From: Planoprotostelium fungivorum
Taxonomy: Eukaryota; Evosea; Variosea; Cavosteliida; Cavosteliaceae
Reading direction: 5' to 3'
DNA: 64,000 nucleotides
Assembly: GCA_003024175.1 (NCBI GenBank)
Contig: MDYQ01000133.1
Span: 1-64,000 of the forward strand
The position numbers and the translations under genes are program-made. The first letter of the stretch is position 1. Each line of letters opens with the position of its first letter. Under the pieces are notes generated by a model. It ran no database searches, had not been told where the DNA came from, and worked only from the letters and a program-made list of their open reading frames with translations. This document shows positions 1 through 64,000 of the stretch, in pieces.

Positions 1-1360
1 ACAATAAAATCACTTCTCAAGTCTTCCACATAGGAAGCAACCAGCAGTCGTCACTCTTCTTTATCATTCTACGGGGTCTAAGGACCTCAAACCTGTCTAA
101 TAGCCTGGATCTGGTGACAGATTTCAAGGCAAGAACCGCTCGCGTCACCACATCCAAGAGGAAGCGCAAGAACTGATCCGCTGGATCAAGGGGACAATGT
201 TATGACGCTACGTTGTAGAGAAGGAATATCGACGGCAAAGGAATTGATTTAACGGTCTACAATTGTATTGTGTAATAAAAGGGGATTGTTCGAAGCCCAT
301 CCCCAAGAAGAGGTCTCGAACTTATACCATCCAACTAATCCATCCTTGTGTATCCTTCATCCCACCATCAAGAGTGAGACAATCCATTTATAACACATGT
401 TGCTGATTCCCCAAGATGTGATTGTTCCAATGGTGTAAGTCTCAATTCACTGATACAGATAGCAGTAGTATCTCCAAGAATCAGTCATGAGTTTAAATTG
501 TTGTGCCCAACATTTGACATCACTGACAAATTGGAAAACTTGGGGAAATCTCAAAGAAATCTCAGCAACCAAGAAACACATTCATTGAAAAGGAACTCCT
601 TGGCTTTCTTTGATTTGAAATCATTCTTTATAAACAGAGACTCATTGAACTGTTTGGTTCTCATGTGGTGACCATACACCACATAAATATTGACAGAAGG
701 ACATCTTGCATAAAGACAGACTTTGCTCTCTCTTTTATTGGAACTGTTTTAATATATGCTCTTGTTCTCTGATGGCCATTATCCTTCTGAATATACCCAG
801 GATAAATGGTGTCAGTTCCAAGATCCTCCCATCATCATCATTGCCCTACATTAATTCATGGTGAAGATCATTTCCTTTGGTTTGCTGTGAAAAAGATCAG
901 GTGTTTTTAGTACAATTCTTGATATGTTTCTGGCTTCCCAAGTGAGTGATTTGTTGTGTGATTGATGTTGGAGAGAATATGATTATCATACCCATCTTGA
1001 ATGTGGTGTCTCAAGATCGAGGGAGGTAGCGGCGGTCTGATACAGCGAGATTGGCCAACTGGTGACCTAATGTGATATGATATGATATGATATTCTAAAT
1101 GTGTCCAAAATTCTCTGGTCAAAGCTCTTATCCTATGTTCTGAGTCAAGAAGCAAAAAGCGAAGGGGTTTTTGCAGATCTTGTTGATGATAGCCGATTGA
1201 TTTCACCGCATATCAATCAATGTGTTTTTTTTTGAGCTGCTGATCTCAATATCGTCTGGGTTTAGGGATCTAATCATGTTTCTTCGTCCTTTCTCTCTTC
1301 CTTCTATTCTGCTCTCTCTTTCTTCTGTTCTTCTCTCTTTCTTTAATGGTAAAAAAAAGT
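1..1360. other. Region without a recognisable protein gene
   Basis: I see no convincing coding sequence here. Short open frames exist on the minus strand (for example 907-1206), but they lack recognisable motifs and have no splice-linked continuation. The stretch is more AT-rich than the gene-dense parts of the window. A run of eight A at 1351-1358 is the likely terminator of the minus-strand tRNA-like element that follows. Confidence 0.5.
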
Positions 1361-1441
1361 GAACAGCCCAGGGTCCGATCACTGGTGTCACGCGGCCAGA
1401 CAAGGCGGAGTGAGCAACCAGCTCGGCCACTGGAGCTGCCC
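1361..1441 (-). ncRNA. tRNA-like Pol III transcript candidate
   Basis: Read on the minus strand, this 81-nt stretch begins GGGCAGC and ends GCTGTTC, which pair over 7 bp (two of them G-U). It contains TGGCCGAGCTGG (1418-1429), a full match to the Pol III A box consensus TRGCNNARYNGG. Further on, TGATCGGACCC is a weak match to the B box. Eight T follow two bases after the 3' end, a standard Pol III terminator. It is not a clean tRNA: the A box sits about 5 nt too far from the paired 5' end, and the T-loop is not TTCGAAT. It could be a decayed tRNA, a tRNA-derived repeat, or chance. Confidence 0.3.
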
Positions 1442-2324
1442 AACTGCGAACCCAAAACTCGAAGCAAGACACGATGACCGATTATGACATCTTGTTTTTT
1501 TGGCGCCAGATTTGCTGCGTGGGCTATCAAGAGACACTTTCACACAGAGGAAGAAGGAATTCAGATGAAAGAGTCTTCATTAACGAAATAAAATAGATCC
1601 CCAACCTTGACAATCATCTTGGCAGCACAAGATGGATGCCAGGATAATCACAACTCCATCACCTCGGCCTTTGACATATGTGTTGTGACTCAGCATGGTG
1701 ATCTCTTTGCCAACATGTGTGCTCCTCTTGTGACCACGCTGAGAGTTGTATGATCTCTTTCGTCGTCTGCTCTCTCTTCCTACCTGGTGGAAAATTGATA
1801 AGAAAGGATCATTCACACATCTTCAACGATAATGGGGAGTGGATGATCAATGGACGAAGGGTACATACGAGTACACACCTCTTTCTGACGTTTCTGCCCC
1901 CCGCGAGACGAAGACGGGGTGAATCGTCAATCATATTTTTGCATAAGGTAAAACCTACAATTTCAAAAAGTCAATCTGATCAATGAGTGCATCAGAATCA
2001 TTCTGCTGGCGATGGCTGTGATCTTGGTCTCTGTTCTCTCGGTCCAGATCAAACTTTCATTATTCGTAAAATCGTTCCAACTCATCATATCTAGAGAACG
2101 TAATATGTATGTTCGTGTTATCCTGTGAAGAGGTTCAGGCGTGTTCCTGTTCTGATGTGCCCCACGAAATATTTGGTTGTAGTAGTAAGCTGCAAGGAAA
2201 GTTCCGCCAGCAGGACGAAAATTTCATTCTCACAGAGCCACATCGACGCGCAGGCCTTGACCCGACTTACAAATTATACTGGATTAACACTTCCCTCCAT
2301 TGCATCAACACCGCCAGTTTTCAA
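1442..2324. other. Intergenic, upstream of HECT gene
   Basis: No supported gene. Open frames on both strands are short and without recognisable motifs. The ligase downstream could start earlier, at an in-frame ATG at 2109, but the extra 72 residues look unlike conserved protein, so the stretch is better read as promoter and 5' UTR. Confidence 0.4.
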
Positions 2325-4506
2325 ATGATCAACAATATGATGGACGATCCAATGGACATAGACCCACCTGTGACGCACGTTGAGCCTCCAATGACCCATC
2401 TAGGGCCATTCGTGGCCATTCCCTCTCAATTGGCTTCTTTGAATCAGATGATTCCAAGTCTATACGCCCCTGTGGCACCCAGTCACCCTCCGGTGGTCCA
2501 GACGAACACACTTTTTCTATTTCCTCTACATAGTACTCCATCGAATCACGTTGTCCCAAACATGGTCGCCCCCGTGACCCCCGCCGTGCCTTCAGCTCCA
2601 GCAGGCTCAAGAGTCTCCGCTGCAGTCATTCCTGTGGTAAGAGCTCAACGTCAAACAGCCTTCAATTCACCACCTTCACAACCGACACAATCGAGCCATC
2701 ATCGAAGTTCGAGGAGAGCACAACCACAGACACAGCCACAGAGGAGGGAAGATCCTCCCTCCGTGTTCCGACCGAGGACCATCACTCGACCTGAACCCAT
2801 TCTGCACGTCCAAATGAGATGTGCGGACGATGACACAACCATGGGACTCACCGAGCCATTACCCGATCGTCTCAAGAGAATGAGAGAGCTTCATAATCCG
2901 AGAGCCATCGATCGAAGTGATTCGTCACATTTCGGCATCCCATTGACTCTTCCAGTTCCTTTCCGTGTGACCATGAAAGGCTCTTCTTACAAGACCTTCA
3001 TGCTGGCCGTCAACCAGTGGTCGCATCAGATCGAGAGGGGTCTCGCTCTGGACAATCTGACAGTCGATTACTTTGATGAAGATCACGTCCGACGTGGAGT
3101 GGACGGAGGAGGCTTGACTACCGAATATTTCAACCGAGTGAGACACCATGTGATGCAATGTGTAATGATAATGACGTTGATGGACAGTTGGGGGAGATCA
3201 TGTACGGCAATATTTTCGTCGCCGAGAGCGAGACCGCAGACAATTGGTGGTTCACGACGAACGAAGTAGACGAGAAGACTCTGCTCGTTGTGGGAGCCGT
3301 CATGGCCAAGGCTCTTTTAGACAAGGTGATGATGAGACGATGACGATGGTGTGTCCGTCGGTGACCATGATGCAGGTGAAGATGCCTCTGTCTCTCTGTC
3401 CAATCATCTACAAACTGATCTGTGGCGAATCTCTCGTGTGGAAGGATCTACAAGTGGTGAGTTTGATCGAGATGCGACCGTAGAGTGAGGGAGATAGGTG
3501 AAACCAGATCTGTACAAGAACATGACGACCGAAGTTGGAAGACAAGTCTATATTGAAGACGAGTATACGTTCTCCCCTATCATCGATAGCCTGCAGTGAG
3601 TCATCTTGATCGTCATCGCATCACCCTCTGTGCTTCGCATCGACATCACGTCGATCGCGATCATCATCATCATCGTCACGATCATCATGATGATCGCGGA
3701 CAGATACGCCGACAACCTCCCTCATTGGAAGCTGAACACCACCCGCAATAAAGACCTGCTGGTTACGTCAGACACCTTCGAAGAGTGGATGCTCCTCCAG
3801 GCCGAGTTTGTCATGGTCACATCCGTGAAGAAGAACATACTGGGCTTCCTGAGAGGCTTCTACAGCATCATACCGCTGCAGGTGAGGTCACGTGACTCGT
3901 CCGTTCACTGAACGAACGGCAGTACGTGAGAGACAATTTCACGCCGCAGGAATTGCAGAGAGAGCTGGAGGCTGTGAAGATGATGTCTTATGATGATTTT
4001 CTCGACAGGGTTCAGTACCGGCCTTCAAACCGTAAACGTATTTTCAACGAGGTGAGAAGACGTGGACCGTGAGAACGACCTCATGATGGATGTGCGATCG
4101 TCTCATTTGCGTCACGTGCATCATCATCATCATCGCGATGGAGGTCACGTGACGTCGTTTCTATCACGCAACATCACGTGATGCTGATGAGAAGATGATC
4201 AGGCGCGATGACATCGCAGGCGTTCTCATCTCTGGACGTGCCGCTGACGAGTTCCAGGCCGTTCGAGGTCTGACACCCAATCAAGTACATCAGCTGCTCT
4301 TCTTCATCACGGGCATGAATCGTCTGCCCGGTTCGAGCAGGAGCATCTTGATCCTAGAGACATCCACCATGAGAACGGAGTTGTTGCCGCAGGCTCACAC
4401 GTGCTCTCTCTCTATGGACGTTCCCATCTACCCCGATGCACAGACTATGAGGACGAAGATCATCATCGCGTTGGAGAACTCGAACGGTAGTTATGGCATC
4501 GCTTAA
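2325..4506 (+). CDS. HECT-domain E3 ubiquitin ligase
   Basis: The protein forms a thioester with ubiquitin and passes it to substrates. Its N-terminal part (to about 2820) is low-complexity, rich in Pro, Ser and Gln, with no domain I recognise. The HECT domain follows, with the N-lobe signature GVDGGGLTTEYFNR near 3110. Its C-lobe contains LLPQAHTCSLSMDVPIY near 4390-4434, where the Cys after HT is the expected catalytic residue. Introns I read: 3137-3186, 3326-3375, 3457-3497, 3596-3703, 3882-3922 and about 4052-4219; the last is the least sure. The start chosen is the Met before INNMMDDPMDID; an upstream in-frame ATG at 2109 is possible. The stop codon overlaps an AATAAA signal. The N-terminus gives no clue to substrate. 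Confidence 0.88.
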
Positions 4507-4932
4507 TAAAGACGAGATGTAGAGTTAGGTCGTGTGTTGTGGAAGAGGTGAGAGAGTTTCATCTTGATTATGAAGGTGGAGACGGAACGTGCTGTTGTTC
4601 GTGAATGGAATTCTAGAACAACCGGATGTATGGATGAGTTTTGAAATGGACAGGGTTTAGGACTGTCCATTTCAGAAACCCATCTTTGAAGAAGTGCACC
4701 GTTCTGATGAGGAGACGGTGGAATCTTTTGAAGTCTGCACTCTTGAAATCGAGCACACACGCACAAGTCTTATGAATCCTGTGACCATAGTATCAAGCGA
4801 AGCACCTTCGAAGGTAACTCAATAAGAAATGAAGAGGCGCGTGGTGTTTAGGAGAAAGAGTGACAGGTTTAGATTTTCTGCCTTCGGAGGAGAGATCGCG
4901 CGGTAAATTTTCGAACACCAGACAGGAACATC
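4507..4932. other. Intergenic with a 12-bp hairpin
   Basis: No gene is supported here. A perfect inverted repeat, TGAAATGGACAG (4642-4653) and CTGTCCATTTCA (4663-4674), encloses a 9-nt loop. It lies about 140 bp past the HECT stop codon. It could be a structured RNA 3' end, a protein-binding site or chance. Confidence 0.5.
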
Positions 4933-5452
4933 ATGCAGATGGTACCCTCTGAAGTATCGCAACAAGTGCTATCCATGATCGGCCATATCAGGGAGAACGA
5001 GGCATTGAGGAAGAGCTGCCTGATGTTCGCCGGAGTGATTGGAGGATACATTGCATTCCTGGCGATGATTGAGCCAGAAGAAGAGGAGAAGAGGAACAAC
5101 AAATCATCAAATAGAGGAACGACCACTCACGTTCGTGTTCGCAACAATGTTCAAAAGAGAGAAGCGAAATGGTTTCACTTCTTCATTCCCAGCTCCTGGA
5201 TCAAACCAACACAATCTGAAAAGACGAGAGGACACTTGAACCCAACCAGAGTCAAGAGAACCGCGAGGAAGGCAGTGACCCCGTCTGGTGATCATTCGAA
5301 TCATGTGATGATTCTCCTCGACTCACTTCTATTCAGAGGTGACAATTCCTTCGGATGAGATTCAAGATGTAGAGAACATCCCCAATGGCTCTTCTTTAGA
5401 CGATCCTTCTGGAAGCGATGCAGAAGGTTCAAAGGTGAAGGACGATTTCTGA
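4933..5452 (+). CDS. Small single-pass membrane protein, unknown
   Basis: Two exons (4933-5287 and 5337-5452), joined across a 49-nt GTGATC...TTCAG intron, give about 156 residues. A hydrophobic stretch LMFAGVIGGYIAFLAMI at residues 30-46 is a likely transmembrane helix, preceded by a short amphipathic segment. The rest is charged: an acidic run just after the helix, then a basic part with several Arg/Lys pairs, then an acidic Ser/Asp-rich tail. Reading through the intron instead gives a shorter tail at 5358, but the spliced tail reads better. I do not recognise the family. It lies 18 bp before the next gene on the same strand. Confidence 0.6.
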
Positions 5453-5469
5453 CTATTCCAATTGACAGC

Positions 5470-6151
5470 ATGGAACAGGCATCGTCGGTCGCTTCGGTGG
5501 TCGAAGCATGTGATTATGCGAAATTGCACGAACGCTCGAAAATGCAGGCAGCCAAGATCGAACAGTTATATCACGAGATCGATTGTGTATCCAAATCGGC
5601 CGCACTATTCGAGGGCCAATTCAGGGTGATCATCTTACGTCCCATATCATCGTCCACATCATCCACATCATTCCCTCCTCTTCCGCTTCTTCTCTATCTC
5701 TCATTCTTTCTCATCATTTCGTGTCACTTCATCCCTCCATCTCGACATCATCATCCATGGCCATTCTTCCAGCTCGCCCACGTCTAACCCTTCCAACAGG
5801 CCGAGGCCAATCTCAGAGCCGAGGCAGAAGAGAACCTTCGACTTATGAGAACCGAGCACGAGCGACAGATCAGAGCGACCGAGGCAGAGAAGAAGAAGGG
5901 AGAACACTTGAGAGAGACGATACACATCTTAGAGAGCCGCTTGGAGCAAGCCTCTAAACGCACCGGCAACGTGCGTGATCTCATCCATCCTATCGTCTGC
6001 TGATGATACGATGCAGGTCGCAGAACCAACGGAGAAGGAGAACGTCACGAGAGAGATCAAGGTGGTAGACAGTCCCAGCCGATTCGGCACTCTGGCCGAT
6101 TTCACCAACTGGGGCCTACCAAGCAGCTCACCACGAAAGAATGTGGTATAG
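5470..6151 (+). CDS. Coiled-coil protein, unknown
   Basis: Three exons (5470-5625, 5800-5970, 6017-6151) with introns of 174 and 46 nt give about 153 residues. The first two exons form a long charged helix (LHERSKMQAAKIEQLYHEID, then AEANLRAEAEENLRLMRTEH and onward), typical of a coiled coil. The last exon is a Ser/Pro-rich tail containing SRFGTLADFTNWGLPSSSPR. The 174-nt intron is long for this window and holds pyrimidine-rich low-complexity sequence. No catalytic motif is visible; a scaffold or cytoskeletal partner is only a guess. Confidence 0.6.
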
Positions 6152-6497
6152 ATTGCATCTGTACATTTCCCTCTTATTCGGCGTCCCTTCTTGTCGTTTC
6201 CGTTTGGAGAGAGTGTGGTGGTCACAGGTAGTGCTGATGAGGTGTCTGACTGATGTCTTTAAGATCTGGTTGTTGTTGAGAAGTTGACAGGTAAGCGGGA
6301 GAAAATTGCGGGTTCAACGATCCGAGGTGAACGAACGGGAAGCCGAGGTCAGAGATCACATCCAGAAGAGACAACATCCCGTCTAGACACTGTTAGACGT
6401 TACGATTGGTCGATTCTAGGATTGAAGAGGAGCCATAGGACATTCAACGATAGAACACGACAGCGTTGGCTTCAGGGGCCAGCAGGGCGACCATATC

Positions 6498-7794
6498 TTG
6501 TTGCAGCCATACGGCAGCCCTATAGACCATCACTGCTGGCCTCCTCCAAATTGCGTCAAGAGCCCAGGGATGTTTAGAAGCAGATCTTCGGATATGAGTG
6601 ATCTGGTAGAGGCCGACATAGAGGAGGCGAAGAGATTATATGCAAGTACGACGGCGTCTATGAATTCTTCAAATACCGCCGCAAAAAATGGACTCAGTCC
6701 AACGAATGGTGGGTGCTGGAATTGGAATCGGGTTGACGGATCGATAGCGAGAACATCCTCTGAGACGAATAATCCACACGAAGAGAGGGTATCTACAGAT
6801 CGAACGACGAGAGCAGGTATGGAACATTTTATCGATCTGGGATCTGAAGGATTCAACAGCAAATCCGTGGTGGTTTAACTGGGTTCGAAATACTAGTTAC
6901 ATTGCTGCAGCTGGAATGGTCTTCTATCTGTTGATATGGTTCAATCGGAACGGAGGCGCTGCCATGATGCAGTCGTTCCTCGATTGGGTTCAATCGATCG
7001 GCTACTGGGGAAACGCCATGTTTTCCGTTATGTTCGTCGTGGTATGTTTCATCTTCCATCGTAGCACCTCTGATTCGCCATCCAGATCAGCTTTCCGTTC
7101 ATTCTGGGCGGTTACACTCCACTCACACTCGGTGCCGGTGCCATTTACGGAGTTCTCCTCGGTACGATTACCGTATCGTTGTCTTCGATCATCGGCGCCA
7201 CCGTTTCCTTCTTCGTCTCACGTTTTTTCTTGAGAGAATGGATTGAGAGACGATTCAAGGTGAGATGCATCACAGATGGATCATGATTCGGGCGGCGTCG
7301 TTGACTCAGAGACAGGGCAGGGACGAATTTGACTTTTTCATGAGTCTGTTTGCACAGTCGAAGGAGAATCGTCTCATCTGCATCTTGATGCGGTGCTCTC
7401 CCATCCCATACGGTATACAGAACAGTCTCTTCGCAGTGAGTCATCCATCCTCCCTCATCCATCACATCACCCATCATCCATCCATCGACATCTGCATCTG
7501 TCCCATCATCATCAAACCCATCATCACGACCGACCCACTCCACAGGTGACAGACATCTCCTTCTCGACGTATCTCCTCACCACTTGGATTGGTCTCCTTC
7601 CCTTCCAGATCCTCTGGACACACTTTGGCTCCACCATGGCCGCTTACTCTCAATCGAGCTCGCTCAGTGCTTGGCAGATCGTCTCCGTGGTGGTGCAAGT
7701 GTTGGTCATGATCCTACTGTTTGTCTATCTGTGGCACAAGATGAAGAAGTACAAGAGGCAGCAGAACAAGGGAGGGGCCGTCAGTGTGGTGTGA
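6498..7794 (+). CDS. TVP38/TMEM64 (VTT) family membrane protein
   Basis: The reliable part starts near 6818 (VWNILSIWDL...) and runs to 7794. It has four or more hydrophobic segments and the VTT-domain signature LGGYTPLTLGAGAIYGVLLG near 7107-7166. This is followed by SFFVSRFFLREW and, after an intron, MRCSPIPYGIQN near 7388-7423. Proteins with this domain act in Golgi and ER membranes; some family members are lipid scramblases. Introns: 7042-7085, 7260-7315, 7436-7545. The N-terminus is unresolved: one frame from ATG 6498 gives a Ser/Asn-rich leader, while another frame near 6650-6730 encodes a Trp-rich stretch (KYDGVYEFFKYRRKKW) that also splices in phase. AATAAA lies about 60 nt past the stop. 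Confidence 0.78.
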
Positions 7795-8217
7795 GAGGGT
7801 GACCTAGGTGCGGGTAGTGGACGACAAGAAATTGGCAGAGTGAAAGACTCAATAAACCCGTAGGAGTGTATGTTATAGACTTTCTATAGCGAAGGTGTTT
7901 CAGACGATGCCAGATGAAGGCTCAATGATGAGATACATACGTTCTCTGTGTATTCTATGAGAGTGCGTTGGTTCATCTCTGGATTGTCATGAGGTGTCGA
8001 TGCTGCCGTGGGTGAAGCATCGACGGATCTCTCCATCGGAATCGCGGCTGCACCAATTTGGTCCCATGAAGAGATCATAACCGTCACATGACTAGAAATT
8101 CTCGATCACGGTTCAATGTTACGAGGATTTGAAATTCGTTTATCTACATCGAGTTCACTTTCGACTCTTCCACTCCCCCTCTACAGAACATCTCGTCCAC
8201 CTTCCATCATCAGTCCA
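7795..8217. other. Intergenic between convergent genes
   Basis: Convergent 3' ends lie here: the VTT gene from the left, with AATAAA near 7851, and the sugar transporter from the right. No gene is supported. Confidence 0.5.
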
Positions 8218-10236
8218 TCATCTTCCACCATCACTCATCACCTCTTCCAACGACAACCCCTTCGTCTCGGGCACACAAAAGTGAGCAAACACTGCCATGA
8301 CAGCACAGAACCCCGCCCACAAGAGGTAGCTCTTGAAACCAAACGCAGACAACAAGAGAGGTGCCGATTTCGACACGATGGAGTTCCAAACCCAATTGGA
8401 GACGGTGGAGATGGAAGTTGCCTTGGCTCGATAGCGGAAAGGAAAGATCTCTGCCTGGTAGACCCACACGACTGGACCCCACGTTGAGCCGAAGGAGAGG
8501 GTGAAGGTGAAGACGAAGAGTATGGCACCTGCGTCGCATGAGGTGATGATGGGGGTGATGGAGGTGATCGGATGATGATGCCGATGGAGACGATGAGACG
8601 GATGATGGTGAAGATGAGAGACATCGTGTGGGTTCATCGTGATGATGATCGATGATCGTAGAGGAAGACCTACCGATACCGAGGGTGTCTAGTTTGTCTT
8701 GACTCTCTCCGATGTGTCCAAAGAGGGTGACAAGGAGGAGGGAAACGCTCATGCAGGCTCCACCCCATACGAGTAACTTCTTTCTACCCCATCTCTCGAT
8801 CAGATACATTCCAGGGAGTGTGGCTAACACAGTGAAGAGACTGTTGATCAGCGGAAAACCTGACAACAATTGAGATCCATCTACAATCGAATTTCGAACG
8901 ATCTTCTGAAGTGATTCCACGAGATGAACGTTCGATTTTCTTTCGAATCGACATCGATGTCGATGCATCTCGTCTCCATTTGAGCTGATTTGGTTCGATC
9001 CGATCACGATTTCATTCGATCCGATCACGATTTCATTCGTTCGTGATGTGATTTCAGAATGTAGGATGAGGTCACCTATAGTGGACAACATGGGAGAGAA
9101 ACCGAGGGCATCAAAGAGAGCCGCTCCAAAGTAGAGAATGACGTTGATGCCAGTCCACTGCTGAAAGAACTGCAGGGATACACCTAAGAAGGTTCTGTAT
9201 CGAACATAAGGGTCGGTGAACAACTGAGACCACGATGTCTCTCCGTATCTCTTCTGCTGTTCCACCGTGTCCAGCATGTCTTGATGCTCTCTGATGACTT
9301 CGTCGTCTCCACTGTCTTTCCCTCTCAGACGGATTAAAACCTGTTTTTAATCATTTTTATTTCGTACCGTGATGATGATGATCACCTGCAAGGCTTCGGA
9401 TGTTCTTCCTCTGTAGATGAGCCAACGGGGAGACAGCGGCATGAACGACATGGACACCATCATGAGGAGACACGGTATCAGTTGGAGGGCGAAAGACATC
9501 CTCCACTCTAGATCACCCGAATCATCTCCCATGGCCAAGATGATGACGGAGTTGACACACGTTGCAAAGAAGATGCCACACGTGATCATCAACTGATACG
9601 TGCCGATGAGTCGACCTCTGATGGACGTTTCTGCAGTTTCTGAAATGTAGACGGGCACGGTCGCTGATTCGATGCCCACTCCGATGCCTGCTCCCAGACG
9701 ACCCAGATAGAGGAGTCCTCGACCGGTCGATAGACTCTGTATGATGACAGAGACGAGGAAGATGCTTCCACCACCAATGATGGTCCTCTTACGTCCAAAG
9801 AGATTCATCGGATAAGAGACGATGAGGGCACCTAGTGCGGCTCCGATCAAGAAGGTGAAGGTAATCTCGTAGTGTTTCAATCAATCATCGATCTCGATTG
9901 TAGGACGAGAAGATTGGCTCACCCAACCTTCTATATCGGCACGATCGGGTGAGGAATGATACGTGTTTGAATCTGCGTCGTAGGTGATCAGACCGAAGAA
10001 CAGTTTGAATGGTAGCATCGTGAAGACTTGACTGATGAAAATGAACGTATGCCTCGCAGTTCCTCTCACTTGATGATTCCTATCTCATATCCGAAGAGAA
10101 ACCCGCCCAATCCTGATGTGAAAGACACGAGCCAAGTGTATAGGTTGACCTTCGCCTTCGATTTCGGATGCTCATCTAACAGATCTTTCCTCACGTCTTC
10201 ATCTTTGATAGGGAAGATCGTGTGGCCTTCTTGCAT
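8218..10236 (-). CDS. MFS sugar transporter (SP/hexose family)
   Basis: The protein carries sugars across a membrane by proton symport or facilitated diffusion. The family motifs appear in order: LGGFLFGYEIGII after a short cytosolic head, NLFGRKRT, a glycine-rich GRLGAGIGVGIES helix, ETAETSIRGRLIG, PLSPRWLIYRGR, LQFFQQWTGINVILYFG, IERWGRKKLL, and the end signature PETKGLSLEE. All twelve helices seem present. About six short introns split it; the one near 8885-9060 holds a 21-bp tandem repeat. The start chosen (MQEGHTIFPIKDED) is the only Met before the first helix. The transcript runs away from the receptor gene at 10.6 kb, so the two share a divergent promoter region. Substrate cannot be told. 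Confidence 0.92.
8996..9037. repeat. 21-bp tandem repeat in intron
   Basis: Two exact copies of CGATCCGATCACGATTTCATT lie head to tail inside an intron of the sugar transporter. GATC/ATCGAT-rich filler of this kind recurs in many longer introns of the window. Confidence 0.85.
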
Positions 10237-10633
10237 CTGAACCAGATGCCGAACTCATGTGACAAGACTCAACTACAAATGGTTTGTAAACTTTTATGTC
10301 GTCAGGGTGAAAGCTTCGATGGTATTTAACGAGCAAACGGTGCACACAACGTTGTTATACCCTACTTCGAGCACTCTCGACATCATTCCATAGGCAGTGA
10401 ACAGCTGCTCCACGTGACGTGCACGACTGAACGATTTACTCTGTCAGCTTTTTTCACATGCCACAAATGTGTCTACCCTTTCGTTTTATATTTCCCCTGA
10501 CACGGACGGTCTGCTCACACAACTTGCAACCCGGCAGAGAGAGACAGGCTCCAGAGACGCCTGGTAGTCCTTCTGATAGAGGTTGGATCTTTCATAACAG
10601 ACCCCCCGAAGGACCAAGGTTTAGACGACAGCT
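10237..10633. promoter_or_regulatory. Divergent promoter region
   Basis: About 400 bp separate the starts of the sugar transporter (minus) and the LRR receptor (plus). No open frame is supported. A CACGTG E-box palindrome lies near 10411. No clear TATA element stands out. Confidence 0.4.
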
Positions 10634-13600
10634 ATGATGCAGCCCTCGAACTTGCGTGGGGCTCTGAACGAGGTCTCGCTGAGATGTGTTCTTCTCGCAC
10701 TCTTTCTTTCGATCGGCTGTGAGGCTCAATCCGATCTAGCTCTGGTCTCTACGATGAAGGGAATCTGGTCCTCTCTAAACGGTGTGTTGCGTTTGTCCAG
10801 GGAGATCCCGTCTGAATGATTGAAGGGTCTTCACAATATTGGACCGGAAACAATGTGAGTCGACAGATCGATCATCCAATCTCAAGGCCAAACACAAACG
10901 ACAAGAACAAGATTTCGTTACGTCCGAATATTGTCTAACGTCCGACAGGTGTGCAACTCTACCGACTACAATGGAATCACATGTGACCGAACGAGCTCTT
11001 ATCCTACCTCCTTCGTCTTCAACGCGTTAAATTCTTCATCGATCAAGCTCACGGGTTCATTCCCTCCACAGATTGGTCTTCTGACCAATCTCACCCGTCT
11101 CGATCTGGGATCTAATCAATTGTCTGGATCCATCCTTCCATCCATCTGTGAGCTCTCATCCGTCTCATTCGATTCTAATGTGCACAGGTGATCTCACTGG
11201 ATTGACATACATCGATCTGAGCCGAAACTTATTCAATGGTTCCCTTCCCTCTTGCCTCGGTCAACTGTATCATCTCAAAAGTTTAATCTTGGTGATTCAC
11301 CTCTATCTCTCGCATCAATTTCACCATCTCCCGATCACCATGTGATCACTCTCAACTGATGCTCTCTCAGGATACGAATCGATTGAGTGGAAGTGTACCG
11401 AGATCCATAGCCAACCTCACTTCACTCTCTCAGTGCAATCTGGGCACTAATCCTTCTCTGTGCTTCCCTTGGAACGTGTCTTCCATCTGTGGCACTACAG
11501 TGAGTAACAAGTGTGCGTCGAGTGCATCGCTGGTAGCCACGATGAAGAGCATATGGACCACGCTGGGAGGTAAGAGTGTTCCATCCTCTCTCTTCTCACA
11601 GTCAACAGGACCGACACAGTACTGGAAGGGAAATCAGGTGAGGCATCACTTGAATTCCGATGTCTATTTTTGTCTCATCACACGATGGATGATGCATCGA
11701 TTTGTTTATGACTGATCGATGTGAATGTAGACTTGTAACCCTGCCGATTACATTGGAGTAACGTGTGATTCCACGGCAAGTTACCCAGTCTCTATCGTCT
11801 ACAACCCACAATCGGATACATCTCTCACTAAGCTCACGGGGAGATTATCTCCTCTCATTGGCAGCTTGAGTAACCTCACCAAGATCGATCTCGGAATCAA
11901 TCTGATCACTGGAATTATTCCATCTACCATCTGTGAGTCGATTCGATGTCAATCGTGACGATCATCGCGATATGAATCATCTGATCACATCGATGATCCA
12001 TCATCTGATCACATCGATCATCTGTCATCTGATCACATAAATGACGCATCGATACAATATAGAACCGAATTGAATTGACTCTTGGAAGGTAATCTCACCC
12101 AACTCACTTCCTTGGACTTGGGATTCAGTTCAATCACCGGTGGCCTACCCTCTTGCATGGGCACGTCCAACCTACAGATGGTCGATCTATTCTTCGGTGG
12201 CGTCAGCGCCAATAATTCTATCCTCGATGTCATCTGTGAGTCATCGTCGATGTACATCCATCTGATGTCATAGGTAATATGACTCTGTTGCAAACGATAG
12301 ATCTCAGCAAAACTTCTCTGTCTGGACCGTTTCCCTCTTGTATCACAAACTCTCTCGTCAATTTGGTTGGATTAAATCTGGGTAGAACGGCACTGAATGG
12401 ATCAATACCGGATTCCATCTGTGAGTGTCACATCACGATTTCAATCACATCGTCGATGTCGCATGCATCAGCCCTCGATGTGAATCTCATCGTTGATCGA
12501 GAGAAGGTAACTTGACTGGACTCGATTATCTCAATCTGGGAACGGCACAGTTCTCAGGTACCATACCCTCTTGTCTCGATCGATTGTCAAATTTGAACAG
12601 TCTATTCTTGGTGGGTTTATTTCCTCTTCACCTCTCTCACCTCTGAAGGATACAAATCAACTGAGCGGAAGTGTACCCAGATCCATAGCCAACCTCACTC
12701 GACTGTCTCAGTGCAATCTGGGCACTAATCCTTCTCTGTGCTTCCCTTGGAACGTGTCTTCCATCTGTGGCACTACAGTGAGTAACAAGTGTGCGTCGAG
12801 TGCATCGCTGGTAGCCACGATGAAGAGCATATGGACCACGCTGGGAGGTAAGAGTGTTCCATCCTCTCTCTTCTCACAGTCAACAGGACCATCACAGTAT
12901 TGGAGAGGAAATCAGGTGAGGAACTCTTCTCTCTCCATCACATCATCGATGTACGATCCATCCGTTGATCACCTTCAGATCTGCAATTCGACCGATTACA
13001 TCGGTGTCACGTGTGATCCTTCCTTCACTTATCCTGTCTCCATCTCCACCGGAGAATTCACTAAAACCATAACATTCAACGGAACCTTATCTCCTCTCAT
13101 CGGTGACCTCGTCAATCTAACTCGGCTGTCTTTGATTTCCTCATTCAATCGTTTCGGTTTGTACGGGAGCATCACTCCCTCCATCTGTGAGTGTATCGAT
13201 CTATCACACATGGATTGACCCAAAGTAGGCAATCTGACTCAGCTGTACGTCTTGGAATTGAGTGGAAATGGGTTGACGGGAGTCATTCCTGATTGCATCG
13301 GTACAGATCTGGTCCAATTGACTTCTCTCGTTCTGAATACCTCATCGCTGAACGGAACGATACCTGATAGCATCTGTGAGTCATAATGGATGATGTGAAT
13401 CTATAAGATGTTGATGAACGAGACAGGTAATCTGAATCAATTGTCTACGCTTGATCTTGGAGCGTCTCACCTGTCTGGATCGATACCCCCTTGCATCGTA
13501 AATCTTCCTCGTCTCCGAAATCTGTACCTCGTGAGATGTCCATTTCTTGTTTTTCGTGGCTGATGGAACTCAGGACGACAATCATCTGACGGGTAGTGTT

Positions 13601-15913
13601 TCCACCTTCAGTAATTCTCCCCTGGTAAACTGTAAATTGGATAATAATCCATCGCTGTGTTATCCTCTCGGTTGGTCTTCTATCTGCAGTGGTAGAACCA
13701 CAGACAGTTCCATCTGTCCCACGACGAAGATTCCCACCGGTACTATTTTGACACCAGCACAAGCAGAGGTGAGAGAGAAGGAGAGGAGGAGAATGACATG
13801 GGTCAGATCGTGTTGAACAACGGTTTGAGCGGTGACGTCTACATCGAGGTGAATTCTATCACGCGAAGGGAGATTGACGCGTTGTAGACGGCCAGTTTCG
13901 TGTCTGCAGTCATCAGTGCCGTTCTCAAGAACGCAACTTCCTTTTCATACAATCACCCGGAGGTATCCATCCGTGTGCAGACGTACGATACGTACGATGA
14001 TAGTATAGTGTACACTCAGATCACCAACAGCAGCATCTCCGTCACTCTTCCATCCTCTGTTACCACGTCACCCAAAGGTGTCTACATTTCAACGTGTAGA
14101 CATGATATCTTACCCCGACAGTATCTGTGGCTCTCACATCCATAGCCTACAATCCATTCTTGTCTATCTACAACGAGTCCATGTAAATACTTTCGTCTTC
14201 ATTCGATTTTCTCTACAACCATACAACGTGTTTCATTCAAATCTAACCGATCGATAGATACAGCACAGTGACGGGAGTCAGCTTATACGGTCAGAATGGA
14301 ACAGAGATCAACGTCAGAGACATCAAAGACACAATCAACATCACCATGGGTATCATCCAACACATCCCTTCAGAACACTGTGAGTTCATCTCCTATCTTA
14401 CAGGCACTGAAGAGGGACACAGATGCAGTGTGTCAGTATTGGAACGAGACGAGCGATCAATGGTCCAGAGAAGGACTGAGGCTGGTTGTAGATGACAACG
14501 TGACTGTGTGTCAGACGAGTCATCTCACCAATTTCTCCATCGGAGTACAAAAGATCGTAGCAAGGAGTGCCCCCGTTGTAGATGAATCGGCACCCGCGCC
14601 GAGAGAGGACGGCAAGAAGACGATGATCATCATCATCGTGGCCAGCTGTGCCGCAGGAGCTGTCATACTCATATTGATCGTGATGATCATCCTATATCGA
14701 CGTCGTAGTGCCATTAGGAAGGTGAGACGATCTTGATCACGATCATCATCACCATCATGTCATCGTGATGACGATCGAGTGATGAGATTGTACTGACACA
14801 TTCAGTTCGATATGAGAGGTGGCAACGAAGAATTAGAAGAGAAGGTAGAATGGATCGAGAAGGTTCACACCGGTGAAACGACCGTGTGGAAGGCTCTTCA
14901 CAACGGAACGAACACAGTCGCCGTAAAGAAGGTAGACAGAGATCTACGGAAACTGATAGGAGAAGCAACAAGATTGAAGGTGAGACACATACAGAGTCGA
15001 GAGAGAGTGACAAGTGATAGACATTGCATCATCCAAACATCGTTCTCTATCTGGGTCAGAACTCATCAGGTGAGAGGAGAGAAGAGAGAGGAGAGTGAAA
15101 GAGAGACAGAGAAGTGGATGATGACCGAGTGGATGAGTGAAGGAGATCTCTTCTCTTACTCTCTGCGTAACTCTGTTTCCCCTTTCATCTTTCAGATGTG
15201 AGGTTCAATCACCATCACTGATGATTGACCATGTCACAGAGGAAGAGACATATCCCAAGCGATGAGTTATGTGGCCGAACAGAATCTAGTCCACACGATG
15301 CTGACACCTCACCATGTGATCTACCTCCTTCTCTTCTGTCGTTGACTCGTACAGATTCTACTGCAAGAGACAGAGTTCACGATGGTGGCAAAGGTAGGCA
15401 GCTTCGGTAGCTGCGTTTCAGATGGAAGTCGATCGGATAAGAAGGAAGGCCACACGGTGAGATGTTGGCAGAGTTATTCAATAACACAGAGAGAATGTCA
15501 CATGCACAGCCACGTCTGACGCAGTACAGGCACCCGAAGTGATTGAGGATGGAATACAACGCACGAGTGCTGACGTGTGGAGTTTTGGACTGCTGCTGTC
15601 TTTCATCATCAGTGATGGAAAGAACAGTGAAAGTCAGGTCAGTGATGATGTTGATGATCGATGATGGAACGAAGGGTGACGATGAGGACAGGTGTATGGA
15701 CAGAGGAAGTCAAAGAAGAGAGTGTCGACTGTGAGAGCAGAGACAGAATGGGAGGCAACGATCAAGTCACTCGTTCGAGATTGCACGGACGTAAAAGTTG
15801 CCAACAGACCCACCTTCAAAGACATGGCGAAGAAGTTGATGAGAAAGGCAGAAGAGACGAGGAAGGAAAAGTGGATGGAAGACGAAGTCGATCATTATGG
15901 AATGCAAGAATAA
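10634..15913 (+). CDS. LRR receptor with GPS motif, TM and pseudokinase
   Basis: The start (MMQPSNLRGALNEV) is followed by a hydrophobic signal peptide. The ectodomain is a set of leucine-rich repeats, mostly one per exon, with introns falling after a recurring SIC motif. Near 14430-14540 lies a GPS-like sequence: CQYW, a later Trp, then SHLTNFSIG; HL/T is the known cleavage site in adhesion GPCRs. Compared with the four-Cys canonical form, GC is GL and the Cys before SHLT is replaced. One TM helix (about 14617-14700) precedes a kinase-like domain near 14812-15912. The VAVKK lysine and DVWSFG are kept. HRDLKPxN reads HTMLTPHHI and DFG reads SFG, so both catalytic Asp are missing: a pseudokinase. 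The 15.0-15.7 kb exon joins are by eye. AATAAA overlaps the stop. Confidence 0.82.
11371..11640. repeat. Internal exon duplication, copy A
   Basis: This 270-bp block matches 12649-12918 (offset 1278) with few differences. It encodes a final LRR (SGSVPRSIANLT), then NPSLCFPWNVSSICG, and the cap-like start of a second repeat array (SLVATMKSIWTTLGGKS). The receptor's ectodomain was therefore enlarged by duplicating a whole cap-plus-LRR module. Confidence 0.92.
11977..12046. repeat. 24-bp tandem repeat in LRR gene intron
   Basis: About 2.8 copies of a 24-bp unit beginning TCATCTGATCACATCGAT lie inside an intron of the LRR receptor gene. Confidence 0.85.
12649..12918. repeat. Internal exon duplication, copy B
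   Basis: Second copy of the block at 11371-11640. The high nucleotide identity points to a recent duplication or continuing gene conversion within the receptor gene. Confidence 0.92.
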
Positions 15914-17321
15914 AGGAAAATCTTCTGAGTGCGATGGTGTTATCTGCATCTAACGCTTGTTGACATCAGTATCATTGTATTCACATGACTCTCGTGTGGG
16001 TGAGGTGAAAATAGGTTGTGGTCGATCAAAGACTAAAGTAAGACGACAAATTCTTACCGTAGTTTTGACTTCTCACCTTTCATCGAACACGATCACATTC
16101 ACCACGGCGAATGAATGATAACGACTTACCAATAGGATGGTCAGAGAGGCCTGCTGTCTTTGGTAGACCACACAGTCACGTGCACGAAGGAGAAGAAGCG
16201 TCTCGGGTGCCGCTCGAAAGACATTCGCCTCGGGCAGCGAAAATCGCGACCTGACAAGAATAAGAAAAGCGTTGAGACCAGAATTTGCAGAGGTACCGCA
16301 GCATGAAGTGATGGGGATGGTAGAGTGGAAAGATATGAAGACGAAGACGCTTGAATATCATCGAAGAAAGGGGAGGAGCCAAGCACAGAGAATTACAATA
16401 CAGAACCTCCTTATATGACAATGTGTCTCTCTCCTCTTCACCTTGTGCTACCGTTATTTATAATAGTGGGACTGTACTCCAGGGATATTAACGAGCACGC
16501 ATAGAAATTAGAGTTCTCATGCAGTCTGGATGATATGTCTCGTCGAAGGGGTACATAACAATGACTCCTCGTGACAATCACAGTTTAGTCACTGAATGTG
16601 GTATAGTGTTTCGTGTTATTCAACGACTGAAGTGAGCGACTTTTTTGAGTTTTATCTTCATCCACCGATATTGAATATGATACGATACTTCCATCTCACC
16701 GTTGTTCCATTCGTTCGCATCAGCTTATACCCGTGTGAACGAAGGGAGCTCAGTCATCAGTCACTCTTTACTGCCGAAACACTTTCCAAACAATTTCAAG
16801 GTGAATTTTAATATCGTCGATCATTGTGATCGGTGTACCAGGCAAAATCTCAATTTATAGAGAACGAAGAACCATCAAATCCACCGTCAATCAGGATCAG
16901 TTTCCCTGTCAGACTCTTCACGATCACAGCCAACATGAACCAGATACGATAGACATTCATTTGGTGGTGGCCCTGACAGCCACAGACGGTTTCGGTTACG
17001 ATGCAAATATCATGTAGGAGGGAGAGATGGAAGACCTGCACACCACACCGACAACTGATGGTGCAGTCCTTCCATCTCACGATCTTCTTTCTCATCCCAG
17101 TGCTTCCAGATCCATCGGGCGATCCGAATGTTTCCTGAGAAAGGAGCGGCCTATCAACGCATCAGGGGTGTGTGAGTTGCACCTTAAGGTGGCTGATTCA
17201 CTTGGGATAAAGCGTGGAGGAACGCTCAGGTGGTGTTCTCTTCTTTCCCCTGCTTCTTCGCAAAAAAAGAGTCGGAAAGGCATTGGCATCATTTCTAAAA
17301 GAGGAGGGAGAGAGCAGCAGC
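15914..17321. other. Intergenic, 1.4 kb, no gene recognised
   Basis: No supported gene lies between the LRR receptor and the lipoxygenase. Minus-strand frames (for example 16141-16386 and 16850-17095) lack recognisable motifs. A plus-strand frame leads into the lipoxygenase from 17214 but has no ATG before 17322. The stretch is AT-rich near 16.5-16.9 kb. Confidence 0.45.
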
Positions 17322-20300
17322 ATGAGCGTGGTCGAGTATCAAAGGTCTCAGGGTGTGGCCTATGCAGCCATCGCTTACAAGCTCGCCAAGTTGATCTTCG
17401 GCAAGCTTACGGAGAAGAGCATATCGTTCAGCGCCAATCTCGTATGGACCGTCATGGGACAGCAGACGGACCACCTCTTCGTGTGGACATCGGGTGGTAG
17501 CAGTGTGGCCGTCGCGGGAGAATGGGACAATTGGACGGTGGGATCGGATCGATTCTCCTGGATGACCTCTCACAGCCCCACAATCTCACCAAGTTGGATC
17601 CTCTTGGTCTGTTTTACGTGTGTCGCATCACTGGATTGAAGCCGGGAGAGACATACAGATACCTCTATCTTATCAATGGACAGTGGACCGCCGACACCAA
17701 CAAGAACGCCAAGTTTGAGACCAAGTCCATCCTTCCAGGTCGAACCCTTTCATCATATCTGAATCACATCCTGAATCATATGAAGGACGCCCTCCTTACA
17801 ACTATTTCACCGCTGTGGCCTTCCCACACAACATCACCAAGTCTTTCGCAGAGCTCTTCTACACCATCTCATCGAACATCCGTTTCTATTCGAGACAATT
17901 GGACAGAGAGCTCGCCCTCGTCAACATCCCCATCGGTAACTTGGTGCCTGAGTCTGCCAACAGGGTCATCTCGAATTCCATCCACAATTACATCGACAGC
18001 GACGAACCTCGGGATCAAGCTCATGTAACTTTCCAGAACGCCCAGAGATACATCTCCGCTCAATGGGAGTCTCACGAGAACAGGTGATCTTCATCGTCAT
18101 AGCGACGTGACGATGGAAAATGACATCACATCAGCCTCGCCAAGACCTTCCAAGACGCCGGCTACGAGACCGACGTGCCTTGTTTCAACTATGCCCACAC
18201 GTTCGCCAACACGGCGACCCAATTTGACATGGGCATCAACGCATTAGACCCCTTCAGAAAGACAGCCAAGATCCTCAAATACGAATGGGAGACAACCATG
18301 GTGGTCAACTATGTTCCGGAGGAGAAGACAGCCACTTATCCTCCTCATCTCAAGTTGAGATCGGATCAGGTGAGGGATGATGATGATGATGATGTTGACG
18401 CTGAGGCAGGTGGAATCGGATCCGCAGATCTTCAACGGGTGATCATCATCACCGTCATCCATCTCCAACATCACATCATCATCAATACCATCTTTCACTC
18501 TCCTCTATATCACTTCAATTTCCATCATCATCCGCACACGCATCATCAACTCTCATCCTCCATCTGTTGACTGATCACCCGATCAGTTTCCGTCTGGCCG
18601 ATTCTGTCATCGTCATCGGTGCCTCGAAGAACAAAGTCGCCCTCAAGATCGTGAGTACCCCCCGTCACAAACATTCGGTCCTCCCCCCTCTGACCCCCCT
18701 CCAGGTCGATTTTGCCTTCGGCAGCCCCGACGAAGCTTATTCCGGTACCATGAGAGACATCACACTCAAGAACAAAGAATTGAGAAGAGCAAAGAAGAAT
18801 TTGTACGCCGAGCCCAACGTGGGAGATTTGGAGAACTTTTGGTTCAGCGATGAGATGTTTGCACACCAGCAGTTCAGCGGTACAAATCCAAGCACAATTC
18901 GGTCGCTGGCCAGCAGGGAAGACGGTGATCAGAACGACCGGTGGTACGAGAGATTCGTGGAGAGTGCGAGGGAACAGAAGGTGGATGGGATGTTCAAGGA
19001 AGCATTGGGAGACAGACAGTTCCTCTTCGTGCAGGATCTGAGGTAGGACACTGAAGACATCGCTCATCAAGATCACCATCGCGATCATTACATCATCGAT
19101 CAGATCAGATCTCCATTTCGATGATGACGAAACTCTTCGATTAAAATTCACGCTCTACAACGCGACACGTTCTGACTCACGACGATCAGTTTCTACCAAG
19201 ACCAAGTTGGACTGAAGAGGACAAAGACATCGAAGGGTTATTTCTTCACCAGCGGTGCACCTGCCGCAGGAGAAGCCGGTTCCAAATACGCCGTAGCTTC
19301 CGTCGGTCTCTTCCACCTGGAGGAGTCCGGAAAATTACACCCGGTGCGTACGTACGTAATCACGTGACCTCATTACGGTTGTAGATCGCTATCGTCATCG
19401 ATTGGAGGGGCCATACTGATGATCGAACTATGGGCGAATCTCTGTGTCTGTGGAACAAGAGGAAGAACAGCAGCGTGAAGGATCACGATCAAGAGCATGA
19501 CTGGCCTTGGAGATATGCAAAGACCGCACTGCAGGTGAGAAGAAACGATTTAAAGTCGATTTTATTCTATTTCTTTTGGGACTGAAGGGGTGATAGACTT
19601 CGGACTGGTTGAGTCACGAGGTGGGATCTCATCTGGTCCATACGCATTTTGTAGAGGAGGCCGTCATCGTGGCTGCTCACCGTGCATTCCAATCTGCCCA
19701 CCCTGTCTTCAGACTCTTATCCACTCACTGGAACGTGAGTTCTCTCTCCTTCTCCATCTCTTTCTCTCTTCATTTCCTTTCATTCGATTCGTTTCGAACC
19801 TTTCAACTCCACACTTGATTTTCGTTTCATTCCTTGACGAATATAAATCGATCGTTTGACACTTTACCTCTATTCACCTTCACATCAGACCACCCTCTCC
19901 ATCAACTACGGAGCCAGAACGGTCCTAGTACCCAACGTAGTCTCTCCCCTGGTCGGTATGACGGCCGAACAATTGGAGAAAGTCATGAACTGGGAATACT
20001 ACCACCACTTTGACTGGCAGAAGCGCTACGTACCCGAAGACCTCAAGGCCAGAGGCTTCACCGATTTAGACGACCCCCGATTCAAAAACTACTCTTATGG
20101 TGTGTGATCATCATATCATCATCATCCCATCTGATCTTGTGTCATCAGGTAGGAACATCGTTCGGCTGTGGTCAGTCATTCGCGAATTCGTCTACGATTC
20201 ACTCAAAGTCCACTACACCCAGAACAAAGTCGTCTCAGATCGTCTAGTTCGCATCGACTCTCAAGTCAGAAATTGGAGCCGAGAGATGAGAAGAAAGCCA

Positions 20301-21033
20301 GAATCCGGCGCCACCGAGGTCGAAGGAAAAGAAGAGTACGAGGTAGAGGAGAGCGACGCGGACAGACAGAGAGATCAGAACAAGACCGGTGGAGGTGGCA
20401 TGACCTCTTTCCCTGTCATCGAGACGTTCGATCAGTTGGTCGATGCTGTGACCATGTGAGAGTTTCTCATCGTGGTGTGATTCCGGCTGAACGTGATGCA
20501 GGTGCATTCACATCGCATCCACTCAACACACTGCAGTCAATTACCTCCAAAAGTTTTACCTGTCCTTCGGTGAGTTTCATTTCGAAACAAATCTCTTCAG
20601 ATGAAATCGATTCATTCAGTCGAAACGCTCGCTGACTCTGTCAACAGTTGTGAACCGTCCACCCTGCCTCTTCTATCCCCCTCCCACTCATCTCGAACGT
20701 CTGAAGGCCTTCGACGAGGAAGATCTCATTCGTTCCCTCCCCATCAACCGGTGGCCCGCAGAATGGCTCCTCGCTTCGCACCTTCCCGATCTCCTCAGCT
20801 ACAAAGTGTCTTCGGACCAATCTCTCATTGGTTTCGCTCAGAATGTGAAGGCTCACGCTGATATCGCGGGCGACATCAGACAGCAAGAGACCGCGACCAA
20901 CTTTTTGACTGGTTTGTACAAGTTGAACGTCGAGTTCTTGAAGATGAGTGAGGAGAACGATCAGCTGGGTAAGCATCACATGGACTACACCGTGCTCGCA
21001 CCTCAAGTGACTGCAAACTCGATCTTGATCTGA
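17322..21033 (+). CDS. Lipoxygenase with N-terminal CBM48-like domain
   Basis: This is an iron dioxygenase that oxygenates polyunsaturated fatty acids. Fourteen exons sum to 2757 nt (918 residues), all in frame. Residues about 40-130 resemble the CBM48/AMPK-beta glycogen-binding fold (FVWTSGGSSVAVAGEWDNWT, then LKPGETYRYLYLINGQWTAD). The usual PLAT/C2 domain is not seen. A middle region of unknown type follows, then the catalytic domain. Iron ligands are visible: HLVHTH with His at both ends (first exon after 19597), QHTAVN supplying His and Asn (near 20524-20541), and a C-terminal Ile in NSILI. The motif SAHPVFRLLSTHW also fits. Introns: 17538-17575, 17739-17785, 18084-18134, 18370-18409, 18439-18586, 18651-18704, 19043-19189, 19344-19384, 19535-19596, 19735-19888, 20100-20148, 20456-20501, 20570-20647. 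Confidence 0.93.
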
Positions 21034-21129
21034 GCTCAGATCCGGTTGAAGAGAGTAGAACAGATAAACGGTGAAAATAGTAGATTTATCGTCTCGGTTT
21101 ATAAACCAAGTCTGAAGTGATTGGTTGGC

Positions 21130-24100
21130 TCAAGAGGAGGATAGCTGATAGACATTCTCGAACTGTGATTGAATGTTGCGTATCTCATTCTGGTTCACTG
21201 GTTTCAGCCTCTGGCCCACGGCCGTCATCTTCATTCGCTCTTTGGGCGAGCCCAACGTGCTGATCTCTGTCACTCTCCGTCTCGAAATGAATTCTCACCA
21301 TGATTCGATGATTTCTGTCCACATCTCAGGTGATTCTGTTCTCGTCTGCAAAGAAGGTGAGACGTTCGGTTTGGGTTTCATTTGGTCCCTCACCTTTCTC
21401 TCGTTCATGACATCAGAGAAGACGATGCCGAAAGAGAATCTGTGGAATAGATCAGTGTGTGGAGGAGAGGATGTGTGCTCACATGTCTCCTTCTATGGTA
21501 GATCTGCCGGTCCTCTTGACTTCTGGTGCCTGATTCGTGTCAGATGATGTCATGATGCGATGATGATGATGGCATGCTGATGTGATGTGATGTCATGCGA
21601 TCTCGATAGACTCACGAGATACTTTTCCATGTAAGGGGGAATGTTAGCATGGCCATAGGCCGACAGCTTGACGTGATGTGAAGAGGTGACATACACCTTC
21701 TGTGGACATACTCTACCGTGGACGTGTCCGTTCTCGTGCAGATAACTCAGCCCCGCAGCGATCTCAGCCATTCTGTTTTCACATTCAATCATCACATCTC
21801 ATCCTCTTCACTCACATGTCGCGTATCTCTTCTTCCTTCTCTATCCTTCCACTCCTTAATACCTGCTATCGTTAGAAACACTATCTCTTTTGCATGAACG
21901 ACGAGACAACAGGGATGTTCTCACATCTGCAAGAGTGCCACCATCCATATAGTCCATCACCATACATGTCATCTCTGCCTCTCTGTACATCCCCAGACAC
22001 ATCAAGATGTTCGGATGATGCATGTCCTGCCTTCCTGTCACTCTCTTCTCATCTCATTCCATCTCATCTCACCTTCAGCATGTTTGCCTCTCTCTGCAGC
22101 TCTTTGCTTCGCTCTGCCTCTGCTGTCTTCTTCACTGCCACTTGTGTCGTTCCTGCCTTCTTGCCCACATACACAACTGTCTCTCTGCCTCTGCCCACTT
22201 GTCTCTCTATCTCTATCTCCTGTCCATCTCATCACACACTGGTCATCACACTCTGCACATGATGAGAGAGAAACTCACGTGGTACTCTGTCAGATCAAAG
22301 TCGGAGGAATAGTTCTTTGTTCTCCTGCGTCTGTTGACGAAAAGAGCGATGATGATTGACGCTGGGTCGAGGTCAGCATCGTGACGTCCATCAATAACGC
22401 CACGGTGATCAGCTTCATGATGATGACGAGCGATCGTCATCGTCATGAAGATTGCCGAAAAAGACTCACCGATGGCAATAGGGATGATGCCTAAGATGGC
22501 CAGCAGATACATCTTGTTCATTCCTCTTCCCTTCTCAGAGTTAATGATTCCCACGGTGAAGTTTGTGAGATGAGAGCACAGACACGTGATGCTGCTCTGT
22601 CCTCTCTCTGTGTCACACCCATCTCTCTTCCATCCTCTGCTCTCTTCTGCCCAGTACACACATCTCATCTCTGTCTTCTCTTCACTCTCTTTCTTCTCTC
22701 TTCTCTATCTCTCTCACCCTCTGTGACAGTGACGTTGACAGGTAGAGGTATAGTGATAGTGATGCGTTCGCTGGTGTTCGTCACGTTTGTGTAAGAGCCG
22801 TTGAGATAGAGAGTGAGACCGATGATGTCACCCACTCTGTTCGACTGATGAGTCTAATGACACGTCTCTCATCACAGCATCTCACGTGGTCACATTTTGA
22901 GTCTGAGGGAATAATTGTGTACTGCTGATGCGACTGAGGATGACCGTTGCTGTCGTGTTCCCTCCCGACAATAGATCTTGGATGATTGTAGATGGAATCG
23001 AAAAGTTGATGCCTGTTCCATTGATACTTCCTACTGTTTCATTCCCCTTCTGCATCTTCTATCAATCGTCTTTGCATTTCAAATAATTAATGAATTTGAA
23101 TTTCGCACGATAGATGGATGGAAAAGATCACCTGATCTACAACGGCAGCGTACACTGACACTCCCTCTCTGTTCGTCACCTCAAAGCTGTCGCTCGTCTT
23201 CAGTGCATTCTCTGCGATGCTCTCGATGGATGTGAAGATCTGAGACACTGACCGAGAGCCGTTCACTTGTATGGCCTGCACAGCATCCACAGGACTCGTG
23301 TAATTTACAAACTTGCTCGATGGGGGCTGATCATGCATCGCCAACGTCAACGAATAATACCCAGAAGGCACATCAGAAGGCACGAGAAGGTCTACCGAGA
23401 ATGTTCCTCCCTTCACGTTCATTCTAGTGATGTAAGATTTTGTTGGTTGATCAAGGAGAGAGAGTTGAGATGAGAAGCCCGCATTGCGACCTGTCACGTG
23501 TTGACTCATCTTCAACCGTCCCACTTGCTTCTTCTCACCTTCCACGTGGATGATGGAAGGTCTCACTTCCACAACAGTGATGACGGGTGATGGATAAAAG
23601 AAGGGGACGGCGATGGAACTGTTACAGACTTGTAGAGTGAGAGTGAGATTGCTGCCGACACCGGGAGGTATGAAGATAGTGGCATTCCACCTCAGCTGTT
23701 CATCGGTTGCATTTATGGGTGTGATGGAGACGATACTGGGTACACCTTGTATGTTGTTGACTGCAGAGCCATCGAGCTGCACCGTATTTCCATTTCGATT
23801 CGATGGGTAAAGAGCGTAGACGAATCCTCCGTCTGTCGTCAGAGCAGGATTGTATATCAAGGACGTCACGATGGGACTCCTCCACAGGATCTGTTCTGTT
23901 CCCCCAGTCACGTTCGTGTGGACCAGTTGTCCTTCGTTCGAGAGACGTATCGTATACTCCCCGTGGGTTCCATTAGGTGTGGAGGAAACACCGCAGGCAC
24001 GATTGGTAGACCACAGAGGAGAGCCTGTAGAGTTCTCCCACACGACGTTTCCCACTGCTCTTGTGAGAAGGAACAGAAGAAGAGTATCTATCAGACAGAA

Positions 24101-24456
24101 AGAAGAGAGATGCGCTCACAATCTTGAACGAAGAGTCTGTAGAGGGAGTCGGATGATACCATTCTGGAGGTGTTGTTTGGACGCCACCTCCAGAGACCAG
24201 GTGAAGAGAAGGCAACGATCTGTGGCCATCCCTCCGCTGTGAACTGAAAGCGGGTGAGAACTGAACATCCGAGGATGCAGCCATTTCCAATCACCTCCAT
24301 TTTCCATTGTCTGCTGATAGATATCAGAGGCACTTGGTTGTAGCTGTTGTTGAGAAGAACTGGATAACTGTTGTTCACCATAATGTACCCGGAATCGAAG
24401 AGTGCTATAGACGGGACGACTAGTAGTAGGAAGAAATACATCTGAGGCACCCTCAT
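21130..24456 (-). CDS. Bulb-lectin receptor with GPS motif and pseudokinase (copy 1)
   Basis: Signal peptide (MRVPQMYFFLLLVVPSIA), then a B-lectin (mannose-lectin type) domain: PLISISRQWKMEV, then NVVWENSTGSPLWSTN and IRLSNEGQLVHTN. Beta-rich IPT-like segments follow, then a GPS motif near 22560-22670 with all four Cys: CVYW, GC, TCLCSHLTNF. One TM helix (MYLLAILGIIPIAI, split by an intron) and a kinase-like domain complete it. The glycine-rich loop VGRGRETVVY, the VAVKK lysine and the REANML glutamate are kept. The catalytic loop reads VHGRVCPQKV and the DFG position reads SAYG, so catalysis is unlikely. The paralogue at 39.5 kb lies in opposite orientation. The exons near 21.2-21.6 kb were placed by comparing the two. 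Confidence 0.85.
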
Positions 24457-24737
24457 CACGATGTTGCTGTTGTCGTTGTCTCTTCTTGTCCTGTGAGGAA
24501 TTGTCTCCAACTGCGTTCGTGTCAAGTCGGGATGGGTCACAAACCGATGAAACTGGCCTCCTGAGGAGCAGCCAATTGAACCTCCACAAAAGAACCATTG
24601 ATGAAATCTGCTGTGTTTAGAATACTCCAATAATACATTGGTGAGTCTTATACAAGAGAGTCATCATCAGGAAATTGATGGGGTTTTTATCACTCGTGCC
24701 CTCTGTGGTCATGCAGGCTGAAGATATATTGATGAGT

Positions 24738-25548
24738 CTATTTCTTCTTGTTCTTCTCAGAATAAATGCGATGCATGTGTGGTCCCTCTACGTATTTGAC
24801 AGAAAGATAGAAGACCAGCATGAGGAAGATGGTGAGATCTGCAGCGTGTCAAGATGAGATGAGGATGATGGACATGTGACTCACACAAACCAGTGACGGA
24901 TTGATAGTAGAGAGCGGCAGCGAACATGGCGATGGCGGTACCGACGTACTGTGGATCCTCGAGGTACTGATACGGACCAGTGGTCACCTTGCATCGCTAT
25001 CAGTATGGACATCCTTCATCTCTTCACGATCAACGTGGAGAGAATGAAATGGTGAATGTGTCGAGTCTCACCGGTGCATCGAACAAGAAACCGAAGCTGT
25101 CTCCATTGTACATGCCTGACATAGAATGAGACGAGATGTGAAGAATTCAACATACCCTTGATACCCAGAGTATAGAGTGTCCACAGATTGAGACCGATGC
25201 CAAATAGAAAGAGGGTCCAGGATGTCAGAAGAGGCAACCAACCGATCAGAGGGACAGGGAACTGTTTCAACGTGAGAAGATGAAGGTATTGAGATCGTCA
25301 ATCACCGTGTTACTGTCAGCTCTGAGTTGTTGATCGATGAAATGATCTCGTACGGCGGCGCTCGATACGAGATATACGGCGTAGTAATAGATGGCATGCT
25401 TGCCTAACAACTGAAGAATCGATCAGTCTCACATCTACGTGTCAACATATACTCGGGTGAAGATGCGTGTGTTGTATTCGATCTGTGCTGTGACGTTATA
25501 GTTGACGACGTGAAGAACGATCGCAGCGAGAGCAGCCAGGAAGCTCAT
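24738..25548 (-). CDS. Phospholipid/phosphatidylethanolamine N-methyltransferase
   Basis: This is a small polytopic ER membrane enzyme that methylates phosphatidylethanolamine intermediates towards phosphatidylcholine using S-adenosylmethionine. Reading in order: MSFLAALAAIVLHVVNYN (first helix), FPVPLIGWLPLLTSWTLFLF, a Gly-containing GLNLWTLYTLGIKGMYNGD segment, then GPYQYLEDPQYVGTAIAM, which matches the family's GPYxYxxNPxYxG motif, and the end VEGPHMHRIYSEKNKKK. Several short introns interrupt it. The C-terminal lysines fit an ER retrieval signal. It lies 78 bp downstream of the double-homeodomain gene on the same strand. Confidence 0.88.
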
Positions 25549-25625
25549 TCTTGAAATGGCCACGTGATGGTGTTTGTCGCATCCTTCCAGACAAATAAAA
25601 CACAAATCAATTCCATTTTCATCTT

Positions 25626-26585
25626 TTAATCGTTCCACGTCCCCTCCCTCATTCGAATGAGCCTCCGATGATCGTAGACCCACTTCTTAATCTTGTCTTC
25701 CGGCAGTCCTGTCTTCTCCACCAACACCATCCTCTCATGATCCGGGATGTCTTCATTGTTTGCATCGTACACCTGCGTCAGCATCCGCTTCTGCTCTTGG
25801 GTTAAGACTTGGTGTTTCCTCTCCGCTCTTCCAGTCTGTAGTCGAATGACAGTTGGGATGCTCTTCTTCTGTTTCTGTTCATCATCTTCAGCTTCGGCTG
25901 TGGCCGCCTGTTGTGTCCGTCAGTTGTGTTGACGGAAGATGATGATAGAGGTGATGGAACATGAGATGGAAGTGATGGAACACGAAGACTTGTCTTTCGA
26001 AGATGAGAAAGATTCACCTCTCCATCTGATTGCATCTGTTCTTCATCGCCCCAAGTACCCGTCTCTTTCGTCTCGTAGCCCAACTTCTTCGCCTGGTGGT
26101 ATCTCCACTTGTAAATCTGTGATTTAGACAATCCCGTCCGCAATTCTAATGCATTGATCTCAGATGTAGACCATGGCTTGTGTCGGATGGCGTCCCTCAA
26201 GATCTGCAAGATCTCTTCTGAATATCTCTTTCTCTGGACCCCCACATGAGAAGAAGAAGAGATGGAACGGTATGGCACCTCTATGCGTTGAGCTCGACGA
26301 TAGTATGGTCTCCTGCCTGATCTCGTCTTACCAGGCTGCGACGATATTAGAGATGATGAGAAGTGGATCATGTCTCACTGAGTCGTCATCGGAGGACTCC
26401 TCTTGTTCTTTGTGATCATCATCATCGTAGAGGCTGAAATCGTGTAACAGGGCGGATCCAGGTGTGAGATAAGAGAAGAGCTCTTCTTTATCGGTTGACG
26501 ATAGAGATGCTAAGAACAGTTGAACCCGTGTTGGATCATATGTGATGATTGTGTGCCGCTCGGGCTGGTTTCTCTCTTCTGACAT
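25626..26585 (-). CDS. Double homeodomain protein with atypical recognition helices
   Basis: The N-terminal exon (MSEERNQPERHTIITYDPT) holds a helical segment and an acidic Asp/Glu/Ser tail. After an intron at about 26330-26372 comes a first homeodomain-like region, RKRYSEEILQILRDA to SKSQIYKWRYHQAKKLG. A further intron leads to a second, LTQEQKRMLTQVYDAN to DKIKKWVYDHRRLIR. Both keep the core Trp48, but the position of the near-invariant Asn51 reads His in the first and Asp in the second. DNA contact may therefore differ from classic homeodomains. The protein is probably nuclear. It is a transcription-factor candidate and not assignable to a named class. Confidence 0.78.
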
Positions 26586-27017
26586 GTCTCTATACCAAGG
26601 AATGTTATCAATATTGGGATCTGTCTGTGTTCAGTCACACATTTCTACATATCTGATCTAAATACCAGTGAACACTATCAGTGTGGATGGAAATAGCTCG
26701 TCTATATCAATAGAGGGAGAGCATGCGCAATGGAGTTCAGAGGATGTGACTGATCCGTCGGGTGTGAAGATTCTTTTGCGAATCATTTCTCCAATTTTAT
26801 TCATTTTATCCTTTCATTTCTCCGAACCTCTAAAGCCGATGATGAGATACAGAGGTGCACCTCGTTCGTGTTAATATATAAGACCCCTCTAATGTCGCAT
26901 TGTTGGATATCTCACACAAGTATAGGGGCACGAAACAGAGATGTCACGGCTAAAAAAAGTTTCACATCTCGACACGTTCATCGTCTTCATCTTCTGAACG
27001 AGTCCAACTCATTTATT
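26586..27017. other. Intergenic, no gene recognised
   Basis: AT-rich spacer between the 3' end of the SLC44-like gene and the start of the double-homeodomain gene, both minus. Nothing else is supported. Confidence 0.5.
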
Positions 27018-29446
27018 CTAATACATCTCTTTTCCATGGACAACTTCTTCTCTGTTCTCCTCCAATCCTCTTCCACCGTGAGCCATGGCAGCAAGGTATT
27101 CGTACAAAGCCGGGTTCAGCTGTCTCATGTTCTCTGGCTCCATAGAAAAGAAGACGAAAATGGAAGAGCAAGCCGCATCTACAACGGCCAGATTGCAGTA
27201 ACAGAAGCCGAAGCCGATCTGGATCGATTCAAAATTTGAACGGCGACAGATGGCGGGAACTCACCGTCGCGGCGGAGTTAATGAAGACGAGGATGAAGGT
27301 GACGTTTTCACTGGAATGATACAGCCAGATGAAAGCCATGATGGCAGTGATGATGCCTCCGAAGATGGAGGAAAAGAAGACGCTCGATCCTAACACGTAC
27401 TGATAGACTTTAGAAGGTGATGATGATCGGTGATGGTTGTAATGATGATGACGTGAAGATGAGATGTGATCGGAAGAGATCGATCAGATGTAAGGTGATG
27501 ATGAAGACAAACGAATGAAGAGGTCGAACCGATGTAGATCATTCATGATGAATCACCTGATTGACAATATCCACCATGCCCCTCTGCTGCAACAGATCCT
27601 GCGTATCCGCCGCCGCCCGATGGAAAGTCTTCCTCTCGATGACCATCTACAATCGTTACCCCTCTCCCTCCTTCTCCTCTCACCTTTGGAAACGCATACT
27701 TGTTATATTTGAGCAGCCAGAAGCAAGCACCGCAGGTCAAATAACCAAAGGCGTTGTATGCCTTCGATGTCATGCATAAGAGGACGATGGGTGAAAGAAT
27801 GATGCGAGCGGCAGAGCTGAAGCAGATGGAACCCACGCAGGACAGGTTCGATCTGTTGAGGTGAGCTGCATCTACAACGATGTAGATGGATCACTTGATG
27901 ATGTGGTGGAGGGTGGCGGGTGGGGCGGTGGAGGGGAAGTACCAAGAGGCGATGCCGGTGGCAACTGTAGTGTGGACGGTGCTGACGCAAGCTGCGGGTG
28001 GTGAATAAACGGATGATTTTATTTCGTTTTATTGTTTGTGGACGATGAATAGATTTCGATACATCGTGATGTGATTCTGCATCTTGATGTGATCGTTGTA
28101 GATGGATGAAGAAGATAGGTGAAAGATTACCACTCAGAACCCAGATGAAAGCGGCGTCGAGGAATAAAGTACCAACATAGAAAACCTCAACACTCTGCAG
28201 AACGGTCCACGCCAGAATCTATCGTGCGTCAAAATGATGATACGAAGAACGAACGGTCCCAAATGAAATGAAATAAATCGAAATAAATTCTCCCACCTGG
28301 AGAGAGAGGAACCAGAGGATGAGAAAGAGGAAGACGGAATAAGAGATGAGATGTGCCGTGATCATTGCCGTCTTACAGCGAGGATAAACGAAGGGAATCA
28401 CTTGCTTGATGAGCGTGCCCGTCATCTTGATGCTGTCCCAAATCCGTCAATCTACAACGAGCCTCTCTCCCCGACTCACCGACTGGACAGCAAGAGGAGA
28501 AGGGAGAGGATGATGACGCCCCACACGATGTCTGACACGCCACTCTTGAAAGAGATCCTGATGCCGATGTAGACTCCGTACATGATGTAGAAGATTCCAC
28601 TGATGGCGATGGATAGACAGATGGATATAACGGGGACGAAGCGTATGGCCTGACGTCATCGATCAGCCGATGATGACGACTTCCATCAGCGTATCGTGTG
28701 ATGGGATCGACATGAGATGAAGAGATGGTATCAATCGTCACGCACTTGGATGAACGCGAAGGTGAAGACGACTCCGGCGAGAGAAGAGATGCCAAAGAAT
28801 TCCATCAGCGCTGGGACCTCCGCCTCAAACATGGCAAGGAAGAAGCTGTAATCGGATACTTTCAATCTCAGAGCGGAGATGACGAATACCAGGGCGACTC
28901 CGATCTGATATGGACTTGTCAATGGACGATGGAAGAGAGATGGTTCGTACCAGGGTCAACAGGAAGAGGAAGAAGAACCATTTGTCCCTGAGGCCGACCG
29001 TTCGAGTATCGATGTCTCGGAAGAATGTAGAGGATGACATACTCGGTCTGCCAGATGGAGGACTCACATCGAGTGGCTGTGTTTCGTATCAGACATGGAT
29101 GGAGATGGTGGATGTTCTCACCACTATGGGTGCATCGGGCATCGGATCGTGATTGACTCTCAGAGTTGTGGGAGGAGAATAAGTGGGAGGAGAATAAGTG
29201 TTCGGATGGACGTAAGCCTGATTCACTGTGGGAGATGTGGGCTCATTGTCGAAGAAATCGAAAGAAGAGAAGTACGATGGGACCGCTGGCTGTGGAGGAG
29301 AAGCGGGGTTCGAGAGCCGATGGACATTGTGATCCATCTCATCCGCCTCTGGATTATAACCCGAGAACATCTGCAGGTGAGCATCAGTCTCTCTCCTCTC
29401 CACGTGTGGAACTCACGCTCTCTCCTTGATGTTGTTGTCCGCTCAT
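27018..29446 (-). CDS. Choline-transporter-like (SLC44/PNS1) membrane protein
   Basis: The N-terminal cytosolic region is Pro/Ser/Thr-rich (MSGQQHQGES, then SGYNPEADEMDHNVHRL). About ten hydrophobic segments follow, beginning with DKWFFFLFLLTL and IGVALVFVISALRL. The conserved middle part contains CVSTVHTTVATGIASWYF and INRSCVGSICFSSAARIIL, as in the CTL family. The C-terminal part has YNAFGYLTCGACFWLLKYN and ends GFGFCYCNLAVVDAACSSIF, then EEVVHGKEMY. Family members carry choline or related solutes. At least nine short introns are present; one holds a TTTATTTCGTTTTATT dimer (28019-28034). AATAAA begins within one base of the stop codon. Confidence 0.78.
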
Positions 29447-29553
29447 CCTGTGTCCTTCCGATTCGTGTCCCTCCGATAATGGGGTGAGCAGGGAAGAGAA
29501 GTAGGTCACGTGATTCTGACGTTCGTGTCATTCCACGAAACAAAATGATTTAT

Positions 29554-30150
29554 TCAAATCATTTTAGCGCCAAACTGAGACAGACCTGCAGCGACGATCA
29601 CGCTGAGACAAGAGAAGCTCTGCACCATCCAGACGAGAGAACGAGCGTAAGAGAGCTGCGGGTGACGTGATCAGTTGTGAATGGTGTCAGATGAGGATAC
29701 CTTCTCGTTTGTCGTGGTGATGTAAAAGAAGACGTAGAGGACACGTAAGAGAAGGTAGAGGCCTCCGAATGAGTTGAGATAGAAGGAATCGAAACGTGCG
29801 AGGTTGCCCAGGACCTAATCCGATTTAACATGAACAATCGTCGAAACCAGTGCTCACGATGGCGGCGATGAAGAGAGGGAGACCTTCGAATCCGTTCTGC
29901 GAGGCAGATTCGGCTTTGAATGCTCTATCTCTGATGTGAGGTGGAGGTCCCTTTGAAGATACGTAAGAAGATGTTGATAGCTGTGAGAGATCACCTTGTC
30001 CTTGTTGTTGTCCTTTGCGAAACTGCTTCTGGGTAGGACATTGGTGTAATACTTGCCCAGCAGACCGACCGAATAGATGTGAGGTATGATGCACAGAACC
30101 CATGCAGCGGGGATAGAGAGGATGGAGAGGTTTCGAGAGAAGTATTCCAT
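29554..30150 (-). CDS. MAPEG-family membrane protein
   Basis: Four exons give about 146 residues: MEYFSRNLSILSIPAAWVLC (first helix), then RAFKAESASQNGFEGLPLF, the family's Asn/Glu signature, then YLNSFGGLYLLLRVLYVFFY and YARSLVWMVQSFSCLSVIV. MAPEG proteins are four-helix membrane proteins; some are glutathione transferases or eicosanoid synthases, but this fungal/protist-type branch is uncharacterised as far as I know. AATAAA overlaps the stop codon. The gene lies just upstream of the SLC44-like gene on the same strand. Confidence 0.82.
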
Positions 30151-30441
30151 GTCTGGTTGGATGTGTTGTGAGCGCAACGGTAATCTGTCTCCCAATTTTC
30201 GCTGACTTTCTTGTGGTCACCCCTTACCACATGAACGGCAGAATTCTGCAGATTTGAGCACGAGATCATAAGTGGTACATAGATGCGTCCTACGTCTGAT
30301 CGTATGGATCTGCTGTCCACAGACAGACGGGGATGGCGATGCGATTAGAAGAAGGAAGCATCGATCGCTCGATCTGAGAGCTCCTTCATCTATTCACAAT
30401 GGTTTCGTGGAATCTCGACCAATCTTGCCTTCCCGAGGTCA

Positions 30442-30845
30442 TCATTTGTTGGCTTCTGATCCTTTCTGTTGTTTGTGCTCTGTGTTCGCATCTTCCTTCT
30501 GTACAGACTCTTGTACCTCTTTCAGAGGTTGATGTGGCCTGGGATTGTTCCTCTTCAAATATTGTGCCAGCCATTCTGAAGGACTGATCTGAAGTGGAGA
30601 TGAATATCACATCACGGATCAAATCGTCTTCACACCGTCTGACTATTCTGCGCATTGTCTCTGTGCGATCTCATCGAGCTGTCGTGTGATTGCACCCATC
30701 GTAATAGGTCCTCTAGAGCGGGCAATAGCACTGGATAGACATTCTGTTCGAGGTAAGCCTGCTGCTCGTTCATCGATGTAATTCTAAAATTAGTTTCGCG
30801 AAATTGAAATGGCGATGTGATTTGGTTTTTCTGGTTGGTGTCCAT
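30442..30845 (-). CDS. Dpy-30 motif protein
   Basis: Two exons, joined across a short intron near 30584-30628, give a protein of about 119 residues. It contains the Dpy-30 dimerisation helices: AYLEQNVYPVLLPALEDLLR, then after the intron ISPSEWLAQYLKRNNPR. This fits the pattern YLxxxVxPxLLxxL...PxxxLAxYLxxNN. Such motifs occur in the COMPASS histone H3K4 methyltransferase subunit DPY30 and in axonemal and adenylate-kinase proteins. The C-terminal tail is charged (KEVQESVQKEDANTEHKQQK). A second in-frame Met just before EQQAYLEQ could be the true start. Confidence 0.8.
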
Positions 30846-30949
30846 GCATTTGGATCACTAATTTTTTCGTCGTGCATATTCCAGTAGTCGGGAGAGAAGT
30901 GATCCATTTTCAATGCACCATTTGACCACCAACCGGAAAAACCGAATCA
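30818..30949. repeat. Imperfect 23-bp inverted repeat at Dpy-30 gene start
   Basis: The arm at 30818-30840 and the reverse complement of 30927-30949 match in 21 of 23 positions around the core GGTTTTTC-GGTTGGTG. The inner flanks are also partly complementary (GCATTTGGATC versus GATCCATTTTCAATGC). The left arm lies inside the first codons of the Dpy-30 gene. Confidence 0.7.
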
Positions 30950-31685
30950 TGTGTTTGAGAGTCATATCAATTTCCTCGTGACGCATGAGAGAACGAAGAT
31001 GAAGGAGTTTGACTTCTTGTTTGATCGATCCCTTGAGTGCTTGACGTGTTCAATCTCATGATGCACATGGTCTTAAAATGCATCGGACTCATCAGACCGT
31101 TGTGACAGCGATTCTTCTATGAATGAGAACGATGAGAGAGGACGGTCGGATGATTTTATGTTCGAATCACGGAGGATGATGCGAACGATGATCTAGGGTG
31201 AAGCGTTTACTGTGGTTCAACTCTTAGCCAATAGGTCATCCGAAGATAATCTTCTGGCACACAGACATCCACGCGTTGGCATCAGAGTGTCCTCCCCATT
31301 TCGCCCGATCCTTGACACACGCTCTGACCACTTCCCCACCAATCCTTCCTCCTCCCATACACAACCTCTCATCGTCAGCCAATCGACACGGAGAGCCACA
31401 CCATCAGACCTCGTTGACTTAGACTTCGGTGGAAAGTGACAGGCCAGGATGAAAAGCGAGGAACGAGCGAATTCAATTCCGAGGAAGCCAAAAGTTCCCT
31501 GCTCTGTGTCTGCTCAAATCTTCGACAACCAGCTCTGAGTCAGTTGCAGGTGCTCACACCGCTTAGAACATGACGACCTAACACATGAACAGGGCAGCGT
31601 ATGTCATATTTCTACCTTGGTAAATTTGGAGCCAAGCACGTAGGAAGAGAAACCGCCTGATCGAATAACAACCAACATCATCCCA
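30846..31685. other. Divergent intergenic region, 840 bp
   Basis: This lies between the Dpy-30 gene (minus) and the lysine fusion gene (plus), so it holds two promoters. Open frames at about 31212-31440 on both strands have no recognisable motif. I support no further gene. Confidence 0.45.
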
Positions 31686-34600
31686 ATGAGCTCTTCACCA
31701 GAGGTACTGACATCTGATGTTTCCTCACACCATCATTTCCATCACTGACACCCACCGTTTAGTTAGCCGCCTTTTCTGGCGCCAAATCCCTTCACTTTTG
31801 GATCCGTGCAGAGACCAAAGAGGGAGAGAAGAGAGTGCCCATCGTGCCGTCTGACGTGTCTCTCCTCATCTCCTCTGGTCATACCGTCACAGTCGAATCA
31901 TGCCAGAACCGCTGTTTCCCTGACAAGCAGTATGAGAATGCCGGAGCCACCCTCGTCACCTCAGGTAGGAGATCGATTGGTTCATACATAGTCATTGATA
32001 TGATGTGTAGGATCTTGGAGAACAGCTCCCTCTGAGGCCATCATCGTGGGTCTCAAAGAACTTCCAGACGAGAAGTTTCCCCTCATGCACACTCACATCT
32101 ACTTCGCCAACGCTTACAAGAAGCAGCCCGGTTGGGAAGAGCTACTTGGCAGGTACATGCTCGTCATTCCATCTTCCATCGACCGTCATACTCAATGCAT
32201 GGACAGGTTTCACCGTGGAGGCGGAGTCGTCTTAGACATGGAATACCTCACCGACGAGCTCGGTAGAAGAGTCGCCGCCTTTGGAAACCCTGCGGGTTAC
32301 ATCGGTCTGGCGGCCGGTGTTCTGACATGGTGCCATCAGAGAGAAGCACATCAGGCGATGACAAACATCCCCGCCTATCGTGATTTCTCTTCTCTGGGTG
32401 AGAACATCATCTCATACCGAAGCATTTCCTAATCATCCTCCATCTCAATCTTCATCATTCATCCTCGAACGACCGACACTCATCCTCTATAGGATCTAGA
32501 GTCGAATCCGCTCTCCGCACTGCCATCGCAGACAGTGGCAAGCGCCCCAGAGTCTTAGTCATCGGCCCCAACGGTCGAGTTGGAAGCGGGGCGACACGTC
32601 TGGCTCACGAGCTCGGTTTAGAGTGTGCTGGCTGGGATATCACAAAAACAGCCAGAGGAGGTCCCTTCTTAGAGATGTTGGATTTCGACATCGTCATCAA
32701 CGCCATCTGGTTGACGCGGGATGTGAGACCCTTCTTAACGCGAGAGCTGTTGGAAGCCAATCCTCTCAGGAGGTGATATACATACCTCTCACGATACGTC
32801 TCTATATATGTAGAATAACATTTTATTCACTTTTATTCAGGATGAGCGTATTGGTGGACGTCAGCTGTGACCCACACAATCCCTTCCACCCTTTCCCCAT
32901 CTACAACAAGGCAACGACTCTCTCCCGCCCAGTCTCCCGTGCCATCAACGGAGACAACCCTCTAGACATCATTGCAGTGGACAACTTGTGTTCCATCATC
33001 CCTCACCAGTGCAGCACTCAGTTCTCAGCCAATTTGGTGAAGCACCTCTTGGATCGTGAACACTCGGCCAACGTGTGGAATCGGTGAATGGAATGTTTCG
33101 AGGAGATCTCTGATGGCGCGTTGTAGATGCAGAAATATCTTCGATGGCATGGTCAAGTCGATTCGCAGCCGTCTGGAATCTGCGCCGCAAGATTTGCCGC
33201 CCGTATTGTCTCTTCCCACGGACTTCCCAAGGAGAGACGAGAGAGCACCGGCTTTGTCTGTGAAGTCTTTACCTCTACCACCTTCCGTCACCGGTACGTC
33301 ACTTTTATTCTGTTTTATTTCACTTGATTGGGACGTATCGGTATCATGGTCTTTCCCTTTTCATCTCGTATATGTCCATCTACAACAGTGTAGATGATGT
33401 GACTCACCGTAACAGAATTCATCCGAAGTTTCTCCGAGAGGTGGAACGCTGGAGCCGAGTTGGTGGTGGCAGCTGTTTGGGACATCCTTCTCCATCGTTA
33501 CACTGGAGAGGAAGAGCTATCCATCGGCATCGGTCGTTATGAAGAGGACAACCGATCCACCTATCAGAAACTACGCCTCACTCTCTCCAACCAAACTTCC
33601 TTCACCGAATTTTTCCTCGAGGTGAGTCCACTCTTTTCTGTTTTAAAGTTTGCAAAATCGATCTTTTCATTTTATTCTTCGATTGATCTACGTAGGTTGC
33701 CATGGCGATCAGGAGATCACTGAAGAGGAATGGTTCTCGGGGTGTGGCCAGTTACGTGAGAGAAGAAGGGAAGCATCTTCAGAGTCTGTTCCTCTCTTCA
33801 TCTTCACCTCTGTCTCTCTCCTCTCAGCTGGACCTGTCCTTCGCCGCTCAGAATCACGACTTGTCGCTGTTCCTAGAAAACGGTGAGATTCCCGGGAAAT
33901 TTTGGGGTGATGGGTTGTAGATAGCGTGGTCCACGTGTTGTACAGGCCGGATCTATTCGCAGATCTGCGAGCGACTGAAACCTGCGAGCAAGTCTCCTTC
34001 TTGCTCCAACAGATCGTCACCGACAGCAAGGTGAGAATTCTCCTGGTGGTACGAGTCACGTGACCGTTGTAGATGAGCATCGGAAAATTATCCCTCGTCA
34101 CCCCCCACGCCAGCCGCGTGCTGCCTGATCCTAAGACATCATTGGACTTGTCGTGGCTTGGATCCATCCACTCTATCTTCCACAAGAATGCACTGTCTCA
34201 CCCACACAAGACAGCCGCCGTCCACAGGTAACTATCATCTACAATTCTTCATTTAAATGAAACTCTCCAGAAACGAGATCGTCACCTACGGAGAATTAGA
34301 CTCGATGACGTCCAAGCTGGCGAATCATCTATTATCCGGCGGTCTACAACGAGAGGATGCAGTTTTCATCTACGGATCTCGCAATCTGGCCATGGTGGTG
34401 GCTGTGATGGGAATCTTGAAGGCGGGAGGAGCTGTTTCACTGATGGATCCCATCTATCCTCCAGAGAGAATCACAAACTGTCTCAGAGTCGCAAAACCAA
34501 AGGGTTGGATCAGCATCCAGGTGAGAATCTCTTCTCTCGTCGGAACATCTCGCCCTTGTCATCTTTTTATTCTCTGAATCATTTTTGTGTTGTAGATCGA

Positions 34601-37600
34601 TCGTTCTGTGAATGAGTTGTGGAGACGAGATCGTACATTTTCACATGATGGCGAGTTGTAGATTGAACGAGGGACAGGGTGCTGGAGAGATTCCCAGGGA
34701 AGTGAAGGAGTTCATGCCCACCGTGGGCTGTGATCTCGTTGTAGATCTACCCCTCCCTTCTCAATTCAACGAGAATCCCTCCCTCCGTGACGCCAGCGAC
34801 GTCGATCCAGAGGTAACTCAATCGTATATGAATTTCCCGCCAAAATCATTTTCCCGCCAAAACTGACTGGTACAGATCCAAGTCGACAAACACGATACTG
34901 CCGTCGTCACTTTCACCTCTGGCTCCACAGGTCTTCCAAAGGGTAATTCACACCAAAGAATTTTCCCTCAATTTTCTCACACACTACAGGTGTACTCGGC
35001 AGACACGGTCCACTCACGGCCTTCTATCCTTGGATACAGAAGACTTTCAACTTGAACGGAGACGACAGAGTGTCGATGTGCTCTGGCATCTCACACGATC
35101 CACTACAACGAGACATTTTCACTCCTCTCTATCTGGGTGCTGAGATCCACGTACCGGACGCCGATGACATCGGTAACCCCGGGCAACTGGCAAAGTGAAT
35201 TTGGCGGGAGAATTTGGCGGGAAAACTGACTCCCTGTAGGTGGATGAGAGAGCACGAGATCACCGTTACACACTTGACCCCTGCCATGGGACAATTATTA
35301 TCCGATACAGATGGAGCAGATACCATGGTAACAACCCTCAAGTTAGCCCTCTTTGTCGGTGACAAATTGACCAAGAGAGACGTAACTCGATTACGCTCGG
35401 TGGCACCTCAGGTGAGAGGACGAGTCCGTAGCGTACGTACTGAAGCGTAACTCAGGTGACCGCCGTCAACATGTACGGCTCCACGGAGTCTCAGAGATCA
35501 GTTACGTATTACGTCGTACCCCCCAATGAAATTTTGGCGGGAATGAAAGAGATCCTACCCGTTGGTGTTGGCATGAAGGACGTACAATTCTTAATTCTCA
35601 ACGACGGCAGCCGAGTTGGTGTGGGAGAGGTGATTTCCTGCCATTTTTTCCCGCCAAAAACTCATATCGTACAGGTCGGTGAGATCTACATGCGATCGGC
35701 GCATCTGGCCAGGTGACTCGGATCTGTGAATGCGACGGAGACTGAATGAAATAGGGGCTACAAGGGATTAGACGAAGTGAATCGACAGAAATTCATCGTG
35801 AATCCCTTCACTGGGATAGATGAAGATCGGTTCTACAGAACCGGAGATTTCGGAAGATATTATCCGGATGGACAGGGTGACGTGGTGGGAAGATTGGACA
35901 ACCAGGTGACTTTTATCATCATTCGATTCTTACATCTGCGATTTATGCGAATTTATTTTGTTTTATTCTTTCGACTCATTCCTGGGAACAGGTCAAGATC
36001 CGTGGATTCCGCATTGAATTGGGAGAGATCAACACTGCGCTAGCCTCTCACCCTCAAGTCAAGGAGAACGTACCGTACGTAAGAGAGGACACCCCGGACG
36101 ACAAGAAGATCGTCGCTTATGTCATTCCCAAAGATATCGCGAATCCTCCAAAGATATCAGAACTCCGCGAGCACGTTGGGTCCAAGTTGCCTCACTACAT
36201 GGTACGTTTCATTTCTTTGAGACGTTGTAGATTGACGGAATCAGGTTCCCGCCAATTTCGTATTCATGTCGAGCATTCCGCTCACTCCCAACGGAAAGAT
36301 CGCGTTCGATCAGCTGCCACCTCCATCTACAACGAGCCAGACCGAGAAGGAAGCGGATGACAAGGTCGTTTTCCCTGAAAAAGTTTTGGCCAAGAGGGCT
36401 CGCAGGACTACTTTCTCTAGTGACGACCAAGTGAGATTTATTTCAAAGTATTTGGGATTTATTTCGAAATATTTGAGACTTTGGTTGGCGTGGAAAGATA
36501 CTGAAGGAAACAGGTGACCATCGCTGCAGTTTGGCAAGATGTCTTAGGTCTGACGTCATTCGGCAAAGAAGACAACTTCTTCACATTGGGTGGTCACTCT
36601 CTATTGGCCACACGATGTGTCGCCAAGCTATCGAAGGTGATGATTCCTTTTATTCTATTTTATTCTTCTCCTCTGACCCATCTCACTCAACTCGTGCAGT
36701 CGTTCGGTACAAAAATCCCCCTCAGTCTGCTCTTGGAAAATCCAAACGTTCCCGCGCTTTCCCTGGCCATACGTAAGTACGTAACCGGACAGGAAGTAAA
36801 CGCGGAGAACTTCCGGCCCGACGTATCTCTGGACGCCGGTATCGTTCCCAGGGAAGAAAAGAGTACAAGAACGGACCGTTACTTCCTCAGTGGAGCCACC
36901 GGTTTTCTCGGAGTTTTCATCCTCAGAGATCTCTTACGCATCGAGAATGTCACCGTACACGTGCTGGTGAGTCCCAATATCGATTTCCCGCCGGATCGAA
37001 AGATTCTCCCGCCAAAACGGTCCCAATTGAATCTCCCCGCCAGGTGAGAGCTACCTCCAAGATCGACGGAAGGCAGAGGATCAAGCACGCTATGAAACTC
37101 CACAGAGTTTGGGAAGACAGTTACGAACCCAGGATCGTCCCTGTACCGGGAGACCTCTCTCAGCCTCTTTTGGGACTCACTCGAACGGATTTTGAGACTC
37201 TGGCGGGAGAAGTGGACATGGTCATCCACTGTGCGGCGCACGTTCATTGGTTACTACCTTATTCACAATTGAAACCTGCCAATGTACTCGGTACACAAGA
37301 GGTGATTTATCTATATGTCCATAGCATTGCGTTCTATTCCTCACAAATTCAACACGATTGAACTTTGAGCGATAACCGAGAGATAATCGATCTTCTATAC
37401 CACATCACTTCAATTCACCTGCACACTCGTTTCGTCTCATTTTATTTCATTTTATTCTTACATCATCCTACAGGTCATCCGTCTGGCCGGCACTACCCAT
37501 ACGAAGCCCATCCACCACGTATCTACAACGAGCGTATTTGAATCCGACTATTTCGACACCAATCGAGGAGAAATCAGGGAAGATGTGGACATCTCCTCTC

Positions 37601-38666
37601 ACTACAACGGGTTAAGAGGAGGTTACGCTCAGTCCAAATGGGCCGCCGAGCTCCTCATGTCGCAGGCCCGCGATCGCGGATTCAAGGTCAACGTGTATCG
37701 ACCGGCTTATATATCGGGAGACTGTGGTAATGGCGTGTGGACTACAGACGATTTCTTGTGCAGAGTCATCAGGGGATGTATTCAGGTGAAACTCTCTTCA
37801 TAGGATGAAACACATGTGGCATCGCACACCTGCACCATCGTATATACATATTCATATCAAATAAAATAGAATGAAATAGATCATTCGTTAGGTAGAATAT
37901 AGAAGATAAGAGAGGTCGTTCATGAGAGATTGAAACTGACGGGTTGTAGATGGGAGCTTACCCTACCTTGGATGACAGTGGTTTAGACATATCCCCAGTC
38001 GATTTCGTATCAGGAGCAATCGTACAGTTATCTCGATCTACAACGCTCGAATCCACCACCTACCACCTGACTAACTCACACATGACAACGTGAGCCTAGA
38101 GATGAGAAATTTCACTGAAACCTCGCAGGTTCAGACAGTTCTTCTCAGTCGCTGGAGAATATGGTTATGACCTCAAGGAGTTGAACTACAACGATTGGAG
38201 AGCCAGATTATTGGAGGTGATCTATTCTATTTTATTCTCTTCTGAAAGACAAAAAGCTGCAAGAGAAGGACGACGGAAATGCGTTGCAAGTCGTGTCCAC
38301 CATTTTCACGGAGAATTACAATACTCAGTTGAAGAACCCAACCATGTCACGTGATCACACCGAGAGAGACCTCTCTGCAACAGGTGATCATCATCTACAT
38401 CACCTGCATCATCGCTCGTCTCATCATCTCTACCATCTCCCCACCGTGATGCAACATCATCGCATATCACCACCATTGACTCAATGTCTGCAGGACCACA
38501 CAATCGAGAGATAAGAGAACTCATTCCGCTCTACCTCTCTTACCTCCTCCGATCAGGATTCCTCCCCAAGCCACAGAGAGAGACGATTCTCTTCCAGGAA
38601 CAAGTGACTCGGCTGGGCTCTCTCGATCTCGTCACTCGCACGAACCGTTCTCACAATCAGTCTTGA
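31686..38666 (+). CDS. LYS1-LYS2 fusion: saccharopine dehydrogenase and alpha-aminoadipate reductase
   Basis: N-terminal half: NAD saccharopine dehydrogenase (lysine-forming), with [54 protein letters not shown], the nucleotide-binding GPNGRVGSG and TARGGPF. Its last helix ([16 protein letters not shown]) crosses a 43-nt intron (33084-33126) and runs straight into LYS2. LYS2 parts: condensation-like domain (to about 34 kb); adenylation domain ([29 protein letters not shown]); carrier domain with phosphopantetheine Ser ([13 protein letters not shown], about 36580); NADPH reductase ([25 protein letters not shown]). Together they reduce alpha-aminoadipate to its semialdehyde and convert saccharopine to lysine. 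About 30 introns; the start exon encodes MSSSPE. If the 43-nt intron were not spliced, a TGA would end LYS1, and LYS2 could use ATG 33113. Confidence 0.88.
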
Positions 38667-38811
38667 AGAACATGATCTCATCCATCATCAATAAAAGATC
38701 ATGTGAAAAGAAAAACAGCAATGGAATCACATGTTTCGCGAAGAGTGAAAACCAAACCAGGAGGGTAAATTGCTGACATTCAATACAGTAGAATCACACG
38801 ACGTTATAGAA
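38667..38811. terminator. 3' end of lysine fusion gene
   Basis: An AATAAA signal lies about 25 nt after the stop codon of the lysine gene, at about 38690. The repeat-derived fragment begins soon after. Confidence 0.5.
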
Positions 38812-39071
38812 GACAGCTTGACGTGATGTGAAGAGGTGACATACACCTTCTGTGGACATATTCTACCGTGAACGTGTCCGTTCTCGTGCAGATAACTCAG
38901 CCCCGCAGCGATCTCAGTCATCCTTCCATCTCGTCAGTGGCATCGGTCATCTACAACTCACATTTCACAAATGTCTTCTTCCTCTAATTTTCCTCTCTTC
39001 ATCACCTTCTCAACATCAGAATGATTCGGCATCATGATGAGAGATGAATGAAGATGACGATCAACACATCG
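38812..39071 (-). pseudogene. Inverted 260-bp fragment of receptor pseudokinase
   Basis: The reverse complement of this block matches 42062-42321 of the downstream receptor over its whole 260 bp with few differences. It covers the exon encoding MKRGKLEEEDICEM, the following intron, and the exon encoding LSYLHENGHVHGRICPQKV. It has no promoter-side exons and no continuation on the minus strand. It is therefore a dead piece, and it forms an inverted repeat around the intact receptor's body. Confidence 0.88.
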
Positions 39072-39089
39072 CATATCTCTATCTCTCAG

Positions 39090-39359
39090 ATATGCATACG
39101 GTGTGGTGCTAGAAGAGCTGATGCAGAGCACAAAGAGAGAGATGCCGACAAGATGGAAAGACATCGTGCAGTCGTGGTGAGTAGTCCATGAACAGAAGAG
39201 AAGAGAGGAGAGAGACTGAGAGAGAACAGTAATGGAGAGGAAGGAGAGGGAATGACGATGATGACGATAGGAAGAAGAATGAAGGCAAATGTGGTCAAAG
39301 AAGAAGCGTTGACCGTTGTAGACGCAGCAGAAGACAGTTACGGCGTAACCGACATTTAA
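39090..39359 (+). pseudogene. 3' remnant of a third receptor pseudokinase
   Basis: The frame reads YAYGVVLEELMQSTK, MPTRWKDIVQSW, an intron, then MTMMTIGRRMKANVV and a stop at 39357-39359. This lines up with the C-terminal exons of the receptor ending at 42857 (FSFGIVFSDI, DVWKEVIDSW, RMKMMIVGQKLRPV), and the exon starts at the same phase. All upstream exons are missing; an inverted fragment sits directly against it. It lies 187 bp before the intact receptor. Confidence 0.8.
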
Positions 39360-39545
39360 TGAAAACGTATATTTCATTCATACGTATGGAGTTGCTGTTT
39401 GAGTTTTGTTGGTGCTCCAGAGAAACGTCACCGAGTTTCATTGAAACGAGAACCACCGCCCAAATGTCAATACGCCGGTGCAGTGACAAGATCGGCTGGA
39501 AACTTCAGAAGCCCGCAGGACAAGAGAGACAAGGATAGCAGCTGC

Positions 39546-42500
39546 ATGAGGACGTCTCAGCTGTACTGGTTCTTACTGTTAGTGGCACCGTCCATAGCTG
39601 TCTCTCTCTTCTCTTCTGGCTATACCTCTGTGACCAATGCAAACTCTGAGGCTCTCAACACTAACGACAGAATACCTCTGATATCCGCGAATGGGCAGTG
39701 GAAGTTAGAGGTGAAGCAGAAATCCAGCGGATCATAAGGGTCGTATCACACAAACCCAGCGAATCCTCTTTCTCACCTCACTGAATTGCAGTTCGCGACG
39801 GACAGGTGGCCTCAGATAGTTCATTACCTTACACCTGAGGTGTGGAGGTGGCGTCCTTTGAACAGATCCCAGGTGATAGACACAAACAACTATTTCAAGA
39901 TCTCCGTCCAGAATGGTAAGAGAGTGTTCGTCAATTTTCTCTCAACCGAGCAGATGGTAACGTGGTGTGGTATAATTCCTCTAACTCGCCTCTGTGGTCA
40001 ACTAATCATGCCTGTGGAGCTTCAGATACCCCGAACATAAGCAGAGACTATGCGATATACCTCTCCAACACAGGTCAGCTGGTCCACAATAACATGACAC
40101 AAGGACCTGACTACAATCGGACCTTGTGGACAGGTCCCATTCTGACTTCCATCACGATCGATCCGAACCTCACGACCGATGGCGGAGTCGTCTATGCTCT
40201 TTACAACTACAATCAGTCAGCCATTGCGGTGCAAATACAGTACTCTTCTTCCAGTTTCGTTCAAGGACAACCCAGCGTCACCTCCACCAGCACATCTGCA
40301 TATGCAGACGGTCTACAACAGAATTCCACCATCACTATTCCTCCCGGTGTTGGCACCAATCTGACTCTCATCTTGACCACCTGCAACAATTCCTTCACTT
40401 TTCCATTCTCTTATCCATCACCCAACATCACCTTCGTAGAATCTAATCCTTCCTTTGTTCGAGTCAAAGGTGAAGAAGATGATTGACTGATGCATGTAGA
40501 TCATTTACCATCTCACAGGTCGCAATGCGGGTGTCTCTTCAAATCCATCTGAGATCACGCTCTCCGTGGTTGGAACTGGTATATCCATCACCAGCACAAA
40601 CGTGACGGGTGGAACCTTCTCTGTGGACCTCCCTGTACCTCTTAACGTGTCCTCTGGAATCCTGACAGTGATGATGACGAATGGACAAGGCAGCCTGAAG
40701 AGAAATCTCTACTACACGAGTCCTGTGGAGTCTGTGCAGGCCATACAAGTGAACGGCTCTCAGTCAGTGTCTCAGATCTTCACATCCATCGAGAGCATCG
40801 CAGAGAATGCACTGAAGACGAGCGACAGCTTTGAGGTGACGAACAGAGAAGGAGTGTCGGTGTACGCTGCCGTTGTAGATCAGGTGACCTTTTCGTCTCG
40901 TCTGTCGGCATCCTAGAAATCGTATTTCACAATGAAATCAATACAAATGAAATCCGAGATAAGTTGATGGAGAATACAGAAGGGAAATGGAACGGTGGGA
41001 GGTTTGAACGGGACAGGCACATATTTTATTATTCCATCTACAACCATCCGAGATCTGTTGACTTCAGGAGAGAACACGACAGTGACGGTCATCCTCAGTC
41101 ACATCACCACCTTACGATTGAACGCTTCGAGCGAAGACGTGACCATGTGAGATGATGAGAGACGTGTCATGTCGCTGATGAGTCGGACAGAGTGGGTGAC
41201 CTCATCGGTCTCAGTCTCTATCTCAACGGCTCCCATGCCATCGTGACAAACACCAGCGAACGCATCACCATCACTCTACCTCTACCTGTCAACGTCACTG
41301 TCGCAGACGGTGAGAGAGAAAGAGAAGAGAGAGAAGTAGAGAGTGAAGAGAAGACAGAGATGAGATGTGTGTACTGGGCAGAAGAGAGCAGAGGCTGGAA
41401 GAGAGATGGGTGTGACACAGAGAGAGGACAGAGCAGCATCACATGTCTGTGCTCTCATCTCACAAACTTTACGATCGGTGTGGTCAAGCTGGGGCCGGAG
41501 GAACCACCGCAGACGGGTAAGAGTGGTCTTCGGTTGGTTGCCCTCATCGTCATCGTTCCAGTCGTCTTAGGTGAGATTCTCTTTATGTGATGATCGAGAT
41601 GATGATCGAGATGATGATGGATGATGATCGTGATGATGACAGTGATTGTGGCCATCGCTGTGATCGTAGTGAAGAGAGGAAGGAAGAAAGACATCCTCAC
41701 TGAATTCCACCTCCAATCATCCAACGTGAGTTCATCACTTTCTCCATCACCAAACACACGAAAATAATCTTTCAACCCATCTTTACATTCTCCGTAGGAC
41801 ATCGAAATCGAGGGGGAAGTCGGAAGAGGAAAACAGAGTGTCGTCTACACTGGAAAGAAATCAGGCACGACCGCGATTGCCATCAAGAAAGTGGAAGGAA
41901 GAGCTAGATCAGAGAGCTTGATGAGAGAAGCCATCGGCCTGAAGGAGCTGCATCATCCGAACATCTTGATGTGTCTGGGAGTGTACAGAGAGGCAGAGAT
42001 GACGTGTCTCGTTGTAGATTACATGGATGGTGGTACCCTGGCTGATGTGAGTCCATTCAGTCGATGTGTTGATCATCATCTTCATTCATCTCTCATCATG
42101 ATGCCAAATCATTCTGATGTTGAGAAGGTGATGAAGAGAGGAAAATTAGAGGAAGAAGACATTTGTGAAATGTGAGTTGTAGATGACCGATGCCACTGAC
42201 GAGATGGAAGGATGACTGAGATCGCTGCGGGGCTGAGTTATCTGCACGAGAACGGACACGTTCACGGTAGAATATGTCCACAGAAGGTGTATGTCACCTC
42301 TTCACATCACGTCAAGCTGTCAGCCTACGGAAGTGAAAGTCTAGACTACATTCCATCGTACATGGAAAGATACCTCGTGAGTCAGAATGCATAAAGATAG
42401 CACCACAAACATCACCATCATCATCAGCATCTCATACCTGACACGAATCAGGCACCAGAAGTCAAAAAGACCGGCAGATCTACCATAGAAGGAGACATGT

Positions 42501-42857
42501 GAGCACACATCCTCTCCTCCACAACGCTGATCTATTCCACAGATTCTCTTTCGGTATCGTCTTCTCTGACATCAAGAACGAGAGGAAGGTGAGAAGTGAC
42601 AGAAGCAGAGACATGAGAATCTCTTAAGAGGACGTCTGACACCTTCCACAGCTGAAAAGAGAACAACCCGATGTGTGGAAAGAGGTCATCGATTCATGGT
42701 GAGAAGAGAGAAGCGAGATAGAGGATGACACGACGGCAGCACGTCGGTGTCGGCGAAAGATCGGATGAAGATGATGATCGTCGGCCAAAAGTTGAGACCC
42801 GTGAGGGAGCACGAGATCTACGTCACACAAGAGGACGAAGGATCTTACCAAGCGTAA
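39546..42857 (+). CDS. Bulb-lectin receptor with GPS motif and pseudokinase (copy 2)
   Basis: Signal peptide (MRTSQLYWFLLLVAPSIAV); B-lectin domain (PLISANGQWKLEV, NVVWYNSSNSPLWSTN, IYLSNTGQLVHNN); beta-rich IPT-like region; GPS motif near 41362-41480 (CVYW, GC, TCLCSHLTNF); one TM helix (LVALIVIVPVVL plus IVAIAVIVV); kinase-like domain from about 41800. Kept: glycine loop VGRGKQSVVY, AIKK lysine, APEV and FSFG. Lost: the catalytic loop reads VHGRICPQKV, with Asp replaced by Arg, Lys by Cys and Asn by Lys, and DFG reads AYG. The tail (RMKMMIVGQKLRPV...) ends in YQA. The protein is probably at the cell surface, sensing glycans and signalling by docking rather than phosphotransfer. N-glycosylation sequons are abundant. 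Confidence 0.87.
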
Positions 42858-43059
42858 TATGTGTGGAGATGAGTCATCGTCTGAAATGAATGTCTGTATT
42901 AAAATTCTGGTTTGTGTATGATATCCTTGTGTGGTCTTTTGTTCCTCTCGTGACGGAATAAGTCTGTTCTGAGGATGTGAGTGTTGCTGATGTTGACATC
43001 ACTGAGAAAATTTGTGAATATGCTCAGATATTTATGCTTCCTGAGGAGACAAGAGGAAG
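42858..43059. other. Intergenic, end of receptor gene
   Basis: Short spacer with AT-rich sequence; no gene is supported. Confidence 0.4.
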
Positions 43060-43113
43060 AGAGGAGGACACACAAAGGTGGTGCAGCTGCTCGACAATTA
43101 CAAGTGGCAGTAG
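43060..43113 (+). pseudogene. Stub of duplicated ankyrin-repeat gene
   Basis: Seventeen codons, RGGHTKVVQLLDNYKWQ, then a stop. They match the last codons of the intact ankyrin gene (GGHTKVVELLDNYKG). The nucleotide similarity continues past the stop into the spacer before the histidine kinase. It marks the left edge of the segmental duplication. Confidence 0.85.
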
Positions 43114-43509
43114 TGAGAATAAAACAATGTGAGAGTATGTCAAACGTCAAACAGACATATGTGATAGATGAAAATACAGCATGTGAGATCATCACAGAGA
43201 ACTGACGAGAGAACAGACTAAGAACATAGACATACACCTGCTCAAAACCTCACCAGGTTGAATGACGCGTTGTTCGTATCTTGTGACATAGATCTGAATT
43301 GAGTGCACCTCCATCCTCCCAGCTGCACTGATCACAACTGTCAAGAGCACAGCCGACCCTTCCCCGTGAGGTACTGGAAGATCTTTGATTCTCAATCTCA
43401 CGCATGGACCAGCTCTGTGTCAACCGTTGATGATGAGCCATAGGAACTGAACTCGATCTTCCTTTTATGTACAACCTCCTTTGCGCCCTGCATCAGGAGG
43501 CCAAACCTT
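43114..43509. other. Spacer of duplicated segment, copy 1
   Basis: The part at about 43375-43500 matches 49925-50075. About 43150-43360 has no counterpart in copy 2, so it was inserted here or lost there. No gene is supported. Confidence 0.55.
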
Positions 43510-46500
43510 TCATTTCTCTCCATTCTTCGCCACGTCCGAGAGATGTTGAGCGGATAACAAGACGTGATGCAGCTCTTCTCTCCTTATCGGCTTCAGCATG
43601 ACTTCGTCCATTCCAGAGTCAAGGCAACGCTGACGATTCGAAGCCATCGCATCGGCAGTGAGGGCAACAATGGTGGGGCGATGGCCTTTCGGTGAGGCTA
43701 ACTTTCGAATGAGGCGAGTGGCTTCGATTCCGCCCTGTGGTAGTTTTTAGTCAGAGGAACAGACGGATGATGTGTGAGGTATATAAAAGAAGTACTCATA
43801 TACAGTAAAAGAGAGCTGATGATCGTATCACTCACGCATTCCGGCATATTGCAGTCCATCAGTATCAGATCGTAGTCCTCACACCTCGCGGCATCCACCG
43901 CCTTCTTTCCATTGTCCACCACCAACGGCTCGATCGAATAGCGGCTCAGCATTCTCACGATGACCTTCTGGTTCAACGCGTTGTCCTCTGCCACCATCAC
44001 CTTCAGATGTACGACCATGTGTTCGTCTGCAGTCGGCAGCTTTGGGCTCAGGCTCTGGCTGACTTGAACGACGGGCCTGACGATCTCGGTGGGCATGATG
44101 GACTGTCTCCTCATCTGCCTGAAGAATACAGATAAGAGGTTCCTCTTGCGGTAGGGTTTTCGGATGATGGCATAGACCGATTGGCTGGTGGCGCTCGGGT
44201 TGACATTCAAACTCTCGCAGAGCAAGAGAGATGCCCTCGGGTGGTTCTCGGATAGGCGATCGGTGTCTCCCTCCCTCGTCATCTGATCGACGATGATGAT
44301 CGCCGGAAGTGACTTGTCGTCTCTCAATGCCTCGTCCATCGATACGTACGTTACGCAGTGGTAACCCAGGCGATTGAGCCACCGTGTGAGACCCATCGAT
44401 TGGTTCACGTTCGCGTCGATGATCATGATGAGAGTGGGTCTCATCGCGTTGAAACGCGTGATGTCTTCCTCCATGAGAGAGATCTGTCTGGCCTCTGTTG
44501 TCACGTCACCATGACGTCATCACACGTCACACTCACCCACTACCGAGTCTTCTGGCGTGACGACGGAGCAGGGCAGGGTCAGGTGAAAAGTGGTACCTCT
44601 TCCTTCTATCGATTCGAGCCACATACAACCACCCATAGCTTCAACAAACCGCTTCGATATAGAGAGACCTAAGCCGGTGCCTCCCTGTACATCGTGAGAT
44701 CCCGCGGAAATTTCGACAAGATTTCGACTTACGTAACGTCGGGTGATGGAGGAATCACTCTGTACGAATGGACGGAACATGGTGTGCTTGAATGCCTCGC
44801 TGATGCCGATGCCTGTGTCGCGTACGGATATCTGTATGGAAGAGTTGGATGGGTGGAGGCAGCCGTGGACTTGGATCTCGCCTTTCTCGGTGAATTTGAT
44901 GGCGTTGGATAATAGATTGACTGGAATCGTTGTGAGTTGATGATGTGACGTGTTCGTGTGATGTATGAATGATTTGATGTGATGTGATGAGATGTTGATG
45001 TGTTTTGTATATTCGAGTGATGATGATCGGGTGATGTGCGATCATGCAAATGACGCGACATCATCTCGATGTGATGACACGAGAGAAGTTCCTCACCCAT
45101 GATCTGTCTCAATCTGCCATAATCTGCCACGATCTGAAACCCCGTCGGAATATCTGGCCAGCAGATGACATCCAATCCTTTCTTCGCGCCCTGCAATTTG
45201 ACCATGTCCATGCTCTCTTCCAATACGCCCTGCACCAACAGAGGCTTCATCTCTAACACCAATTCGTTTGCTTCGATCTATCCTAACCGTCAGCTTCTCT
45301 CCTCTACAACCAGCCAATCGTCTCTCTACAACGAGCCGATGTGTCTCCTCACCTTCGAATAGTCCAAGATATCGTTTATGACGTTCAGCAGTTGATCACT
45401 GCAGATCCGCCCGATGCTCAAGATCTCCTGATCGCTCTCTCCCAACGAACTCTTCTCGCTGAAATGACACAACGTCTCTATGATGCCACTCAGTGGAGTC
45501 CTGATCTCTACTTTCCCATCAATTCTCCACGGATGCTCCACGATTCTTCCCACCGTGGGACATGGTGGAGAGGAATCTGGACTGTCCGATGAGAGCTGCG
45601 TCTCTCTGTATGACCTCCTTCTCTAACGCGTGCTTGACTACTTCCAAATTATCGTTCTCGCATTTGATCTCCGTCACATCTGCACACAGTATGGCGTAAC
45701 GATTGTTCGGCAGCTCGTAGACAGAGCAGATGTACCACATCAGAGTGTACGGATCGTACAGGGCTCTCCTTCCCTTCATGAGATTTTTTGCTTCCACGAT
45801 GAGGTCGCGGTACATCTTGACGTGCTGTGAATCGACGCCCAGGTCACCTGGTTGGGTCAAAGGTGTAGGTTTCGAACGGGAAACGCACGACTGGTCCGGC
45901 CGATGAGGTCATCGTGGGTGATGTTGTAGACTTTAGACAGAGTCTCCTGTGCTCTGCGATTGAGAAGGTGATACCGTATGTGTTCATCAGTGGTCGGTTC
46001 CACTTTAAAATCGATTAAAAATTCATCTCATCTCCGCACGCATGAGGTGCTCACCGACAGACATGAGGATGTCATCGGTCAAGTCTAAGACTTGCTTCTG
46101 TAGAGCGTTCATGTCTTCCAACCTCTTCGTCTCCGTTACGTCCGTGAAAGTTTGGATGAAGCGGTGGCGATGATCGGGAGAGGGTTCGGTCAACTGACAA
46201 TGTTCTCCTGTCTCTTTGTGAATTGAATCGACGTAATGGCATTCCATCTTGACCCAGACGACACCTTCGTACACGTGTCAGATGAGATGGATGTCTATGA
46301 GATGATGTGTGTGAGATGAAAAATTCAGAAGGACTCACGTTCGTCTATGAGGACTGTGGAATTTACCATTCGAACTGGTTTCGATTGTTTCATGGATGTA
46401 TACATGTTACCCATCCACCATTGCAAATCGGTCACCTTCCACCCCATCTCTCTCACGCTCCATTTTCCTCGTATGGTCTTGCCTTGAAAGACGGTGAGAC

Positions 46501-47356
46501 ACACGTGATGTGTGATGTGATTAACGTCCTCATACCTGACCAGAACTGATCTGCGAAAATCTGTGTATTCGTGCGAACATAGAGGTCCACGATGGTAGAA
46601 TCCAACTCTGAGACGCACGCTTTGAGCTCTGCCGCATCGATCATTCGAAGGACATCTTGCTGCTCTTCTAAGGGCAGGACCCTCTTTTCCTTTAGAGGTG
46701 CGATGTACTTGTGTCCAGTGAGGGCAGTCATGATTCTTCCGTCTGATAGAGGGTGAAACTTGACGTCGATCAGCCATCCTCCGACACGTTCTGTTACGTG
46801 ATACGTTCGAGACGATGGCGTCTTGTTCGTGTAACAGCTGTTGATTGTGGACAAGAATGATGGCGTCAGCTGTTTTGTTGGGGTGAGAATCGAATCCTCT
46901 TCCACGTTGCAGCTGGATTGCGATGAGCTTGATGAAATGAAACGTGTTAAGAGCTCACTCTCCCACTGGAACTGCATATTCGGTTGGATCATCCTTTTCG
47001 ATGGACAGCATTTTCTTTGCACTCCTATTCACATAGACCATCTTCACCGCATCTGCGCACGTCTTGAAGATCATTATCCCTTGATCTAAGAGATCCACAC
47101 ATTCTTGTGTGAGCTCTCTTTCGTCTCCCTCTTCGAGACTCCTCCGTCGTTTCATGATGCTGCACCCTGCAAATATGGACTCTATCTCTATTGAGCAGCC
47201 TGAATTCGACGGATCACTATGACTACTGACAGATCGGATCTTCACCATTGACGAGTTTAGCACGCTTAATACACTAACATCTTCCCGTAAAGACCGCAGA
47301 AATACACTACTTCCATTCAGAAGCTTCTGAAATCCCTCGCAAATAGATTCTGTCAT
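43510..47356 (-). CDS. Hybrid sensor histidine kinase (copy 1)
   Basis: This is a cytosolic sensor of a phosphorelay. N-terminal region: one or more PAS-like folds (MKMVYVNRSAKKML near 47030; a second block with HYVDSIHKETGEHCQ and FIQTFTDVTETKRLED near 46110-46230). The histidine-phosphotransfer region holds FLSTMSH joined by splicing to EIRTPLSGIIE, followed by LLNVINDILDYSKV. The ATPase domain has NLLSNAIKFT, RDTGIGIS and GGTGLGLSISKRF. Two receiver domains follow: the first (IIDAN, IIIVDQM, IRKPYRK) and a standard second one (VMVAEDNALNQK, YDLILMDCNMPE, VALTADAM, LKPIRREE). No TM helix is seen. The start is the Met of MTESICEGFQK; copy 2 starts later. Confidence 0.92.
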
Positions 47357-48451
47357 CGGCAGGGGTAGCTTTCTTGGAGAAGTTGGTCAGAGGACTCTTC
47401 CTCTGAGGGGCGTTCTGCCCGTCCTCCTTTCTAACTTATAAAAATCGTCGCAATCAAAGGTAAGGTGCAATGCATTGCCCTGTCGAGAATCGTGCTTCAA
47501 CTCTGGTGAGACCACACGAATAATTGAATCAGCCTTAACGAGGGCACAATCGATACGAAGGTACGAGGGATGCGATCTGGACACCGTATGACGGGAAGTT
47601 CTCCTGAAGAGGTAGAGAATCCTACTGTTTAGTTTCGTTTCTATATAGTCATCTGACGCCGCCGTCTTGCCTTCTAGGAGATGTCTCGCTCATATGCTGA
47701 TAGATTAGAGCCAGACACACCCAAAACTGCATTGTGAGTAGGGAGTGCAGAGTACCCGCAGATCATCTTTCACCTCATCAGGTTCAATGCATTACCGAGG
47801 CAATGAATGTGACGATGATGGAACCTGAGCTGGAACCGCGAGCTCAACAGAATCTGCGGATCCGCAGAGACGGTGAGTGAAAACTCCTTTCAATCTCTGA
47901 TGGAGTAAAGGTTTGTTTAGGGAGCCTTGAAGAAGCAACACTCGTCGGGACGACATCCGCGGTACTCGTAAGCCACTCTCCTCTATCGCTGATAGACCTC
48001 CGGACAGGCGGAACCTCCTGGCCTCTTTAGGTAACAAGGTGAGGTGGACTGACGATAGGTACACAAGAACGAGCAGAGGCTGCAGAGGAGTACGGGTACA
48101 GGTATAATACAGGACAGACGATGAATAAAACATGAATGTTCCAGGATCTTTCATGTGTTCACTTTCGGTGTCATTATACATATGCTAGATATTTGTGCTT
48201 TCTGATGCACAAATGGTGGTCAAGCAGCAAGCCCCTGAAGATCAGAGATCAGAAAGCGTGGAGAAGAGCTACGACCGAATCGAAAGAGATCACAATGCTG
48301 CCAGTAGTGTGCTCTGCATGATCGTCTGAATTATGCCCAAGCTATTGCTGAGCTTTGTGCGGAACGACCCCGATGATGCATTTTATTCTGAACAACTCTG
48401 TCGAACAACATCAAGGTCAGATCATCTTCTTTCCAGAAGAGAAGACAACTG
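47357..48451. other. Divergent intergenic region, 1.1 kb
   Basis: This lies between histidine kinase copy 1 (minus) and the ankyrin gene (plus). A 129-codon open frame at 47792-48181 (minus) and a smaller one at 47387-47584 (minus) lack recognisable motifs, and I do not call them genes. Confidence 0.45.
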
Positions 48452-49785
48452 ATGTCTGACGGTCTCATCTCCTCCAGTCACGATGTTACAAAAGTCATCT
48501 TGCACTTGGCTTTGCAGATCAAATCACCCGACACAAAGAGAAAACAGTTTACCGTCCTTCGCTTGACATGCCAGTTGTGGAAAGACATAGGTGAGACACT
48601 CCTAAACCCAATGTATTTGATAGGAAAGAAGTCCCTCTGACGCTCTCAGTGGACAGCTTCACTGATTGTCTCGTCGATGGCGATCTGCTTCTGGCAGTAA
48701 AAGGAGGCAAAGTGGAGTCGTTACGGTTTCTGTTGACTCGGGCTGAGTTGGACCCTTCCAGTGAAGACATCAGGCTCCTCTGCAAAGCATCGAAGGGTTA
48801 CTCGACTGAGACGGTACGGCTACTCTTGAACGATCCTCGGATGGATGTGTCCAAAGAGAACACAGCCATCATAACTGCCGTTGGACATGGTCAAACCAGT
48901 ACTGTTAAGCTGCTCTTGTCCGACTCACGTGTGGATCCATCAGTAAATGACAATTACGCCATCGGAACTGCAGCCGGTGAGGGCCACAGTGAGATAGTCA
49001 GGCTGCTCTTGTCCGATTCACGTGTGGATCCATCAGTATGTGACAATTACGCCATCACAGAGGCAGCCAGAGGGGGCCACAGTGAGGTCGTACGACTGCT
49101 CTTGTCCCATCCTCGTGTGGATCCATCAGCAGATGACAATCAAGCCATCAAACACGCAGCCGGTAGAGGCCACAGTGAGATAGTGGGGCTGCTCTTGTCC
49201 GATTCACGTGTGGACCCATCAGCAGACAACAATTACGCGATCAGAATAGCAGCAATTGGAGGCCACAGTGAGACTGTCAGGCTGCTTTTGTCCCACCCGT
49301 ACTCAGATCCTTCGGCAAATGATAATCAGGCCATCAGACTTGCAGCTGGTGAGGGCCACAGTGAGACTGTACGGCTGCTCTTATCTCATCCTCGTGTGGA
49401 TCCATCAGCATACGACAATCATGCCATCAAATACGCAGCCAGTAAGGGCCACAGTGAGACTGTACGGCTGCTCTTGTCTCATCCTCGTGTGGATCCGTCA
49501 TCCCAATCTGATGAGGTCATCAGAAGAGCAACTGAGGACGGTTACATTGAGACAGTCCGGTTACTACTGGCCGATAACCGAGTTGATCCAAACAGAAGCA
49601 ACCTTGTCCTGGCGGCGGCAGCAAGAGGTCACGCTGATGTCGTCGAGCTACTGTTGTCACATCCTCGCGTGGATGTACCTGTGCATCTACATGCAGCCAA
49701 GAGAAGAGCGATGGAAGGAGGACACACAAAAGTGGTGGAGCTGCTCGACAATTACAAGGGCAATAGGGAGAATAAAATAATGTGA
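48452..49785 (+). CDS. Ankyrin-repeat protein with F-box-like N-terminus
   Basis: Exon 1 (48452-48590) encodes MSDGLISSSHDVTKVILH and a KRKQFTVLRLTCQLWKDI segment resembling the end of an F-box. A 59-nt intron leads to exon 2, which holds about ten ankyrin repeats of the type HSETVRLLLSHPRVDPSA, each 34 residues. Several repeats are nearly identical in DNA as well as protein, for example around GTGGATCCATCAGCA, so the array is young or is being homogenised. AATAAA lies inside the last codons (NKIM). A protein-binding scaffold, perhaps a ubiquitin-ligase adaptor, is likely. Confidence 0.85.
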
Positions 49786-50081
49786 GAGTATATCAAACGT
49801 GAAACGACATGCAGATTCCCATGGTGTCTATTGCATCACCCCGCTGGTCACGTAGTAAAACATTGGGTTATAGAGATGAAATTGCGATTTTGAGAAAATA
49901 CAGCACGACCCCTTCATCGTCAGGTACAGGGAGATCTTTGATTCTCAATCTCACGCATCAATCAGCTCTAAGTCAGCCGTTTACTAACACGACTCAACGA
50001 GCTCTTCACCAGAGGAACTGAATTCGATCTTCCTTTTATGTACAACCTCCTTTGCGCCCTGCGTCAGGAGGCCCAAACCTT

Positions 50082-53000
50082 TCACTTCTCTCCATTCTTC
50101 GCCACGTCCCAGAGATGTTGAGCGGATAACAAGACGTGATGCAGCTCTTCCCTCCTTATCGGCTTCAGCATGACTTCGTCCATTCCAGAGTCGAGGCAAC
50201 GCTGACGATTCGAAGCCATCGCATCGGCAGTGAGGGCGACAATGGTGGGGCGATGGCCTTTCGGTGAGGCTAACTTTCGAATGAGGCGAGTGGCTTCGAT
50301 TCCTCCCTGTGGTAGTTTTTAGTCAAGGGAACATGATGATGTGATCTCGACGGATGATGAGGTGAGTAGATGAGGTATATAAAAGATGTACTTATATACA
50401 GTAAAAGAGAATGTTGATGGTGGTATGTTAGGTTGTGAGAATCAGCGAAATCACTCACGCATTCTGGCATATTGCAGTCCATCAGTATCAGATCGTACTC
50501 CTCACACCTCGCAGCATCCACTGCCTTCTTCCCATTGTCCACTACCAATGGCTCGATCGAATAGCGGCTCAGCATTCTCACGATGACCTTCTGGTTCAAC
50601 ACGTTGTCCTCTGCCACCATCACCTTCAGATGTACGACCATGTGTTCGTCTGCAGTCGGCAGCTTCGGGCTCACACTCTGGCTGACTTTGACGACGGGCC
50701 TGACGATCTCTGTGGGCTTGATGGACTGTCTCCTCATCTGCCTGAAGAAGACAGATAAGAGGTTCCTCTTGCGGTAGGGTTTTCGAATGATGGCGTAGAC
50801 CGATTGGCTGGTGGCGGTCGGGTTGGCATTCAAACTCTCGCAGATCAAGAGAGATGCCCTCGGATGGTTCTCGGATATGTGATCGATGTCTCCCTCCCTC
50901 GTCAGCTGATCGACGATGATGATCTCCGGAAGTGACTTGTCGTCTCTCAATGCTTCGTCCATCGATACGTACGTTACGCAGCGGTAACCCAGGCGATGGA
51001 GCCACCGTGTGAGACCCATCGATTGGTTCACGTTCGCATCGATGATCATGACGAGCGTGGGTCTCATCGCGTTGAAACGCGTGATGTCTTCTTCCATGAG
51101 AGAGATCTGTCTGGCCTCTATTGTCACGTCACCATGACGTCATCACACGTCACACTCACCCACTACCGAGTCTTCTGGCGTGACGACGGAGCAGGGCAGG
51201 GTCAGGTGAAAAGTGGTACCTCTTCCTTCTATCGATTCGAGCCACATACAACCACCCATAGCTTCAACAAACCGCTTCGATATAGAGAGACCTAAGCCGG
51301 TGCCCCCCTGTACATCGTGAGATCCCACGGAAATTTCGCTGAAATTTCGACTTACGTAACGTCGGGTGATAGAGGAATCACTCTGTACGAACGGACGGAA
51401 CATGGTGTTCTTGAATGCCTCGCTGATGCCGATGCCTGTGTCGCGTACGGATATCTGAATGGAAGAGTTGGACGGGTGGAGGCAGCCGTGGACTTCGATC
51501 TCGCCTCTCTCGGTGAACTTGATGGCGTTGGATAACAGATTGACTGTGATCGTTGTGAGTTGTGACGTATTCATGTGATGAGATGATGTGTTTTGATCAT
51601 GATCGGGTGATGCGCGATGATGCAAATGACGCGACGTCATCTCGATGTGATGATACGAGAGAAGCCCTCACCCATGATCTGTCTCAATCTGCCATAATCT
51701 GCCACGATCTGAAATCCCGTCGGAATATCTGGCCAGCAGATGACATCCAATCCTTTCTTTGCTCCCTGCAATTTGACCATGTCCATGCTCTCTTCTAACA
51801 CACCCTGCACCAACAGAGGCTTCATCTCTAACACTAATTCGTTTGCTTCGATCTGTCCTCACCGTCAATCCTCTCCTCTACAACGAGCCGTTCGTCTCTC
51901 TACAACGAGCCGGTGTGTCTCACCTTCGAGTAGTCCAAGATATCGTTTATGACGTTCAGCAGTTGATCACTGCAGATCCTCCCGATGCTCAAGATCTCCT
52001 GATCGCTCTCTCCCAAAGAACTCTTCTCGCTGAAATGACACAACGTCTCTATGATGCCACTCAGTGGTGTCCTGATCTCTGCTTTCCCATCAATTCTCCA
52101 CGGATGCTCCATGATTCTTCCCACCGTGGGACATTGTGGAGAGGAATCTGGACTGTCCGATGAGTGCTGCATCTCTCTGTATGACCTCCTTCTCTAACGC
52201 GTGCTTGACTACTTCCAAATTATCGTTCTCGCATTTGATCTCCGTCACATCTGCACACAGTATGGCGTAACGGTTGTTCGGCAGCTCGTAAACAGAGCAG
52301 ATGTACCACATCAGAGTGTACGGATCGTACAGAGCTCTCCTTCCCTTCATGAGATTTTTTGCTTCCACGATGAGGTCGCGGTACATCTTGACGTGCTGTG
52401 AATCGACGCCCAAGTCACCTGTTTGGGTCAAAGGTGGAGGCCTCGAACGAGAAACGCACGACTGGTCCGACCGATGAGATCATCGTGTGTTAAGTTGTAG
52501 ACTTTAGACAGAGTCTCTTGTGCTCTGCGATTGAGAAGGTGATACCGTATGTGTTCATCAGTGGTCGGCTCCACTTTAAAATCGATCAAAAACTCATTTC
52601 TTCTGCACACGCATGAGCTGCTCACCAACATACATGAGGATGTCATCGGTCAAGTCTAAGACTTGCTTCTGTAGAGCGTTCATGTCTTCCAGCCTCTTCG
52701 TCTCCGTTACGNACACAACGTCTCTATGATGCCACTCAGTGGTGTCCTGATCTCTGCTTTCCCATCAATTCTCCACGGATGCTCCATGATTCTTCCCACC
52801 GTGGGACATTGTGGAGAGGAATCTGGACTGTCCGATGAGTGCTGCATCTCTCTGTATGACCTCCTTCTCTAACGCGTGCTTGACTACTTCCAAATTATCG
52901 TTCTCGCATTTGATCTCCGTCACATCTGCACACAGTATGGCGTAACGGTTGTTCGGCAGCTCGTAAACAGAGCAGATGTACCACATCAGAGTGTACGGAT

Positions 53001-54430
53001 CGTACAGAGCTCTCCTTCCCTTCATGAGATTTTTTGCTTCCACGATGAGGTCGCGGTACATCTTGACGTGCTGTGAATCGACGCCCAAGTCACCTGTTTG
53101 GGTCAAAGGTGGAGGCCTCGAACGAGAAACGCACGACTGGTCCGACCGATGAGATCATCGTGTGTTAAGTTGTAGACTTTAGACAGAGTCTCTTGTGCTC
53201 TGCGATTGAGAAGGTGATACCGTATGTGTTCATCAGTGGTCGGCTCCACTTTAAAATCGATTAAAAATTCATTTCATCTCCGCATGCATGAGGTGCTCAC
53301 CGACAGACATGAGGATGTCATCGGTCAAGTCTAAGACTTGCTTCTGTAGAGCGTTCATGTCTTCCAGCCTCTTCGTCTCCGTTACGTCCGTGAAAGTTTG
53401 GATGAAGCGATGGCGATGAGCAGGAGAGGGTTCGGTCAGCTGACAATGTTCTCCCGTCTCTTTGTGAATCGAATCGACGTAATGGCATTCCATCTTGACC
53501 CAGACGACACCTACGTGACGTGTCAGATGAGACGGATGTCTTTGAGATGATGGATGTGAGATGAAAAATTCAAAAGGGCTCACGTTCGTCTATGAGGACT
53601 GTGGAATTTACCATGCGAACTGGTTTCGATTGTTTCATGGATGTATACATGTTACCCATCCACCATTGCAAATCGGTCACCTTCCAGCCCATCTCTCTCA
53701 CGGACCATTTTCCTCGTATGGCCTTGCCTTGAAAGAAGATGAGACACACGTGTGTGATGTGATTAACCTCCTCATACCTGACCAGAACTGATCTGCGAAA
53801 ATCTGTGTATTCGTGCGAACAAAGAGGTCCACGATGGTAGAGTCCAACTCGGAGACGCACGCTTTGAGCTCTGCCGCATCGATCATTCGAAGGACATCTT
53901 GCTGCTCTTCTAAGGGCAGGACCCTCTTTTCCTTTAGAGGTGCGATGTACTTGTGTCCAGTGAGGGCAGTCATGATTCTTCCGTCTGATAGAGGGTGAAA
54001 CTTGACGTCGATCAGCCATCCTCCGACACGTTCTGTTACGTGATACGTTCGAGACGATGGCGTCTTGTTCGTGTAACAGCTGTTGATTGTGGACAAGAAT
54101 GATGGCGTCAGCTGTTTTGTTGGGGTGAGAATCGAATCCTCTTCCACGTTGCAGCTGGATTGCGATGAGCTTGATGAAATGAAACGTGTTAAGAGCTCAC
54201 TCTCCCACTGGAACTGCATATTCGGTTGGATCATCCTTTTCGATGGACAGCATTTTCTTTGCACTCCTATTCACATAGACCATCTTCACCGCATCTGCGC
54301 ACGTCTTGAAGATCATTATCCCTTGATCTAAGAGATCCACACATTCTTGTGTGAGCTCTCTTTCGTCTCCCTCTTCGAGACTCCTCCGTCGTTTCATGAT
54401 GATGCTGCCGGCTGCCGTTGCACCCTGCAA
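50082..54430 (-). CDS. Hybrid sensor histidine kinase (copy 2), disrupted by assembly join
   Basis: Same architecture as copy 1: PAS-like regions, phosphoacceptor His region, ATPase domain (NLLSNAIKFT, DTGIGIS, GGTGLGLSISKRF) and two receiver domains (second with VMVAEDNVLNQK and LILMDCNMPE). Most substitutions relative to copy 1 are conservative. The segment encoding the second PAS-like block and the helix before the phosphoacceptor His appears twice (52038-52711 and 52713-53386), with one N between. As it stands the gene would repeat those exons; I take this as an assembly fault. The start is MQGATAAGSIIMKRRR; an upstream alternative frame begins MNSGCSIEIES. Confidence 0.88.
52038..53386. 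repeat. 675-bp tandem repeat with one N at the join
   Basis: Positions 52038-52711 repeat at 52713-53386 with a constant 675-bp offset. I see no difference in the first roughly 530 bp; then several differences appear near 52585-52635 versus 53260-53310. Base 52712 is N. Two overlapping contigs or haplotypes joined without merging would produce this pattern. Confidence 0.95.
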
Positions 54431-54680
54431 ATATGGACTCTATCTCTATTGAGCAGCCTGAATTCAACGGATCATATCAACTACATACAGATCGAATCTA
54501 CACACTCTGACAGGTCCAACACTTATCACGTAATCTCTTCCCTCAGAGGCGGCCCAGCCCATTGACAGAAGACTTACGGCTCACATCCATCTCATCCCAT
54601 CATCATCATAGAAGGTAGGTGTCTCGTGAGGCCCATCCATGTCTCTCAAAACCTTTCAACGATATAAGAGGAGCTTTCGT

Positions 54681-57600
54681 TTATTCTTGGATGATTCTTC
54701 CCTCCGTCACGTTTCCCTTGACTTCAGGAACAGCGTTGAAGATCTCCAAATATTCGAGGACTTCCTTCAATTCAGAGGCCCTGCGCTCTTCGTCCCACTT
54801 TAGAGTGTCTCCCATCAGCTTGACGACCCTGGGGGCGACTCTCTTACCGACCTGGACGTCCTCTCAGTTGATTTTTCTTTTGTGATGTGATGGAATGTGA
54901 CGTGATGGAATGTGATGGAACGTGATGTGATGGTGTGAGTCGATGTGATGTGATTTCATGTGATGATGTTCGCATGCGAACACGACCCACCTCAGAATCG
55001 AGGAAGGCGAGACGCAGACGACGAGAGATGAGATCTCTCGCGTTCACGGCATACTCCTCTTGGCATGCGTAGACGACCTGTCGTCTCATCAGCCTCCTCC
55101 ATCATCATCACGATGAAGACGAGACGAAATAAAATGAAATAAAATGCTGACCTCGGCCTCGATGTAAGGATAGTTGTTTGCCAGACGGTCTCCGTATTTC
55201 TGTTGAGCGAGCTGAGCAACTCTCAGAGATCTCGTTCCGTACGAATGACTCAGGTGTTGGGCGACGTCAGAAGGGAATTTGGCCGATACAACCTGTGATC
55301 ATCAGTCGTCACGATCGCGATCGCACACGATGGTGATCGCATCCATCATCTCGCACGATGCGATCGTCATCACGCGATCACCATCGTGTCGTCTCCATCA
55401 TGATCTCATCACCTGTCCATCACGAGTCGTCTTCTGTCTCCTGTAGTTTTGTGTGATCACCGTAAAGAAGGCGGGCTCCCACTTCTCTCCTCCAATCATC
55501 GGTATCTTCTTCGTCAGGCAGGGTCCGGCCTTGTCCTTCAGACCTCCGACCTCCACCGCCTTATCTACAACGTCTTGTGCCATCCTGCGGTACGTCGTCC
55601 ATTTGCCGCCGGCAATGGTGACGAGACCGCTGTCGCTGGTGTCGATCACGTGATCTCTAGAGGCAGAGGCGGTGCTCGTTGCCTTGGGATCTTTTGCGAG
55701 AGGACGGATACCGCTCCAGGCGGCTTGAACGTCTTGTCTTCTCACCTGTGAAGGTGAATCAAACGAGATTATTTTTTTGCGAATTTTGTTCGGGGTGTGG
55801 GATTTGGATCGTTGTAGATGGATGAAATTTCGAGTGGAATTCGGCTCACTTGTACGGAGAGGTAATCAGACAGGGCCTCGAGGATGAACTCGACTTCGTC
55901 ATCGTGAGGCTTGGGGTTGTGTGTGATCTCTACGGAAGAGTCAGTTGTTCCGGCGATGGTGTATCCCTGCCATGGCAACATGAAGACTACACGGCCGTCG
56001 GCCGTTTTTGGGACGATGAGGCCGGTGGTGTTGGGGGAATAGTAGTTGGGCAGCATGACCTGAAGGTTTTAATCGATTTTAATGTGAGAAATTGGGACTC
56101 ACGTGGACACCGCTGGAGGGGAGGATGATGTTCTGTACTTCGGGGTCGTCCATCTTTCTGATGCTGTCTATCATGACATCAGCTCATCATCATCATCACG
56201 ATCGTGATCACGACCATGTGCTTCATGACACATCATCGTACAACATGTCTTTCACGCCGACGCATATCGTGAAGAGATATTTCACCTGAGAAGGGACCAG
56301 TAGCATTGATGACAACCTTGGCGGCAACGTTCCACTCGTCTCCAGTTTGGGTGTCGCGAACTTTAGCTCCGTTGACTTTTCCGTCGGCTCCCTTCAGCAG
56401 GGCGGTGACCTGAAATTTCACTCAGTTTTCATCGAAGTTTTTGTGGGGGAAATTTCGGGGAAATCTCCCACCTCGACGTGGTTGGCAACGTCGGCACCCT
56501 TCGCGGCGGCGGTGAGGGCAAGAGAGACGTTCATTCTGGCATCGTCCATTTGTCCATCAAAGTAGACGACCTGTCTCACGTTTCAGATGATGATCATCGC
56601 GATGATGATGATGTGGATGAGATGACGCATGGTCGTGTGATGGAGAAGACGTGTGAGTGATCGATGATGACTATAGTGATCATGCCATCGTGATGAATGT
56701 GATGATGATCGCGATGATGATCATCAGGATGGAGTGGATGAAACTCACAGATCCCTTCAGGCCCTCCTGAGCCAACATAGGGAACTGTCTTCCAGATTCT
56801 CTCTGCGACAAAAAGTGAGACCAACCGATGTTCTGACTTCCCGCCAAAAGATCGTACAGCTTGAGTCCCACCCAATAGTAGGGGATCTCCCAGTAACTCG
56901 CGGAAATCTCAGTGAAATTTCGAGTTACGTACGCACTTGTAGCAGGGGGTCATGATGGGTAAGGGGTGGGTCAGGTGAGGTGCTGCGTCTAAGAAGAGTT
57001 GACGTTCGTGGAGGGCCTCGAAGACGAGGGAGAGGGCACCCTTGTCCAATTGCATGACTGCCTTTTGAAGGTATCTAAAGTGGGTCAGATGGCGATTTTA
57101 CGATTCGATGAAGGTGATCGTGATGGGATGATGAAGGGGATGGGTGATTCGATCATGTTGTTGATGGACATCCACTGGACGTGAAGATGATGGAGGTGAT
57201 GAAATTTGAATTACCGGACTCCTCCGTGAATGAGCTTCGTTGAGCGACTGGATGTTCCAGCGGCGAAATCATCTCTCTCTGGACGTCGCCATCAGACACA
57301 CCATGCGGATGTCTTCGACTCACCTACGAGGGCTGTCTTCAATCCTCTCGTCGTGGCATCCTGCATCATCGTCAGATCACGATCACATAACGAAATCATA
57401 TCTAATCGAAGGAGGTAGAAGGCAACGGTGAGATCAAGAGAGAAGAGGGAAAAGAAGAGAGACTTACGAGAGCTGCGCCTGTACCGGAGGCACCTCCTCC
57501 AATGACGAGGACGTCATACTCTTTACCCGACTTGAGTTTCTCGATCTGTGCGTCTCTCTTTGGCAGCTGAACGAACTTTTCTCTCGCACCAGGGAATCTA

Positions 57601-57793
57601 TCTCCATCAATTTCGAACGTTCACATCATCGCACACGATAGAGGTTGAAATCATCTATGACAGGTCACCTGGCCTTAGCCAACCCCTTGCTACGAAGGTT
57701 GTTGGTTTGGTAAATATCATACAACAGGTAACCGCCGACACCTGCACCTACCACCGTTCCGTACTTGATGACTCGCTGGACCTTGGTAAACAT
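54681..57793 (-). CDS. FAD-dependent glycerol-3-phosphate dehydrogenase, mitochondrial type
   Basis: Oxidises glycerol-3-phosphate to dihydroxyacetone phosphate and passes electrons to ubiquinone at the inner mitochondrial membrane. The N-terminus (MFTKVQRVIKYGTVVGAGVG) looks like a targeting/anchor segment. The FAD site is DVLVIGGGASGTGAALDA. SSRSTKLIHGGVRYL, the substrate-region motif, and NHVEVTALLKGADGKV follow; then VVINATGPFS, MLPWQGYTIAGTTDSS and TIAGGKWTTYRRMAQD. The C-terminal domain includes VVYACQEEYAVNARDLISRR. I see no EF hands, unlike the animal enzyme. About twelve introns; some contain dimers of TTTTATTTC. AATAAA overlaps the stop codon (GAATAAACG on the minus strand). Confidence 0.94.
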
Positions 57794-58338
57794 GGTCACG
57801 TCTCTCTTTGTCCTCTAATGTGCTGCCTGCCGGAGAATTCTCCCTTCTCGGGTTCCCGGAGGTGAGAAAAGGAATCAATTTTCCGCCCTGCATTTTGATA
57901 TCATTAGCGGAAGAATCCGTGTAGCATCTCTTCTCAAGCATCGCTGTGGGAACACATCGCGAGTGAGATGTCTTCTGACCAGATCATATACATAGACCCA
58001 GCATCAGCGAGTCTCTTCCGTTCTTGACGCCAGGATCCTGGCGACGTCGTTGACATCCATGTTACGATCATGATTTAGCAGCTGATGTAATCTAGTTCTC
58101 ACACGGAGTGATAAAACAGTCTTCTGACATCTGATGCAAATGATGAGAAAGACACAGATGGATGAGATGAAACTGTTAAACATACAGGACATATAAGTGG
58201 CTGAGACTGATATAAAACTGATCGTTGAGGCAGAATGAGAAACATAGCAGGCAATGCCAGCGGTTGAGATATCGATCTTTCACATGATGCATCGCAGTGC
58301 TTGTGATGTGCATGTTTTATTCTTACAGGTGCTTGTGT
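57794..58338. other. Intergenic, no gene recognised
   Basis: Promoter side of the glycerol-3-phosphate dehydrogenase gene and 3' side of the CBS gene, which has AATAAA on the minus strand near 58317-58322. No further coding sequence is supported. Confidence 0.45.
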
Positions 58339-60213
58339 CTATTGTTTCGATCCCAAGCGATAGAGGAACCTGACCACATCGACCAGAGTGATGATGCCCA
58401 AGACTGTCCTGTACTCTCCACAGTCCACCTCCTTCTTTCAGTCGTCGAACGCATGCGTCTCGATGATGTCGATGATGTAGAAGATGAAGTACGATGATGT
58501 CGATGATGTAGAAGATGAAGTACGATGATGTTGATGACGATGTGTGACGATGTTGATGATGTTCACCTGATCACCGACCATAGGCACGACGGGTAGATGT
58601 CTAAACTTTCCCTTCAGCATGACATCGAGACACTTTCCGATCTTCTCTGCGGGGGAGACGACGACCACCTGCCCTCCATCAGCTTCATGATGTGACGTTA
58701 AGACATGTCACCTTCGAAGTCATGACTTCTTCGATGGTTGTAGTGCGGGATGCCTGAGACGTTTCAGCCGAAACAATAAAATGAAATAAAATCGAAACGA
58801 AGGGGAGACACCCCACAAACAATAAAACGAAATAAAATCGAACGCATTTTCACCTTCTCCTGCAACCTGACTCGATGTAGATAGTCACGCTCCGTAAAGA
58901 TTCCCGCCAAAGTCTGCCCCTCCAAGACGAACACCGCACCGATTCTGTGCTTCTCCATCAACTCGAGCGCCTTCAGAACTGAATCGGAAGACTGAACGAA
59001 ACACTCTTCAGAGGACACTCTTCCCAGTTGATTGAAGACGTCCTCGACAGTGTCGGGGTCTGCAAGGGTGAGGGGGGGAGGGTGGTGTCGTCTCACTCTT
59101 GTCGAGTTGAAGGTCGGTGGCTAGGAATCCGGCGTTGACCATGTGTTCGGCTACGTCACGGACGGACATCATTCCCACGAGGCTACCGTCTTGACCTGTC
59201 GTGATGAGTGATCGCGATCGAGATGCAGGATGATGATCGGGGTGCATGTGTGATGGGTCGATAGGCATGAATGATCGAGCGTGATGCATGAGATGATCGA
59301 CGTGCGGAGATGGGTGATCGATCTTGGAGGCACGAGTGATCGAAGTGATGGATGGATCGCTCACCCACGATGGGCAGGTGACGGATGATCTTCTTGATCA
59401 TGAGATCGGCACACTGATCGAGGGTCGTGTCAGGTTTGACCTATCCATTCGAATCAGTCATTGCGCGTGATGATCGTCCAGAGAACATGATGATGATGAC
59501 AACGAACGACACACGTGACAGACATAAAGATTCACTCACCGTGCTGAGTTGGTACTCTGTGACTTCCTTGATGGGAGTCTTCTGACTGTCTCTTCCCTTG
59601 AGAATCAACTTGGTCATGTAATCTCTCTCGGTGAAGATGCCACGGGGCTGATCGATCCATCAGACGATATGATTCCAATGCAACCTCCATCACCTTTCCT
59701 TTGGCCGAGACGACGACCGCTCCGATGTCGTGATCGCTCATGGCTTTCACGGCTTCGTAGACAGTCTGGTTCTCATCGACGATGACCACCGTGTTCTTTC
59801 CCTTCTTGTCCAACATCTCCTGGACGGTGACGGACTTGAGAAGGTTCTGGAGGGTCTCTCCTCTCTTCTCCTGGAAACTGGGTTTGACATCCTGCACGAG
59901 GTCAATCATACACATCAGAATGAAATGAATGTCGTCCACGGGAGAGAGGAGACGATCGAATGGATGTCTCTCTTCACCTTTCCAGCCTGAGCCGCGTTGA
60001 AATGAGAGGGTTTCGCTTCGGATGCAAACTTGTGTTGGGCTTCCGAAGTGGTCCATTTCATATGAGAAGTCGAGAAAGAGCGACTGGAACACATGTGAGT
60101 GAGAAGAAGCGTTTGTGAGGGACTCACGATACATGAGTGGGTCGAGGAAGAAGAGAACGAGTTCTTCCGATAGAGATGGATCGGATCACTTGATTGATGT
60201 TTCTGAAGCTCAT
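58339..60213 (-). CDS. Four-CBS-domain protein
   Basis: Two pairs of CBS domains (Bateman modules), which bind adenosyl nucleotides. First pair: VTVQEMLDKKGKNTVVIVDE, AVKAMSDHDIGAVVV, GIFTERDYMTKLIL, then CADLMIKKIIRHLPIVG and GMMSVRDVAEHMV. Second pair: ALELMEKHRIGAVFVLEG, GIFTERDYLHRVRL, then EEVMTSKVVVVSPAEKI, MLKGKFRHLPVV and GIITLVDVVRFLYRLG. The N-terminus (MSFRNINQVIRSISIGRTRS) is basic with few acids, so mitochondrial import is possible. There is no catalytic domain; similar stand-alone CBS proteins occur in plants and bacteria. Several introns; one holds a 31-bp tandem repeat. Confidence 0.9.
58461..58522. repeat. 31-bp tandem repeat in CBS gene intron
   Basis: Two exact 31-bp copies of a purine-rich unit (CGATGATGTCGATGATGTAG...) lie inside an intron of the CBS gene, followed by a diverged third start. 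Confidence 0.85.
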
Positions 60214-60697
60214 TGCGTCGTGCGTTAGCTCTGGATACAAAATGAGTGACGTCATAGACATCTCTCCATGTGGAGAGATTGAGAGAGTGGGATCGATCGA
60301 CTCACAATATGATTACAGAGGAGCTCTTGTCGTTACTTTGTGTGTGAGGATGTGTTCCCTCCGCTTCACAATTTGTTTTCAACTTGAAGATTTCGCATTC
60401 AGATACCCCTATCAAATGAGCCGCAGTCACATGGCTTGTGTGCATATAAGAGTCACGTCTATCTACAGGATAGAGTGTGTCTATCCATACATGCAGTACC
60501 TGTTTGCACGTTCCTCTGGTGTTCGAAAGGAACATGATGTTGTGGTGTGTCACTAACATCCTCGCTGTACATCACAGTTGAAGGAAGACTGAACAGAAGA
60601 ATCAAATTTGCGGCATTCGTGTGATTTATGAGTCGGATTCAGTGGTGATCCTCTGGTGTATCGTGATGGTTAGGTGAGAATACAGAATACATTTCGT
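60214..60697. other. Intergenic, no gene recognised
   Basis: Between the unknown protein gene and the CBS gene, both minus. A plus-strand open frame at 60194-60556 has no recognisable motif. Confidence 0.45.
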
Positions 60698-61310
60698 TCA
60701 AAAAAGTTTCATCCAGCTGTCGATTTCGCTTGTATCGGTGCCTGCTGGTTGGTGGAAGCAAACGTCCCCGCTGTCCGTGATGGTGACGATCATATTGATC
60801 GCCATTATACCGTCGCGGGCTGTCATAAGGCCTTCTGTCGAAGGATTTTGCCATTGTGTTGGTGGCTGTGAAAAGTGAGACCGTGATGTCATATGTGAAC
60901 CTCACCTGCACCTCTAAAGACAATCGATTCAGTTTGTTTGCGTTCTCGATCGTTCCCTTGTGATTTTGAACATCGAGCGTTACACTCTCTCCTCTATATG
61001 ATCCATCAGCCTCAACTGACACAAATGCGTGAGATCTGTAAAGTCATCACCTTCTGGCGGTCATAGAACCTCTCGCGGAGCTGACATCTTCTTCAGAGGC
61101 AGCTGATATGAAACAACCTCCCGTCGATGTCAGAGATAATCTGAATCTTCCAACCGAAGAGGGAGTCACTGGTGAGCTCGTTTCCAAAGCTTTTCCGTCC
61201 ACAGGCGTAATGACAAACTTTCCATCGGTCGATGTGGCGATGTTTAGACCAGCTTCGAGCGATGAATAAGACCGACAAGCGACTAATCCTTGCTTGGTTG
61301 GCTTCAGCAT
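60698..61310 (-). CDS. Unknown protein, about 175 residues
   Basis: Three exons on the minus strand (61310-61051, 61014-60906 and 60868-60698, approximate) join in frame: MLKPTKQGLVACRSYSSLEA ... SVGRFRLSLTSTGGCFIS, then VEADGSYRGESVTLDVQN, then TARDGIMAINMIVTITDSGD and the end SWMKLF. It looks globular and beta-rich. I see no signal peptide, no TM helix and no known motif. Reading the last exon in another frame gives a basic, Arg-rich tail, which looks less protein-like. Confidence 0.5.
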
Positions 61311-61467
61311 GATGAGTCTGTGGTGCTGAACCTTTTGTGGAGGCTGTGGTTTGGAGAGAACACGCGGAATAATCAGGGGTAGTAGTCCTTAAGGACGCGG
61401 TCCACTTTGGTGGAGTGCATCGGGTTTAAAATATCTTTTTATCTTTTTAATCGTGTGAAGGCAATAT

Positions 61468-61912
61468 TCATACACCCTTTATACAAGATGACTCTGATGT
61501 CGCGATCACTTGCACTTGTGTTGACCTTCCCCTCTCCACTGCTCTTTGTCTTCGATTCTGAAACCAGATTTGGACCCGGCGGCTCGTCGTGCAGAACTTT
61601 GTGGCCAGCTCTTCTCTCTCATCGTGTGAAGGATAGGCGGTCCTCTTGTACACACGGTCAAGCTCTTCTTGTTCCTTCGGCGTGAATTTTCTTATGCGAC
61701 GGAACTCTGAAGAGGATGTGAGTCGTGATGATCGTCATTATCGTAGAGGTGATGGAGATGCACGTTCACCTCTCGTCGTCTGTGTGTCTTTGGAGATGTC
61801 GGATCCTATATAGAAGAAGACGTGGTTGGTACGATTCGAGTGGACGATGCTGTGGGTCTTCTCCTCGTTGGACGCATCGGTCAGCAGCTGTGCGATGTTC
61901 ATGATCGTGTGT
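61468..61912 (-). CDS. Homeodomain transcription factor
   Basis: Two exons joined across a 62-nt GTGAAC...TTCAG intron give about 127 residues. The first encodes MNIAQLLTDASNEEKTHSIV and a short folded-looking part. The second is a canonical homeodomain: RRIRKFTPKEQEELDRVYKR, then HDEREELATKF, ending RRVQIWFQNRRQRAVER with Trp48, Phe49, Asn51 and Arg53 all present. A short tail follows. It is probably a nuclear DNA-binding protein. The class cannot be told; no extra loop (TALE) is seen. Confidence 0.88.
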
Positions 61913-62184
61913 GTGTTGACTCTGTACGCCTGCGTTCTTGTGTGTTCAGGGAGAGTCTGTCATACTTCCGTGGAATGCGGAGTTAAAACCATAAAGGATA
62001 AATAGCCGACGTCCTCCTTAAAGAGGAATTTTCAATGACTTCGGCCGCATCATTCTCAACACCCCGTGCCTGATCCATCAACGTAGATTCATTCTCTATC
62101 ATTTCCACATATCCATGGTGATCGGCCGCACGGTTGATACGCCTGAGAGCTATTCTACACAATAGGGATCATGTTTTATTCCTT

Positions 62185-63225
62185 TCAGCAGAAGTGTTCT
62201 GGACCGGTGGAGCTGCTTCCTTCTCTCTCTCCCAAATCCACTTTGATGGTTCTGTGAAAGACCTTGTGGTGACGCATCAGCCACGGTCGCACCATCACGA
62301 TCACCTCCATCATCATGGTCCAACAGACTCCAGAGAGGGCGGCATCGTAGCGGCCTTTACTGAGTTCATCGCGAATGAAAGCGTGCTGGGCGTGGGCTGG
62401 TTCGAACCAGGAGAAGGTGACGCCGGCATCATGCAGGGCCTTCCTGATCTGATCTCTACCTGCTGCGGGGACGTGTGTGTCCTTGTGTTTTGTCAATCGC
62501 CGACATGATGATGTTCATTGTGATGACGATCGATCGAATCATTGTGATTTGTCATCTCGAACCTGTTTGCCAAAGATCATGACGAGCTCTCCACGGATGT
62601 CTGAGACTCGATCCAACGAGTCGTCCTTCTTTCCTCTCCCCAACGTGTGGCTATGTATGTCGGTGGCAAAGTAACAACATGCAGCATGCACTCGGCGATC
62701 GAAGGCCGCACGAAAGGCCAAATGTCCACCGAGGCACATGCCGGTAGCTCCGATCCTTCCAGTGCAAGTGGGAAGTGATAAGAGGGTGTCGATCTGTGAT
62801 GGTCAATGTGCATTCGATGGAATTTGATGCCGACCGTGAGTTTAGCGTCTTCATCGTAAGCGGCGAGCTCTTTCTCGATCTTGTATCGGTTTCCTCTGTC
62901 GGTTCCATCGTTGTCGTACGGCAGGGGATCAGATGGTTCGAATTCGTGAAACGAGCTGGGTGCGGCACAGATGAAACCTTTTAGACATTGTTGAGATGGG
63001 TGATGATTTGATATCAATCATGTCACCGTTAGAGGCGATCTGTCTGGCAAATCTGGCCACTGGGCCAGTCACTTGATAAATCTCAGAGAATACAACTACA
63101 CCAGGGAATCTTCCTCGATCAATACGTGTTGCGATCTCGTCATCACCTCGCATTCGGGTAGCCAGGTATGGTAGGATGAAATAGAAAGATTCGCATGGGA
63201 CCTGAAGAGGTCTGAACATCCACAT
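62185..63225 (-). CDS. Dienelactone-hydrolase family protein
   Basis: Alpha/beta hydrolase. Visible motifs: RGRFPGVVVFSEIYQVTGPV (first strand and oxyanion region), YDEDAKL, then IGATGMCLGGHLAFRAAFD, where Cys in GMCLGG is the nucleophile typical of dienelactone hydrolases. FSWFEPAHAQHAFIRDE carries the likely catalytic His, and RGELVMIFGKQ and DTHVP lie where the catalytic Asp is expected. It ends KGRYDAALSGVCWTMMMEVF and a short tail finishing EHFC. At least five introns. The N-terminus is uncertain: MWMFRPLQ may be followed by an unspotted intron within the first 40 codons. The substrate is unknown. Confidence 0.83.
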
Positions 63226-63752
63226 GGCTCTCCTTGATCAACATGACGCGTCTTGGATTGGAATAAAAACACGTTTCTCCTCATTTTTTCGTCACAAAGT
63301 TTTGCGTTGCGAGGTGAGACTCGACACACCATCCAAACAGCTATCACTGATAGCAACGATAAAGGTGGAAGTCTTTGCGTGGTGCTTATTTCATTACTTT
63401 GACTTTATATTCCAGACACCAGCAGGCATCGTACGCTGTTCTTCACTTGGTGACTTCCATCGTGCGGCCCATGCGAATAATTACCTTTCTTTTTCACTCG
63501 GTACGATAACGCAAAATCACCATGGATACTCGTCTTCTTAACGCGCTTTTTTAAAAAGGTAAATAATCGCTTGGGCCGCACAATAGTACCCAAGACTGGT
63601 GGTCTGCAGCCGTCATAGAGGTGAGTGTGACTTCAAGAAGTCTGAACTAGACCTTCCACGATGAGAAGTCTGGTGGTACCTCACGATATTGTCGAATCAC
63701 AATAAATCATCAAGCGATCAGGGATTTCGCACTTTTTTTTGGGAATCTGATC
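63226..63752. other. Divergent intergenic region
   Basis: Between the hydrolase (minus) and the gene starting at 63753 (plus). No supported gene; small open frames on both strands lack motifs. Confidence 0.45.
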
Positions 63753-64000
63753 ATGTCAACGAAAGAGGTACTCGTCGCATTAGGTTTGAGCGTTGCATCG
63801 TTTGGTTTGGGATGGCAATACGCGAAGAGGACAAAGTCAGAAGATAAGGTGAATCACATCACCACATCTATTATCATCTCCTGATCAGCTCAGAAAGTAG
63901 AGAAGAAAGAAGAGGAAGAGGAAGAAGAAGAATACTCTGACGATGAATATTCTGACGACGATGATTTCGAGTATATAGAATGTGGGTTCAAATCGATCGA
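63753..64000 (+). CDS. Start of a peptidyl-tRNA hydrolase 2-like gene (cut by window end)
   Basis: Exon 1 encodes MSTKEVLVALGLSVASFGLG then WQYAKRTKSEDK, a signal-anchor-like helix followed by basic residues. A short intron ends at ...CTCAG, and exon 2 encodes KVEKKE, a Glu run, then YSDDEYSDDDDFEYI. The layout (N-terminal helix, LGW, basic patch, acidic linker) resembles PTRH2/Pth2, whose catalytic domain would begin next. The last bases (GTGGGTTC) look like another intron donor. Without the catalytic domain this is only a suggestion. Confidence 0.45.

What the first reader, a model, noticed from the sequence alone, without database searches (positions are those of the whole stretch)
10634..42857. 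Receptor family joining a GPS autoproteolysis motif to a pseudokinase
Three receptors in the window (10.6-15.9, 21.1-24.5, 39.5-42.9 kb) share signal peptide, large ectodomain, a GPS motif (SHLTNF preceded by CxYW...W...), one TM helix and a kinase-like domain. In known biology (adhesion GPCRs, polycystin-1) GPS sits before multi-pass TM domains and allows cleavage at HL/T. Here it sits before a single TM and a kinase fold, with ectodomains of LRR or bulb-lectin type like plant receptor kinases. That would be a tethered-agonist-like or shedding mechanism on a receptor-kinase chassis. I know of no described example, but cannot search.
Basis: partly seen in the sequence, partly recalled or inferred. 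Interest (0 to 1): 0.9.

Follow-up and report, generated by a model that had tools for sequence, protein, structure and literature searches.

The report
Self-cleaving-type receptors with dead kinases
Three neighbouring genes of an unidentified eukaryote encode surface receptors that put the self-cutting motif known from animal adhesion receptors directly in front of a single membrane helix and an apparently inactive kinase, a combination I did not find described.

Summary
I built spliced models of three receptors: R1 (+, 10634-15913, 28 exons, 1238 aa), R2 (-, 24441-21130, 16 exons, 810 aa), R3 (+, 39546-42857, 15 exons, 823 aa). Each has a hydrophobic leader, a glycosylation-rich ectodomain, a GPS motif above Pfam's cut-off (E 4.1e-8, 9.8e-11, 6.9e-11), one TM helix and a kinase domain. 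GPS and TM start share one exon in 3 of 3, so the refuting splice pattern is absent. The cleavage triplet HL|T is intact in 3 of 3. All three kinases keep the beta3 Lys but lack the HRD and DFG Asp: pseudokinases. A three-sequence profile hits adhesion-GPCR GAIN domains in 19 of 20 PDB matches, but finds nothing once the GPS is cut off, and AlphaFold was uninformative: GPS certain, GAIN fold likely. R2/R3 are under purifying selection. Most likely a GPS-cleaved sensor ectodomain held on a single-pass pseudokinase co-receptor; cleavage and signalling are inferred. Ten searches of an open-licence library showed me no GPS-TM-kinase protein; automatic databases may list one.

The parts
10634..15913 (+). 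R1: LRR-GPS-TM-pseudokinase receptor, 28 exons, 1238 aa
   Evidence: complete spliced ORF, all introns GT-AG; Pfam hits
10634..13768 (+). R1 leader and leucine-rich repeat region
   Evidence: LRR_8 E 1.3e-27, 7 stretches; hydrophobic leader residues 11-29
14428..14541 (+). R1 GPS motif, residues 869-906; SHL|TNF at 14518-14535
   Evidence: PF01825 E 4.1e-8; motif scan
14626..14682 (+). R1 single transmembrane helix (best hydropathy window, residues 935-953), same exon as GPS
   Evidence: hydropathy 3.17; exon 14423-14721
14806..15913 (+). R1 pseudokinase domain (exons 22-28)
   Evidence: PK_Tyr_Ser-Thr E 2e-28; HRD aligned to HTM and DFG to SFG against CSK
21130..24441 (-). R2: lectin-like-GPS-TM-pseudokinase receptor, 16 exons, 810 aa
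   Evidence: complete spliced ORF; start position
22552..22665 (-). R2 GPS motif, residues 479-516; SHLTNF at 22558-22575
   Evidence: PF01825 E 9.8e-11
22279..22506 (-). R2 TM helix and juxtamembrane (TM begins in the GPS exon; intron 22362-22469)
   Evidence: hydropathy 2.93, residues 532-550; exon map
21130..22216 (-). R2 pseudokinase exons
   Evidence: Pkinase E 1.7e-30; HRD to HGR, DFG to AYG against 4csv
39546..42857 (+). R3: lectin-like-GPS-TM-pseudokinase receptor, 15 exons, 823 aa
   Evidence: complete spliced ORF
41363..41476 (+). R3 GPS motif, residues 488-525; SHLTNF at 41453-41470
   Evidence: PF01825 E 6.9e-11
41543..41725 (+). R3 TM helix and juxtamembrane (TM begins in the GPS exon; intron 41571-41642)
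   Evidence: hydropathy 3.68, residues 548-566; exon map
41798..42857 (+). R3 pseudokinase exons
   Evidence: PK_Tyr_Ser-Thr E 8.6e-30; same HGR/AYG residues as R2
40519..41570 (+). R3 candidate GAIN region, upstream of and including the GPS (roughly residues 336-527)
   Evidence: three-sequence profile hits aGPCR GAIN domains, ADGRG1 over profile positions 70-188; no hit without the GPS
41310..41357 (+). R3 intron of 48 nt just before the GPS, stop-free and in frame, so unspliced DNA reads through as a charged insert; the R2 counterpart is 47 nt and has an in-frame stop

Best explanation
R1-R3 are single-pass cell-surface receptors whose juxtamembrane extracellular part is a GPS-bearing, probably GAIN-type, domain. 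Shown by sequence: leader, sensor ectodomain (LRR in R1, bulb-lectin-like in R2/R3), GPS with HL|T, one TM, pseudokinase. Inferred: the protein cuts itself at HL|T during maturation; the large sensor fragment stays on the cell non-covalently, as in adhesion GPCRs; binding of a ligand or of a neighbouring or prey surface, perhaps with force, loosens or releases it, leaving a short stub (TNFTIGV or similar plus a linker of 13 to 26 residues), the TM and the pseudokinase. The pseudokinase does not phosphorylate but changes its pairing with an active kinase or adaptor. The confidence given is for the whole chain; I put the anatomy at about 0.95, competence for cleavage at about 0.75 and pseudokinase-as-co-receptor signalling at about 0.5.
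For: Pfam GPS above cut-off in 3 of 3. GPS and TM start on one exon in 3 of 3; the intron just before the GPS exon is shared by all three at the same alignment column and phase. 14 of 14 R3 introns have an R2 partner of the same phase within 3 columns, and 4 of 12 R1 introns in the aligned part have an R3 partner (random mean 0.65, P 0.0023). Profile of the three GAIN/GPS regions: 19 of 20 PDB hits at E up to 10 are adhesion GPCRs, best ADGRG1 E 1.4e-5 over positions 70-188; 6 of the 19 best stretches begin before position 140, the rest cover little more than the GPS. R1 is 27% identical to R3 in this region, yet SHLTNF, the first GPS Cys, YW and the next Trp are invariant. R1 has lost the second GPS Cys and the second Cys of CxC and kept the other two; this fits loss of one of the two known disulfides (PMC13197933, section 7 read) if the pairing that I recall is right. 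R2-R3 dN/dS (NG86): all 0.28/0.75, kinase 0.20/0.80, GPS 0.03/0.30. HRD and DFG Asp missing and beta3 Lys kept in 3 of 3.
Against: No transcript or protein data; the models are mine. Pfam's GAIN model did not appear at E up to 1. The 150 or so residues before the GPS, alone, match no PDB chain at E up to 10. AlphaFold on a contiguous stretch gave mean pLDDT 45; its top Foldseek hit was CD97 (8ikj), but at E 0.032 with rmsd 11, and 0 of 594 matches reached E 0.001. R1 has lost two GPS cysteines, so its cleavage may be impaired. In R2-R3 the stretch between the first GAIN block and the GPS is under weak constraint (dN 0.19, dS 0.31) and the linker and TM are only 25% identical. The R2/R3 likeness in residues 336-392 looks like recent gene conversion (dS 0.08 against 1.0-1.3 upstream), so there the two are not independent witnesses.
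Confidence: 0.55

Rival explanations
1. The GPS/GAIN domain is kept as a folded juxtamembrane spacer or maturation element; cleavage occurs or not but has no switching role, and signalling is ordinary ligand-induced clustering of the pseudokinase with an active partner.
For: Some adhesion GPCR GAIN domains were seen uncleaved (PMC13197933 section 7); R1 lost two GPS Cys; no 7TM to accept a tethered agonist.
Against: HL|T intact in 3 of 3 although R1 is 27% identical to R3 in the region; GPS dN/dS about 0.10 in R2-R3.
Confidence: 0.25
2. The point is shedding: cleavage releases the LRR or lectin ectodomain as a soluble lectin or decoy, and the pseudokinase stub is turned over.
For: Cleavage motif plus lectin/LRR ectodomains; the GPS is followed by a short linker and the TM.
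Against: The pseudokinase is under purifying selection (dN 0.20, dS 0.80), so it is not a mere stub; in the cleaved GAIN structures listed in PMC13197933 section 7 the last strand stays bound.
Confidence: 0.12
3. Artefact: separate genes, pseudogenes or wrong splicing join a GPS protein to a kinase.
For: Gene models are computational; a 260-bp kinase fragment 99.2% identical to R3 lies inverted at 38812-39071, so the locus does shuffle pieces.
Against: Same order in three paralogues, complete ORFs, GPS and TM start on one exon, introns of only 84, 62 and 72 nt between the TM part and the first kinase exon, shared intron positions, dN/dS below 1 in R2-R3.
Confidence: 0.05

Closest known systems
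Adhesion GPCRs (GAIN/GPS)
   Same: Canonical GPS with HL|T right before the first TM; large sensor ectodomain; profile matches to ADGRG1, ADGRF1, ADGRE5, ADGRG3, ADGRG6 and others
   Different: One TM instead of seven; pseudokinase instead of G-protein coupling
Polycystin-1 / REJ proteins
   Same: GPS before the membrane part; ascidian s-Themis relatives have GPS with 5 or 11 TMs (PMC9265791, passage)
   Different: No REJ, LH2 or PKD-channel match in Pfam at E up to 1, one TM. That sea-urchin REJ1 has a GPS and one TM is recalled; my search did not confirm it
Plant LRR and lectin receptor kinases, some of them pseudokinases (recalled)
   Same: LRR or bulb-lectin-like ectodomain, one TM, kinase fold
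   Different: GPS present; best PDB kinase matches of R1 and R2 are tyrosine kinases
Dictyostelium TKL receptor kinases
   Same: Leader, ectodomain, one TM, kinase; nine such in the kinome paper (PMC1420674, passages, section 13)
   Different: The word GPS does not occur in that paper's main text
GPCR TKL/K (7TM-kinase proteins) of oomycetes, amoebozoans, choanoflagellates
   Same: Receptor-kinase fusions in protists (PMC12716839, passages)
   Different: Seven TM helices; in the passages I saw no GPS-single-TM-kinase

Membership tests
GPS motif family (PF01825) | Profile match above curated cut-off | tested here: met
   34.0, 42.4, 42.9 bits against 22.5
GPS motif family (PF01825) | HL|T/S cleavage triplet | tested here: met
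   SHLTNF in 3 of 3
GPS motif family (PF01825) | Four Cys forming two disulfides | tested here: inconclusive
   4 of 4 Cys in R2 and R3; 2 of 4 in R1; bonds themselves not testable
GAIN domain | Sequence match beyond the GPS | tested here: inconclusive
   ADGRG1 alignment spans profile 70-188; no hit without the GPS; no Pfam GAIN match
GAIN domain | Subdomain A helices and subdomain B beta-sandwich | tested here: inconclusive
   partial model all-beta but mean pLDDT 45; best Foldseek match CD97, not significant
GAIN domain | Autoproteolysis | not testable with these tools
   needs protein
Adhesion GPCR | 7TM domain | tested here: not met
   one TM in each; no 7TM family in the Pfam scan
Polycystin-1 family | REJ, LH2 and multi-pass TM | tested here: not met
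Active protein kinase | beta3 Lys | tested here: met
   AVKK or AIKK in 3 of 3
Active protein kinase | HRD Asp and DFG Asp | tested here: not met
   HTM/SFG in R1, HGR/AYG in R2 and R3; inactive by the K72/D166/D184 rule described in PMC1420674 section 13
Plant receptor-like kinase | RLK/Pelle-type kinase | tested here: inconclusive
   best PDB chains are CSK, Lck and the Src/Abl ancestor for R1 and R2 (60 of 1232 shown); R3 not searched; no tree built
B_lectin (PF01453) | Match above cut-off | tested here: not met
   14.8 and 20.5 bits against 32.4; a two-sequence profile does reach bulb-type lectins in PDB

The most novel reading that the evidence does not exclude
An autoproteolytic GAIN switch was coupled to kinase-type single-pass receptors: removal of the cleaved LRR or lectin fragment unmasks the membrane stub and thereby changes the pairing of a pseudokinase with an active kinase, a receptor class that does with kinases what adhesion GPCRs do with G proteins.
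Probability: 0.3. Interest if true: 0.85.

Novelty: new variant of a known kind. Interest (0 to 1): 0.68.

Why it matters
GAIN/GPS is known mainly as the front end of 7TM adhesion receptors and polycystins. A 2025 survey holds that GAIN and the aGPCR 7TM were joined in stem holozoans, while GAIN occurs in other genes elsewhere (PMC12716839, section 11 part 1), and a survey of amoebozoan GPCRs found no GAIN domain in their family 2 receptors (PMC10445921, passage; relevant here only if the source is an amoebozoan, which I have not shown). A GPS on a single-pass pseudokinase would show what such a module does without a 7TM bundle, and makes a simple test bed for whether cleavage itself, force or fragment loss carries the signal.

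Tried and rejected
Species: not identified. No genome is held for the window; tRNA and Rfam scans were empty. The amoebozoan look (short GTGAG..CAG introns, gene content) is an impression from recall, so I claim no taxon.

Relatives elsewhere: not searched (search for related loci and the collection scans were not used, because the collections on hand are prokaryotic or viral). I therefore have three sequences and no tree. GAIN region without GPS: no hit. AlphaFold: two jobs, mean pLDDT 45 and 35; Foldseek was run on the first only, CD97 first but not significant. IPT/TIG-like repeats between lectin and GAIN in R2/R3 were suspected by eye; Pfam gave no match, so they are not claimed.

Disfavoured: separate genes or a splice artefact; chance motif.

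Print: ten searches of an open-licence library only; one search found no paper, the others gave lists. Most papers I saw only as listings; passages or sections were seen. In what I saw there was no GPS-TM-kinase protein. The key GAIN paper (Arac 2012) and the paper recalled as the Protostelium genome are not held.

Full report
The window is eukaryotic DNA with many short introns. Because no tool here predicts such genes, I wrote a small coding/splice model, listed its exons and curated the three receptors by hand, using the R2-R3 similarity and the splice pattern GTGAG...CAG. All three give complete reading frames with GT-AG introns: R1 1238 aa in 28 exons, R2 810 aa in 16, R3 823 aa in 15 (R1, R2, R3). 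There is no transcript evidence.

GPS (PF01825) is above its cut-off in 3 of 3. The best kinase family scores E 2e-28 (R1), 1.7e-30 (R2) and 8.6e-30 (R3). R1 has seven LRR_8 stretches. B_lectin is below cut-off in R2 and R3. A profile of the two lectin regions matches 20 PDB chains at E up to 1, of which 19 carry names of lectins, agglutinins, lectin-like bacteriocins or bulb-type antifungal proteins; the best whole-chain E is 5e-7, but it sums three individually weak stretches. Hydropathy gives one leader and one TM per protein, and the N-glycosylation sequons lie almost wholly before the TM: 30 of 32, 23 of 24, 22 of 22. Basic residues follow the TM, as expected for a cytoplasmic side.

GPS and the start of the TM share one exon in 3 of 3; in R2 and R3 an intron of 108 and 72 nt falls within the TM, and introns of 84, 62 and 72 nt precede the first kinase exon of R1, R2 and R3. 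The intron before the GPS exon sits at the same column and phase in all three. All 14 R3 introns have an R2 partner within 3 columns; 4 of 12 R1 introns have an R3 partner, where random placement gives 0.65 on average (P 0.0023, on an alignment that begins at R1 residue 721).

Is it GAIN? A profile of the three regions finds 20 PDB chains at E up to 10, of which 19 are adhesion GPCRs and one an aldolase. The best is ADGRG1 at E 1.4e-5, aligned over 119 profile positions and so into the strands before the GPS; 6 of the 19 begin before position 140, the others cover little more than the GPS. Against this, the same profile cut before the GPS finds none, Pfam's GAIN model does not appear, and AlphaFold on a contiguous piece was poor (mean pLDDT 45), its best Foldseek match being CD97 at a non-significant E of 0.032. 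I call the GPS certain and the GAIN fold likely.

Is it cleavable? The triplet HL|T is present in 3 of 3. R1 is 27% identical to R3 in this region, so the conservation of SHLTNF, the first Cys, YW and the later Trp is not recent copying. R1 keeps two of the four GPS cysteines. The review PMC13197933 (section 7) describes two conserved disulfides anchored next to CxCxHL|T; the two Cys lost in R1 would be one such pair if the pairing I recall (first-third, second-fourth) is right. Cleavage in R1 is therefore less sure than in R2 and R3.

The kinases. Aligned to a reconstructed Src/Abl ancestor (4csv), R2 reads HGR for HRD and AYG for DFG; R3 has the same residues there. R1 aligned to CSK reads HTM for HRD and SFG for DFG. 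The beta3 Lys is kept in 3 of 3. By the Lys/Asp/Asp rule described in the Dictyostelium kinome paper (section 13) all three are predicted inactive. The best solved matches of R1 (60 of 1232 shown) and R2 are tyrosine kinases, though PDB is biased towards them; R3 was not searched and I built no tree.

Selection and history. R2 and R3 have dN 0.28 and dS 0.75 overall, 0.20 and 0.80 in the kinase, 0.03 and 0.30 in the GPS, 0.19 and 0.31 in the stretch just before the GPS; the linker and TM are 25% identical and dS could not be computed there (Nei-Gojobori). Residues 336-392 have dS 0.08 against 1.0-1.3 in the lectin and following region, which points to gene conversion. So R2 and R3 look like functional genes, but in that block they are not independent.

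Mechanism. What the sequence shows ends at the anatomy. The reading I think most likely is a cleaved, non-covalently held sensor on a single-pass pseudokinase co-receptor. A tethered agonist in the 7TM sense has no obvious receiver here; after cleavage the stub would be TNFTIGV or similar, a linker of 26 (R1), 13 (R2) or 20 (R3) residues up to the best hydropathy window, and the TM. Release or loosening of the ectodomain could change dimer partners; a pseudokinase would then act through an active kinase or adaptor. Shedding, or a merely structural GAIN, remain open.

Known or new. [quoted passage not shown] In ten searches of an open-licence library, mostly seen as listings, I saw no protein with GPS, one TM and a kinase (calls under Tried and rejected). 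Automatic domain databases may well list the combination; I could not query them. Hence a new variant of a known kind.

Noticed in passing
38812-39071: Inverted 260-bp copy of the R3 kinase region (42062-42321), 99.2% identical, just upstream of R3: a recent fragment duplication.
   Followed up: partly
43349-47245 and 49900-54503: Duplication in four main pieces at about 90-96% identity; the 50-54 kb copy carries hybrid histidine-kinase-like coding sequence, judged by eye.
   Followed up: partly
52038-53386: A 674-bp tandem copy, 98.7% identical, on either side of the window's single N at 52712: possibly a scaffold-joining artefact.
   Followed up: no
31601-39000: An AlaDh_PNT_N protein (saccharopine-dehydrogenase-like by recall) followed on the same strand by an AMP-binding/PP-binding/NAD_binding_4 protein (aminoadipate-reductase-like by recall): a possible lysine-pathway pair (automatic models).
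   Followed up: partly
48595-49785: 396-aa open frame with 93-bp tandem units that look like ankyrin repeats by eye.
   Followed up: no
2109-4506: HECT-domain gene, Pfam E 4.5e-32.
   Followed up: no
24700-30965: Minus-strand automatic model, probably several genes, whose first part has a MAPEG match, E 5.4e-8.
   Followed up: no
41310-41357: 48-nt, in-frame, stop-free intron before the R3 GPS made of GAGAGAAGA-like repeats; if retained it would add a highly charged insert next to the GPS.
   Followed up: partly
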